Shown: piece after piece, positions 1 to 53,641 of the stretch
Position numbering within the stretch: position 1 is the first letter of the stretch
Layout of the letters: every line of letters begins with the position of its first letter
Source of the DNA: Rhodocyclaceae bacterium
Lineage (GTDB): Bacteria > Pseudomonadota > Gammaproteobacteria > Burkholderiales > Rhodocyclaceae
NCBI GenBank assembly: GCA_013388985.1
Contig: JACAEF010000027.1
Span: 1-53,641, forward strand
Reading direction: 5' to 3'
Length of the DNA stretch: 53,641 nt
Program-made: the position numbers and the translations under genes
Notes under the pieces: generated by a model
Seen by the model: only the letters and a program-made list of their open reading frames with translations
Told to the model about the DNA's origin: nothing
The model's database searches: none

Positions 1-1209
1 CAGGTGCACCAGGCCGTCGATGCCGCCGGGCAGGCCGATGAAGATGCCGAAGTCGGTGATCGACTTCATCGCGCCACGGACCTTGTCGCCCTTCTTGTGG
101 TTCATCGAGAACTCTTCCCACTGGTTGGGCTTGCACTGCTTCATACCCAGGGAGATACGGCGGCGCTCCTCGTCGATTTCGAGGATCATCACCTCGACTT
201 CGTCGCCGAGCTGCACGACCTTCGAGGGGTGGATGTTCTTGTTGGTCCAGTCCATCTCGGAGACGTGCACGAGGCCCTCGATGCCCTGCTCGATCTCGAC
301 GAACGCACCGTAGTCGGTGAGGTTGGTGACCTTGCCAAAGAGGCGCGTGCCGGCGGGATAACGGCGCGCGATGCCGACCCACGGATCCTCGCCGAGCTGC
401 TTCATGCCGAGGCTGACGCGGTTCTTCTCCTGGTCGAACTTGAGCACCTTGGCGGTGACCTCGTCGCCGACGTTGAGCACTTCGGACGGATGGCGCACGC
501 GCCGCCAGGCGAGATCGGTGATGTGCAGCAGGCCATCGATGCCGCCGAGATCGACGAAAGCGCCGTATTCGGTGATGTTCTTGACGATGCCCTTGACGAT
601 CGTTCCTTCCTGCAGGCTTTCCAGCAGCTTCTGCCGCTCCTCGCCCATGTTGGCTTCGAGCACCGCGCGGCGCGAGAGCACGACGTTGTTACGCTTCCTG
701 TCGAGCTTGATGACCTTGAATTCGAATTCCTTGCCTTCGAACGGCGTGGTGTCCTTGACCGGACGGGTATCGACCAGTGAGCCGGGCAGGAAGGCGCGGA
801 TACCGTTGGTCATGACGGTCAAGCCCCCCTTGACCTTGCCGGTGATCACGCCCTTGACGAGGGTGCCTTCGTTCATCGCCTTTTCGAGATCGTTCCAGGC
901 GGAGATGCGCTTGGCCTTCTCGCGCGAGAGGCGGGTTTCGCCATAGCCGTCCTCGAGCATCTCGATGGCGACCTGGACGAAATCGCCCGGCTTGACTTCG
1001 ATTTCGCCACGGTCGTTCTTGAACTCATCGACCGGGATGAAAGATTCGGATTTGAGGCCCGCGTTGACGACCACGAAATTCGGGTCGACACGGACGACTT
1101 CGGCCGTGATCACTTCGCCGGCGCGCATTTCCTTGCGCGAGAGGCTTTCTTCAAAGAGGGCGGCGAAGGATTCGTTGCTGGGATTCACGGCGGTAGCGGC
1201 AGTAGACAT
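1..1209 (-). CDS. rpsA: 30S ribosomal protein S1, 3' end cut by window edge
   Basis: Ribosomal protein S1 binds mRNA on the 30S subunit and helps start translation of structured or weak-SD messages. The minus-strand frame opens at the ATG at 1209 ([20 protein letters not shown]) and stays open to base 1, giving about 403 of the usual 560 or so residues. Several S1/OB repeats are visible, each with a G-x-V-x-x-(I/L)-x-x-(Y/F)-G-(A/I)-F core followed by DGLVH or DGLLH, for example [19 protein letters not shown]. The gene follows the aroA-cmk fusion by 27 bp, the usual cmk-rpsA order in beta- and gammaproteobacteria, and is probably co-transcribed with it. The identity is secure; only the C-terminus is missing. 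Confidence 0.97.
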
Positions 1210-1236
1210 AGGGTTGAGGGTGGATGGAAAAAACCG

Positions 1237-3204
1237 TCAGATGACGGGCGGGTTGAGAAACGGCAGACGGTGACGGACGCTGTCCATCACCGCTGCCACG
1301 GCTTCGTCGATGTTCAAGTTCGTGGTATCCACGAGATCGGCATCGGGCAATCGTTTCAAGGGTGCGACGGGTCTTGCGGCATCGCGGGCATCCCGTTCTT
1401 CGAGATCCTTCACGATGTCTTGCAAAAGGGGACGCATGTTATCAGGCATTCCCTTCCCGATCAACTGCTTATAACGCCTTTCGGCGCGCGCCGGCGCAGA
1501 AGCGGTCAAAAACACCTTGACCGGGGCATCCGGGAACACGACCGAGCCCATGTCGCGGCCATCCGCGACCAGGCCCGGAAAGCGGCGGAAGGCGCGCTGG
1601 CGGTCGAGCAACGCTGCGCGCACGGCAGGGAAAGCGGCGATTTTCGAGGCCCCCTTGCCCACCTCCTCGCTGCGGATCGCCTCGGTAACGTCTTCTTCGG
1701 AAAGGAATATCCTGTCGCCCTGGAATGCCGCCGGCAGCTTCGCGGCGATCGCCGCCACACGATTCTCGTCGTCGAGCGAAACGCCCGCTTTCATCGCCGC
1801 CAGCGCCGTCAGCCGGTAGAGCGCGCCGCTGTCGAGGAAATGGAAGCCCAGTGCCTTGGCCACCCGCTGCGCCACCGTGCCCTTGCCGGAAGCCGACGGG
1901 CCGTCGATCGCGATCACCGGCGCGGCGATCTGCGCGAAGACATCGAAATAATGCGGAAAGGTCTTGGCGACGCAGCCGGGGTCGTTGATGCGCACCGGCA
2001 CGCCGCCGAAGGCCGCGAGCGAGAAGCACATCGCCATGCGATGATCGTCGTAGGTGTCGATTTCAGCGTTTGCCTGCAAAGTCGGCGTTGGCAGGACGGC
2101 AAGCCAGTCACTCCCCTCCTCCACCGTCGCGCCGAGCTTGCGCAGTTCGGTCGCCATCGCCGCGATGCGGTCGGTTTCCTTGACGCGCCAGGAGCCGATG
2201 TTGCGCAGGACGCATTTCCCGTCGGCGAACAGCGCGGCCACCGCCAGCGTCATCGCCGCATCCGGGATGTGGTTGAGGTCGAGATCGAAGGCTTTCAGCC
2301 TGCCCGCCGGCGCCGAAGCCTCGATGAAGTTGTCGCCCCAGACGATCCTGGCGCCCATCGTTTCCAGCGCGTCGGCAAACTTCACGTCGCCCTGGATGCT
2401 GTTCTTCCCCACCCCCTCGACACGCACCGGCCCGCCGCCGATCGCGCCCGCGGCAAGGAAATAGGAGGCTGCCGACGCATCGCCCTCGACATGCAGCACG
2501 CCGGGGCTCTTGTAGCGCTGTCCCCCGGGAATCGCGAAGCGCTGCCAGCCCTCGCGCTCGACGCGCACGCCGAAGCGCGCCATCAGGTTCAGCGTGATCT
2601 CGATGTAGGGTTTGGAGATGAGTTCAGTGGTCAGCTCGATGATGGCCTTCTCGCCGGTGAGTGGCAAGGCCATCAGCAGCGCGGTGAGGAACTGCGAGGA
2701 GACATCGCCGCGCACCCGGATCGGCGCGGACAAATTGACCTGCGCGGGGAATATTTCCAGCGGCGGGAAACCTGCGTTGCCCGTGTAGCGCACATCGCAG
2801 CCGATCTGGCGCAAACCATCGACGAGGTCGCCGATCGGCCGCTCGTGCATGCGCGCAACGCCGGAGAGCCTGTAATGCCCGCCGGAGAGCGCCAGCGCGG
2901 CAGTCAGCGGCCGGATCGCCGTGCCGGCGTTGCCCATGAACAACTCGCCCTGCTTGACCGGGAAGACGCCGCCTGCGCCCCGCACTTTCCAGCAGTTCGC
3001 GCCCTGCGCCTCCAGCCCGATGCCCAGTGCCGCCAAGGCCGAGAGCATCACGCGCGTGTCATCCGAATCGAGCAGATCGCGGATCTCGGTGACGCCCTCG
3101 GCCAGCGCGGCCAGAAGCAGCATGCGGTTGGAGATGCTCTTCGAGCCCGGCAGCCTCACCGTGCCGGCGGCGCGCAACAAAGGCGGGAGATCGAAATGAG
3201 TCAT
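1237..3204 (-). CDS. aroA-cmk: Fused EPSP synthase / cytidylate kinase
   Basis: The 655-residue product joins two enzymes. Residues 1 to about 427 are 3-phosphoshikimate 1-carboxyvinyltransferase (EPSP synthase, shikimate pathway), with PGSKSISNR near the N-terminus and [15 protein letters not shown] near the end of the domain. Residues from about 429 are CMP kinase, with the P-loop GPSASGKGT (about 435-443), the substrate motif DSGALYR, and [15 protein letters not shown]. There is almost no linker: the AroA end FDVFAQIAA runs straight into PVIAIDGP. Separate aroA and cmk genes are usual; this fusion is known in some betaproteobacteria. It is the penultimate gene seen in the supraoperon. The segment AVLPTPTLQ at 2078-2102 is encoded by a copy of the dispersed 25-bp repeat. 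No clear Shine-Dalgarno site precedes the ATG. Confidence 0.96.
2078..2102 (+). repeat. 25-bp dispersed repeat, copy 1 (inside aroA)
   Basis: The core GTCGGCGTTGGCAGGACGGC at 2081-2100 matches the consensus at 18 of 20 positions. In the aroA frame it encodes AVLPTPT, just before the TYDDHR motif, in a stretch whose length is close to that of E. coli AroA. Confidence 0.85.
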
Positions 3205-3262
3205 ACAGGAAAATCAGAAAATCAGCATGGGGAAATAATGGCAACGCCGGCCAGCACCGATG

Positions 3263-3287
3263 CTGCCGTCCCGCCCGCGCCGACTTT
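3263..3287 (-). repeat. 25-bp dispersed repeat, copy 2 (between Uma2 gene and aroA)
   Basis: Reverse-orientation copy with core at 3265-3284, one mismatch to the consensus (GCCCGCGCC instead of GCCAGCGCC). Its AAAG end adjoins the stop codon (3287-3289) of the Uma2-family gene. Confidence 0.85.
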
Positions 3288-3871
3288 CATGGGACTGGCC
3301 GAGCGATTTCTGCCAGCGTCGTGGCCGCCTGCGGCAGAGCCCGAGGCGCGATCGGCTCGGTGGTCTTTGGTGTGAATATCGTCCGGTATTGGCCATCGAC
3401 GGGATCTCGACAGATCGTGAGCTCCTCGGTATTGACGTCGAGCAGCCAGACTTCCGGAATGCCGTGCCGGGCATAGAGTGGCAGTTTGACATCGCGGTCG
3501 AAGGGAAGCGTAGAGTCGGCCACTTCGACGAGGAGATAGACATCGGTGGCATTGGGGTGCGCCTCCAGGTAACTCCTGTTTTGCACCAAGGCGATGTCGG
3601 GTTGTGGTTCGTTATACAGATCGAGACGGATCGGGTTTTGCACACGAATCAAGCATGCCGTGGCCTTGCGGGAGAAAACCGCCAGCAATCTATCCACCCA
3701 ATAGGCATGTTTGCAGCCGATAGGCGCCATGTCGATCAATTCCCCTTCGATCAGTTCGGTGCGGTCAAACGGTGCCAACAAACCGACTTCCGCCATGCGG
3801 TAGTAGTCCTCCACCGTCCAGCGGTGGTAAGGAAAAGCAGTGTTTTCGCGGACCTGGAGAAGAGTGACCAT
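3287..3871 (-). CDS. Uma2-family (DUF820) restriction-endonuclease-fold protein
   Basis: The 194-residue protein has the Uma2/DUF820 pattern: HRWTVEDYYRMAEVGLL and FDRTELIEGELIDMAPIG at the N-terminus, then QPDIALV, then a LLVEVADSTLPFDRDVK core resembling a PD-(D/E)xK nuclease site, and LYARHGIPEVWLLDV. The function of these proteins is unknown; they are abundant in cyanobacteria and scattered elsewhere. I chose the ATG at 3871 because GGAG lies six bases upstream; in-frame ATGs at 3883 and 3889 are alternatives. It lies between tyrA and aroA on the same strand, an unusual passenger in this conserved operon. Its stop codon touches a dispersed repeat copy. Confidence 0.85.
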   Translation of the reverse strand: MVTLLQVRENTAFPYHRWTVEDYYRMAEVGLLAPFDRTELIEGELIDMAPIGCKHAYWVDRLLAVFSRKATACLIRVQNPIRLDLYNEPQPDIALVQNRSYLEAHPNATDVYLLVEVADSTLPFDRDVKLPLYARHGIPEVWLLDVNTEELTICRDPVDGQYRTIFTPKTTEPIAPRALPQAATTLAEIARPVP

Positions 3872-3911
3872 GCGCGTCTCCATTGTCATGACGTGGGAAA
3901 TGATAGCCCTG

Positions 3912-4844
3912 TCATTCGCCCACCGGCAACAGCGTTTCCAGCCAGGCGTCGCGCCGCGCGCGGGCGGTGGCGAACATCGCCTCCAACCCGGCGCTGTCGG
4001 CGCTGGCAAGCAGCACGCGCGTCTTCAATAGCTCGATCATGAAGGCGTCGAGTTCCTTCAACAGCGCATTGCGGTTGGCGATGCAGATGTCGCGCCACAT
4101 TTCCGGATGGCTGCTGGCGATGCGCGTGAAATCGCGAAAACCGCTCGCGGCGAAGGAAAACAACTGCTCGGCGTTGTCGCGGCTGGCGAGGTCGTGCACG
4201 AGCGCGAAGGCCAGCAGATGCGGCAGGTGGCTCACCGCCGCGAAGACGCGGTCATGCTCCTGGGGCGATAGTTCGGAGACTTTCGCGCCACAGAGTTCCC
4301 AGACCTGGCGGATCGCCGCGACATCCTCGGGCCGGTTTTCCGGCAGCGGGGTGAGCACGACCCGCTTGCCCTGATAGAGATCGGCGCGTGCCGCAGCCAC
4401 CCCGCTCTTCTCGGCGCCTGCGATCGGGTGCCCCGGAATGAATTGGCCGATCCTGTCGCCCAAAGCGGCGCGTGCGGCGGCGACGACATCCGACTTGGTG
4501 CTGCCGCCATCGGTGACCAGCGTCCGCGGGGAGAGATGCGGCGCGATCGCCTGCATCACGGTGGGCATCTGCCCGACCGGCATGCCGAGGAACACCAGAT
4601 CGGCGCCTTCCAGCGCGCTTTCCCAGTCGCGGCCGATCTCGTCGATCACGCCGCGCCCGAGCGCCTCTTCGAGCGACGCGCGGCTGCGGCCCATGCCGAC
4701 GATGCACGGGCAATCGTGCCGCTCATTGGCAACTGAGGCCAGCGCCGACTTCCTTTCGCGTCGACCCGCGAAAGCCGCTTTGATGGCCAGGGCCAACGAG
4801 CCGCCGATCAGGCCGACGCCGCAGACGACCAGCTTACCGGCCAT
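3912..4844 (-). CDS. tyrA: Prephenate/arogenate dehydrogenase
   Basis: The 310-residue TyrA oxidatively decarboxylates prephenate in tyrosine synthesis. The N-terminal Rossmann motif is VCGVGLIGGSLALAIK. Other family motifs are FLGMPVGQMPTVM, TDGGSTKSDV, FIPGHPIAGAEKSG, and the substrate-region histidine in FAAVSHLPHLLAFALV. The start ATG (4844-4842) overlaps the hisC stop by one base (TAATG), which indicates translational coupling. Residues around ERKSALASVANERHD carry a partial dispersed repeat, in a region between beta strands 1 and 2 that tolerates variation. No ACT domain is visible. Confidence 0.95.
   Translation of the reverse strand: MAGKLVVCGVGLIGGSLALAIKAAFAGRRERKSALASVANERHDCPCIVGMGRSRASLEEALGRGVIDEIGRDWESALEGADLVFLGMPVGQMPTVMQAIAPHLSPRTLVTDGGSTKSDVVAAARAALGDRIGQFIPGHPIAGAEKSGVAAARADLYQGKRVVLTPLPENRPEDVAAIRQVWELCGAKVSELSPQEHDRVFAAVSHLPHLLAFALVHDLASRDNAEQLFSFAASGFRDFTRIASSHPEMWRDICIANRNALLKELDAFMIELLKTRVLLASADSAGLEAMFATARARRDAWLETLLPVGE
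4738..4754 (-). repeat. 25-bp dispersed repeat, copy 3 (partial, inside tyrA)
   Basis: GCCAGCGCCGACTT (4738-4751) matches the AAAGTCGGCGCTGGC half of the consensus. A possible other end, GTGCCG, lies at 4716-4721, separated by about 16 bases. It is read in tyrA as KSALA. Confidence 0.6.
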
Positions 4845-5941
4845 TACAGCGATTGCTCCAGCGCTTCGAGGAAGCGCGCGTTCTCGGTCTCGAGGCCGAT
4901 CGTGACGCGCAGGTGGTTCGGCAGGCCGTAGCCGCCGATCGGCCGCACGATCACGCCTTGCTTGAGCAGCTTTTGGTTTACCGTCGCGCCCGTTTGCCCC
5001 GGAGGCACGGCGAAAGTGACGAAGTTGCCATGCGAGGGGATGTGTTCGAGGCCGAGGCGCTTGAGTCCCGCGACGATCTGCTCCATGCCGCGGCGGTTGA
5101 GCTGGTAGCTCTCGGCGACGAACAGATGGTCGTCGAGCGCCGCATGCGCCGCGGCGATCGCCAGATTGTTGACGTTGAACGGCTGGCGCACGCGGTTCAT
5201 CAAGTCGGCGACGTCCGGCGCGGCCACCGCATAGCCGACACGCAGGCCGGCAAGGCCATAGATTTTCGAGAACGTGCGGGTGACGATCAGGTTCGGAAAT
5301 TCCTTGATCCAGGCGACGGTGTCGACGCGCTCCGCCGGCGGCAGGTATTCGTTGTAGGCCTCGTCGAGCACCACCGCGACATCGGCGGGAACGCGCTTCA
5401 GAAAGGCATGCAGCTCGGCATAGGGCAGGAAGTTGCCGGTCGGATTGTTCGGATTGGCGATCCAGATGAGGCGCGTATCGGCCCGGAGCGCCGCCTGCAT
5501 CGCCGCGAGATCGTGGCCGTAATGCTTCGCGGGCGCGACGATGCATTCGGCGCCGGTGCTCATCGTCGCCAGCGGATAGACGGCGAAGGCGTGCTGCGAA
5601 AAAACGGCCGAGCGGCCGAGGGCGAGGAAGACGCGCGCCGCGAGGTCGAGCACGTCGTTCGAGCCGTTGCCGAGCACGATCTGGCTCTGCGCCACGCCCA
5701 GCCGCTCGGCGAGCTTGGCGATCAGCTCGAACGGGTCGGGATAGCGCTCGATGCCAGACATCGCCTGCTCGACCGCCGCCCGCGCCTTCGGGCTCATGCC
5801 CAGAGGGTTTTCATTCGAGGCGAGCTTGACGATCTTGTCGACCGGCAGGCCCATCTCGCGGGCGAGCTCGGTGATGGGCTTGCCGGGCACGTAAGGGGAA
5901 ATCTGGCGAACGTAGGGCAGGGATTGATCGATGAGGCTCAT
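4844..5941 (-). CDS. hisC: Histidinol-phosphate / aromatic aminotransferase
   Basis: The 365-residue product is a fold-type I PLP aminotransferase of the HisC family. Visible motifs are LASNENPLGMSP, the ANPNNPTGNF cofactor loop, LDEAYNEY, and the PLP lysine (Lys226) in TFSKIYGLAGLRVGY. HisC acts on histidinol phosphate, but this copy sits between pheA and tyrA. In this supraoperon the enzyme is generally thought to transaminate phenylpyruvate and 4-hydroxyphenylpyruvate; that substrate role is an inference from context. It starts 4 bp after the pheA stop and overlaps tyrA by one base. Confidence 0.93.
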   Translation of the reverse strand: MSLIDQSLPYVRQISPYVPGKPITELAREMGLPVDKIVKLASNENPLGMSPKARAAVEQAMSGIERYPDPFELIAKLAERLGVAQSQIVLGNGSNDVLDLAARVFLALGRSAVFSQHAFAVYPLATMSTGAECIVAPAKHYGHDLAAMQAALRADTRLIWIANPNNPTGNFLPYAELHAFLKRVPADVAVVLDEAYNEYLPPAERVDTVAWIKEFPNLIVTRTFSKIYGLAGLRVGYAVAAPDVADLMNRVRQPFNVNNLAIAAAHAALDDHLFVAESYQLNRRGMEQIVAGLKRLGLEHIPSHGNFVTFAVPPGQTGATVNQKLLKQGVIVRPIGGYGLPNHLRVTIGLETENARFLEALEQSL

Positions 5942-5945
5942 GCAT

Positions 5946-7025
5946 TCACTCCGCGCGCGGATAGGAGCCGAGCTCCTTGAGGAAGCCGACGCAGTTTTTC
6001 AGGTCGTCGAAGGCCGCTCGGATGCGGGGCTCGCTGCGATGGCCTTCGATGTCGATGAAGAAGACGTATTCCCAGCGCGAATTGCCGAAGCCGCGCGCCG
6101 GCCGCGACTCGAAGCGCGACATCGACACGCCGTGGGTCTTGAGCGGCGTGAGCAGATCGTGCACCGCGCCCGGCTTGTTCTGCGCCGAGCAGACGAACGA
6201 GGTTTTGTCGTTGCCCGAAGGGCCGGCATCGTGCGTGGCGAGCACGACGAAGCGCGTGGTGTTGTTCGGATCGTCCTCGATGTTCGCGGCGAGGATGTTG
6301 AGGTCATACAGGCGCGCCGCCGCCTCGCCGGCGATGGCGCAGGATTCCGGGTCTTCGGCCGCCATGCGCGCGGCTTCCGCATTGCTGGCCACCGGCACGC
6401 GCGGCAGGTGCGGCAGGTTACGGTTGAGCCATTCGTGGCACTGGGCGAGCGACTGGGCGTGCGAATAGAGCTTCTTCACGCGCTCGAGGCTGTCGGCCTT
6501 GGCCATCAGGTTCTGATGGATGCGCAGATTCACCTCGCCGCAGATCATCAAGGGCGAGACGAGCATCTGGTCGAGGGTGCGACCGACCGAGCCTTCGGTC
6601 GAGTTCTCGATCGGCACGACGCCGTAATCGGCTTGACCCGCCTCGACGGCGCGGAAGACGTCGTCGATGGTGAGGAAAGGCGTGAAGGTCGGCGCCGAGC
6701 CGAAATGCTTCTTCGCCGCCGATTCGGTGAAGGTGCCCGCCGGGCCGAAGTAGGCCACCTTGAGCGGCTGTTCGAGCGCCAGACAGGCCGACATGATCTC
6801 GCGGAAGATCGTGCGCACGGCACTTTCCGGCAGCGGGCCGGGGTTCGTCGCGGCGATGCGGCGCAGCACCTGCGCCTCGCGCTCGGGGCGGTAGATGTTG
6901 CCGCGCTTGATCTCGCCGACCTGCTGCGCGAGCCGCGCGCGTTCGGACAGGAGCCGCAGCACCTCGTCGTCGATCGCGTCGATGCTCTCGCGCAGCTTGC
7001 CGAGCGCTTCTTCTTGGCTAGCCAT
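5946..7025 (-). CDS. pheA: Bifunctional chorismate mutase / prephenate dehydratase
   Basis: The 359-residue P-protein makes phenylpyruvate from chorismate. Residues 1-90 form an AroQ chorismate mutase ([31 protein letters not shown]). Residues from about 92 are the dehydratase, beginning [15 protein letters not shown] and containing [14 protein letters not shown]. The C-terminal ACT domain starts at [18 protein letters not shown] and holds the phenylalanine-binding ESRP motif ([10 protein letters not shown]), so feedback inhibition by phenylalanine is likely. Its first codons overlap the serC stop by 8 bp, consistent with translational coupling. Confidence 0.97.
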
Positions 7026-8103
7026 GGCGGCGTTCGAACTCCTTCATGAAGGCGACCAGCGCCTGCACACCCTTGAGCGGCATCGCGTTGTAGATCGAGG
7101 CACGCATGCCGCCGACCGATTTGTGGCCCTTGAGCTGCAGCAGTCCGGCCGCCTTCGCGCCTTCGAGGAAGGCCTCGTTGAGCGATTCGTCGCGCAGGAA
7201 GAAGGGCACGTTCATGCGCGAGCGGAAAGGCTTCTCGACCTTGGTGAGATAAAAATCGGTCGAGTCGAGATAGCCGTAGAGCAGCTCGGCCTTGGCGATG
7301 TTGCGCCGTTCGATCTCGGCCAAGCCCCCCTGGCGCTTGAGCCACTGGAACACCAGCCCGGCAATGTAGATCGCATAGGTCGGCGGGGTGTTGTACATCG
7401 AGCCGTTCGCTGCCACGGTCTTGTATTCGAAGGCCGAGGGGCACAGCGGCGAAGCGCGGTCGAGCAGGTCGTCGCGCACGATGACCAGCGTCAGGCCGGC
7501 CGGGCCGATGTTCTTCTGCGCACCGCCGAAGATCAGGCCGTAACGGGACACCTCGACCGGCCGCGAGAGGATGTTCGACGACATGTCGGCGACGATCGGC
7601 ACGCCGGCCGGCGCCTCGGGGAGATCGAACATCTCGACGCCGTCGATGGTTTCGTTGCTGCAGAGAAACAGGTAGGCGGGATCGGCGGAATACCGAAAAC
7701 TCGGCGCTGGCGGGACGGCATGCCAAGGCCCGGAAAGCGAACCGGCGGCCAGATGCGGCGCGCAGTACTTCTTCGCCTCCTTGAACGACTTGGCCGACCA
7801 GGACCCGGTGACGACGTAGTCGGCCGTCGCCCTGCCGCCGAGCAGGTTGAGCGGGACGATCGCGTTCTCGGCGATCGCCCCGCCCTGCATGAACAGGATC
7901 TTGTAATTCGCCGGCACAGCGAGCAGCTCGCGCAGGTCGGCCTCGGCCTGCTGGATGATCTGCGTGAATTCCTTGCCGCGATGGCTCATCTCCATCACCG
8001 ACATGCCCGAACCGTGCCAGTCGAGCATTTCCTCGGCGGCCTGGCGCAGCACTTCCTCGGGCAGCGTCGCCGGCCCGGCGCTGAAGTTGTAGGGGCGCGC
8101 CAT
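7018..8103 (-). CDS. serC: Phosphoserine aminotransferase
   Basis: SerC (361 residues) converts 3-phosphohydroxypyruvate to phosphoserine, and its homologue substrate in PLP synthesis. The N-terminus [19 protein letters not shown] is diagnostic, and the PLP lysine lies in [13 protein letters not shown] chose the ATG at 8103, which has GAGGAG five bases upstream, over a GTG at 8109 that would overlap gyrA. It begins 2 bp after the gyrA stop and overlaps pheA by 8 bp. The stretch [18 protein letters not shown] is encoded by a dispersed repeat copy, yet keeps the family spacing to the [10 protein letters not shown] motif. Confidence 0.97.
7697..7721 (+). repeat. 25-bp dispersed repeat, copy 4 (inside serC)
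   Basis: The core at 7700-7719 differs from the consensus only at its first base. In the serC frame it reads AVPPAPSF. Confidence 0.9.
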
Positions 8104-8105
8104 GA

Positions 8106-10649
<2,544 letters not shown>

Positions 10650-10705
10650 TGGGATCGGTGTCGGGATCGGTTCTGGCGGCCAGCCCCGCAGGGCATTGAA
10701 AAGTC

Positions 10706-10711
10706 TAAAAT
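10706..10711 (+). promoter_or_regulatory. Possible -10 box very close to the deaminase start
   Basis: TAAAAT ends six bases before the ATG at 10718, so transcription would begin at or next to the start codon (leaderless message). No convincing -35 box is visible. The 68-bp gap to gyrA must also hold the divergent gyrA promoter. Confidence 0.35.
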
Positions 10712-10717
10712 CTTAGC

Positions 10718-12091
10718 ATGAATGCCACCGCCGAACCCTCCTCGCCGACGGAAATCGACCTCCTGGTCGACGCCCGTTGGATCGTGCCCGTCGAGCCGGA
10801 AAATCTCGTCCTCGAAAACCACAGTCTGGCTGTCCACCAAGGGCGGATCGTCGCGCTCCTGCCCAGCGCGGAAGCTCACTTCCGCTTCGCGCCACGCGAA
10901 CATCACATGCTGGGAGAGCACCTGCTGCTGCCGGGGCTGGTCAACCTGCACACGCACGCCGCGATGACGCTCTTGCGCGGCTACGCGGACGACATGCCGT
11001 TGATGCGCTGGCTCACCGAGCGTATCTGGCCGGCCGAAAGCCGCCATGTCGCGCCGCAATTCGTCCGCGACGGCACGCTGCTCGCCTGCTGGGAGATGCT
11101 CAGGGGCGGCATCACCTGTTTCAACGACATGTATTTCTTTCCACAGGCAGCCGCCGAAGCCGCCCTGGACGCCGGGATCCGCGCCGCGCTGGGCATCACC
11201 GTGTTCGAATTTCCCAGCGCCTACGGCAGCGATGCCGAGGACTATCTGGCCAAAGGTCTGGAAGCGCGCGACGCACTCGCCGAAGAGCCGCTCATTTCCT
11301 TCTGTCTCGCCCCGCATGCGCCTTACACCGTCGCCGACAAGACCTTCGAGCGGGTCGTCGTCCTGGCCGACCAGCTCGACCTGCCGATCCACATCCATGT
11401 CCATGAAACCGAAGACGAAATCGCCGGCAGCCTCAAGGAACACGGCGTCCGGCCGCTGGAACGCCTGCACCGGCTCGGCCTGCTCGGCCCTCAACTGATC
11501 GCCGTCCATGCCGTGCATCTCGACAGCCACGAAATCGAGCTGCTGGCGGAGCATGGCTGCCATGTCGCGCATTGTCCGACCTCGAACATGAAACTCGCCA
11601 GCGGCCTGGCGCCGGTCGGCGCCCTGCTCGCCAATGGCGTCGGTGTCGGCCTGGGCAGCGATGGCGCCGCCAGCAACAACCGGCTCGACGTGCTGCAGGA
11701 AATGCGGCAAGCCGCCTTGCTCGCCAAGCTGGGCAGCCGCGATGCCGCCTGTCTGCCCGCCCATCGGGCGCTGCGCATGGCTACTCTCGAAGGGGCACGA
11801 GCGTTGGGGCTGGAAAATGAAATCGGTTCGCTGCAGCCCGGCAAGGCCGCCGACTTTTGCGCGCTGCGTCTGGACGAATGGGAATTGCAGCCCTGCTACG
11901 ATCCGGTTTCCCACCTCGTGTATGCCGCCGGTCGGGAGCAGATCACCCATGTCTGGGTCCGCGGCAGGTTGCGGATAAAAGACACTCGCCCGGTCGGCCT
12001 CGATCCTGCCGCCTTGGTGGCCACGGCGCGAATCTGGAATAATGATATCATTGTCAATCGTGAGCCGCCAATAAAAATGCAAAGCGACTAA
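10718..12091 (+). CDS. mtaD: TRZ/ATZ-family amidohydrolase (MTA/SAH deaminase type)
   Basis: The 457-residue protein belongs to the metal-dependent amidohydrolases that deaminate 5'-methylthioadenosine, S-adenosylhomocysteine or related compounds. Metal-site motifs are visible: LPGLVNLHTHAAMTLLRG, HIHVHETEDE, AVHAVHLDSHEIELL, and the late aspartate in GLGSDGAASNNRLDVLQEM. Length and motif order fit the MtaD/SsnA branch. It reads divergently from gyrA. The substrate cannot be fixed from sequence alone, so the symbol is provisional. The C-terminal part includes a palindrome at 12041-12052 that I treat as incidental. Confidence 0.85.
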   Translation: MNATAEPSSPTEIDLLVDARWIVPVEPENLVLENHSLAVHQGRIVALLPSAEAHFRFAPREHHMLGEHLLLPGLVNLHTHAAMTLLRGYADDMPLMRWLTERIWPAESRHVAPQFVRDGTLLACWEMLRGGITCFNDMYFFPQAAAEAALDAGIRAALGITVFEFPSAYGSDAEDYLAKGLEARDALAEEPLISFCLAPHAPYTVADKTFERVVVLADQLDLPIHIHVHETEDEIAGSLKEHGVRPLERLHRLGLLGPQLIAVHAVHLDSHEIELLAEHGCHVAHCPTSNMKLASGLAPVGALLANGVGVGLGSDGAASNNRLDVLQEMRQAALLAKLGSRDAACLPAHRALRMATLEGARALGLENEIGSLQPGKAADFCALRLDEWELQPCYDPVSHLVYAAGREQITHVWVRGRLRIKDTRPVGLDPAALVATARIWNNDIIVNREPPIKMQSD

Positions 12092-12130
12092 GCGTGACTC
12101 TGACTTCCGTTTTCAACAACCTTATTCTCT

Positions 12131-12137
12131 AGGGAAG
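12131..12137 (+). promoter_or_regulatory. Shine-Dalgarno site of the OmpA-family gene
   Basis: AGGGAAG lies six bases before the ATG at 12144 and is one of the strongest ribosome-binding sites in the window. It fixes the start and fits an abundant outer-membrane protein. Confidence 0.7.
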
Positions 12138-12143
12138 AAAAAC

Positions 12144-12827
12144 ATGATCAAGTTTGCCTCCAAGTACCTTCTGACGGCAGCGCTCGTCGCCGGCTTCGGC
12201 GCGGCTGCCCAAGCCCAAACCCCCGGTGTCGATCTCAAAGGCACCGTCGGCTATGTGATCGATCAGCGCGGCAATGTCGCCAAGAGCGGCACCGGCCTGT
12301 GCTGGCGCACCGGCTATTGGACGCCGGCGATGGCGATCGCCGAATGCGATCCCGATCTGGTGCCGAAGGCCGCTGCGCCCGCGCCCGCCCCTGCGCCCGC
12401 GCCCGCCGCCGCGCCCGCTGCACCGAAGCCCGCCGCGAAGAAGGTGACCTTGGCCGCCGATACGCTGTTCGACTTTGACAAGGCCACCCTGCGTCCCGAA
12501 GGCAAGGCCAAGCTCGACAAGCTGGTCAGCGACATGGGCGCCATCAAGCTGGAAGTGATCATCGCCGTCGGCCATGCCGACCGCATCGGCAAGGATGCCT
12601 ACAACCAGAAGCTCTCCGAGCGCCGCGCCGCCGCCGTCAAGGACTATCTGGTGAGCAAGGGCATCGAGGCCAACCGGGTCTATGCCGAGGGCAAGGGCGA
12701 GAAGCAGCCGGTGACCGGTGACAAGTGCAAGCACATGGGCCCCGAGAACCACAAGAACAAGAAGCTGATCGAGTGCCTGCAGCCCGATCGCCGCGTCGAA
12801 ATCGAAGTGATCGGCACGCAAAACTGA
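12144..12827 (+). CDS. OmpA-family outer-membrane protein
   Basis: The 227-residue precursor has a signal peptide ([24 protein letters not shown], cleavage after residue 24) and a short domain with [13 protein letters not shown] and a paired AECDPD. A Pro/Ala-rich linker follows at about residues 75-99. The C-terminal OmpA peptidoglycan-binding domain includes [39 protein letters not shown] and [12 protein letters not shown]. This is the betaproteobacterial OmpA-like type with a reduced N-terminal region, so it probably tethers the outer membrane to the cell wall rather than forming a full 8-strand barrel. It is followed by a clear hairpin terminator before ubiG. Confidence 0.9.
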
Positions 12828-12847
12828 GCACGTCCGTCATCGCCCGT

Positions 12848-12875
12848 GGAAAGCCCTGCCTGGCAGGGCTTTTCC
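12848..12875 (+). terminator. Rho-independent terminator after the OmpA-family gene
   Basis: AAAGCCCTGCC and GGCAGGGCTTT form an 11-bp stem around one T, followed by TCCTTTTC. It lies in the 64-bp gap before ubiG and probably limits read-through. Confidence 0.8.
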
Positions 12876-12891
12876 TTTTCCGGAGTCCGCC

Positions 12892-13602
12892 ATGAGCACG
12901 ACCGTCAATTTCGATCCGCAGGAGCTCGCCAAATTCGGCGATCTGGCCCATCGCTGGTGGGATCCGCATTCCGAATTCAAACCACTGCACGACATCAATC
13001 CGTTGCGTCTGTCCTGGATCGAGCGGTGCGCCACCGGCCTCGCCGGCAAGAAAGTCCTCGACGTCGGCTGCGGCGGTGGCCTGCTCTCAGAAGGCATGGC
13101 GGCGCTCGGCGCCGAAGTGACGGGCATCGATCTGTCGGAAAAGCCGCTTGCCGTAGCACAGCTGCATCTGCATGAAAGCGGCCACCGGGTCGATTATCGT
13201 CTCGTTTCCGCCGAAACGCTGGCCGCGGAGAGGCCGGCCAGTTTCGACGTCGTCACTTGCATGGAAATGCTCGAACACGTGCCGGACCCCGCCTCGATCG
13301 TGCGCGCCTGCGCCCGCCTGGTCAAACCCGGCGGTCAGGTGTTTTTCTCGACGATCAACCGCAACCCGAAGGCCTGGCTGTTCGCGGTGATCGGCGCCGA
13401 ATACCTGTTGCGCCTGCTGCCGAAGGGCACGCACGAATACGCGAAATTCCTCCGCCCCGCCGAACTGGCGCGCTTCGCCCGCCAGGCCGGGCTGGAAGTC
13501 GAGGAAATCATTGGCATGAGCTACAACCCGCTGACGCGGACTTATTCGCTCGGCAGCGACACCAGCGTCAATTACCTGCTGCGCGCCCGGCGCCCCGCGT
13601 GA
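12892..13602 (+). CDS. ubiG: Ubiquinone biosynthesis O-methyltransferase
   Basis: UbiG (236 residues) performs both O-methylation steps of ubiquinone synthesis using SAM. The N-terminus has the family signature [29 protein letters not shown] motif I is [16 protein letters not shown], followed by [26 protein letters not shown] and [20 protein letters not shown] lies six bases before the ATG. The stop codon abuts the stop of the convergent solute-binding gene with no spacer (TGATCA). A position after ompA is common in betaproteobacteria. Confidence 0.97.
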
Positions 13603-15714
13603 TCAGCCTCCCACTCCCGCCGCCTCGCGGCGGCGGTGGCTGAGGATCGCCGGCAAGGCCAGCGCCACGAGCAAGCCGCCCGCCAGCAGCAGCGGCCAGA
13701 ACACCGGCCGGTTCCATTGCGCGCGCAGCCTTTCCCGCAGCGCCACGTCGATGCGCTGATATTTCAGCGTGTTGTTGCCGACCTTGGTCGGCTTGCGATT
13801 CAGGAGCCAGGCGTGGCGCAGGCTGTAATCCTTGGGGTGGAAGCCCCACACCCACGGCGCGTCCTCGTGCAGGATCGCCAGCATGCGGTCGATGATGGCT
13901 TGCCGTTCGGGGCCGTTCTCCATCGCGCGCATGCGCTCGAAGAGGCGGTCGTATTCCGGATTGGTGTAGTTCGCGGCATTCTCGCCGCCATGCCTGACCT
14001 TGCCCTGCGGGCCGTAGAGCAGGAACAGGAAATTCTCCGGATCCGGGTAATCGGCATTCCAGCCGAAATAGAACAGCTGCACCGCCCCCTTGCGCACTTT
14101 CTCCTGGAAGCGGTTGTAATCGGTGCTGCGCACCACCAGCTGTACGCCGATCTTCTGGAATTGCTTGTTCAGCCAGTCGATGCGGGTTTTCGCGCCGACG
14201 CCGGTCGCCGTGGTATCGAGATTGATGACCAAGGGCTCACCCGTCTTGGCATTGCGGCCGTCCGGCCAGCCGGCTTCCGCGAGCAGCCGGCGCGCCACCG
14301 CGATGTCCTTGCGGCGCGGGCCCGCGTCGGTCCAGTCATAGACCACGGGATTGATGCCGGCCTGCCCTTCGCGGTAGCCGAAGATGCCGGGCGGGAGCGG
14401 ACTCATCGCCGGAATGCCGCGGCCGTTCTGGAAGATCGAGATGAACTCTTCCTGATCGATGGCGATCGAGATCGCCTGGCGGATCTTCCGGGCGGCAGCG
14501 CTGTCGCCGCCGACCAGCGGATCGAGCATGTTGAAACCCATGTAGAACGTCGAGGTGGCCACCGAGGTCGTCAGACGGATGCCCTGCGCCTGCATTTCGG
14601 GCGTCAGCGAAACCTCTCCACCCGCGCCGACCTGCACCGCCTGGTCGAAGGAATCGGAAGCAATGCCGGAGGCGTCGTAGTAGCCTTGCAGGAACTTGTT
14701 CCAGTAGGGAATCTGCTCCTTCTCGCGTGTGAATACCGCCTTGTCGATGAACGGCAGCGGCTTGCCGCAGTCGGCGAGCAGCCCTTCCCCCTCGTCTTCC
14801 GGCTCGCCCTCGCAGGGATAGGTTTCACCGCGAAAATACGGGTTGCGCTCCAGCACCATGCGCGCGTTCGGATTGTTCTCGGTCAGCATGTAGGGGCCGG
14901 TGCCGATCGGATACCAGTCGAGGGTGAGATTTTTCTCCGCCATGCCCGGCTGGCTGTGGAAGCGGTCGGCCTCCCAGGGCATCGGCGCGAAAAAGGGCAT
15001 CGTCAGCCAGTAGAGAAATTGCGGATATTTGCCCTTGATGCGGATGCGATAACGGTAACGGTCGAGAGCCTCGACGCCGGACAACGACCATGCGCGTAAA
15101 TCGAGCCAGCCGTGCCGTTCCGCCAGCGCCGATTTTTGCAGCTCGTCGGCCAATTCCTTCAGACCGACGATGTATTCGCCCATCAGGCCGAGGATCGGCG
15201 AATGCAGATGCGGATGGGCGAGCCGCTTGATCGCATAGACGTAATCGTCCGCCACCAGCTCGCGCGTGCCGCGGTTCGGGAAGTCGGCGAGCGTGTGGAA
15301 GGCGGAGATGTCGGCCGGCTGCTCGGCGAAGGCCGGATGCGGCTGGTAGCGGATACCCGGCTTGATCTCGATGACATAGTCGGTGTAAGCGATCCGCGCA
15401 GCATCGGCATCGGCCGGCAACGGCCGGCCCTGCGCATCGAGATAGCGGGGTTGCGGCACGGCCACCGCCGTCGCGGGGATCAGCTCATAGGGGCGCTTCA
15501 GGTAGTGATATTGCAGCGGCGGCTCATAAATCTGCGCGGTGAACGTGATCTCGTCCTCGCTGTAGGACTGCACCGGGTCGAGATGCTTCGGCCGCTCGGT
15601 GAATGCGCTATAGAGGATATTCTGCCCGCGCTCGGCCGCCGGATAGGGGTCGTTCCAGACGGCGCCACAGGCGCCGAGCAGAAAACTTGCCGACAGGATC
15701 AACAGTCGCCGCAT
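13603..15714 (-). CDS. Family 5 (peptide-type) solute-binding lipoprotein with C-terminal membrane anchor
   Basis: The 703-residue protein is an ABC-type extracellular solute-binding protein of the oligopeptide class (SBP family 5). It starts with a lipoprotein signal (LILSASFLLGAC, lipobox Cys at about residue 16). The binding domain includes FTERPKHLDPVQSYSEDE, YEPPLQYHYLKRPYELIP and WYPIGTGPYMLTENNPNARM. A hydrophobic helix closes the protein (PVFWPLLLAGGLLVALALPAIL) followed by basic residues. Having both a lipid anchor and a C-terminal membrane helix is unusual. No permease or ATPase gene is adjacent. A dispersed repeat copy encodes QKSALAERHG. The substrate is unknown. Confidence 0.85.
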   Translation of the reverse strand: MRRLLILSASFLLGACGAVWNDPYPAAERGQNILYSAFTERPKHLDPVQSYSEDEITFTAQIYEPPLQYHYLKRPYELIPATAVAVPQPRYLDAQGRPLPADADAARIAYTDYVIEIKPGIRYQPHPAFAEQPADISAFHTLADFPNRGTRELVADDYVYAIKRLAHPHLHSPILGLMGEYIVGLKELADELQKSALAERHGWLDLRAWSLSGVEALDRYRYRIRIKGKYPQFLYWLTMPFFAPMPWEADRFHSQPGMAEKNLTLDWYPIGTGPYMLTENNPNARMVLERNPYFRGETYPCEGEPEDEGEGLLADCGKPLPFIDKAVFTREKEQIPYWNKFLQGYYDASGIASDSFDQAVQVGAGGEVSLTPEMQAQGIRLTTSVATSTFYMGFNMLDPLVGGDSAAARKIRQAISIAIDQEEFISIFQNGRGIPAMSPLPPGIFGYREGQAGINPVVYDWTDAGPRRKDIAVARRLLAEAGWPDGRNAKTGEPLVINLDTTATGVGAKTRIDWLNKQFQKIGVQLVVRSTDYNRFQEKVRKGAVQLFYFGWNADYPDPENFLFLLYGPQGKVRHGGENAANYTNPEYDRLFERMRAMENGPERQAIIDRMLAILHEDAPWVWGFHPKDYSLRHAWLLNRKPTKVGNNTLKYQRIDVALRERLRAQWNRPVFWPLLLAGGLLVALALPAILSHRRREAAGVGG
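15112..15136 (-). repeat. 25-bp dispersed repeat, copy 6 (inside solute-binding gene)
   Basis: The core GCCGTTCCGCCAGCGCCGAT at 15114-15133 has two mismatches to the consensus. In the gene frame it reads KSALAERH. Confidence 0.8.
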
Positions 15715-15739
15715 TCCCGAAGTGTAATGGAATCGCCGC

Positions 15740-15745
15740 TATAAT
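15740..15745 (+). promoter_or_regulatory. Candidate -10 box for fabI
   Basis: A perfect TATAAT lies 32 bases before the fabI ATG, giving a leader of about 26 nt. No good -35 box is seen; the region upstream is the start of the divergent solute-binding gene. Confidence 0.5.
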
Positions 15746-15777
15746 CCGGCGCTCGGAAGACATTGGGAGGAATCACC

Positions 15778-16587
15778 ATGGGTTTTCTTGCCGGCAAGCG
15801 CATCCTGATCACCGGCCTGTTGTCGAACCGCTCGATTGCCTACGGCATCGCCAAGGCCTGCCACCGTGAAGGTGCGCAGCTCGCCTTCACCTACCAGAGC
15901 GAACGCTTCCAGGAACGTCTGCAGAAGTTTGCCGCCGAGTTCGACAGCGACATGGTGTATCAGCTCGATGTCGCCGACGATGCGCAGATCGATGCGGTAT
16001 TCGCCGCGCTCGGCCAACGCTGGGAGGGCCTCGACGGCCTCGTCCATTCGATCGCCTACGCGCCCAACGAAGCGATCGAGGGCGATTTCCTCGACGGCAT
16101 TTCCCGCGAGGCGTTCCGCATCGCCCACGAGATTTCTTCCTACAGCTTCCCGGCCATGGTCAAGGCGGCGCGTCCGCTGCTGTTCAAGGGCAACAACCCG
16201 TCGCTGGTGTGCATGACCTATCTTGGCGCCGAGCGCACGATGCCCAACTACAACACGATGGGGCTGGCCAAGGCGAGCCTGGAAGCGGCGACCCGCTATC
16301 TCGCCTTCAGCCTCGGCCCGCGCGGCATCCGCGCCAACGCGGTATCGGCCGGCCCGATCAAGACCCTGGCGGCTTCCGGCATCGGCAACTTCGGCAAGCT
16401 GCTCGCCTACAACGCGCATCATGCGCCGCTGCGGCGCAACGTGACGATCGAGGAAGTCGGCAATGCCGCCGCCTTCCTGCTCTCCGATCTGGCCAGCGGC
16501 ATCACCGGCGAAGTGCTCTACGTGGATGGCGGCACGCATACCGTCGCCTTGGGCAACCCCGAGCCCCTACCGGGCGCGTCGAACTGA
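15778..16587 (+). CDS. fabI: Enoyl-[acyl-carrier-protein] reductase (NADH)
   Basis: FabI (269 residues) performs the last reduction of each fatty-acid elongation cycle. It has the FabI start [20 protein letters not shown] (modified Rossmann glycine motif), the catalytic Tyr-x6-Lys in [15 protein letters not shown], and the C-terminal [14 protein letters not shown] placed the start at the ATG at 15778, seven bases after GGGAGG; an upstream TTG at 15763 in the same frame would destroy that site. It converges on ppiD, with a palindrome over its stop codon and a dispersed repeat in the 45-bp gap. Confidence 0.97.
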
Positions 16588-16601
16588 GGAAGTTTCCTCA
16601 G
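16584..16601. other. Palindrome over the fabI stop codon
   Basis: CTGAGG-AAGTTT-CCTCAG forms a perfect 6-bp stem, extendable to 8 bp, that includes the fabI stop codon. There is no T-tract, so terminator function for this convergent pair is only possible. Confidence 0.4.
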
Positions 16602-16604
16602 TCG

Positions 16605-16629
16605 GTGCCGTTCCACCAGCGCCGACTTC
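16605..16629 (-). repeat. 25-bp dispersed repeat, copy 7 (fabI-ppiD gap)
   Basis: The core GCCGTTCCACCAGCGCCGAC at 16607-16626 has two mismatches to the consensus. It sits between convergent stops, three bases from the ppiD stop codon. Confidence 0.85.
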
Positions 16630-16632
16630 GAG

Positions 16633-18531
16633 CTACTTGCGTTCGAGCGCCGCGCTGTTGATCGTCACGCCATATTGCTCGCGCATTGCGGCAAGCCAGC
16701 CGATCAGTTCCTCGCGCGCCACGACATCGTTGTACTGCTGACGCAACGCCTGAGCGCGGGGTGCAGCCTCTCCAGGATTGGCCGGGTCGAAGGGTCTGAC
16801 CCGGTCGATACGGTAGAGGGCAAAGCCGGTCGGCGCCTTCGTCCCGACGAACGCCGGTAGCTGCTTCGTATCCGCAGCAAAGATCGCCGCAACCGCTGCC
16901 GGATCGAGATCCGGGGCGAACTGGCGGCTCACCGCGCGCACCGTGCCCCAGGTGAGCGATGTTTTCTCGCCCCGGCGCAGTTTCTCGAGTTCGGCTTCTC
17001 CCGCCGCCACCGCCTTGGCGAGCGCGGCCTCGCGCGAAAGCACCTGTTCGATCACGCCAGCCACTTTATCGAGCGGCAGCATCTCGGCAGCACGATGGTC
17101 GATCACACGCGCAGCCACGAGGGTATTGGGTGCGACCTCGATCGCTTCGGTATTGCGCTTGTTCTTGATTGCATCTTCGGAAAAGATCGCTGCCAGCAGC
17201 TTGGGGTTCGTAAACGGCGCGCTCAATTGCCCCTCCTTGGCGAGCCAGTCCGAAGTCTGGATCGTCAGTCCATACTTTTCGGCCGCCGGCTTGAGGCTGT
17301 CGGCCTGCTCATAGACCAGGTTCGAGAACCCTTCCGCCGCTTCGACATACTGCTTCGTTCCCGCCTGGCGTTTGAGTTCCGCCTCGATCTCGCCGCGCAC
17401 CTCGTCGAATTTGCGCGCCTGCTCCGGGCGGATGCCCGTCAGCTTGAGGATGTGGAAGCCGAAATCGGTGCGCACCAGCTCGGAGATCTGGTTTTCCTGC
17501 AATGCGAAGGCGGCTTCCTCGAAGGGCTTGACCATCATGCCGCGGCCAAAGTAGCCGAGATCGCCCCCCTTCGCCGCGGAACCCGGGTCTTGCGACTGTG
17601 CTTTGGCCAGCTTGGCGAAATCGTCCGGATGGGTCCGCACCTGGGCGAGAATCTGCCTGGCCTTTTCCTCGGCCGCCTTGACCTCGTCGGCCGAAGCATT
17701 TTTCCCGACACGGATCAGGATGTGGCTCGCACGCCGCTGCTCGGGCGTGCGGTAGCGCGCCGCATTGGCTTCGAAAGCGGCCTTCACTTCCGCTTCGCTG
17801 ACCTTGGCATTTTCGATCAGCTTGTCGCGGCTTAAGACCAGATATTCGACGCGCACCTGTTCGGGCTGCTCGAAGCGCGCACGGTTTTCCTCATAGTAGC
17901 GCCGCACCGCTTCGGCATCCGGGCGGCTTTCGGCGACGAACCGTTCCGCGCGGATGACGGCTTCGGCGATGTCGCGCTCTTCGAGGCGGGCGCTCAGCCA
18001 GCGTCCCACCGGCAGATTGCCCGTGAAGGAAGCGTTCGCGATCGGCAGCAACTGCTGCTGCGTGAGCAGGTCCTGGCGCAACATCGCCTCGAACTGCGCG
18101 ATGCTCATGTTCTGCGCGGCGACCATCGCCTCGTAACGCTCGCGCGAAAACTTGCCATCCACCTGCAAGGCCGACAGCGACGTGATGATGGCCGCCAGCA
18201 TTTCATTGCTGATCCCCATGTGCGCTTTCGCGGCGTGCAGATGCAGCACGCGCTGGTTGATCAACTCCTCCAGCACGCCGCGCCGGAATTCCGGCGTTTC
18301 CAGCAAGGCGGTGTTGCTGCCCAGCTGAGGTCGCAGGCGTTCCTGCTGCTCGGTCAGGGCACGCTGGAATTCATCACGGCTGATGGGCGAATTGCCCACC
18401 CTGGCGATCTCGTTCGCTCTGCCTCCGCTGCCACGAATGTAGGAATCCACGCCCCAGAGGGCAAACGGCAGGATGATGATCGCCAGCACCAGCTGGACGA
18501 TTTTCTTGTTGTTGCGAACGAAATCGAACAT
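16633..18531 (-). CDS. ppiD: Periplasmic peptidyl-prolyl isomerase D (SurA/PpiD family)
   Basis: The 632-residue protein is a membrane-anchored periplasmic chaperone at the Sec exit. It starts [20 protein letters not shown], with one N-terminal membrane helix (about residues 13-32) and a short cytoplasmic head. A SurA-N-like region follows, then a parvulin domain with [48 protein letters not shown] and [10 protein letters not shown], and a degenerate second parvulin-like C-terminal region. I chose the ATG at 18531 over an upstream in-frame codon at 18549 because GGAAG precedes it and the family starts MFDF or MLDF. tRNA-Ser lies 64 bp upstream on the same strand. Confidence 0.93.
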
Positions 18532-18594
18532 GGCTTCGCTTCCAAGCAAAAAGGCGAACCGCGGTCCGCCTTCGTCTCGCTATTCGAACGTCAC

Positions 18595-18688
18595 TGGCGG
18601 AGACGGAGGGATTCGAACCCTCGATACAGGTTTTGGCCCGTATGCTCCCTTAGCAGGGGAGTGCCTTCGACCTCTCGGCCACGTCTCC
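18595..18688 (-). tRNA. tRNA-Ser (anticodon GCU)
   Basis: The minus strand folds as a long-variable-arm tRNA. The acceptor stem is GGAGACG/CGTCTCC with discriminator G and an encoded CCA (18595-18597). The anticodon stem-loop is CTCCC-CTGCTAA-GGGAG, and the T arm contains GGTTCGAATCC. The anticodon GCT reads AGC and AGU serine codons. At 94 nt it has the class II serine size. Confidence 0.96.
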
Positions 18689-18699
18689 GAAGTGGGCGG

Positions 18700-18728
18700 A
18701 TGATACCCGCGGCACCCCGCGGGGTCAA
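18700..18728 (-). promoter_or_regulatory. Promoter of tRNA-Ser
   Basis: TTGACC (18728-18723) and TATCAT (18705-18700) are separated by 17 bp. Transcription would start near 18693, five bases before the mature tRNA. The -35 box overlaps the lysC stop codon and the spacer is the GC-rich CCGCGGGG stretch. Confidence 0.6.
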
Positions 18729-19972
18729 ACTGAAGCTGGTGCCTGATCGAGCCCGAAAGCCTGGTGCAGCACGCGCACCGCGAGTTCGAGATATTTTTCA
18801 TCGACCACGACCGAGATCTTGATTTCGGAAGTGGAGATCATCTGGATGTTAATTCCCTCCTCGGCCAGCACCCGGAACATCTTGCTGGCGACCCCGGGGT
18901 GGGAGCGCATGCCGACGCCGACTGCGGAAACCTTGCAGATCTTGTTGTCGCCTTCGATGGCGCGCGCACCGATGTGCGGCTTGACCTGCTCTTCGAGGAT
19001 CTTCAGGGTGCGCGCATATTCGCCGCGATTCACGGTGAAGGAAAAATCGGTGGTGCCGTCGTGGCCGACGTTCTGGATGATCATGTCGACGTCGATGTTG
19101 GCCTCGGCGATGGGCCCCAGGATCTGCGAGGCGATGCCGGGGCGATCCGGCACGCCCAGCACGGTCAGCTTCGCTTCGTCGCGGTTGAAAGCGATACCGG
19201 AAATGATCGGTTGTTCCATGGTGGTGTCTTCCTCAACGGTGATCAGCGTGCCGGGGGTTTCCTTGCCTTCTTCCTCGAAGCTGGACAGCACGCGCAGTTT
19301 GACCTTGTATTTGCCGGCGAACTCGACCGAACGGATCTGCAGGACCTTGGAACCGAGGCTCGCCATTTCGAGCATTTCCTCGAACGTGATGCGATCGAGC
19401 TTGCGCGCCTCGGGCACGACGCGCGGATCGGTCGTATACACGCCATCCACGTCGGTGTAGATCTGACACTCATCGGCCTTGAGCGCCGCGGCGAGCGCCA
19501 CGGCGGAGGTATCCGAGCCGCCGCGTCCCAGCGTCGTGATGTTGCCAAGCTCATCCACGCCCTGGAAGCCGGCGACGATCACCACCGTGTCGGCGTCGAG
19601 ATCGGCACGGATGTTGTGCTCGTCGATCGAGAGGATGCGCGCCTTGGTGAAAGTGCTGTCGGTGAGCACCTTGACCTGCCCACCGGTATAGCTCTTCGCC
19701 TTGATGCCGAGATCCTGCAAGGCCATCGCCAACAGCGCAATGGTGACCTGCTCGCCGGTGGAGACCATCACGTCGAGTTCGCGCGGATGAGGCTGGGGAG
19801 ATACTTCCTTCGCAAGAGCGATCAGCCGGTTGGTTTCGCCGCTCATCGCCGAGACGACCACCACCAGCTGATGTCCCTGCGTTTTCCAGCGTTTGATGCG
19901 CCGGGCGACGTCCCGGATGCGTTCGGGGCTGCCCACCGAGGTGCCCCCGTATTTCTGAACGATCAGCGCCAT
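18725..19972 (-). CDS. lysC: Aspartate kinase
   Basis: LysC (415 residues) phosphorylates aspartate, the first step to lysine, threonine and methionine. It begins MALIVQKYGGTSVGSPERIR; further kinase motifs are VVVVSAMSGETNRL, STGEQVTIALLAMAL, GFQGVDELGNITTLGRGGSDTSAVALAAAL and YTDVDGVYTTDPRVV. Two ACT domains follow (from AKLTVLGVPDRPGIASQILG and KVSAVGVGMRSHPGVASKMF), so feedback control by pathway amino acids is expected. I used the ATG at 19972, the family start, rather than an upstream in-frame codon. A strong internal start could give a separate beta subunit. Confidence 0.97.
   Translation of the reverse strand: MALIVQKYGGTSVGSPERIRDVARRIKRWKTQGHQLVVVVSAMSGETNRLIALAKEVSPQPHPRELDVMVSTGEQVTIALLAMALQDLGIKAKSYTGGQVKVLTDSTFTKARILSIDEHNIRADLDADTVVIVAGFQGVDELGNITTLGRGGSDTSAVALAAALKADECQIYTDVDGVYTTDPRVVPEARKLDRITFEEMLEMASLGSKVLQIRSVEFAGKYKVKLRVLSSFEEEGKETPGTLITVEEDTTMEQPIISGIAFNRDEAKLTVLGVPDRPGIASQILGPIAEANIDVDMIIQNVGHDGTTDFSFTVNRGEYARTLKILEEQVKPHIGARAIEGDNKICKVSAVGVGMRSHPGVASKMFRVLAEEGINIQMISTSEIKISVVVDEKYLELAVRVLHQAFGLDQAPASV
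19217..19234 (-). promoter_or_regulatory. Internal ribosome-binding site and ATG for a possible LysC beta subunit
   Basis: GAGGAAGA (19234-19227) lies about seven bases before an in-frame ATG (19219-19217) that begins MEQPIISGIAFNRDEAKL, at the boundary of the regulatory ACT region. Alpha2-beta2 aspartate kinases in Corynebacterium, Bacillus and Pseudomonas make the beta subunit from just such an internal start. Confidence 0.5.
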
Positions 19973-19998
19973 GTTCGATCCAAAAATGAAAGTGGCGC

Positions 19999-20027
19999 AT
20001 TCTATCCGAAACGCCTGATTGCGGAAA
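19999..20027 (-). promoter_or_regulatory. Candidate lysC promoter
   Basis: TTTCCG (20027-20022), 17 bp and TAGAAT (20004-19999) lie 27 bases before the lysC ATG. The match is moderate. Confidence 0.4.
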
Positions 20028-20073
20028 CTACTTACTGCCGACACTTGCTATGGCAAACCAATATCCGATATGC

Positions 20074-20102
20074 TTGCACTTCTATAACTTCCGTTGTATA
20101 AA
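20074..20102 (+). promoter_or_regulatory. Sigma-70-type promoter of the HTH gene
   Basis: TTGCAC (20074-20079), a 17-bp spacer and TATAAA (20097-20102) form a near-consensus promoter. The spacer and -10 contain an imperfect inverted repeat, TATAAC-TTCC-GTTGTATA, a possible repressor site. Confidence 0.7.
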
Positions 20103-20115
20103 AGAGTCGCTCATC

Positions 20116-20130
20116 ATACCCGTCTGGTAT
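20116..20130. promoter_or_regulatory. Inverted repeat in the leader of the HTH gene
   Basis: ATACC-CGTCT-GGTAT is a perfect 5-bp inverted repeat located 14 to 28 bases downstream of the -10 box and 20 bases before the ATG. It could be an autoregulatory operator for the HTH protein. Confidence 0.4.
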
Positions 20131-20149
20131 TTAATGAAAGGATAATCGA

Positions 20150-20440
20150 ATGAAAGCCATCGACAAAATCGACGTTCGCGAGATCCGCCGCAAGCTCGGC
20201 ATGAACCAGCAGCAATTCTGGTCGAAGCTCGGCGTCACGCAAAGCGGCGGTTCCCGCTACGAGAGCGGCCGCAACATGCCGCGCCCGGTGCAGCACCTGT
20301 TGCGCCTGGTGCATGTCGAGCAGATCGACATCCAGAAGATCAAGAAAGAGGATTACGAGGTCATCGAGTATCTCAAGACCAAGAAACCCGATCTCTTCAA
20401 GGAGCTCAAGAAAGAAGCCCGCGCCGCGAAGAAGGGTTGA
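20150..20440 (+). CDS. Small helix-turn-helix (XRE-like) protein
   Basis: The 96-residue product has an XRE-type HTH at the N-terminus: VREIRRKLGMNQQQFWSKLGVTQSGGSRYESGRNMP, with the Q-x-x-F-(W)-x-x-x-G-V-T-Q-S pattern of helices 2 and 3. The C-terminal part is charged and helical (DYEVIEYLKTKKPDLFKELKKEARAAKKG). It has its own strong promoter with flanking inverted repeats, which suggests autoregulation. GGATAA precedes the ATG. It ends 9 bp from the convergent radical SAM gene. I cannot name target genes. Confidence 0.8.
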   Translation: MKAIDKIDVREIRRKLGMNQQQFWSKLGVTQSGGSRYESGRNMPRPVQHLLRLVHVEQIDIQKIKKEDYEVIEYLKTKKPDLFKELKKEARAAKKG

Positions 20441-20449
20441 AATGGGAAA

Positions 20450-21313
20450 TCACGGGCTGACCTGGACGGTCAGCCCGGTCGTCTCGCGGATCCGCGCGGC
20501 GAATGCTTCGAACCATTCGGCCGGCAAGGCCTTCAGCCGCGGAGCTTCCGGCTGCTGTGAGGGGCGCGCCAGGCCATAGAGATGCACCCCGGTCAACACC
20601 TCCCGCGCGCTGCCGAGCAAGGCGAGATAGCGCGCCAAGGCATTCTGCGGAGGGGGCTGGCCGTCGAGCGCGAAAAAGCAGCTTTGCACCCAGGTCGGGC
20701 AGAGCGATGCGCAGGTTTTCAGCCGCCCGAGCACGAGGTCGGGCTGTAGGGCGACACCATTGATCAAGCGGGTGGTTTCCGCGCCGACGCCGTCGATCTT
20801 GAACCAGACCTCGCCCTGACGTTGGCCGATCTGCCGGATACCGTCCTGCACGACCCGTCGGCCGAGCAGGCTGCCGTTGGTGATCAGCCGGAGCAGCGGC
20901 GGCTGCGGAGCGACGAACTCATCGAGCACCCGCGCGACGACACCGACGGCAGCGGGAAACTCGCGCGCGCTGGTCGGTTCGCCATTCCCCGAAAAGGCGA
21001 CATCGACCACCCGCCGGGCCTCTGGCGGCGCGTGCCGTTCCAGATAATCGCCATGGAACATCGCGGAGAGGAGCATACGCAGTTCCGTTTCCAGCCGACC
21101 GAGGTCGATCGGCGGTGGCCCGCCACGCTTCAGGTTCGGCACCTGGCAGTAGATGCAGCGCCAATTGCAGGCGTTGTTCGGGTTCAGGTTGATGCCGACC
21201 GACACGCCGCGCGCGCGCCGGGAAACCACCGCATAGACATAGGTCATGCCGCTGCTGTCGCGATCGTGATCTGCGATGGAGAGCCGGCGTGAAGGGAAAG
21301 TCATCGCACGCAT
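20450..21313 (-). CDS. Radical SAM protein of unknown substrate
   Basis: The 287-residue protein has the radical SAM cluster motif C-x3-C-x2-C in NNACNWRCIYCQVPNL and a SAM-binding GNGEPTSA. Later motifs are RLITNGSLL and WFKIDGVGAETTRLING. It resembles COG0731-like Fe-S oxidoreductases more than QueE: it is longer and has a different cluster loop. It is divergently arranged with queD, so a link to queuosine or pterin chemistry is possible but unproven. An ATG at 21304 is an alternative start. A hairpin lies within its last codons. Confidence 0.75.
   Translation of the reverse strand: MRAMTFPSRRLSIADHDRDSSGMTYVYAVVSRRARGVSVGINLNPNNACNWRCIYCQVPNLKRGGPPPIDLGRLETELRMLLSAMFHGDYLERHAPPEARRVVDVAFSGNGEPTSAREFPAAVGVVARVLDEFVAPQPPLLRLITNGSLLGRRVVQDGIRQIGQRQGEVWFKIDGVGAETTRLINGVALQPDLVLGRLKTCASLCPTWVQSCFFALDGQPPPQNALARYLALLGSAREVLTGVHLYGLARPSQQPEAPRLKALPAEWFEAFAARIRETTGLTVQVSP
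20454..20476. terminator. Hairpin between the convergent HTH and radical SAM genes
   Basis: GGGCTGACC-TGGAC-GGTCAGCCC is a perfect 9-bp stem just after the HTH gene and inside the last codons of the radical SAM gene. The T-tract is weak on both strands, so termination is uncertain. Confidence 0.4.
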
Positions 21314-21321
21314 GCCTGGAA

Positions 21322-21327
21322 TATAAT
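21322..21327 (+). promoter_or_regulatory. Candidate -10 box for queD
   Basis: A perfect TATAAT lies 27 bases before the queD ATG. No good -35 match is seen. Confidence 0.45.
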
Positions 21328-21354
21328 GCCCGGCCGCAGATTATCACGCCCCTC

Positions 21355-21810
21355 ATGAAAATCACCCGTCGCCTCGAATTCGACGCCGGACACCGCATTC
21401 CCGACCATGCCAGCCAGTGCCGTCATCTCCACGGCCATCGTTACGCACTGGAAATCACGCTCGCCGGCGAGGTGATCGAGGCCGCAGGGCAACCTCACGA
21501 TGGCATGGTGATGGATTTCGCCGAGGTCAAGGCGATCGCCCGGCGTCTCGTCGTCGATCAGTGGGACCACGCCTTTCTCGTCCATGCCGGCGATAAACCG
21601 ATCGTGGATTTTCTCTCTTCCCTCCCGGGTCACAAGACGGTGATCCTCGATCGGGTGCCGACGGCGGAAAATCTCGCCCGCATCGCCTTCGAACGGCTCG
21701 CCCCTGCCTACCGAGACATCTACGGGAATCATCTGCGTCTCGAACGCGTACGCATCTTCGAAACCCCGAACTGCTGGGCCGATTGCTGCGCTGACGATGT
21801 GACGACTTGA
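21355..21810 (+). CDS. queD: 6-carboxy-5,6,7,8-tetrahydropterin synthase
   Basis: QueD (151 residues) makes 6-carboxytetrahydropterin from dihydroneopterin triphosphate in the route to queuosine. The zinc-binding histidines are in FDAGHRI and HLHGHRY, and the catalytic cysteine precedes them in ASQCRHLHGH. DQWDHAFLV, PTAENLARIAFERL and the glutamate in RIFETPNCWADC complete the family pattern. I chose the ATG at 21355 because the family starts just before the RLEFDAGHR segment; an ATG 22 codons upstream would cross the -10 box. Its stop codon is overlapped by the ssrA promoter. Confidence 0.93.
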   Translation: MKITRRLEFDAGHRIPDHASQCRHLHGHRYALEITLAGEVIEAAGQPHDGMVMDFAEVKAIARRLVVDQWDHAFLVHAGDKPIVDFLSSLPGHKTVILDRVPTAENLARIAFERLAPAYRDIYGNHLRLERVRIFETPNCWADCCADDVTT

Positions 21811-21835
21811 AATTCCCCGCTGCCAGCCCCATAAT
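21807..21835 (+). promoter_or_regulatory. Promoter of the tmRNA gene
   Basis: TTGAAA (21807-21812), exactly 17 bp, and CATAAT (21830-21835). The predicted start is near 21842. The -35 box overlaps the queD stop codon. Confidence 0.7.
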
Positions 21836-21841
21836 GGCGAC

Positions 21842-22105
21842 ATGGTTGTAATTCCGGCGATCCGGAGACGTTCTGGACAGGGGTTCGATTCCCCTCACCT
21901 CCACCCAAGGGCACACGCCGAGCCTTGAAGCGACGATACCCTTGGGTGGGGGTGCACTGGCTTCGACAGGGCGGACGAAGGAAAGCAGGCAACCCGAAAG
22001 GCGACGAACGTAATTCGCGCAAACCCACAAACGCCAACGATGAGCGTTTCGCACTGGCCGCCTAAGGCCAATGCCGAGGCCGCTTGAGCCTTGTCACCCA
22101 AGAAA
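21842..22105 (+). ncRNA. ssrA: Transfer-messenger RNA, circularly permuted two-piece form
   Basis: tmRNA rescues stalled ribosomes and tags the product for degradation. Here the tRNA-like 3' half comes first: T arm AGGGG-TTCGATT-CCCCT (21879-21895) then CACCTCC (21896-21902). The 5' half comes second, starting GGGGGTGCACTGGCTTCGACA at 21948; CACCTCC and GGGGGTG form the 7-bp acceptor stem with one G-U pair. The intervening segment is closed by CCACCCAAGGG/CCCTTGGGTGG. The tag frame at 22033-22065 reads ANDERFALAA then TAA. After discriminator A21903 the genome has CC then C, not a complete CCA. Outer ends are estimates. Confidence 0.93.
22033..22065 (+). other. tmRNA tag reading frame (ANDERFALAA)
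   Basis: GCC AAC GAT GAG CGT TTC GCA CTG GCC GCC TAA encodes the ten-residue proteolysis tag, ending in the ALAA degron recognised by ClpXP. Confidence 0.95.
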
Positions 22106-22110
22106 AGCCG

Positions 22111-22138
22111 GCGGGCGCTTTCAGCGCCCGTCGTCATT
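22111..22138 (+). terminator. Terminator of the tmRNA gene
   Basis: CGGGCGCT-TTC-AGCGCCCG (22112-22130) is a perfect 8-bp stem preceded by AAAA and followed by a moderately T-rich tail. Confidence 0.7.
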
Positions 22139-22214
22139 TATTGCTTCCACAGTTTCTCTTGCGGTTGAACCGCTGGTAGCATTTGCTGCGTTGCAACAGC
22201 CACAGGGCACTGCC

Positions 22215-22430
22215 ATGAACATGAACCGGGTGGGTAAATTCGAAACCCTGAAGATCATGAACGAGTTCGACCGCGCGTTGATCGAGAAGTACGGCATCAA
22301 CATGACCGACGCGCACATCACCCGCTACGAGGCACTGACCGCCTACGAAAAGACCGGCAGCGTCAGCCAGGCGGTCGAACTGCTCGCCGGACAACGCGGT
22401 TTCAAACCGCTTGGCGAATCGACGGACTGA
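22215..22430 (+). CDS. Small protein of unknown function (71 aa)
   Basis: I do not recognise this protein. It reads MNMNRVGKFETLKIMNEFDR and continues with a predicted helical segment (YEALTAYEKTGSVSQAVELLAGQ). It has no Cys and no membrane segment. The frame continues upstream into the tmRNA region, but ATG 22215 or ATG 22221 is the likely start, since upstream codons fall within ssrA and its terminator. Codon use looks normal for the window. It is isolated between ssrA and the structured element at 22451. Confidence 0.6.
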   Translation: MNMNRVGKFETLKIMNEFDRALIEKYGINMTDAHITRYEALTAYEKTGSVSQAVELLAGQRGFKPLGESTD

Positions 22431-22450
22431 TTCCTGGCGCGGCAGGTCTG

Positions 22451-22533
22451 GGCTTGGAACGCCTTACGTGCCGACCGCCACCTTTGGCGTTCCATCGGCT
22501 GTAGGTGGCCCGAGGTCGGCGATGCGGCGTTAG
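22451..22533 (-). repeat. Structured ~85-nt element, copy A
   Basis: The minus strand forms nested stems: AACGCC (22531-22526) with GGCGTT (22463-22458), GCCGACC (22520-22514) with GGTCGGC (22476-22470), and GCCACC (22509-22504) with GGTGGC (22482-22477). It is clearly related to copy B at 44879. It starts over the TAA stop codon of the small gene just upstream on the same strand. I do not recognise the element. Confidence 0.75.
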
Positions 22534-22745
22534 TGCAGACCGGCCGCCGCCAGCATCTTCGCCGCCCGTTTGCGCCGCGCTTCTTCCGGTGTCAGCCCCA
22601 CCAGCGATTCCGGGGGCAGAGGCACGTCCCAGTGCTGCTGAAAGAGATCGATGGCCTCGCCATTGTCCAGATGGGCGCGATAGATCTTTTCCTGATATTC
22701 GGGCGCGCCCGGCAGGGCGACGAGTTCGACGGATTGGATGATCAT
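22530..22745 (-). CDS. Small protein of unknown function (71 aa)
   Basis: I do not recognise this protein. From the ATG at 22745 it reads MIIQSVELVALPGAPEYQEK, then a charged helical C-terminus (PEEARRKRAAKMLAAAGLH). A longer form from 22772 is possible. It has no Cys or membrane segment. Its stop codon is the first part of structured element copy A, so the element may act as its 3' untranslated region. Confidence 0.55.
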   Translation of the reverse strand: MIIQSVELVALPGAPEYQEKIYRAHLDNGEAIDLFQQHWDVPLPPESLVGLTPEEARRKRAAKMLAAAGLH

Positions 22746-22848
22746 GATGGAAGCCTCGGTGCGACGGAACAAGCGGTTCGCGACGTATCCTGCGCTCCCC
22801 GTCCGGGCGATTCAAGCGGAAGAAAACGGACAAAATCACCGCTGCTCG

Positions 22849-22873
22849 AAAGTCGGCGCTGGCGGGACGGCAC
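22849..22873 (+). repeat. 25-bp dispersed repeat, copy 8 (intergenic, exact core)
   Basis: Exact core GTCGGCGCTGGCGGGACGGC at 22852-22871, flanked by AAA and AC. It lies in the 251-bp gap between the small gene and acs. Confidence 0.95.
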
Positions 22874-22883
22874 CGAATAGCCG

Positions 22884-22913
22884 AAAAGAACGCGGCCGCG
22901 TGTGGCGGCCGCG
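22884..22913 (-). terminator. Terminator downstream of acs
   Basis: CGCGGCCGC-GTGTG-GCGGCCGCG (22891-22913) is a perfect 9-bp stem. Read on the minus strand it is followed by TTCTTTTC, as expected for termination of acs. Confidence 0.7.
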
Positions 22914-22939
22914 GTCGATGTCCTCCTCCGGTTCGCATC

Positions 22940-22974
22940 CTCCGGCCCGAAGCTCTGTTTGAGATGGGCCGGAG
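22940..22974. other. Second inverted repeat in the acs 3' region
   Basis: CTCCGGCCC (22940-22948) and GGGCCGGAG (22966-22974) form a 9-bp stem with a 17-base loop, 22 bases after the acs stop. It may stabilise the mRNA 3' end. Confidence 0.4.
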
Positions 22975-22996
22975 TCACGGGAGATGTCGGGCTAGG

Positions 22997-24979
22997 TCAG
23001 CTCGCCTGCTTGAGCTGCTCCAGGATGGCGGGGTTTTCGAGTGTGGAGACATCCTGGGCCACCTCCTCACCCTTGGCCAGCGAGCGCAGCAGACGGCGCA
23101 TGATCTTGCCGGAACGCGTCTTCGGCAGGTTGTCGCCGAAACGGATGTCCTTCGGCTTGGCGATCGGGCCGATTTCCTTGCCGACCCAGTTCCTGAGCTC
23201 GTTGGCGATCTTCTTCGCTTCCTCGCCACTGGGCCGCGGCCCCTTGAGCACCACGAAGGCGCAGATCGCCTCGCCGGTCAGCTCGTCCGGCCGGCCGACT
23301 ACCGCCGCCTCGGCGACTAGCGGATTGGCGACCAGCGCCGATTCGATCTCCATCGTGCCCATGCGGTGGCCGGAGACGTTCAGCACGTCGTCGATGCGGC
23401 CCATGATGGTGAAGTAACCGGTCTTCGCGTCACGCACCGCACCGTCACCGGCGAGATAGAGCTTGCCGCCGAAGTCGGCGGGATAGTAGGATTTCTTGAA
23501 GCGCTCGGGATCGCCCCAGATGGTGCGGATCATCGACGGCCAGGGCTTCTTGATCACCAGGAAACCGCCCTGCCCCCACGGCACCTCATGCCCCGTCTCA
23601 TCGACGATCGCCGCCTGGATGCCCGGGAAGGGCAAGGTGCAGGAACCCGGGACGAGCGGCGTGACGCCCGGCAGCGGGGTGATCATGTGGCCGCCGGTCT
23701 CGGTCTGCCAGAAAGTATCGACGACCGGGCAGCGTCCGCCACCGACGTTTTCGTAATACCACATCCAGGCTTCCGGGTTGATCGGTTCGCCGACCGTGCC
23801 GAGGATGCGCAGGGACTTGAGGTTGTAGTTCTTCGGGTGGGTCGCCGGATTGGTTTCCGAAGCCTTGATCAGGGAACGGATCGCCGTCGGCGCGGTGTAG
23901 AAAATGCTCACCTTGTGATCCTGGATCATGCGCCAGAAGCGTCCGGCATCCGGATAGGTAGGCACGGATTCGAAGACGATCTCGGTTGCGCCACAGGCCA
24001 GCGGGCCGTAGGTGATGTAGGTGTGGCCGGTCACCCAGCCGATGTCGGCGGTACACCAGAAGATGTCGTCCTTCTTGAGGTCGAAGGTCCATTTCGTCGT
24101 CAGGATCGCATGCAGCAGATAACCGCCCGAGCTGTGCTGGACACCTTTCGGCTTGCCGGTCGAGCCGGAGGTATAGAGCAGGAACAGCGGGTGCTCGGCC
24201 TCGACCCATTCCGGTTCGCAGGTATCGGGCTGGTTGGCGACGACGTCGTGATACCAGACGTCGCGGCCAGGCTGCATGTTGCAATTGCCGCTGCCCCGCT
24301 TGATGACGAACACGGTCTTGACCTGATGATCCTTGGCCATCGACAGCGCTTCGTCGACGGCCGGCTTCAGGGGCAGCGCCTTGCCGCCGCGATGCTGTTC
24401 GTCCATCGTAATCACGGCGCAGGCGCCCGCATCGAGGATGCGCTCTTCCAGCGACTTGGCGGAAAAGCCGCCGAACACGACGGAGTGGATCGCGCCGATG
24501 CGGGCGCAGGCCTGCATCGCAGCCACCCCCTCGATCGACATCGCGACATAGATCAGGACGCGGTCGCCCTTCTTGATGCCCGCGGCGCGCAGCGCATTGG
24601 CGAACTTGTTGACGCGGGACAGCAGTTCCTTGTAGGTGACCTTGGTGACGGCGCCATCATCCGCTTCGAAGATCAGCGCGACCTTGTCGCCCAGGCCCGC
24701 TTCGACGTTTTTGTCGAGGCAGTTCCACGACACGTTCAGCTTGCCATCGGCGAACCATTTGTAGAAAGGCGCGTTCGATTCGTCGAGCACCTGGGTAAAC
24801 GGCTGTTTCCAGACCACGTGCTCGCGGGCCAGGCGGGCCCAGTAACCTGCATAGTCCTGCTCGGCCTCCTTGCACAGGGCTTCATAGGCTGCCATGCCGG
24901 AAATGGTGGCATTCTTGACGACCTCTTCGGAGGGTGGAAAGACTCGGCTTTCCTGCATGACCGATTCGATGGCGCTCAT
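22997..24979 (-). CDS. acs: Acetyl-coenzyme A synthetase
   Basis: Acs (660 residues) activates acetate to acetyl-CoA through acetyl-AMP. ANL-family motifs are in order: [60 protein letters not shown], and the C-terminal [13 protein letters not shown] and [15 protein letters not shown], whose lysine is the usual acetylation target. Length is typical. GAGGAG lies 8 bases before the ATG. It is divergent from the UPF0114 gene across a 233-bp gap and is followed by a hairpin terminator. Confidence 0.97.
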
Positions 24980-25212
24980 TGGGACCTTCTCCTCTCACAA
25001 TGACACAGTAGCAACATGAAAACAACCCTCAAAGGCAGTGAAAGCCAGATTGCCCATCGGGCTCGACAAAGCCGATCCGGCAACCGATTCTATTCGAACA
25101 TTTAAATCGGCGAAGCTTACAGGGCTCTTACGCAGCCGCATGGAAGCCGGCCCGGCCTTGTCGGGCGTGTAGAATTTCCTTTTCTGCTGTCGATGCTCGT
25201 TGGGTGAATCCG
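24980..25212. other. Divergent intergenic region, acs / UPF0114 gene
   Basis: This 233-bp region must carry promoters for both genes. It includes a locally AT-rich ATTCGAACATTTAAATCG stretch near 25090-25107, but I found no clear paired -35/-10 boxes or operator. Confidence 0.5.
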
Positions 25213-25740
25213 ATGAAAAAAGCCGTTCAAGCCATGGAACAATTCATCTTCTGGAGCCGCTGGCTGCAGGCGCCGCTCTACCTCGGCCTGATTGCCGCCC
25301 AGGGTGTCTATGTCTATCAGTTCATGCATGAACTGGCCCATCTCGTCAGCAAGGCGGGCGAACTGGGTGAAACCGAGGTGATGCTGATCGTACTCGGGTT
25401 GATCGATGTCGTGATGATCGCCAACCTCTTGATCATGGTCATCATCGGCGGCTACGAAACCTTCGTCTCGCGTCTCGATGCGATCGAAGGACACCCCGAC
25501 CAGCCCGAATGGCTTTCCCACGTCAATGCCGGGGTGCTCAAGGTCAAGCTGGCGGTGGCATTGATCAGCATTTCCTCGATCCACCTGCTGCGCACCTTCA
25601 TCAACGCGTCACAGATCACCGATCGCGTCGTGGTGATCCAAATCGCCATCCATCTCGCCTTCCTCGTTTCCGCGATCGCCATCGCCTGGACCGACAAGAT
25701 CATGATGCAGACCCTGTGCATCGAACACGACAAACACTGA
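25213..25740 (+). CDS. UPF0114 family integral membrane protein (YqhA-like)
   Basis: The 175-residue protein has the UPF0114 (TIGR00645) pattern: an N-terminal FIFWSRWLQAPLYLGLIAAQGVYV helix, a central VMLIVLGLIDVVMIANLLIMVIIGGYETFVSR segment, and a C-terminal HLAFLVSAIAIAWTDKIM. About four membrane helices are visible. The function of the family is unknown. ATG 25213 is preferred over GTG 25204. It lies 22 bp upstream of the fumarase gene, so the two are likely co-transcribed. Confidence 0.87.
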   Translation: MKKAVQAMEQFIFWSRWLQAPLYLGLIAAQGVYVYQFMHELAHLVSKAGELGETEVMLIVLGLIDVVMIANLLIMVIIGGYETFVSRLDAIEGHPDQPEWLSHVNAGVLKVKLAVALISISSIHLLRTFINASQITDRVVVIQIAIHLAFLVSAIAIAWTDKIMMQTLCIEHDKH

Positions 25741-25762
25741 ACGAAACCGAAGCGAGCCCACC

Positions 25763-27286
25763 ATGTCACAGCCGATCCGCCAGGAAGATTTCATCCAGTC
25801 GATCTTCGACGCCTTCCAGTTCATCAGCTACTACCATCCGCTCGATTTCATCCAGGCGCTCGGCCGCGCCTACCAGCGCGAGGAGAGTCCGGCGGCCCGG
25901 GATGCGATCGCCCAGATCCTCACCAACAGCCGCATGTGCGCCGAAGGCAAGCGGCCGATCTGCCAGGACACCGGCATCGCCGTGGTGTTCCTCAAGATCG
26001 GCATGAACGTCCGCTGGGATGCGCGGATATCGCTCCAGGAAATGGTCGATGAAGGCGTGCGCCGCGCCTATCTGCATCCGGACAACAAGCTGCGGGCCTC
26101 GGTGCTGCTCGACCCGGCAGGCAAGCGCATCAACAGCCGCGACAACACTCCCGCCGTAGTCCATGTCGAGATCGTGCCGGGCGACACCGTCGAGGTGATC
26201 TGCGCCGCGAAAGGGGGCGGTTCGGAAAACAAGGCGAAGTTCGTGATGCTCAACCCTTCCGACTCGATCGTCGACTGGGTGCTGAAGACCGTGCCGACGA
26301 TGGGCGCCGGCTGGTGCCCGCCGGGCATCCTCGGAATCGGCATCGGCGGCACGCCGGAAAAGGCGATGCTGCTCGCCAAGGAAGCGCTGATGGCGCCGAT
26401 CGACATCGACGAGCTGAAAGCACGCGGCGCGCACAACCGCATTGAGGAATTGCGGCTCGAACTCTACGACAAGGTCAACGCGCTGGGCATCGGCGCGCAG
26501 GGCCTGGGAGGACTCACCACCGTGCTCGACGTGAAGATCCTCGACTACCCGACGCACGCGGCCAGCTTGCCGGTGGCGATGATCCCGAACTGCGCCGCGA
26601 CGCGCCATGTCCATTTCACGCTCGACGGCACAGGTCCCGCCAAGCTCGAACCGCCACGCCTCGGCGACTGGCCGCAAGTCGCCTGGCAGCCGGATACCGA
26701 AAGATCGCTGCGCGTGAATCTCGATACGCTCACGCCTGCCGAGGTCGCCTCCTGGAAGCCGGGCCAGACCCTGCTCTTGAACGGCAGGATGCTCACCGGC
26801 CGCGATGCCGCGCACAAGCGCATCGCCGATCTCTTGGCCCGCGGCGAGAAGCTGCCGGTCGATTTCACGAACCGCGTCATCTACTATGTCGGCCCGGTCG
26901 ATCCGGTGCGGGACGAGGTCGTCGGCCCGGCGGGACCCACGACCGCGACGCGCATGGACAAATTCACCGAAATGATGCTGGCGCAGACGGGGCTGATCGC
27001 GATGGTCGGCAAGGCCGAGCGGGGACCGGCGGCGATCGAGGCGATCAAGAAGCACAAGTCGGCCTATCTGATGGCCGTCGGCGGCGCCGCCTACCTCGTC
27101 TCGAAGGCGATCAAGGCCGCGCGCGTGGTCGCCTTCCCGGATCTCGGCATGGAGGCGATCTACGAATTCGAGGTCAAGGACATGCCGGTCACCGTGGCGG
27201 TCGACTCGACCGGCGCCTCGGTGCATGAGACCGGGCCGAGCGAGTGGCGCATGAAGATCGGCAAGATTCCCGTCGTCAAGGCTTGA
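25763..27286 (+). CDS. fumA: Fumarate hydratase, class I (Fe-S type)
   Basis: The 507-residue protein is a class I, oxygen-sensitive fumarase of the single-chain type. The N-terminal alpha-like half includes ICQDTGIAVVFLKIG and PTMGAGWCPPGILGIGIGG; MIPNCAATRHVHFTLDG supplies a third cysteine, so three cysteines can bind the 4Fe-4S cluster. The C-terminal beta half includes YYVGPVDPVRDEVVGPAGPTTATRMDKF and GKAERG. It follows the UPF0114 gene by 22 bp. An exact dispersed repeat copy lies directly after its stop codon. FumB would be an equally valid name. Confidence 0.95.
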   Translation: MSQPIRQEDFIQSIFDAFQFISYYHPLDFIQALGRAYQREESPAARDAIAQILTNSRMCAEGKRPICQDTGIAVVFLKIGMNVRWDARISLQEMVDEGVRRAYLHPDNKLRASVLLDPAGKRINSRDNTPAVVHVEIVPGDTVEVICAAKGGGSENKAKFVMLNPSDSIVDWVLKTVPTMGAGWCPPGILGIGIGGTPEKAMLLAKEALMAPIDIDELKARGAHNRIEELRLELYDKVNALGIGAQGLGGLTTVLDVKILDYPTHAASLPVAMIPNCAATRHVHFTLDGTGPAKLEPPRLGDWPQVAWQPDTERSLRVNLDTLTPAEVASWKPGQTLLLNGRMLTGRDAAHKRIADLLARGEKLPVDFTNRVIYYVGPVDPVRDEVVGPAGPTTATRMDKFTEMMLAQTGLIAMVGKAERGPAAIEAIKKHKSAYLMAVGGAAYLVSKAIKAARVVAFPDLGMEAIYEFEVKDMPVTVAVDSTGASVHETGPSEWRMKIGKIPVVKA

Positions 27287-27288
27287 AC

Positions 27289-27313
27289 GTGCCGTCCCGC
27301 CAGCGCCGACTTT
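27289..27313 (-). repeat. 25-bp dispersed repeat, copy 9 (fumarase-murI gap, exact core)
   Basis: Exact core in reverse orientation at 27291-27310. It starts two bases after the fumarase stop and ends 12 bases before the murI ATG, so it supplies most of the 39-bp gap. Confidence 0.95.
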
Positions 27314-27325
27314 CGATCGCGTGGA

Positions 27326-28105
27326 ATGATTGGCGTATTTGATTCCGGCTTCGGCGGATTGTCGGTGCTGGCCGCGATCGCCCGCCATCTGCCGCGGGCG
27401 GACCTGCTCTATTTCGCCGACACCGCCCATGTGCCCTACGGCGACAAGCCGGAAGGCTTCATCACCGGTCGCGTGCTGGCGATCGGCGAACATCTCGCCG
27501 CCCAGGGCTGCTCGCCGATCGTGGTCGCCTGCAACACCGCGACGACGACGGCGATTCAGGCCCTGCGCCATCATCTGCCGGGCATTCCGATCGTCGGCGT
27601 CGAGCCGGGCGTGAAGCCCGCGGCGCAATCGACGCACACGAAGCACATCGCCGTGTTGGCCACCGAGGCGACGGCGAGAAGCCGCCGCCTCGCCCAGTTG
27701 ATCGCCAGCCATGCCGCCGACGTGCGAGTCGACGTCGTTCCCTGCCCCGGCTGGGCAACCCACGTGGAAACCCTGCGTCCTTTCACCGGCGAATTCCGCG
27801 CCGAAGTGGCAGAAAAGATCGCCCCGCTCATCGCGGACGGCGTCGATCGGATCGTGCTCGGCTGCACCCACTATGCGTTTCTGACGCCGATCATCGAACC
27901 CGTGATCGCGGGATGCGCGGAACTCGTCGACGTCGCCGATGCCGTCGCACGTCAGGTCGTGCGCCTGGGCGGACAGATCCAAGGCCGGGCCGAGCTTCAC
28001 CTGCAGGCGACGGCGAAACCGCAACGCCTGCAGTTCGCGCTGCCGATGCTCGGCCTGACCACGCTGGCGGAACGCAGCGTGCCCGCGCAGCTGGTCAGCC
28101 TGTAG
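27326..28105 (+). CDS. murI: Glutamate racemase
   Basis: MurI (259 residues) makes D-glutamate for peptidoglycan. The two catalytic cysteines are in VACNTATT and LGCTHYAFL, and the N-terminal IGVFDSGFGGLSVL with the serine/aspartate is present, as is FADTAHVPYGDK. It starts 39 bp after the fumarase gene, partly across a repeat copy, and ends 9 bp from the convergent transporter gene. Another peptidoglycan racemase gene (alr) lies elsewhere in the window. Confidence 0.96.
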   Translation: MIGVFDSGFGGLSVLAAIARHLPRADLLYFADTAHVPYGDKPEGFITGRVLAIGEHLAAQGCSPIVVACNTATTTAIQALRHHLPGIPIVGVEPGVKPAAQSTHTKHIAVLATEATARSRRLAQLIASHAADVRVDVVPCPGWATHVETLRPFTGEFRAEVAEKIAPLIADGVDRIVLGCTHYAFLTPIIEPVIAGCAELVDVADAVARQVVRLGGQIQGRAELHLQATAKPQRLQFALPMLGLTTLAERSVPAQLVSL

Positions 28106-28114
28106 CGGACAAGG

Positions 28115-28996
28115 CTATTGCGCCTGATGGCGGGCGAGATAGACCACAGCAGCGAGAATGAACGCGCCGCCAAGCCATTGCATTGCGGTCACATCCTCGC
28201 CCAGCACCAGGAACGCCAGGCCGATGGTGACCAGCGGCTCCAGCGTCGACAGCGTCGAGGCATCCGCAGCGCCCAGCTTTTCTAAGCCCTTGAAGAAGCC
28301 GAGGATGGCCAGCAGCGTCGAGAAGACCGCGATCGCCAGCACCGCCGCCCAGCCCTTCGAGGAGTGCGGCAGGGCCAGGCCTTCAGCGGCCGCCGCGCCT
28401 CCATAGACGACCGCCGCAGCGAGCATCACGACCGTCGCCGCCGGCAGGGCGCCGACGCGCGGCATCACGCGCTCGCCGGCGAGAATGTAGAGCGAATAGA
28501 TCAGCGCCGCGCCGATGCCCAGCACGATGCCGAATGGCTGACTGGCAAGGTCGCCCCCCACGGTGAGCGCCGTGCCGGCGAGCGCCACCCCCACGGCCAG
28601 AGTCCGCGGGCCGCCGATCTTGCGCCGGTGAATCCAGGCGGAGAGCACCGTGACGATCGCCGGATAGAGATAGAGCAGCAGGCCGACCAGACCGGCGCTC
28701 GCGTATTTCAGCGCCGAGAAATAACAGAACGCCTGCCCGACATAACCGATCGCGCCCATCGCCATCACCCAGAGCAGATCGCGCCCACGCGGCCAGCGCA
28801 TGCCCTGCGCGACGCCCCATGCCGCCAGTAGCAGGCCGGCGATCGAAAAGCGCAGGAACAGCATCGTGCTCAGCGTGATGTCTTCTGCATAGGCGATCTT
28901 GGCGAAGATCGCCATCGCGCCGAAACCGGTGGCGGAGGCCACGATCCACGCCACCCCCTGCCAGCGTTCGGCGCGGCTTGTTGTTGTTTTGTTCAT
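28115..28996 (-). CDS. EamA-family (DMT superfamily) transporter
   Basis: The 293-residue protein shows about ten membrane helices in two EamA repeats, starting WIVASATGFGAMAIFAKIAY and with GYVGQAFCYFSALKYASAGLVGLLLYLYPAIVTVLSAW at the end of the first repeat. The second ends STLEPLVTIGLAFLVLGEDV and WLGGAFILAAVVY. These are drug/metabolite exporters or amino-acid effluxers; the substrate cannot be read from sequence. It converges with murI and is divergent from the ATPase gene. Confidence 0.88.
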   Translation of the reverse strand: MNKTTTSRAERWQGVAWIVASATGFGAMAIFAKIAYAEDITLSTMLFLRFSIAGLLLAAWGVAQGMRWPRGRDLLWVMAMGAIGYVGQAFCYFSALKYASAGLVGLLLYLYPAIVTVLSAWIHRRKIGGPRTLAVGVALAGTALTVGGDLASQPFGIVLGIGAALIYSLYILAGERVMPRVGALPAATVVMLAAAVVYGGAAAAEGLALPHSSKGWAAVLAIAVFSTLLAILGFFKGLEKLGAADASTLSTLEPLVTIGLAFLVLGEDVTAMQWLGGAFILAAVVYLARHQAQ

Positions 28997-29041
28997 AGGC
29001 CGCGCAGTTTATCCGCAACGAGCTGCGCGATAATGGCAGGC

Positions 29042-29893
29042 ATGAAATTCAGCGTCGAAGGATTCCGCGCCTGGCCGCACAAGAAGATCACCCTGCTCGG
29101 CATGTCCGGTGTCGGCAAGACCTGGTTGTCGTCGCTCTTGCGCACGCAGGACTGGTTCCATTACTCGGCCGACTATCGCATCGGCAAGCGCTATCTCGAC
29201 GAGCCGATCCTCGATCTCGTCAAGCAGCAGGCGATGCAGGTGCCGTTCCTGCGCGACCTGTTGCGCCGCGACTGGATCGACATCAAGAACAACATCAAGA
29301 TCGACGACCTCGGCCCGGTGCTCACCTTCGTCGGCAAGCTCGGCGATCCCGCGCGCGGCGGCCTGCCGCTCGGCGAATTCTCGCGTCGCCAGGCGCTCTA
29401 CCGCGCGGCCGAAATCGCCGCGATGCACGACGTGCCCGAGTTCGTCAGGAAGGCGCAGGAAATCTACGGCTACGCGCATTTCGTCAACGACGCCGCCGGC
29501 AGCCTGTGCGAGCTCGACGATCCCGGCGTGATCGACCTGCTGGTCGAGCACACGCTGATCCTCTATGTCCAGGTGACCACCGCAGAAGAAGAAGCGGAGC
29601 TGATCCGCCGCGCCCAGTCCGACCCGAAGCCGCTTTATTTCCGGCCGGCCTTCCTCGCCAGCCACATCCCGCTCTACCTGCGCGAACGCGGCCTGGACGA
29701 CATCGCCGAGGCCGATCCCGACGATTTCACGCGCTGGGTCTTCCCTTACCTGTTCCACGAGCGCCAGCCGCGCTACGCGGCCATCGCGCAACCCTACGGC
29801 TACACCGTCACTTCGGCTGAAGTCGCCAAGGTGCGCGACGAACGGGATTTTCTCGAGCTACTGGAAAGCGCGATCGGCAAGGGCAGCGGCTGA
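29042..29893 (+). CDS. P-loop ATPase of unknown function
   Basis: The 283-residue protein has a Walker A motif very near the N-terminus (LLGMSGVGKTWLSSLL) and no recognisable further domain. Later segments include YSADYRIGKRYLDEPILDLV, GKLGDPARGGLPLGEFSRRQALYR and AHFVNDAAGSLCELDD, a pattern I recall from an uncharacterised proteobacterial ATPase family. It looks kinase- or zeta-toxin-like in size, but I see no evidence for either. ATG 29033 is an alternative start; a GATAAT box lies just upstream. It converges on slyD. Confidence 0.65.
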   Translation: MKFSVEGFRAWPHKKITLLGMSGVGKTWLSSLLRTQDWFHYSADYRIGKRYLDEPILDLVKQQAMQVPFLRDLLRRDWIDIKNNIKIDDLGPVLTFVGKLGDPARGGLPLGEFSRRQALYRAAEIAAMHDVPEFVRKAQEIYGYAHFVNDAAGSLCELDDPGVIDLLVEHTLILYVQVTTAEEEAELIRRAQSDPKPLYFRPAFLASHIPLYLRERGLDDIAEADPDDFTRWVFPYLFHERQPRYAAIAQPYGYTVTSAEVAKVRDERDFLELLESAIGKGSG

Positions 29894-29910
29894 TTCCGCG
29901 CATCGGCTTT

Positions 29911-30396
29911 TCAATGTGTGTGGCCGCCGTCGCCATGCACATGACCGTGGGCGATCTCCTCGGCCGTGGCCGGACGAACGTCGCTGACGGTGCAGGAAAA
30001 CACCAGCGCGGTGCCGGCGAGCGGATGATTGCCGTCGAGCATCACCTTGTCGTCGAGGATCTGGGTGACGCGATAGATGATGAAATCATCCTCGTCCGCC
30101 CCGGGCAGGGCACCCTCGAACTGCATGCCGACTTCGAGGATTTCGGGAAAGCTGGAGCGCGGCTCGATCTGCACGAGATCGGCATCGTATTCGCCGAAGG
30201 CTTCGTCGGGCTGCAGCTTGACCTGCACCGCATCACCGGTCTGCTTGCCTTGCAGGGCTTCTTCGATGCGGGGAAAGATGTCGTCGTAGCCGCCATGCAG
30301 ATAGACGATCGGGCGCTCGCCCGGGTCGATCAGCTCGCCATCGGGATCGGTGACCCGATAGGCCAGGGTGACGACGGTGTTCGGTTCGATTTTCAT
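29911..30396 (-). CDS. slyD: FKBP-type peptidyl-prolyl isomerase SlyD
   Basis: SlyD (161 residues) is a cytoplasmic prolyl isomerase and metallochaperone. It begins MKIEPNTVVTLAYRVTDPDG, has FKBP motifs (RPIVYLHGGYDDIFPRIEEAL), an insert-in-flap domain (EAFGEYDADLVQIEPRSSFP) and NHPLAGTALVFSCTV. The short histidine-rich tail HGHVHGDGGHTH can bind nickel. I took the ATG at 30396; the frame extends further upstream into the peroxiredoxin gene but without family similarity. It lies 22 bp after the peroxiredoxin gene on the same strand. Confidence 0.94.
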   Translation of the reverse strand: MKIEPNTVVTLAYRVTDPDGELIDPGERPIVYLHGGYDDIFPRIEEALQGKQTGDAVQVKLQPDEAFGEYDADLVQIEPRSSFPEILEVGMQFEGALPGADEDDFIIYRVTQILDDKVMLDGNHPLAGTALVFSCTVSDVRPATAEEIAHGHVHGDGGHTH

Positions 30397-30418
30397 TGAA
30401 GGCTCCAGAGAAGGCCGG

Positions 30419-30910
30419 TCAGGCGTGTTCGCGCGTGGACTTGTGGCCGAGTTGTTTGACGAGCTTGAGGACCTCGGCGGCATGTCCCTTGGCATTGACG
30501 TCGTACAACGCATGACGCACGACGCCCTGCTTGTCGATGACGAAGGTGGAGCGGATCAGGCACAGTTTCTTGTGGCCTTCGTGCTCACGGTAATGCATCA
30601 CGCCGTATTTGTGACAGACCTCGCCCTCTTCGTCGGAAAGCAAACGCACCGAGAGGCCGTGCTTGTCACGGAACTCCGCATGGGAAAGGCAGTCGTCGCG
30701 AGAGATGCCGACCACCGTGCAGTCGAGGCGGTTGAACTCGCTCTCGTGATCGGAGAAATCGATGGCTTCCAGCGTGCAATAGGGCGTGCCATCCTTCGGA
30801 TAGAAAAACAGCACGAGATGCTGCTTGCCGATCAGTGAAGCCGAATCGAACAGCTCCATGTCGGCGTCGGGCAAGATGAACCGCGGGGCGGTTTGTCCTG
30901 GTTGAAGCAT
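30419..30910 (-). CDS. bcp: Bcp/PrxQ-type peroxiredoxin
   Basis: The 163-residue thioredoxin-fold peroxidase reduces hydroperoxides. It starts MLQPGQTAPRFILPDADM, and the peroxidatic cysteine lies in FYPKDGTPYCTLEAIDFSD. The typical PrxQ resolving cysteine, five residues later (CTTEAC), is Ile here. Other cysteines occur in RLDCTVVG, SRDDCLSH, EVCHKYG and KLCLIR, so resolution may use one of these or an external thiol. I placed the start at ATG 30910, the family start. It is followed by slyD in a probable two-gene unit. Confidence 0.88.
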   Translation of the reverse strand: MLQPGQTAPRFILPDADMELFDSASLIGKQHLVLFFYPKDGTPYCTLEAIDFSDHESEFNRLDCTVVGISRDDCLSHAEFRDKHGLSVRLLSDEEGEVCHKYGVMHYREHEGHKKLCLIRSTFVIDKQGVVRHALYDVNAKGHAAEVLKLVKQLGHKSTREHA

Positions 30911-30982
30911 GTCGGTCTCACGAAAAACGATGGCGGATTCTAACCGGAGAACAGAGCCCTGCAACTCTGCTGGCAGCATGAT

Positions 30983-32116
30983 TCAAAGCAGGCTCGCTTG
31001 CGCATCTTCGAAGCGCTCGTGCGTGGCATACAGCCGATACTGATTGCGCCCGCCCTCCTTCGCGGCATAGAGCGCGAAATCGGCATTGCGCAACAGTTGC
31101 TCTGCTTCGCGGCCATCATGGGGGTAGAGCGCGATGCCGACGCTGCCGGTGATACGCACCGTTCCCGCATCGAGATAATAGGGCTCGCTCAGCAACGAGA
31201 CGGCTCGCCGCGCGATCTGCTCCGCCTCTTCGGCGCTGGCCGTCTCGGTCAGAACGATCGCGAACTCGTCGCCGCCGAGCCGCGACACGGTGTCGGTCTC
31301 GCGCACGCAGCTCACCAGCCGCCGCGCCGCCTCGACCAGCAGCTGATCGCCCGCACTATGGCCGAGCGTATCGTTGACCTCCTTGAAGCGATCGAGATCG
31401 ATTTCCAGCAAGGCGAAATTGCGGTGGTAGCGGCGCGCCTGGCCGATCGCGGATTGAAGGCGGTCCATGAACAGCTCTCGATTCGGCAGCTCGGTGAGCG
31501 GATCGTGATGCGCTTTGAAGCGCAGCAACTCCTCATCCGCCTTGCGCTGGGTGATGTCGTGGAAGATGCCGAGATAATGCACTGGGCCGTGTCCTCCATC
31601 GATCTTCACAATCGACAACCACTCGACATGGATCTCGCCATCTTTGTAGCGGTTCCAGATCTCGCCTTCCCAGTGCTTGCGTGTCGCCAGCGACGACCAC
31701 ATTTCGGCATAAAACGCGCTGTCGTGCCGTCCCGATTTCAGCAGGCTGGGCTTGCGTCCCATCACTTCGCCGGGAGTGTAGCCGGTGATCGCCGTGAATG
31801 CCGGATTCACCCGCACGATGTTGTTGTCGGCGTCGGTGACGACGATCGCTTCCGTGGCATGCTCGAAGACGGTATCGGCGATCAGCAAAGCCTCTTCGCG
31901 CTGGCGGCGCTCCTCGATTTCGCGTTGGAGCGCGTCATTGCGTTCCTGCAACTCGTGCGTGCGCTGCGCCACGGTTTCCTCCAGCCGCGTCGTCAGTTCG
32001 GTGAGTGCGAGCTGTGCCCGCCGCGCGCGCACATATTGCACACCCCAAAACGCCGCCATCGCGATGCTGCCCGCGACCGACACACCGACCAGCAGCCACA
32101 ATACGCTTTGGTCCAT
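30983..32116 (-). CDS. PAS-GGDEF diguanylate cyclase, membrane-anchored
   Basis: The 377-residue protein likely makes cyclic di-GMP. Order: N-terminal membrane helix (about 5-27), a coiled coil (TRLEETVAQRTHELQERNDA), a PAS domain with NIVRVNPAFTAITGYTPGEVMG and HYLGIFHDITQRK, then a GGDEF domain. The active site is intact (RLGGDEFAIV), and RETD five residues upstream forms an I-site, implying product inhibition. There is no EAL domain. ATG 32116 has GAGG at better spacing than ATG 32119. It is a single gene before bcp. The PAS ligand is unknown. Confidence 0.93.
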   Translation of the reverse strand: MDQSVLWLLVGVSVAGSIAMAAFWGVQYVRARRAQLALTELTTRLEETVAQRTHELQERNDALQREIEERRQREEALLIADTVFEHATEAIVVTDADNNIVRVNPAFTAITGYTPGEVMGRKPSLLKSGRHDSAFYAEMWSSLATRKHWEGEIWNRYKDGEIHVEWLSIVKIDGGHGPVHYLGIFHDITQRKADEELLRFKAHHDPLTELPNRELFMDRLQSAIGQARRYHRNFALLEIDLDRFKEVNDTLGHSAGDQLLVEAARRLVSCVRETDTVSRLGGDEFAIVLTETASAEEAEQIARRAVSLLSEPYYLDAGTVRITGSVGIALYPHDGREAEQLLRNADFALYAAKEGGRNQYRLYATHERFEDAQASLL

Positions 32117-32177
32117 CATTGCCTCGCCTATAAATCTATTATGGCAAAGGCGGCAATGATTGCCAGCGCGGCAATGC

Positions 32178-34673
32178 TCAATCCTCACGCAAGCGCTCGA
32201 TGACGCCCCCGGAAAAAGCGCGGCGCGAAGCGATCATCCCAAACACGGCAATGCCGACCAGCCCGGCGACGAAGCCGATCATCAGCGTCTGTCCGCCCGG
32301 CAGGTATTCGAGCCGGAAGACCTGTTGCGCCAGAACGGTGGCGATCGCCGTCGCGCCCGCGCCCGCCAGCAAACCCGCGACACCGCCCTGCAGCGCGAAT
32401 TCGGCCAGCACGCCTTGTCGCAACTGACGCTTCTGCCCGCCCAGGGCACGCATCACGGCCAGCTCGTGGCTGCGCGCGCCGCTGCTCGCCTCGATCGCCG
32501 CATACAGCACCGCGAGGCCGGCGAGCAGCGCAAAGAGGAACACCAGTTGCACCGCCTGGATCACCTGCCCGACCGTCTCCTGCAACTGCCTGACCAGCTC
32601 GGCCACGTCGATCACGGTGACGTTCGGGAAGGTTCGCACTACTTCCCGGATGAAGGCTTCGCGGCCGGGAGGAAGATGGAAGCTGGTGATGTAGCTGGTC
32701 GGCTGTCCGTCGAGCGTGCCCTGCGGCGCGATGACGAAGAAGTTGACGCGCATAGAATCCCAGTCGAGCTTGCGCAGCGACGTCACCGCTCCGCTCATGC
32801 GCTGGCCGGCGACCTCGAAAGTGAGCTCATCCGCCAGTTTCAATCCGAGCGTCTCGGCCAGTCCCTGCTCCACCGAGAACTGCAGCGCCGAAGCAGCCGC
32901 GAACCATCGGCCGGCGACGATCGCGTTGCCGGCCGGCAAATCGTCACGCTGCGAAAGGTTGAATTCGCGTTCGGCGAGACGCCGGGCGCGCTCGTCGGCA
33001 AAATCCTGCGGGCTGACCGTTCGGCCATTCACCGCCACCAGCCGGCCACGCACCATCGGCTCCAGGCGCGGTGCGGGCAAACCGGCACGCGTGAAGAATT
33101 CGCCGAGCGCCGCACGCTGCTCGGGCTGGATGTTGATCAGGAAGCGGTTCGGCGCATCGGGCGGCAGTTTCGTTTGCCAGGCGGCGAGCAGGTCGTTTTT
33201 CACCAGCGAGAGCAGCATCAGGGTGGTCAAACCGAGTGCGAGCGCGACGGTCTGAACCAGCACGGCATTGCGATGGCGACGCAGGCTGGCAATGCCGATG
33301 CGCCAGCCGCCCGAAATGAAACGAGCCGCGAGGCGCACGACGCCTTCCAGCAGCAGCCGCCCCGCCAGCGCGTAGAGCACGACTGCCGCCAGGAAGCCGC
33401 CGAGCACCACGCCGGCGAGCCGAGCTTCGCCGGCCATCCAGAACATCAGCCCGGCAAGGCAGCACGCGCCGGCGAGATAGGACAGCCACGACAGGGGCGC
33501 CACTTCTCCCCATTCGCGACGCAGCACGCGCAAGCTGGGTACCGACTTGAGACGCAGCAAGGGCGGAAAGACGAAGCCGACCAGCAGCACGGCGCTGACG
33601 GCGATGCCATGCAGCCAAGGCAGCATGCCGGGTGCCGGCAGGCGTTCGGCGAGCAGTCCCGCGAGCAGGCCGTGCAAGGCTTCCTGCGCCAGCAGGCCGC
33701 AGAGGCCGCCGACGAGGGTGGCGAGGCCGCCCAGCACGACGAATTCGCCGCCGTGGATCAGCAAGAGCTGCCGCTCGCTGGCGCCGAAGACGCGCATCAC
33801 CGCGCAGGCATCGAGATGCCTTTGCATGAAGCGGCGCGCGGCCATGCCCACCGCGATCGTCGCCAGCACCACCGTCAGCAGCGCCGCGAGCCGCAGGAAG
33901 CGTTCGGAGCGCTCGATGATGACGCGCACCTCGGGGCGCGCATTGTCGAGGGCTTCGAGCCTCTCGCCGCGCCCAAGTCGCGTCTGCGCCCAGGCGCGGA
34001 ACGCGGACACGGCTTTCTCCTCTCCCGCGACGTGCAATCGCCAGGTGATACGGCTGCCGGGCTGGATCAAGCCGGTGGCGGCCAAGTCGTCGAGAGGAAT
34101 GATCAGACGCGGCGCGAAGGCGAACGGATTGATGCCGCGCTCCGGATCGAGCGTCAGGATGCCGCTGACGGTCGCCGTCAGCGCGCCGACGCGCAGCCTT
34201 GCCCCGGGCGTCAGCGCCAGCATGCCGGCGAGCCGCTCGTCCGGCCAAACGGTGCCCGAGGGCGGCAGGGGTGCCGTCCCGCCAGCGCCGACTTTGGCCG
34301 CCTGCTCCACCTGCAAGGCGCCGCGCAAGGGATAGCCGGCGGAAACCGCCTTGATCTCCGCGAGCTGCACGCCGCCCGCGTCATCCAGGCTGCCGACCAT
34401 CGAGAGCAGCAATGCGCTCTCGGCAAGGCGCAAGCCATGCTGTCGCGCGGCCTCGCGCCAGGCATCCGGCCAGGGATGGTCGGCGGAGAGCAGCAAATCC
34501 CCGCCGAGCAGTTGATGCGCCTCGCGCTCGACGGCATGGCGCACGCGATCGGCGAGAAAAGCCACGCTGGTGAGCGCCGCGACCGCGAGCACGAGGGCGA
34601 CGAACACCACCGTCAGCTCGCCGGCGCGTAGATCGCGCGCGAGCATGCGCAGCATCAGGCGCAGCGTGCTCAC
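32178..34673 (-). CDS. FtsX-like ABC transporter permease
   Basis: The 831-residue protein is a large ABC permease of the YbbP type. It starts VSTLRLMLRMLARDLRAGEL from a GTG that overlaps the radA stop by 4 bp (GTGA), so translation is coupled. A first helix (ELTVVFVALVLAVAALTSVAFLAD) precedes a large periplasmic region. Two FtsX cores follow, each with several helices, the last near LAVLYAAIEASSGARSHELAVMRALGGQK. The YbbA-like ATPase is not adjacent. A dispersed repeat copy encodes [10 protein letters not shown] in the first periplasmic domain. Confidence 0.88.
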   Translation of the reverse strand: MSTLRLMLRMLARDLRAGELTVVFVALVLAVAALTSVAFLADRVRHAVEREAHQLLGGDLLLSADHPWPDAWREAARQHGLRLAESALLLSMVGSLDDAGGVQLAEIKAVSAGYPLRGALQVEQAAKVGAGGTAPLPPSGTVWPDERLAGMLALTPGARLRVGALTATVSGILTLDPERGINPFAFAPRLIIPLDDLAATGLIQPGSRITWRLHVAGEEKAVSAFRAWAQTRLGRGERLEALDNARPEVRVIIERSERFLRLAALLTVVLATIAVGMAARRFMQRHLDACAVMRVFGASERQLLLIHGGEFVVLGGLATLVGGLCGLLAQEALHGLLAGLLAERLPAPGMLPWLHGIAVSAVLLVGFVFPPLLRLKSVPSLRVLRREWGEVAPLSWLSYLAGACCLAGLMFWMAGEARLAGVVLGGFLAAVVLYALAGRLLLEGVVRLAARFISGGWRIGIASLRRHRNAVLVQTVALALGLTTLMLLSLVKNDLLAAWQTKLPPDAPNRFLINIQPEQRAALGEFFTRAGLPAPRLEPMVRGRLVAVNGRTVSPQDFADERARRLAEREFNLSQRDDLPAGNAIVAGRWFAAASALQFSVEQGLAETLGLKLADELTFEVAGQRMSGAVTSLRKLDWDSMRVNFFVIAPQGTLDGQPTSYITSFHLPPGREAFIREVVRTFPNVTVIDVAELVRQLQETVGQVIQAVQLVFLFALLAGLAVLYAAIEASSGARSHELAVMRALGGQKRQLRQGVLAEFALQGGVAGLLAGAGATAIATVLAQQVFRLEYLPGGQTLMIGFVAGLVGIAVFGMIASRRAFSGGVIERLRED
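34271..34295 (-). repeat. 25-bp dispersed repeat, copy 10 (inside ABC permease, exact core)
   Basis: Exact core in reverse orientation at 34273-34292. In the gene frame it encodes KVGAGGTAP in the periplasmic domain. Confidence 0.95.
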
Positions 34674-36049
34674 AGCGCGCGCAATACCTCGATGGCCTGC
34701 TCGACGCGTTCGAGCGCCATCACCTCGATGCCCTTGATCGGCTGCTTCGGCGCATTCGCCTTCGGGATCAGCGCATGGGTGAAGCCGAGCTTCGCGGCCT
34801 CCTTGAGCCGCTCCTGGCCACGCGGCGCCGGACGGATCTCGCCAGCGAGCCCCACCTCGCCGAAGGCGACGAGTTTTCCCGGCAGCGGCTTGTTGCGCAA
34901 CGACGAGACGATCGCCAGCAGCACGGCCAGATCCGCCGCCGGTTCCTGGATGCGCACGCCGCCGACGGCATTGACGAACACGTCCTGGTCGCCGCACATC
35001 ACGCCGGCGTGGCGATGCAGGACCGCGAGCAGCATCGCGAGCCGCTGGGGTTCCAAACCGACGGTGAGCCGGCGAGGATTGCCGCCCATCGCACTATCGA
35101 CGAGCGCCTGCACCTCGACCAGGAGCGGCCGCGTGCCCTCCTGTGTGACCAGCACGCAACTGCCTGCGACATCCTGCGCGTGCTGCGAGAGAAACAGCGC
35201 CGAAGGGTTCGAGACGCCCTTCAAGCCCCGGTCGGTCATCGCGAACACACCCAGCTCATTGACCGCGCCGAAGCGGTTCTTGAAGGCGCGCACGAGGCGG
35301 AAGCTCGAATGCGTGTCGCCCTCGAAATAGAGCACGGTATCGACGATGTGTTCGAGCACGCGCGGGCCGGCCAAGGCACCCTCCTTCGTCACGTGGCCGA
35401 CGAGGATCACGCTCGTGCCGGTCTGCTTGGCGAAGCGTGTGAGCTGTGCCGCGCATTCGCGCACCTGCGCGACCGAGCCGGGGGCGGAGGCGAGCGCCTC
35501 CGACCACAGCGTCTGGATCGAGTCGATCACCGCGACGAGCGGCTTTTCTTCGGCCAAGGCGGCGAGAATCTTTTCGAGATTGATCTCGGGCATCAGGCGC
35601 AGGCCCGCCGCCGGCACTTGCAGCCGCTGGGCGCGCAAGGCGACCTGCTCGCCCGATTCCTCGCCGCTCACATAGAGCACGGGTTGCCCGGCTTGTGCGA
35701 GCCGCGCGAGCGCCTGCAGAAGCAGCGTCGATTTGCCGATGCCCGGATCGCCGCCGATCAGCACCACGCCGCCGGCGACGAGCCCGCCGCCCAGCACGCG
35801 GTCGAATTCCTCGATGCCGGTGGGCAGACGCGGCTCCTCGCGCGGGCGGATCGACGCGAGGTCCTGCGGCTTGCCGGTCGCGGCCAGCGGCGCGAAATTC
35901 GCCCCGAAGCGCTTTGCGCCGGGGGATGCCTCCTCCGCGACCGTCTCGACCAGCGTGTTCCACTGCCCGCAGCCGGGGCATTGCCCCTGCCACTTTGTAG
36001 AGGCGGCGCCGCATTCGGTGCAGGTATAGAGGGACTTGGGTTTCGCCAT
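34670..36049 (-). CDS. radA: DNA repair protein RadA (Sms)
   Basis: RadA (459 residues) is a DnaB-like helicase that promotes branch migration in homologous recombination. The N-terminal zinc finger has Cys10, Cys13, Cys24 and Cys27. Walker A is GGDPGIGKST (about 99-108), and the KNRFG signature follows in RAFKNRFGAVNELGVF. The C-terminal Lon-protease-like domain includes VGGVRIQEPAADLAVLLAIVSSL. It starts 1 bp after the alr stop and overlaps the permease gene by 4 bp, so alr-radA-permease form one unit. Confidence 0.97.
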   Translation of the reverse strand: MAKPKSLYTCTECGAASTKWQGQCPGCGQWNTLVETVAEEASPGAKRFGANFAPLAATGKPQDLASIRPREEPRLPTGIEEFDRVLGGGLVAGGVVLIGGDPGIGKSTLLLQALARLAQAGQPVLYVSGEESGEQVALRAQRLQVPAAGLRLMPEINLEKILAALAEEKPLVAVIDSIQTLWSEALASAPGSVAQVRECAAQLTRFAKQTGTSVILVGHVTKEGALAGPRVLEHIVDTVLYFEGDTHSSFRLVRAFKNRFGAVNELGVFAMTDRGLKGVSNPSALFLSQHAQDVAGSCVLVTQEGTRPLLVEVQALVDSAMGGNPRRLTVGLEPQRLAMLLAVLHRHAGVMCGDQDVFVNAVGGVRIQEPAADLAVLLAIVSSLRNKPLPGKLVAFGEVGLAGEIRPAPRGQERLKEAAKLGFTHALIPKANAPKQPIKGIEVMALERVEQAIEVLRAL

Positions 36050-36050
36050 C

Positions 36051-37115
36051 TCACTCCCGCTCGATCACCGGCACCCGCGAAGAGAGCGCGCAAAAGAGTT
36101 CATACGAAATCGTGCCGGCCGCGGCCGCGACTTCATCGGCCGACAGCCCCTCGCCCCACAAGGTCACCGTGTCGCCCACGCCACAGGCGCTGCCGGTCAG
36201 ATCGACGCACAGCTTGTCCATCGACACGCGACCGAGCGTGCGCGTGCGCCGGCCCGCCACCAGCACCGGCGTGCCGGTGCCCGCATGGCGGGGGTAACCG
36301 TCGGCATAGCCGCAAGCGACCACGCCGACCCGCATCGGCCGCTCGGCGGTGAAGGTGCAGCCATAGCCGACACTCTCGCCCGCGGCGAGTTCCTGCACGG
36401 CGACGATCTCGCTTTGCAGGGTCATGACGGGCTTGAGACCGAGTTCGGCGGCGGAGACCTCGGCAAACGGCGAGCCGCCATAGAGCATGATGCCCGGCCG
36501 TCCCCAGTCCCCGATGTGCTCGGCAAAGCGCAGGATCGTCGCCGAATTGCCGAGCGAGGTTTCCTCGTCCATGCCGGACGTCATCGCCCGGAAACGCTCG
36601 AGCTGCCAGTCGATGCCGCGCGGCCCGTCGGCGTCGGCGAAATGCGTCATCAGCACACAGCCGATGTGCCGTGCCGTCAGCGCCGACTTTGCGGCCGCGA
36701 GGCCCGACGCATCGAAGCCGAGGCGGTTCATGCCGGTGTTGAGCTTCAGATACACCGGCAGCCCGGCCGGCCAGTCCGCGGCCAGCAGCCAGTCGAGCTG
36801 CTCGCGGCGATGGATCGCCGGTATCAATCGATGGCGGATGAACAGCGGCACTTCGTCGGCCGAGTAGCAGCCTTCCAGCATCAGGATCGGCTTCGTCAAG
36901 CCCGCCTCGCGCAACGCGATCGCGCGTTCGAGCTCGATCAACGCAAAGCCGTCGGCCACCTCGCACAAGGCCCGCACGACGCGCTGCAGGCCGTGGCCGT
37001 AGGCATTCGCCTTGACGACCGCCCACAACCGCGCCCGCCCGGCATGTTGGCGGGCGATGGCGAAGTTGTGCCGCAGGGCGGCCAGATCGATGATGGCGCG
37101 GATCGGGCGCGGCAT
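36051..37115 (-). CDS. alr: Alanine racemase
   Basis: Alr (354 residues) makes D-alanine for the cell wall. The PLP lysine is Lys35 in AVVKANAYGHG; the catalytic tyrosine lies in ESVGYGCTFTAERPMRVGVVACGYADGYPR. GRVSMDKLCVDL and MTHFADAD are family motifs. The segment AKSALTARHIGCV is encoded by a truncated dispersed repeat. It stops 1 bp before radA, an arrangement common in proteobacteria. The LysR gene begins upstream on the same strand with 10 bp between them. Confidence 0.96.
   Translation of the reverse strand: MPRPIRAIIDLAALRHNFAIARQHAGRARLWAVVKANAYGHGLQRVVRALCEVADGFALIELERAIALREAGLTKPILMLEGCYSADEVPLFIRHRLIPAIHRREQLDWLLAADWPAGLPVYLKLNTGMNRLGFDASGLAAAKSALTARHIGCVLMTHFADADGPRGIDWQLERFRAMTSGMDEETSLGNSATILRFAEHIGDWGRPGIMLYGGSPFAEVSAAELGLKPVMTLQSEIVAVQELAAGESVGYGCTFTAERPMRVGVVACGYADGYPRHAGTGTPVLVAGRRTRTLGRVSMDKLCVDLTGSACGVGDTVTLWGEGLSADEVAAAAGTISYELFCALSSRVPVIERE
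36671..36690 (-). repeat. 25-bp dispersed repeat, copy 11 (alr, lacks five central bases)
   Basis: GTGCCGT and CAGCGCCGACTTT match the consensus perfectly at both ends but CCCGC is missing between them. In alr it reads AKSALTARH. Confidence 0.75.
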
Positions 37116-37125
37116 GAAGAGCCGG

Positions 37126-38031
37126 CTACGTTGTCTTGTGCTCTTTGAGACGTTCGGCGGCGAACGAAACGAAAGCGGTGACCAGGCGCGAGCGGAATTT
37201 CTCTTTCGGATAGACCATCGAGAGCTTGCGCACCAGGCGCGGCTTGAGCGGAATCGACACCAGCGTGCCGAGACGCAAGGCGTGCATCACCGAGGCGCGC
37301 GAGGCGATCGCATAGCCCAGCCCGGTTTCGACGACCTCGAGCAGTGCCAAGGGGCTGCCCAGCTCCATCACCGGGGCCATGCGGCTGACATCGACGCCCT
37401 GCTTGTGCAGATAGACCTCGGTGAACTCGCGTGTGCCGGAACCCGGTTCCCGCGACACGAAGGGATGATCGGCCAGCTGTTGCGGACTGACCTCCTTGAG
37501 CCGTGCCAGAGGAAATTTCGGGCTGCAGATCACCTGCATCTCGTCCTCGCAGCAAACTTCGGTTTGCAGGTTGGGATGATGCGTCGGGGACTCGATGAAG
37601 CCGATGTCGAGCGTATGCTCGGCCACCCGGGTCTCGATGGCTTCCGAATTGGCGACGACCAGCCGCGGCCGGACATTCGGATATTGCGACTTGAACTCGC
37701 CCATGATGCGCGGCAGCAGGAATTCGGCGATCGTCGTGCTGGCGCCGACCAGCAAGGAACCGCCGATCTCGCCGGTCATCTCGGCCATGCGCACGTCCAT
37801 CTCGTTCGAAAGCGCGAGGATCTTCTCGGCGTAGGCGAGCACCATCTCCCCCGCCGGGGTGAGCGAAATACGCCCGTGACCGCGGTCGAACAAGCGGGTG
37901 TTGAAGTGCTCCTCGAGCTGCTTGATCTGGAAGGTGACCGCTGGCTGGGTCATGAACAGCACTTCGGCAGCCTTGGTGAAGGAAAGCTGCTTGGCCACGG
38001 CATGGAACACCTGGAGCCTGCGATCAGCCAT
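37126..38031 (-). CDS. LysR-family transcriptional regulator
   Basis: The 301-residue protein has the LysR winged HTH at the N-terminus (LQVFHAVAKQLSFTKAAEVLFMTQPAVTFQIKQLEEHFNTRLFDR), then a linker helix and a periplasmic-binding-like effector domain with LVGASTTIAEFLLPRIMGEFK and a PGSGTREF loop. That loop and LDIGFIESP resemble CysB/CbbR-type members. It is divergent from lplT, so regulation of lplT or of alr is possible, but the effector is unknown. Confidence 0.9.
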   Translation of the reverse strand: MADRRLQVFHAVAKQLSFTKAAEVLFMTQPAVTFQIKQLEEHFNTRLFDRGHGRISLTPAGEMVLAYAEKILALSNEMDVRMAEMTGEIGGSLLVGASTTIAEFLLPRIMGEFKSQYPNVRPRLVVANSEAIETRVAEHTLDIGFIESPTHHPNLQTEVCCEDEMQVICSPKFPLARLKEVSPQQLADHPFVSREPGSGTREFTEVYLHKQGVDVSRMAPVMELGSPLALLEVVETGLGYAIASRASVMHALRLGTLVSIPLKPRLVRKLSMVYPKEKFRSRLVTAFVSFAAERLKEHKTT

Positions 38032-38177
38032 GTCTCGTCCCTCATGTTGTTTTCTGCGTCGACCGCGCTATTGAAGCACAATTCCGGCCCATAAGAAAGC
38101 CTGATACCTCGGCGGATCCGCCCCATTCTTGCCCGATCCGGCACCAGCCTGTCATCGGACCGCATCGACTTTCGTGA

Positions 38178-38183
38178 TATAAC
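38178..38183 (+). promoter_or_regulatory. Possible -10 box of lplT, close to the start codon
   Basis: TATAAC ends nine bases before the ATG at 38193, implying a leader of about 3 nt. No -35 box is convincing. The rest of the 161-bp gap to the LysR gene shows nothing clear. Confidence 0.35.
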
Positions 38184-38192
38184 CCGGCGTCC

Positions 38193-39455
38193 ATGAGCCT
38201 CGGGTTCTATATCATCATGGCGGCGCAGTTCTTTTCCGCGCTCGCCGACAACGCCTTGCTGATCGCCGCCATCGCCATCTTGCGCGACATGCAGGCCCCG
38301 GCTGCCTATGAACCCCTGCTGAAGACCTTCTTCACCGTCTCCTACGTCGTGCTCGCCGCGTTCGTGGGCGCCTTTGCCGATTCGATGCCGAAATGGCGCG
38401 TGATGTTCATCAGCAATGGCATCAAGATCCTCGGTTGCGGCCTGATGTTCTTCGATGTCCATCCGCTGATCGCCTATGCCGTGGTGGGACTGGGCGCCGC
38501 CGCCTATTAGCCGGCGAAGTACGGCATTCTCACCGAATATCTGCCGCACCGGCTGCTCGTCATCGCCAACGGCTGGATCGAGGGCCTCACCGTGGTGGCG
38601 ATCATTCTCGGCGTGCTCCTTGGCGGCCTCTTGATCCGGCCGGACATCGCGGCCATGCTGCTCGCCTTCGATTTCCCCCTGATCGATACCGGCATCGATA
38701 CCGTCGCGGAGATGAACCTGCTCGTCATCGGACTGCTCTACCTGGTCGCCGCCTCGTTCAATCTTTTCATCCCGGATACCGGCGTCGATCACAAGCCACT
38801 GAAGAAAAACCCGCTCTACCTGCTCCACGAGTTCAATCACTGCCTGAGACTGCTCTGGCGCGACCGGCTCGGGCAAGTCTCGCTGGCCGTCACCACGCTG
38901 TTCTGGGGCGCGGGCGCCACCTTGCAGTTCATCGTCATCGAATGGGCCAAGGCGGCACTGAACCTCGACCTGTCGAAAGCCAGCATGCTGCAGGGCGTGG
39001 TGGCGATCGGCGTCGCCATCGGCGCCGTGCTGGCGGCGAAGATGATCACGCTGCGCAAGTCGGTCCGCGTCATCCCGCTCGGCATCGCGATGGGCGTCGG
39101 CGTGCTGGTGATGCTCGCCGTGCGCGATACCTGGGCGGCCATCCCCTTGCTGGTGATCGTCGGCATCCTTTCAGGCTTCTTCGTCGTGCCGATGAATGCG
39201 CTGCTCCAGCATCGCGGCCACATCCTGATGGGCGCCGGACACTCGATCGCCGTGCAGAACTTCAACGAGAACCTGTCGATCCTGGTGATGACGGGCATCT
39301 ATTCGCTGCTCTTGAAGGCCGGACTGCACATCTACGGGGTGATCGTGCTGTTCGGCCTGTTCGTCTCTGGCACGATGTGGCTGGTCAAGCGCCGTTTCGA
39401 GGCCAATCAGCGCATCCATGATGATGTGAGCCACCTGGAAGACGTGCGGCACTGA
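38193..39455 (+). pseudogene. lplT: Lysophospholipid transporter LplT, interrupted by an in-frame TAG
   Basis: LplT is an MFS flippase returning lysophospholipids to the inner membrane for reacylation by Aas. The first 105 codons (MSLGFYIIMAAQFFSALADN...LIAYAVVGLGAAAY) are followed by TAG at 38508-38510. The same frame continues with PAKYGILTEYLPHRLLVIAN to 39455, giving a full-length 420-codon frame. Homologues have Ser here (AAAYSPAKYG), so a TCG-to-TAG change explains the stop. There is no frameshift and the rest is intact. It is either a recent nonsense mutation, a base-call error, or a read-through codon. The aas gene is not adjacent. Confidence 0.9.
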
Positions 39456-39461
39456 ATGAAA

Positions 39462-39491
39462 AAAGCCGGCGACCTCGCGGTCACCGGCTTT
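39462..39491. terminator. Terminator after lplT, facing tRNA-Arg
   Basis: AAAGCCGG-C-GACC-TCGC-GGTC-A-CCGGCTTT forms a long stem with one mismatch, with A-rich and T-rich flanks that could serve both strands. Confidence 0.75.
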
Positions 39492-39498
39492 CCTGTTC

Positions 39499-39575
39499 TG
39501 GCGCGCCCGAAGAGATTCGAACTCCTGACCCCCTGGTTCGTAGCCAGGTACTCTATCCAGCTGAGCTACGGGCGC
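39499..39575 (-). tRNA. tRNA-Arg (anticodon ACG)
   Basis: The minus strand begins GCGCCCGTAGCTCAGCTGG and has anticodon stem-loop CCTGG-CTACGAA-CCAGG. The anticodon ACG (inosine-modified) reads CGU, CGC and CGA. The T arm is AGGAG-TTCGAAT-CTCTT and an encoded CCA ends the gene. Length is 77 nt. Confidence 0.97.
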
Positions 39576-39590
39576 TTCGAAGAGCTGCGC

Positions 39591-39618
39591 ATTATAGCGG
39601 AAGTTTCGAACAGGTAAA
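39591..39618 (-). promoter_or_regulatory. Promoter of tRNA-Arg
   Basis: TTTACC (39618-39613), 16 bp, then a perfect TATAAT (39596-39591) on the minus strand. Transcription would start near 39584, nine bases before the mature tRNA. Confidence 0.6.
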
Positions 39619-39647
39619 CTGCCGCTCTCGTTTTTTTCGCACCCGCC

Positions 39648-41603
<1,956 letters not shown>

Positions 41604-41664
41604 GCTTGAAATCCATATTCATGGGCGCTACGATATGGGTGCCCATACTCTTTTCTCCGCGAAC

Positions 41665-41910
41665 ATGAAGACGACCATCGAGATCTCCGACCCCTTGATG
41701 CGGCAGGCCCGCAAGCTGGCGAGCCAAAAAGGCATCACGCTGCGCGCCCTGATCGAGCAGAGCCTGCGCGCCGCGATCGCGGAAAAAAAGCAGGCGAACG
41801 GGTTCCAGTTGCGCCGCGCGACCTTCAAGGGCGAGGGACTGCGCCCGGAAATCCGCGATGCCGGCTGGGAACGTCTGCGTGAGATGGCCTATGAGAGTCA
41901 CGGTGGATAG
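41665..41910 (+). CDS. vapB: VapB-type antitoxin
   Basis: The 81-residue protein begins MKTTIEISDPLMRQARKLAS, a ribbon-helix-helix-like DNA-binding start typical of DUF2191/VapB antitoxins. The C-terminal half (GLRPEIRDAGWERLREMAYESHGG) would bind and inhibit VapC. ATG 41665 is the family start. It should repress its own promoter; GGCGCTACGATATGGGTGCC (41626-41645) overlaps the parE end region and is a possible operator, not proven. The gap to vapC is unusually long. Confidence 0.85.
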   Translation: MKTTIEISDPLMRQARKLASQKGITLRALIEQSLRAAIAEKKQANGFQLRRATFKGEGLRPEIRDAGWERLREMAYESHGG

Positions 41911-42057
41911 GGAGCCGCTGCAGAAGCGTCGCGAGCAGCCCCGGGCGCAAGAAGCCGCGCAGCGAGCGACGAGACATATCCCGCAGATAGGCGAGGAGCG
42001 AGCGAGCATGCGACACCGCGAACGGGGCGCGCAGCAGGTTATGCAGAGGCTTCCTGG
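41911..42057. mobile_element. MITE-like insert between vapB and vapC
   Basis: The 147 bases between the vapB stop and the vapC ATG are bounded by imperfect inverted ends: GGAGCCGCTGCA (41911-41922) and TGCAGAGGCTTCC (42042-42054). Further in, AGCAGCCCCG and CGGGGCGCGCAGC also pair. The interior is purine-rich with GAGCGAGCGAGC. No target-site duplication is evident. A small frame from 41891 to 42061 runs through it and overlaps the vapC start as ATGA, but its Arg/Gln-rich product looks unselected. Confidence 0.45.
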
Positions 42058-42507
42058 ATGATCGCTGTCGACACCAACCTGCTCGTCTATGCCCACCGGG
42101 AGGACTCGCCGTTTCACGCGCGCGCCTATGCCGCGATCGAGTCGCTCGCCGTCGATCCGGCGCCGTGGGCGATCCCTTGGCCCTGCCTGCACGAGTTCTA
42201 TGCCATCGTCACCCACCCGCGCATCTATGCCCCGCCGACGCCGATCGACCTCGCGCTCGAACAGATCGACGCCTGGCTGGAATCCCCGTCGCTGGTGCTG
42301 CTCGGCGAATCGGAATTGCACTGGCCCGAACTGCGCGCGCTGATCGCGCAAGGGCGCATCAGTGGCCCGCAGGCGCACGACGCACGCATCGCCGCCTTGT
42401 GCCTGCAACATGGCGTCAAGAAACTCTGGACGGCGGATCGCGATTTCGGCCGCTTTCCCCGACTCAATTGCTTCAATCCGTTGATCGATGACTCCGCAAA
42501 CGCCTGA
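42058..42507 (+). CDS. vapC: VapC-type PIN-domain ribonuclease toxin
   Basis: The 149-residue PIN-domain protein is the toxin of the pair. The metal-binding acidic residues are visible: Asp5 ([14 protein letters not shown]), Glu in [14 protein letters not shown], Asp in [13 protein letters not shown] and Asp in [11 protein letters not shown]. All four catalytic acids are present, so it should be active. AGAGG lies eight bases before the ATG. Its 3' end overlaps parC by 20 bp, so parC translation may depend on passage through vapC. Confidence 0.9.
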
Positions 42508-44896
42508 CCTTTTCGAAGCCGTCCCGCCTCCTCCCCCTGCCGTCCCCAATGAGATGGGCGAGCCGCCCAATGGCGACTCGCGTGCGCCGACTTTCGCGGA
42601 GGGCGAAGCCCTGCCGCTGGACGCCTACGCCGAGCGCGCCTATCTCGCCTACGCGATGAGCGTGGTGAAATCGCGCGCCCTGCCGCAGGTCGAGGATGGC
42701 CTGAAGCCCGTGCAGCGCCGCATCCTCTACGCGATGAACGAGATGCGGCTCGCGGCATCCGCGAAGCACGTCAAGAGCGCGCGCGTGGTCGGCGACGTGA
42801 TCGGCAAGTTCCATCCGCACGGTGACGCGAGCGTCTATGACGCGATGGTGCGCGTCGCGCAGGATTTTTCGCTGCGCTACCCGCTCGTCGACGGCCAGGG
42901 CAACTTCGGCTCGCGCGACGGCGACGCGGCGGCGGCGATGCGCTACACCGAATGCCGCCTGACACCCATCGCCGAACTGCTGCTCTCGGAAATCGACCGT
43001 GGCACGGTCGACTTCGTGCCGAACTACGACGGCACGATGCAGGAGCCCGCCCGCCTGCCCGCGCGGCTCCCCTTCGTGCTCTTGAACGGCGCCTCGGGGA
43101 TCGCGGTGGGCATGGCCACCGAGATTCCGCCGCACAACCTCTGCGAGGTGGCCGAGGCGCTCAAGCTCCTGATCAAGAAGCCCCACGCCTCGCTCGACGA
43201 GGTGATGGCCGTGCTGCCCGGGCCGGACTTTCCCGGCGGCGGCCAGATCATCTCCGCGCCCGAGGACCTTCGCGCAGCATACGAGACTGGCCGCGGCAGC
43301 CTCCGCATGCGAGCCCGCTGGCGCGTCGAGGAGCTGGCGCGCGGCCAGTGGCGCGTGATCGTCTACGAACTGCCGCACGGCGTGTCGACCGCGCAGGTGC
43401 TCTCGGAGATCGAGGCGATCACCAATCCGCAACCGCGCCCCGGCAAGAAGGATGTCTCCCAAGAGCAGAAAAACCTCAAGCAGGCGATGCTCGCCGTGCT
43501 CGACGCGGTGCGCGACGAATCGAACGAAAAGGAGCCCGTGCGCATCGTGCTCGAGCCGCGCACCTCCAGGGTGCCGCTGGACGAATTCATGGCCGTCCTG
43601 CTCGCGCGCACCAGCCTCGAAACCAACGTGCCGGTGAACTTCACGATGATCGGCCTCGACGGCCGGCCGGCGCAAAAGCCACTCATGGCGATGCTTTCCG
43701 AATGGCTGCGCTTCCGCCACGCCACCGTCGAACGTCGCAGCCGGCATCGCCTCGCCGAAGTCGAGCGGCGCCTGCACATCCTCGCCGGCCGCATGCTCGC
43801 CTTCCTGTCCATCGACAAGATCATCGAGACCATCCGCGAGGCCGACGAGCCGAAGGCCGAGCTGATAGCGAAGTTCAAGCTCTCGGAGATCCAGGCCGAG
43901 GACATTCTGGAGATCCGTCTGCGCCAGCTCGCCCGCCTGGAGGGCATCAAGATCGAGCAGGAGCAGAAGGCGCTCGAAGCGGAAGCCAAAGACCTGCGCC
44001 GCGTGCTCGAAGACCCGAAAGAGCTCACCAAACTCGTGCTCAAGGAAATCGCCGAGGACGCGAAGAAATATGGCGACGCGCGCCGCACGCTGATCGAGGC
44101 CGTCGCGCCGGTCACGCCCGCCGAGGTGGCGATCCCTGACGAGCCGGTGACGGTGATCGTCTCGAAGAACGGCTGGGTGCGCACCCGCCAGGGGCATGGG
44201 CTAGACCCGGCCAGCATCGGCTACAAGACCGGCGATTTCCCCTTCCTCGTCGCCGAATCGCGCACCGTCTGGCCGCTGGTCGTCATCGACACGAACGGCC
44301 GCGCCTACAGCGTGCGCGTCGCCGATCTGCCCGGCGGGCGCGGCGACGGCGTGCCGATCACGACGCTGGTCGATTTCCAGGATGGCGGCAAGCTGGCCCA
44401 AGCGATCACCGACGCGCCGGAAGCGCAGTATCTGTTCGCCAACTCCGGCGGCTACGGCTTCGTCGCGCGCATCGCCGATCTGGTTTCCAGGCAGCGCGCC
44501 GGCAAGGCGTTCATGACCCTGGAAAAAGGCGAAAAACCCATCGCACCGGCCAAAGTCGGCGCTGGCGGGACGGCAGCAGCCGGATCCGCCGCCAATATGG
44601 GGACTGCAGCAGCGATCTCCACCAGCGGCCGCCTGCTGCTCTTCCCGCTCGCCGAGGTCAAGACGATGGCCAAGGGGCGCGGCACGATCCTGCAGGCGCT
44701 CGACGCCAAGGACGAAATGGTCGCGGTCGCGGTCGGCACTGACGCTTTTGTCGTCACCGGCATCGGGCGCGGCGGCAAGCCCGCCGAGTGGCGGCTCGCC
44801 GGCAAGGAAGCCGACGCCTACCGCGCCGCCCGCGCGCGCAAGGGGCATCCGCTCCCCGTCCGCATGAAACCGGCCGGCCTAACGCCGCATCGCTGA
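42488..44896 (+). CDS. parC: DNA topoisomerase IV subunit A
   Basis: ParC (802 residues) cleaves DNA in topoisomerase IV. The catalytic tyrosine is in [12 protein letters not shown], and the segment [18 protein letters not shown] has Ala and Asp at the E. coli Ser80 and Glu84 positions, a variation common in betaproteobacteria. An N-terminal extension of about 45 residues (Pro-rich, [20 protein letters not shown]) precedes the domain and carries split repeat halves. A second copy encodes [16 protein letters not shown] in the C-terminal domain. It overlaps vapC by 20 bp. Its last residues LTPHR come from structured element copy B. Confidence 0.96.
42584..42597 (-). repeat. 25-bp dispersed repeat, copy 12 (parC N-terminus, split)
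   Basis: GCGCCGACTTTCG (42584-42596) matches one half. The other half, GCCGTCCCGCC, lies at 42518-42528, so the two halves are 55 bases apart. The right half reads RAPTFAE. Confidence 0.5.
44552..44576 (+). repeat. 25-bp dispersed repeat, copy 13 (inside parC, exact core)
   Basis: Exact core at 44555-44574. In parC it reads AKVGAGGTA, in a linker of the C-terminal domain. Confidence 0.95.
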
Positions 44897-44966
44897 CCTT
44901 GGGCCACCCACGGTGGATGTAACGCCAAGGGTTGTGGTCAGCATGTAAGGCGTTTCACGTTAAGCC
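44879..44966 (+). repeat. Structured ~85-nt element, copy B
   Basis: Related to copy A at 22451. Stems: AACGCC (44881-44886) with GGCGTT (44949-44954), and GCTGACC (44892-44898) with GGTCAGC (44936-44942). Compared with copy A, one base pair of the second stem changes from C-G to U-A. The parC stop TGA (44894-44896) lies inside it. Confidence 0.75.
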
Positions 44967-44994
44967 CCGCCTAGCGCGCTGGCCTTCCATTCTG

Positions 44995-45000
44995 TATAAT
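44995..45000 (+). promoter_or_regulatory. -10 box of the small zinc-ribbon-like gene
   Basis: A perfect TATAAT ends ten bases before the ATG at 45011, so the leader would be about 4 nt. No -35 box is convincing. Confidence 0.45.
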
Positions 45001-45010
45001 CCGCAGGTTT

Positions 45011-45256
45011 ATGAGCACCGACAAAAAAGAACCCGCGACGCGTTACTGCTATCACTGCCGCACGCATCATCCCGTCGAGGAAATGCGGCTTCTGGTGACC
45101 AAGACCGGCTCGCGCTGGCGCTGCATCAAGAGCATCGAGGCCGTCAAGCGCTCCAAGGAGGAACGCGACGCCTACGGGCGTCAGGTTTCCGCAGCCAATC
45201 AGGCCGAAGCTTCCGGTCGGGCGCGGATGTTGAACAAGATCCAGCGAGGTCTTTGA
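45011..45256 (+). CDS. Small protein with paired cysteines (81 aa)
   Basis: The protein starts MSTDKKEPATRYCYHCRTHH and carries C-x2-C (YCYHC) plus histidines that could bind a metal; a third Cys is in WRCIKSIEAVK. The rest is charged and helical. I recognise it only as a small conserved betaproteobacterial type without assigned function. It ends 9 bp before the convergent recD. A -10 box close to the ATG suggests a very short leader. Confidence 0.7.
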   Translation: MSTDKKEPATRYCYHCRTHHPVEEMRLLVTKTGSRWRCIKSIEAVKRSKEERDAYGRQVSAANQAEASGRARMLNKIQRGL

Positions 45257-45265
45257 AAGCCCTCG

Positions 45266-46843
45266 TCAAGCCAGCCTTTCGCGCAGGCCGGACATGCGCA
45301 TCGAGCGGCGCTCGGTCGCCGCGCGCAGCACCGCTTCGCTCGTCCAGAGCAGCACGCTCCGTTTTGCCCGCGTGACGCCGGTATAGACCAGTTCGCGCGT
45401 CGCCACCGGCGAGACGGCGGCGGGCAGCGCGAGCAGCACCCGAGCAAATTCCGAGCCCTGGGCCTTATGCACCGTCATCGCCCAGGCCGGCGCCCACTCC
45501 GGCAGCCGGTTCAAGGGAATCCAGCGCATCGTCTCGCCGGGAAAGGCGACCTTCCGCCGCCCATCGGCCGGATCGTTCAATAGCAAACCGATGTCGCCAT
45601 TGAACACGCGCAGCAGCGGATCGTTGCGCAACACCATGATCGGCGCGCCCGGCGGCGGCAGGAGCATATCGCCGCTTAGCGCGCGGTTGATCACCTCGGC
45701 CTCCTCACGATGCGCGCAGAGCACGCGAAAGCCGTCGAAGCGGGTGAACAGCTCGTCCGGCGCCCGCCCTTCGGCGACGCCGGCCAGGTAATCCCGATAG
45801 CCCTCGCGCGCGGCATCGACGAGGGCACGGCCGTCGCCGCGCGTCGTCCAGACGAGGTCGTCGCCGCCCGCCGTCAGCAGCGCAAGCGCGCCCTCGGCAT
45901 CGCCCTGGCGCAAACGCTCCGCCAGCCGGCCGATGCCACTTTGCGCACCGAAGCGGAAGTTCGTCGTCAAGAGCGCCACGCAGCCGGCGAGCCGCGGGTT
46001 GTCGCACAGATCGGCGAATACCGCGCCGGCCTCGACGGCGGCGAGCTGATCGCGATCGCCGAGCAGGATCAGCCGCGCCTGACGCGGCAATGCATCCAGC
46101 AAATGCGCCATCAGCGACAGATCGATCATCGAGGCCTCATCGACGACCAGCACATCGACGGCGAGCGGACGATCGCGGTCATGCCAAAAGCCGCCATCGC
46201 CGCGCACGCCGAGCAGGCGGTGAATCGTCTTCGCGCCTTCCGCCAGCGTCACTCCTGCTGCCTGCAAGGCTTCGCCCATCCGGGCCGCTGCCTTGCCGGT
46301 CGGCGCCGCGAGCGCGATGCGCAGCTCGGGCCGATCCGTCCGCAACAGTCCGATGATGCGCGCCAGCGTGTGCGTCTTGCCGGTGCCGGGGCCACCGGAG
46401 ATCAGTGCCAGCCGGCGCGTCAGCGCCACGCGCGCGGCATGCCGCTGGCCGGCATCGGCAAAATGCTCGGCCAGTCGCTCCTCCAGCGCTGCGAGCGGCG
46501 CTTCGGCCTCCGCGCTCCGTGAGATGAGATCGGCGGCGACGCGCTGCTCGTAATCCCAGTAGCGGCGCAGATAGAGACGCCGGCCGTCCCAGACCAGCGG
46601 CGTCCAGTCTTCCGCGCCGCCGACGATCGAGAGCCGCGGCAGGCGGGTGCGAAACGCGGCGCGCGCGGCAGCATCCATTTCGGCCGCCCACGGCCCCCAG
46701 CCGGCATCGAGATCGAGATCGGCGCAGACATGGCCTTCCTCGGTCGCCAGGCAGGCGAGCGCCGCGGCCCGTTCCGCATCAGGCTCTCCCTCGCCGAGAA
46801 AACGCGCGAGCTGGCGGACGATCGCCGGCAGGGATGACATCAT
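45266..46843 (-). CDS. recD: Exodeoxyribonuclease V alpha subunit
   Basis: RecD (525 residues) is the 5'-3' helicase of RecBCD. It has Walker A GGPGTGKTHT (150-159), DVLVVDEASMIDLSLMAHLL, LLGDRDQLAAVEAGAVF, and the C-terminal UvrD-like WAMTVHKAQGSEF and YTGVTRAKR. The ATG at 46843 overlaps the recB stop by one base (TGATG); ATG 46840 and GTG 46846 are alternatives. It is the last gene of recC-recB-recD, which lie on the minus strand after the rRNA operon. Confidence 0.96.
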   Translation of the reverse strand: MMSSLPAIVRQLARFLGEGEPDAERAAALACLATEEGHVCADLDLDAGWGPWAAEMDAAARAAFRTRLPRLSIVGGAEDWTPLVWDGRRLYLRRYWDYEQRVAADLISRSAEAEAPLAALEERLAEHFADAGQRHAARVALTRRLALISGGPGTGKTHTLARIIGLLRTDRPELRIALAAPTGKAAARMGEALQAAGVTLAEGAKTIHRLLGVRGDGGFWHDRDRPLAVDVLVVDEASMIDLSLMAHLLDALPRQARLILLGDRDQLAAVEAGAVFADLCDNPRLAGCVALLTTNFRFGAQSGIGRLAERLRQGDAEGALALLTAGGDDLVWTTRGDGRALVDAAREGYRDYLAGVAEGRAPDELFTRFDGFRVLCAHREEAEVINRALSGDMLLPPPGAPIMVLRNDPLLRVFNGDIGLLLNDPADGRRKVAFPGETMRWIPLNRLPEWAPAWAMTVHKAQGSEFARVLLALPAAVSPVATRELVYTGVTRAKRSVLLWTSEAVLRAATERRSMRMSGLRERLA

Positions 46844-49800
46844 CACGCCACTCCTCCGTCGAGGAAGTTTTCGATTTCGGCGAGCGTCGGCCGGGCGAAG
46901 AACACGCCCTCACTGCTGCCAGGTTTCATGCCGCGCAGGAAGAGATAGAACACGCCGCCGAAAGCCGTCTCCCAGTCGCTGTGCGGTTCGCGCAAAGCGA
47001 GCGCGCGTTTGAGCGCCGCCGCGTAGATGCGGAGCTGCAGGTCGTAGCGATGAAAGCGCATCGCCTCGACGAGGGACGCGGGGCCGTAATCCTCCAGCGC
47101 GTTCGATTTCCAGTCGATAATGTACCAGCGCCCATGGGCCTCAAACACCAGATCGATGAAGCCCTTCATGTAGCCCGCTTGGCCCGCCGGAGAATCCAGC
47201 GGGAAAGTGAATTCCATCTCCGCGATGCGCGCCGCAGCAGGGATGTCGGCGAGCCGGAACCCCGCCGGAGCGAGCGGCGTGGCGAGCACGTCCTCCACCA
47301 GCCGTTCGAGCGCCGGCTGCCACGCCGGGGCATAGCCGTATTCGGCGAGCACCGCGGCAGCAATTGGGCCGGCCGTCTGTGGGCGCTGGAAATCGATGCG
47401 CTCGAACAGCGCGTGCAGGCAGCTGCCGGCGCGCGCGCCGCGGGGGAACTGCCGGATATCGTCGAAAGTCGGCGCTGACGGAATGTGGGACGTCCCGCCG
47501 GGCGCCACCTCGCTTCGGAAAGTCGGCGCTGGCGGGACGGCACCCCACGGCATGAGGGCATCGTGGTCGGCGCTTTGCGCCTCTTCCGCCAGACGCGCGG
47601 CGAGCGAGGAGAAGCTCTTCACCTGCCAGGGCGGCGGAATCCGCCCGACGAACCGCCGCGCCTGCCATTCGGGGCGTTCGGCTTCGACGGGTAGAGAGCC
47701 GACGCCGTCCGTCGGCAGCGGCAGCACTCTCAGCGCGCCGCCAAGCTGAGCTTCGAGCTCGCGCAATGCCCCGCTTTCATCGTTCGACTCCAGCCACTGC
47801 GCCAGCCACTCACGGGGATCGCCGTCCACCGCCTCGCGCGGGCCGAACAGCAGCCAGGCGAGCGGCGAGCGCGCGCAGTTGTTCGTCTTGCCCCAGATCA
47901 CGACGCAGCGATGCTCGGCGCGCGTCAGCGCGACATAGGCCAGACGCAATTCCTCGGCCGCGGCCTCGCGTTCCGCCACGCGGGCGAGCGCCTGCGCCTC
48001 GGGCGAGCCGAAATCGAGCAGCGCCGCGCCGTCCCGGTGGGCGAGCAGCGGCCAGTCGTTCTTTTCCTCGGGCCCGAGCCAGAGGAAGGGGCAATAGACG
48101 ATCGGGTATTGCAGCCCCTTCGCCGCGTGCTGCGTGACGATGCGCACCAGATCGGCGTCGCTTTCCAGCCGCAACAGGCTCTCCTCGCTTTCGGGGGCCG
48201 ATCGCTGGTCGGCAATGTGACGGGCGAGCCCCTCGGCATCGAGTGCCGCCTGGTGTTCCGCCGCCTGCAAGAGCTCGGCCAGATGGCGGTAGTTGGTCAG
48301 CCGCCGTTCGCCGTCGGGACGTCTGATCACGCGCGCCACGACGTTCTCGCGGCGCAGCAGACGGCGCCACATCGCCATGAAGCCGCGCTCACGCAGCAGC
48401 AGGCCATCGTCGTGGAAGCGCTCCAGCCGCTCGCTCCAAGCGAGATCATCCTCGCGCCAAGCGGCAAGCTGCGCGGCGTCGACGCCGAGCAGCACGGTCG
48501 CCAGCGCCGCGCGCACCAGCGCCTCGCGCGACGGTTGCGCCACCGCGAGCAAGAAGCGCTCGATCTCTTCCGCCTCCTCGCTCGCCCAGACGCTGCCGCC
48601 CCCGCCGCTGACCGAAGGAATGCCGCGCCGCTTCAACGCCTCGCGCACGAGGTCGCCCTCGTGGTGCTTGCGCACCAGCACCGCGATATCGCCGCCGCTC
48701 AAGCGCCGCTCGCCGAGCTTTGCCCGATCCTCGGCGGCGAGCTTCAAGAGCCGCGCGATGTCGCTGGCGACCGCCTCCGCCGCCATCGCATGGGCGAGCT
48801 CCTTGGTGAAGCTCTTGGCCGCCGCCGGCTTTTCCATCGTCCACAGCGTGAGCGGCGCGCCGTCATCTTCGATCACGCAAGGCGTGCGCTCGGCCTCGGC
48901 CGCACGCGCGGGCTCATAAGGCAGATCGTCGAGCAGGAAGGGCAGCGGCCGGGCGAACAGCGCATTCAGCGCCTCGAGCAAGGGCTTGTCGGAGCGGCGG
49001 TTGTCGAGCAGCGCATGGATCGCATCGGCGCGCGCGCGCGCGGCGAGATAGGCGAACACGTCGGCGCCGCGAAAGGCGTAGATCGCTTGCTTCGGATCGC
49101 CGACGAAGATCAGCGGATGCGTCTCGCTGCCGAAGACGCGCGTGAAGATCGCAAGTTGCAGCGTATCGGTATCCTGGAACTCATCGATGAGCGCGATGCG
49201 GTAACGCGCGCGCAGGCTCTCGATCAGGCGGCCGCCCGCCGGCCCGTCGAGCGCCGCCGCAAGCGCGATGAGCAGGTCGTCGTAGCTTTGCAGGCCACTT
49301 TGCTGCTTGCGTTGCGCCAGTTGCACGCGCGCTTCGCCGAGGAATTCCGCGACGAGGCGACGCAAGGCCAGATCGCAGGCCGACTGGAAATGTTCGGCCA
49401 CCTGCCAGAGTTCCTCCATCGCAACGAAGAACGGAGACTCGGGCGCCGGGCTCTCCTTCGTGCGCCCCTGCTCGATCTTTTGCCGGGTCAGCAGAAAGAG
49501 TTCCTCCGGCAGAGGCAGGAGCGGCAGGTCTTCAGCAAACCAAGCCGTCGCCGTCGCCACCGCGCCGTCGATCTTCGCGGCGGGATAGATGTTGCGTTTG
49601 AGTCGCGCACGCTTGAGCCAGGCATGCAGCGCCGCCGCCTCGTTTTGCCAGAGCGCGCGTGCGTCCGCCCAGCTCGCCATGAGTTCGCGTTCGATGGCCA
49701 GGCGATCGACGGCTTCCGGCATGGCCACCTGCGCGCCGACACGCCCGAGATGATCCTTGACCCGAGCGACGAGCCCCCGCGGCCCCTGCAATGTGTCGAT

Positions 49801-50328
49801 CAGGAACTGTGCCCACAACGGCGTCGCCGCCGCCATCTGCTTGCGCCAGGCATCGCGCGCCACCTCGGCCAAGAGCTCGCTCTGGTCGGCGATCAGCTCA
49901 CGCTCGAACGGCTGGCCGGCGACGAAGGCCGCCTCCCCCAACGCGCGCTGGCAAAAGCCGTGGATCGTGAAGATCGCCGCCGTGTCGAAGCTCTCGATCG
50001 CCAGCCTGAGCCGGGCTTTCGCCTCGGTGACCTCATGGCGCCCGATCAGCGCCTGAAGATACTCATCCTGACTCGATCCGGTCTCGAAGGCGGCCAGGGC
50101 CTCGATGAGCCGCTTGCGGATGCGGCCCCTGAGCTCGCCGCTCGCCGCGCGGGTGTAGGTGACGACGAGGATCTGGCCGATCTCGATTTTCTCTTCGAGC
50201 AAGAGGCGCAGCATGAGCGCCGCCAGCGTCCAGGTCTTGCCGGTGCCGGCGCCGGCCTCGATCAGCCGCATGCCGCGCAATTCGACCTCCAAAGGCGATG
50301 TCAACGCCGTGGTGTGCCGTTCAGCCAT
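46843..50328 (-). CDS. recB: Exodeoxyribonuclease V beta subunit
   Basis: RecB (1161 residues) is the 3'-5' helicase-nuclease of RecBCD. Walker A is GAGTGKT (26-32), with VVTYTRAASGELRGRI, LIDEFQDTDTLQLAIFTRVF, LIFVGDPKQAIYAFRGAD, and VRIVTQHAAKGLQYPIVYCPF following. The C-terminal nuclease keeps the IIDWKSNAL motif and the upstream MKGFIDLVFEAHG aspartate. A linker before the nuclease carries two repeat copies reading AVPPAPTF and IPSAPTF. Its start codon and the recC stop lie inside another repeat copy, with an 8-bp overlap between the genes. Confidence 0.97.
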   Translation of the reverse strand: MAERHTTALTSPLEVELRGMRLIEAGAGTGKTWTLAALMLRLLLEEKIEIGQILVVTYTRAASGELRGRIRKRLIEALAAFETGSSQDEYLQALIGRHEVTEAKARLRLAIESFDTAAIFTIHGFCQRALGEAAFVAGQPFERELIADQSELLAEVARDAWRKQMAAATPLWAQFLIDTLQGPRGLVARVKDHLGRVGAQVAMPEAVDRLAIERELMASWADARALWQNEAAALHAWLKRARLKRNIYPAAKIDGAVATATAWFAEDLPLLPLPEELFLLTRQKIEQGRTKESPAPESPFFVAMEELWQVAEHFQSACDLALRRLVAEFLGEARVQLAQRKQQSGLQSYDDLLIALAAALDGPAGGRLIESLRARYRIALIDEFQDTDTLQLAIFTRVFGSETHPLIFVGDPKQAIYAFRGADVFAYLAARARADAIHALLDNRRSDKPLLEALNALFARPLPFLLDDLPYEPARAAEAERTPCVIEDDGAPLTLWTMEKPAAAKSFTKELAHAMAAEAVASDIARLLKLAAEDRAKLGERRLSGGDIAVLVRKHHEGDLVREALKRRGIPSVSGGGGSVWASEEAEEIERFLLAVAQPSREALVRAALATVLLGVDAAQLAAWREDDLAWSERLERFHDDGLLLRERGFMAMWRRLLRRENVVARVIRRPDGERRLTNYRHLAELLQAAEHQAALDAEGLARHIADQRSAPESEESLLRLESDADLVRIVTQHAAKGLQYPIVYCPFLWLGPEEKNDWPLLAHRDGAALLDFGSPEAQALARVAEREAAAEELRLAYVALTRAEHRCVVIWGKTNNCARSPLAWLLFGPREAVDGDPREWLAQWLESNDESGALRELEAQLGGALRVLPLPTDGVGSLPVEAERPEWQARRFVGRIPPPWQVKSFSSLAARLAEEAQSADHDALMPWGAVPPAPTFRSEVAPGGTSHIPSAPTFDDIRQFPRGARAGSCLHALFERIDFQRPQTAGPIAAAVLAEYGYAPAWQPALERLVEDVLATPLAPAGFRLADIPAAARIAEMEFTFPLDSPAGQAGYMKGFIDLVFEAHGRWYIIDWKSNALEDYGPASLVEAMRFHRYDLQLRIYAAALKRALALREPHSDWETAFGGVFYLFLRGMKPGSSEGVFFARPTLAEIENFLDGGVA
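47465..47489 (+). repeat. 25-bp dispersed repeat, copy 14 (recB linker, degenerate)
   Basis: AAAGTCGGCGCTGACGGAATG keeps the first half and then diverges. In recB it reads IPSAPTFDD. Confidence 0.65.
47519..47543 (+). repeat. 25-bp dispersed repeat, copy 15 (recB linker, exact core)
   Basis: Exact core at 47522-47541, in the same orientation as the degenerate copy 54 bases away (47465). In recB it reads WGAVPPAPTFR. Confidence 0.95.
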
Positions 50329-50338
50329 CGCCGACTTT
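50314..50338 (-). repeat. 25-bp dispersed repeat, copy 16 (recC-recB junction)
   Basis: The core GCCGTTCAGCCATCGCCGAC at 50316-50335 has four mismatches to the consensus. It contains both the recC stop (50323-50321) and the recB ATG (50328-50326). Confidence 0.65.
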
Positions 50339-53300
50339 CAATGCTTCGCGCAACGGCCCGAAGATCGCCATCGCCAGTCGCTGGAATTCCTCGCCCAGCG
50401 GGTCGTCCGTCCGGTCGCGCAAAAACAGCCGCACATAGGCATCGTCCCGCTCGCCTTTTCGGTCGCGGTAGGCATCGCCCTCCCAGGCCGGCTTCACGCT
50501 CTTGCCCGCCAGCCAGGCCCAGGCGGTTTCGGGATAGAACGGCAGAGGGCTTTTCACTCCTTCGCGGTACCAGGCCAGCAGATCGTCGAGCAGCGCCTCT
50601 GCCCGCGCTACGGGGCCGAGCTGCAGGGTCGCATCCCGCGCGATCAGGATGCTCGTCGGCTGCACTCCTTCGGGCTTCGCCACGTTGAGCAGCAGATGAT
50701 CGATCCACAGCCGCAGCCTGTCTTGCGCACGCATCCGGCCATGCCGCACCCGCCACAGCCCCCGCTCGGTCAGCCCCTCGATCCGTCCCGTGAGCCGCAC
50801 GCCGTGGGCGGCGTAGTCGATCTCGACGCTTTCGATCGTCCGCGCCGCGAGCCACGGCTGCGCCGTTTGCCAGAGACCCAACGCCTCCTGTCGCGCCCGC
50901 CGCGAGATGAGATCGCCCGCGACACCGCTCGGCAACTCGCCGCGCGCGCGGAGCCAGGCTTGCGCTTCCTCCGGCGCCAGGCCACCTTGCAGTGCGGAGA
51001 ATTGCGCCTCGCGCAAGTGGTAGCGTTCCCGCGCGTCGGGCACGAAGAGTTCGTGAATTTCCAGCAGCGCCTCGCGTTCTTCCAGATGGAGACCCAAGCG
51101 CTCGCGCAGGAAGTATTTGAGCGGATGGGCAAAGAAGCGCTGCAGCGCTGCGAGATCCACCTCTACGTTTTCGGGCACCTCGAGCGCCATCTCCACATGC
51201 AGGAAGGCCGGCGCGGCCCGTGGTGCGGCCGGCGGGCAATGCTCCTCGTCGTAGCTGAACAGGGGGTTGTCTTGCCCGTTGAAATAGGCAGTGGCGAAAG
51301 GCTGCAAGGGATGATGCACGACCACCTCTTCGGCCGACCTGCCGGTCATCGCGGCGACGACGTCGATCAGCTCGGCCAGCGGCGGCGCCGGCGGCAAGGC
51401 GAGATTGCTGCGCGGATCGTGCCCGGTGTAGGTGACGATCAGCGCATCGCCCGCGCACAGCAGCATTTCCAGGAAGGCGTAACGCTCCTCGCCGCGCAAA
51501 TTGCGATCCCCCGGACGCGGATGGGCCGAGAGCAGATCGAACGCCGGGATCGTCCGCGGACGCGGCCAAGCACCGTCGTTCATGCCGACGAGGCAGACGA
51601 CGCGCGCCGCGACCGGGCGTCCCGGCTGCAGGGCGGCGATCGTCGCGCTGCCGGACATGAACGCCTGCGCCGGCGCCTGCGCGGCCAGGCGCCGGTCGAG
51701 CTCGCGCAGCAGCACCGCCAGCGGCAGCCGGGTGGTGCAGCGGGCGGTCGCGGCCCTTTCCCCGATCTGCCGCAGGGCTTCGCGCAGCCGCTGCGCCTGC
51801 GCCTCTTCTGTCTCGTCCGGGGCGAGGCAGCGCTCGAACGTTTCACTCAGCAACGCGCACCATTCGGGTGCCGTCTTGCCAGCGCCGAGTTTCGCATGCA
51901 GATCGAACAACACCTCGGCGAACTGCGCGAAACGCCCCAGCAGCGCCGCGCCTTCGCCTTCGATGCCCGGCACCGGCAACCGGCCCTGCCAGAGACGCTC
52001 CGGCGCATCCGGCAAAGCGACGCCGAGCAGCAGGCGTTCGAGGCCAACACGCCAGCCGAAGGCGTCATCTGCCGGCAGCCCGCGCCGTGCCCGCGTCGCG
52101 CCATCGATGCCCCAACGGATGCCGGCGGCCGCCACCCAGTCACGCAGGCGGGGCAAATCCTCATCGCCGATCTCGAAGGCGCGGGAGAGCGCCGGCTCTT
52201 CCAGCAAAGCGAGCACGCTTTCGGCATCGAGATCGCCCGCGGCGACGACACACAATTGCCGCAATGCCCGCCACAGCGGCAGCGCGGCCAGCGGCCGGTC
52301 GGCCACCGTGCAGGGCAGCCGCCGTGTTCGCGGCGCGTTTTCCAGAACCGCGGCGACGATCGGGCCGTAGGTCTCGACGTCGGGGGTCAGGATCAGGATG
52401 TCGGCCGGCTCCAGATCCGGCAGGCGCTCGAAAAGCTCGAGCAGACGGTCGTGCAGCACTTCCGCCTCGCGCTGTGCGCCATGACAGGCGTGTATCTGCA
52501 ACGTGGCGTCGGGCGAGGCCGTGCTCGTCGTCAATTCGAGGATGTCGCGTTGCAGGGTTCCCAGCAAGGTGGTGGCAGGCAGGACGAATTCTTCGTCTTC
52601 CCGGCACGCCGCCTGTGCTACCGCATCGGCGAGGCGCACCACCGCATGCTGGCGCGCACGTCCCAGTGAGGCGAGCAGCGGATGACCGCTCTCATAGAGC
52701 ATCGCCGCCTCCGGCCGTTCGATCTTGAGACGCAGGCGCTCGCGCAAGCGTTCGATATCGCCCCAGTATTCGCGGCAGGGCGCCAGCACGAATACATGCA
52801 CGTCGATCCAGGCTGCGAGGGCGACGAACACCTCCCAGTAGAGCGCCGGCATCGCCTCGACGCAGAACAGCGAAAGGCGGCGCGGCAGCCTCGCTCGTGC
52901 CTCAGGGTGCTCGCGCAAGGTCGCCAGGAAGCGCTCGCGCGGGTGCTCCGCCGCCACCTCGGGCAAAGCGTCGAGCAGTGCGCGCCACAGAGCGGCCTGC
53001 CAGGACTCGTCCGGCCCAAGTCCGAGCCGACGAGCTGCGCTCCAGGCCGCGAGCCAGTCCGGCCGCTCGACCAGGTAGCGGTCGAACAGGCTGGCGAGCT
53101 GTTGCGCCAGTTCGAACTGCCGCGTGCCGTCGTCGTTCTCGAGGTAATGATGGATCTCTGTCGCGTGGCTCTCGCCGAGCAGCCGCAACAAGTGCCACTG
53201 CATCGTTTCGCGGTCGAACGGATTGTGTGCCGCCACGTCCGGCAGGACACTGCCAAAAAGTTGCCAGACGTAAGCCGCCGGGAAGGCAGCGCGCACTTGG

Positions 53301-53470
53301 GTCGCGATGCCCAAGCCATCGGCGAGCCGGAAGCCGAGCCAGCGTGCCAGCGCGGTCGAGGGCACGAGCACGGTGTCGATCTCGAAGAGCGGCAGCGGGT
53401 CGTCGCGCAATACCGCCGCCAGCCTGGCGGCGAGGCGCTCGGGACGATTGCCGTGATGCAAGTACAGCAT
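50321..53470 (-). CDS. recC: Exodeoxyribonuclease V gamma subunit
   Basis: RecC (1049 residues) recognises Chi and splits the strands for RecB and RecD. The N-terminus MLYLHHGNRPERLAARLAAV aligns with E. coli MLRVYHSNRLDVLEAL, which decides the ATG at 53470; a GTG at 53533 would add 21 unrelated residues that run into the rRNA terminator. Inactive helicase-like motifs are visible (IDTVLVPSTALARWLGFRLAD, ILILTPDVETYGPIVAAVLE, VCLVGMNDGAWPR). A dispersed repeat encodes AKLGAGKTAP. A palindrome covers the start codon. Confidence 0.95.
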   Translation of the reverse strand: MLYLHHGNRPERLAARLAAVLRDDPLPLFEIDTVLVPSTALARWLGFRLADGLGIATQVRAAFPAAYVWQLFGSVLPDVAAHNPFDRETMQWHLLRLLGESHATEIHHYLENDDGTRQFELAQQLASLFDRYLVERPDWLAAWSAARRLGLGPDESWQAALWRALLDALPEVAAEHPRERFLATLREHPEARARLPRRLSLFCVEAMPALYWEVFVALAAWIDVHVFVLAPCREYWGDIERLRERLRLKIERPEAAMLYESGHPLLASLGRARQHAVVRLADAVAQAACREDEEFVLPATTLLGTLQRDILELTTSTASPDATLQIHACHGAQREAEVLHDRLLELFERLPDLEPADILILTPDVETYGPIVAAVLENAPRTRRLPCTVADRPLAALPLWRALRQLCVVAAGDLDAESVLALLEEPALSRAFEIGDEDLPRLRDWVAAAGIRWGIDGATRARRGLPADDAFGWRVGLERLLLGVALPDAPERLWQGRLPVPGIEGEGAALLGRFAQFAEVLFDLHAKLGAGKTAPEWCALLSETFERCLAPDETEEAQAQRLREALRQIGERAATARCTTRLPLAVLLRELDRRLAAQAPAQAFMSGSATIAALQPGRPVAARVVCLVGMNDGAWPRPRTIPAFDLLSAHPRPGDRNLRGEERYAFLEMLLCAGDALIVTYTGHDPRSNLALPPAPPLAELIDVVAAMTGRSAEEVVVHHPLQPFATAYFNGQDNPLFSYDEEHCPPAAPRAAPAFLHVEMALEVPENVEVDLAALQRFFAHPLKYFLRERLGLHLEEREALLEIHELFVPDARERYHLREAQFSALQGGLAPEEAQAWLRARGELPSGVAGDLISRRARQEALGLWQTAQPWLAARTIESVEIDYAAHGVRLTGRIEGLTERGLWRVRHGRMRAQDRLRLWIDHLLLNVAKPEGVQPTSILIARDATLQLGPVARAEALLDDLLAWYREGVKSPLPFYPETAWAWLAGKSVKPAWEGDAYRDRKGERDDAYVRLFLRDRTDDPLGEEFQRLAMAIFGPLREALKVGDG
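51868..51892 (-). repeat. 25-bp dispersed repeat, copy 17 (inside recC)
   Basis: The core GCCGTCTTGCCAGCGCCGAG at 51870-51889 has three mismatches to the consensus. In recC it reads AKLGAGKTAP. Confidence 0.8.
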
Positions 53471-53480
53471 ACCGTATGCT
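53466..53480. promoter_or_regulatory. Palindrome over the recC start codon
   Basis: AGCATAC-C-GTATGCT is a perfect 7-bp inverted repeat with one central base; the recC ATG lies in one arm. It could be an operator or an mRNA hairpin (5-bp stem, 5-base loop) hiding the start. Confidence 0.4.
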
Positions 53481-53532
53481 AACAGCGCATGAGCTTGCGC
53501 GGTCGGAGTTAGGTAGAGGCGCCGTAAACGCA

Positions 53533-53562
53533 CAAAGCCCGCTGGTGAATCAGCGGGCTTTG
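53533..53562 (-). terminator. Terminator after the 5S rRNA gene
   Basis: CAAAGCCCGCTG and CAGCGGGCTTTG form a perfect 12-bp stem around GTGAAT, with a short T-rich tail. It ends the rRNA operon entering from the right, before recC. Confidence 0.85.
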
Positions 53563-53572
53563 TTGATTGGGG

Positions 53573-53641
53573 GGTCTGGTGTTGACCTACTTTCTCGCCC
53601 TTGGGTGGGCAATATCATTGGCGCGGTCTCGTTTCACGGTC
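53573..53641 (-). rRNA. rrf: 5S ribosomal RNA, 3' part (5' end beyond window)
   Basis: The minus strand reads GACCGTGAAACGAGACCGCG from the edge, then CCAATGATATTGCCC and CGAGAAAGTAGGTCAACACC. This matches the 3' half of betaproteobacterial 5S rRNA, including the CGCGCC-GATGATA and AAAGTAGGTCA segments. The exact 3' end is estimated near 53573. The window thus ends inside an rRNA operon. Confidence 0.88.

What the first reader, a model, noticed from the sequence alone, without database searches (positions are those of the whole stretch)
2078..51892. A 25-bp dispersed sequence recurs 17 times in both genes and gaps
AAAG-TCGGCGCTGGCGGGACGG-CAC occurs about once per 3.2 kb. Five copies are exact over the 20-bp core (22852, 27291, 34273, 44555, 47522), eight more have one to four mismatches, and four are partial. 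Seven read on the plus strand and ten on the minus, so there is no obvious polarity with this stretch. A repeated 20-mer at this density cannot be chance. It lacks the dyad symmetry of REP elements and is longer than known Chi or DNA uptake words. Candidate roles are an uptake signal for transformation, a nucleoid-protein site, or a short mobile repeat. I know of no description of it.
Basis: partly seen in the sequence, partly recalled or inferred. Interest (0 to 1): 0.9.

Follow-up and report, generated by a model that had tools for sequence, protein, structure and literature searches.

The report
Candidate third-family DNA uptake sequence
A 23-25 letter DNA word is written hundreds of times into the genomes of a group of environmental bacteria related to Sulfuritalea, and its pattern looks like the 'self' tags by which Neisseria and Haemophilus choose which loose DNA to take up, so this may be a third lineage with such a tag.

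Summary
The repeat is real: 16 core matches (<=3 mismatches) in the window against 0.5 expected, 649 genome-wide against 18 for the reversed control. The word, AAAnTCGGCGCTGGCGnnACGGC(A/G)C, is asymmetric and sharply bounded, and its pieces head the list of over-represented words in 447 kb sampled. Seventeen of 18 same-genus relatives have 299-678 copies; Sulfurisoma, Rugosibacter and Sulfuritalea records also have hundreds. One same-genus species has 2, and 296 of 300 genomes sampled from the order have 0-6. The last base differs by lineage, like a dialect.

In genes the word mostly replaces existing sequence rather than being inserted. It lies on both strands, shows no replication polarity, is more evenly spaced than chance and is sparse in promoter gaps. 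Alanine racemase carries a copy in 23 of 23 motif-bearing loci, at one of two sites, and in 0 of 8 motif-free ones. These are hallmarks of DNA uptake sequences, reported only for Neisseriaceae and Pasteurellaceae.

Best explanation: a self-DNA uptake tag spread by biased uptake and recombination. Uptake and receptor are not shown; five pilins tested did not separate bearers from non-bearers. A mobile repeat and a polar Chi/KOPS-like signal are disfavoured; an intracellular protein site is not excluded.

The parts
2078..2100 (+). copy, 2 mismatches, inside the EPSP-synthase/cytidylate-kinase gene (1237-3180, minus)
   Evidence: gene
3265..3287 (-). copy, 1 mismatch, at a predicted gene edge
7697..7719 (+). 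copy, 0 mismatches (AAAC variant), inside predicted gene 7018-8109 (minus)
8731..8753 (+). copy, 2 mismatches, inside the DNA gyrase/topoisomerase subunit A gene (8106-10649, minus)
   Evidence: gene
15114..15136 (-). copy, 0 mismatches (AAAA variant), inside a solute-binding-protein gene (13603-15702, minus)
   Evidence: gene
16607..16629 (-). copy, 2 mismatches, intergenic between convergent predicted genes
22849..22871 (+). copy, exact, intergenic
27291..27313 (-). copy, exact, intergenic just after the fumarase gene
   Evidence: gene
34273..34295 (-). copy, exact, inside an FtsX-permease gene (32178-34673, minus), read as KVGAGGTA
   Evidence: gene
36668..36690 (-). copy, 1 mismatch, inside alanine racemase (36051-37115, minus) at about residue 142, read as AKSALTARH
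   Evidence: gene
42572..42594 (-). degenerate copy, 4 mismatches
44552..44574 (+). copy, exact, inside predicted gene 42554-44896 (plus), read as KVGAGGTA
47465..47487 (+). degenerate tandem neighbour, 4 mismatches, 54 bp before the next copy
47519..47541 (+). copy, exact, inside predicted gene 46843-50292 (minus)
50316..50338 (-). copy, 2 mismatches, overlapping the 3' end of the RecC-like gene
   Evidence: gene
51870..51892 (-). copy, 1 mismatch, inside the RecC-like gene (50321-53470, minus)
   Evidence: gene

Best explanation
The word is a DNA uptake sequence: a self-tag on chromosomal DNA, recognised at the cell surface when a competent cell binds free DNA, most likely by a type IV pilus tip protein. 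Tagged DNA is taken up preferentially and recombines into the homologous chromosomal place. Alleles that by chance resemble the tag are imported more often, so over time the tag accumulates wherever the protein or the intergenic DNA tolerates it (molecular drive, with or without selection for exchange with relatives). Shown here: the word, its abundance, clade distribution, dialects, mostly in-place origin, even spacing, lack of polarity. Inferred: surface recognition, preferential uptake, the drive.
For: (1) In 447,360 sampled bases of the own genome the ten top-ranked 10-mers and ten top-ranked 12-mers are all pieces of it. Mismatch spectrum there: 51, 32, 13, 5, 9 copies at 0-4 mismatches, against 0, 0, 0, 0.2, 1.4 for shuffled patterns and 0, 0, 0, 0, 3 for the reversed pattern, so copies are held near one consensus. 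(2) Two species share the same loose positions (0 and 11-14) and the same fixed ones. (3) Clade-wide: 17 of 18 same-genus relatives and G019 of another genus; all 13 records whose locus showed copies have 331-638 copies genome-wide, including the isolate Sulfurisoma sediminicola BSN1 (331), a Rugosibacter sp. MAG (419) and a Sulfuritalea sp. MAG (586). (4) Dialects: last base A in 14 of 14 window copies, G in 9 of 9 copies of G009 and G010 of the same genus and in most copies of Sulfuritalea-type loci. (5) In-place origin: at >=70% protein identity 19 of 28 in-gene copies have length-conserving orthologues as the majority class, 21 of 28 at least one, and 0 of 89 pairs a motif-sized (7-10 residue) gain. 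(6) Alanine racemase carries a copy (<=4 mismatches) in 23 of 23 motif-bearing loci, at residue ~142 in three sister species and near ~311 in the other 20; 0 of 8 motif-free loci have one even at 5 mismatches. (7) Spacing CV 0.73 against 0.96 +/- 0.09 at random, P 0.001. (8) No polarity: 45 on the G-rich strand, 48 on the other, p 0.84. (9) 57-61% inside predicted genes, on both strands; the rest enriched in intergenic DNA, sparse in divergent gaps. (10) ComEC, 15 N-methyl pilin matches and a ComP_DUS-type minor pilin in the own genome. Published uptake words: 65% (Haemophilus) and 35% (gonococcus) in ORFs, no orientation bias, even spacing reported by Karlin, point-mutation origin, about 10% inverted repeats (passages of PMC1939737).
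Against: No uptake, competence or transformation was measured. ComEC is also in motif-free relatives. None of five pilins followed separates bearers from non-bearers: MshC-like, FimT-like, T2SS-like minor pilin, orphan pilin, ComP_DUS-type pilin. A receptor for one shared 23-bp word should be conserved among its users, and the ComP_DUS-type pilin is not. The word is about twice as long as known uptake words, and hundreds of copies is fewer than the about 1900 in 2.2-2.3 Mb of N. meningitidis. Copy sites are less length-conserved than random windows (62 of 89 pairs, 70%, against 91%); at 50% identity only 16 of 38 copies have length conservation as the majority class and 12 more differ by 1-3 residues. 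Copies are dense in convergent gaps, whereas PMC1939737 says known words are not biased to places downstream of genes. PMC1939737 also says known words are less even than a compaction site would need.
Confidence: 0.75

Rival explanations
1. Site of an intracellular DNA-binding protein that organises, repairs or segregates the chromosome, spread evenly because the protein must act everywhere.
For: Long asymmetric two-block word, even spacing, present in nearly all chromosomes of the genus, no polarity.
Against: Background level in a same-genus species and five other genera of the family would need the system to be dispensable; a dialect change across many sites; copies on phage-like contigs and beside an integrase in another family are not obviously expected. 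That matS/parS/KOPS-type sites are regional or polar is recalled.
Confidence: 0.14
2. Short mobile repeat that inserts itself.
For: Sharp edges; a few copies sit in alignment gaps (54 of 2399 pairs lacking the copy have a gap of 6 or more residues; 2 of 28 copies at larger length changes).
Against: In genes the copy mostly replaces residues without length gain; near-forms such as KIGVAGKVT beside KVGAGGTAT exist; short gaps between copies are rarer than chance. Target duplications and intergenic insertion were not tested.
Confidence: 0.03
3. Recombination or replication signal such as Chi or KOPS.
For: A RecC-like gene lies in the window (50321-53470), so a Chi is likely to exist.
Against: No strand bias against GC skew (45 v 48); at background in most relatives outside the clade; much longer than Chi (recalled).
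Confidence: 0.04
4. Transcription terminator or RNA element.
For: Dense between convergent genes (17 intergenic or edge copies for 6,114 bases, against 3 for 8,917 bases of divergent gaps in G000; 12 for 3,354 and 3 for 10,179 in G002).
Against: More than half lie inside genes on either strand; 2 of 35 (G000) and 8 of 34 (G002) intergenic copies have a 9-nt or longer inverted partner within 70 bp; the four Rfam matches of the window are elsewhere.
Confidence: 0.03

Closest known systems
DNA uptake sequence (DUS) of Neisseriaceae, ATGCCGTCTGAA
   Same: Most abundant word of the genome, in genes and gaps, dialects by clade (passages of PMC3630211); also beta-proteobacteria; the 7-mer TGCCGTC is shared with the reverse complement of the A dialect.
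   Different: 23-25 bp instead of 10-12; hundreds instead of about 1900 copies; the DUS inner core CTG is not within the shared stretch; a shared 7-mer has P about 0.02 in shuffles, so homology is not claimed; receptor ComP known there, unknown here.
Uptake signal sequence (USS) of Pasteurellaceae, AAGTGCGGT / ACAAGCGGT
   Same: Same genomic behaviour; receptor there only predicted (PMC12616744).
   Different: No shared word longer than 4; GC-rich and longer; gamma- rather than beta-proteobacteria.
Chi / KOPS
   Same: Chromosomal words at high density.
   Different: Those are polar with replication (recalled); this is not.
REP/BIME and other short interspersed repeats
   Same: Dispersed and abundant.
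   Different: No dyad in the consensus (by inspection), more than half inside genes, mostly without length gain.

Membership tests
DNA uptake sequence system | Highly over-represented near-identical word, hundreds of copies or more | tested here: met
   649 v 18 control in the own genome; top-ranked word of 447 kb; mismatch spectrum
DNA uptake sequence system | Shared by relatives, with dialects | tested here: met
   17 of 18 same-genus relatives and G019; 13 of 13 records retested; A/G last base
DNA uptake sequence system | Copies arise mainly in place, in permissive sites, not by insertion | tested here: met
   in-gene copies only; point mutation and import by recombination are not told apart
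[quoted passage not shown]
   45 v 48, p 0.84, 93 copies in 19 evenly spread 20-kb pieces of G002
DNA uptake sequence system | Even spacing | tested here: met
   CV 0.73 v 0.96 +/- 0.09, 110 copies in six contig stretches
DNA uptake sequence system | A share of copies as inverted pairs in terminators (Neisseria) | tested here: inconclusive
   9 of 110 (G000) and 14 of 93 (G002) copies have a 9-nt or longer inverted partner within 70 bp, 11 nt at most, no chance control; about 10% is quoted for known words; full inverted pairs were not seen
DNA uptake sequence system | Competence machinery in the bearer | tested here: inconclusive
   ComEC in 38 of 41 genomes, bearers and non-bearers alike, not found in the bearer G018 (83% complete); N-methyl pilins in 13 of 13; DprA, ComM, PilQ not searched
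DNA uptake sequence system | A specific surface receptor | tested here: inconclusive
   ComP_DUS-type pilin found beside the FimT-like gene in 13 of 13 bearers (weakly in G011) and 10 of 12 non-bearers, divergent; four other pilins do not discriminate
DNA uptake sequence system | Preferential uptake of tagged DNA | not testable with these tools
   needs a bench assay
Neisserial DUS or pasteurellacean USS proper | The same word | tested here: not met
   longest shared word 7 with AT-DUS (P 0.02), 4 with the two USS types
Mobile interspersed repeat | Insertion with length gain | tested here: not met
   in-gene copies; intergenic copies not tested
Chi/KOPS | Strand polarity with replication | tested here: not met
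   (G002 only)

The most novel reading that the evidence does not exclude
A third bacterial lineage (Sulfuritalea/Sulfurisoma/Rugosibacter and a sister genus, beta-proteobacteria) has its own self-recognition tag for natural transformation, a two-block 23-25 bp word twice as long as DUS or USS, with A and G dialects, kept by an unidentified receptor; phages and integrative elements carry the word too and may use it to be taken up.
Probability: 0.7. Interest if true: 0.9.

Novelty: new variant of a known kind. Interest (0 to 1): 0.86.

Why it matters
[quoted passage not shown] A third, environmental lineage would show that such specificity evolves repeatedly, or is older in beta-proteobacteria than thought, and would let the old question of molecular drive against selection be tested on an independent case with dialects inside one genus and motif-free sister species. 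It may also serve as a fingerprint of DNA received from this group.

Tried and rejected
Receptor hunt: five pilins were followed over 25-40 genomes each and rejected as discriminating receptors. The MshC-like pilin had no match in the bearers G003 and G270, and the T2SS-like minor pilin had no full-length match in ten of the 18 same-genus bearers searched; FimT-like and the orphan pilin occur in both groups at overlapping identities; the ComP_DUS-type pilin, sought only in the stretches around the FimT-like gene, varies as much among bearers as between groups. Other pilins (PilA-like, MshA-like, PilV/W/X-like) were not followed.

Alternative dialect in motif-free species: word counts in 142,307 bases of G005 and 80,000 of G021 gave no dominant word; 120,000 bases of G023 gave words of ordinary interspersed-repeat look.

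Origin on the tree: an alr+radA tree of 68 loci puts bearers in three groups with motif-free lineages between. L088 and L089 were left out because their contig lengths equal those of G013 and G010, and L109 for lack of a full gene pair. Many 'motif-free' tips are known only from one locus of 5-21 kb, support of one key node is 65, and L107, marked motif-free, has a degenerate alr copy. I conclude only that one gain without loss or transfer is not supported by these two genes.

Paper searches: (listings seen). Only passages were read of PMC3630211, PMC5031613, PMC4212676, PMC12616744, PMC2397512 and PMC1939737. PMC2397512 argues that new neisserial DUS often arrive by recombination rather than point mutation; my in-place test cannot tell these apart.

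One search counts pairs of orthologues, which are not independent, uses copies of up to 4 mismatches and includes L088/L089; one search repeats it per copy without those two and with at most 2 mismatches. Gene calls come from a home-made codon-usage caller.
Full report
The observation. The 18-bp core occurs 16 times with at most 3 mismatches in the 53,641-base window (6 plus, 10 minus), where shuffles give 0.52. Six copies are exact over the core. With the full word, 14 copies have 0-2 mismatches and two more have 4. Genome-wide there are 649 core matches with at most 3 mismatches in 2,896,965 bases, against 18 for the reversed pattern.

The word. Aligning 106 copies from 447,360 sampled bases (window included) of the own genome and 83 copies from 380,000 bases of relative G002 shows the same logo: AAA, a loose base, TCGGCGCTGG, a looser CGGG, ACGGCA, a weak C, and background on both sides. 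The AAA and CA(C) flanks were not used to choose the copies, so they are independent support. The consensus has no dyad. Sampled copies number 51, 32, 13, 5 and 9 at 0-4 mismatches, where 12 shuffled patterns average 0, 0, 0, 0.2 and 1.4 and the reversed pattern gives 0, 0, 0, 0 and 3: copies are held near one consensus. In G002 they number 8, 31, 27, 8 and 19, a looser set. Among 10- and 12-mers of the own-genome sample its pieces fill the top ten places; in G002 a piece ranks first, mixed with another repeat family.

Who has it. Seventeen of 18 same-genus relatives have 299-678 copies at up to 2 mismatches, as has G019 of another genus (527); G005 of the same genus has 2 and five other genera of the family 3-8. 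In a spread of 300 genomes of the order, 4 (own, two same-genus, G270) have hundreds and the other 296 have 0-6. Protein neighbours place the group in the beta-proteobacteria near Sulfuritalea, Sulfurisoma and Rugosibacter; NCBI puts Sulfuritalea in Sterolibacteriaceae. Of the 80 loci, 13 showed copies. All 13 of their records have 331-638 copies genome-wide, among them the isolate Sulfurisoma sediminicola BSN1; nine other records tested (Methyloversatilis twice, Azonexus, Accumulibacter, Zoogloeaceae, Zeimonas, Pandoraea, Cupriavidus, one uncultured Rhodocyclaceae) have 0-7. Some of these repeat G genomes: G270 and the BSN1 record give identical counts, and L088 and L089 have the contig lengths of G013 and G010.

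Dialects. The base after ACGGC is A in all 14 window copies and in all sampled copies of G002, G013 and G017, G in all 9 of G009 and G010 of the same genus, G in most copies of Sulfuritalea-type loci, and mixed in several others.

How copies arise. In 70 loci around alanine racemase plus the window there are 137 copies (at most 4 mismatches), 102 of them placed in predicted genes. Where the orthologue lacks the copy, 1760 of 2399 pairs have no gap at the site and 54 a gap of 6 or more residues; random windows have no gap in 93%. Per copy, without duplicate genomes, for copies of at most 2 mismatches and at 70% identity or more, 19 of 28 copies have length-conserving orthologues as the majority class, 21 of 28 at least one, and none of 89 pairs shows a motif-sized gain; two copies sit at larger length changes. 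At 50% identity the figures are 16 of 38, 31 of 38, and 2 of 1170 pairs. Sites are gappier than random windows (70% length-conserving against 91% at 70% identity), so copies sit in places that tolerate change, but most are not insertions. An example is [20 protein letters not shown] against VDLTDLPEKIGVAGKVTLWG in alanine racemase.

Turnover with retention. All 23 motif-bearing loci examined carry a copy of at most 4 mismatches (19 of 23 at most 3) within alanine racemase: three sister species (G000, G002, G017) at residue ~142, the other 20 near residue 308-314 (one reads 340, taken as an offset of the alignment segment). G017 has a 5-mismatch remnant at the second site. None of 8 motif-free loci has any at up to 5.

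Distribution. In the own genome 110 copies (at most 4 mismatches) have a spacing CV of 0.73 against 0.96 +/- 0.09 at random (P 0.001); 4% of gaps are under 500 bp against 12% expected and none exceeds 15 kb. Copies outside genes are dense in convergent gaps and sparse in divergent ones (17 per 6,114 bases and 3 per 8,917 in G000; 12 per 3,354 and 3 per 10,179 in G002). In 19 evenly spread pieces of G002, 45 copies lie on the G-rich strand and 48 on the other.

Why uptake. These traits match what is published for uptake words: 65% (Haemophilus) and 35% (gonococcus) in ORFs, no orientation bias, even spacing noted by Karlin, point-mutation origin, about 10% in inverted repeats, permissive coding places (passages of PMC1939737), and clade dialects (passages of PMC3630211). 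One trait differs: PMC1939737 denies a bias to places downstream of genes, and here convergent gaps are favoured. A surface-level self tag also explains the nearly all-or-none distribution among close species: if specific uptake is lost, the words fade. This last step is inference.

Machinery. The own genome has ComEC, 15 N-methyl pilin matches and, beside a FimT-like gene, a minor pilin 88% identical to the G017 protein that matches Pfam's ComP_DUS family, as do the G005 and G019 ones. But motif-free relatives have these too, and no pilin followed is a convincing receptor. This is the main gap.

Stray copies. In some genomes of other families near-exact copies come in small groups: in G058 (f35) on one strand beside a phage-type integrase and a primase-type AAA protein, in G106 near an efflux operon and a transposase. 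At least 120 IMG/VR stretches hold an exact match to 19 specified bases (the scan stopped at its limit); the 80 loci fetched have 123 copies at up to 3 mismatches, 43 beyond one per locus, in 719,346 bases, and the four loci checked with PHROGs include tail-fibre, RecT/RecE and integrase genes. Transfer from the tagged group, contamination of assembled genomes, host flanks in viral contigs, and phages carrying the tag are all possible.

Literature. None of four spellings of the word was found in the library, nor any paper with both 'DNA uptake sequence' and Rhodocyclaceae; a 2025 paper calls Neisseriaceae and Pasteurellaceae the only families known to do this. The library is open-access only.

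Verdict. A real, clade-wide, maintained word with the genomic signature of a DNA uptake sequence, in a lineage where I found none described; function inferred, receptor unknown.

Noticed in passing
L460 8186-14922 (G058), L461 9117 and 17459 (G106), L463 (Azonexus MAG record, 8,471-bp contig): Small groups of near-exact copies in genera outside the bearing clade, in G058 beside an integrase and a primase-like gene; transfer or assembly contamination.
   Followed up: partly
L369 883-2216: Five exact copies on a phage-like contig with tail-fibre genes, the first four spaced exactly 316 bp apart, i.e. a tandem array that includes the word.
   Followed up: partly
L340-L419: At least 120 viral-collection stretches carry the word; in the 80 fetched loci extra copies occur at about one per 17 kb, below the host density.
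   Followed up: partly
reverse complement of the consensus: TGCCGTC is shared with neisserial DUS ATGCCGTCTGAA, and the dialect-variable base of both (AT/AG-DUS; A/G here) falls at the same place; shuffles give P about 0.02, so it may be chance.
   Followed up: partly
L063-L081 (G002): A second over-represented family, around CTAATGGACAATCTGGGTT, and GC-rich words such as GCCCGGCGGGAC that resemble the motif's right half.
   Followed up: no
L178-L183 (G023): Interspersed words such as GGAGCGGCGGCC and GGTTGGGGTGAG, of ordinary repeat type.
   Followed up: no
window 21793-22136: tmRNA matching Rfam's beta_tmRNA and permuted tmRNA families.
   Followed up: no
L048 12141-20000, L211 4383-14121: An operon that by eye looks type II secretion-like, with several pilin-like genes; one of its minor pilins is present in some and not other species of the genus.
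   Followed up: partly
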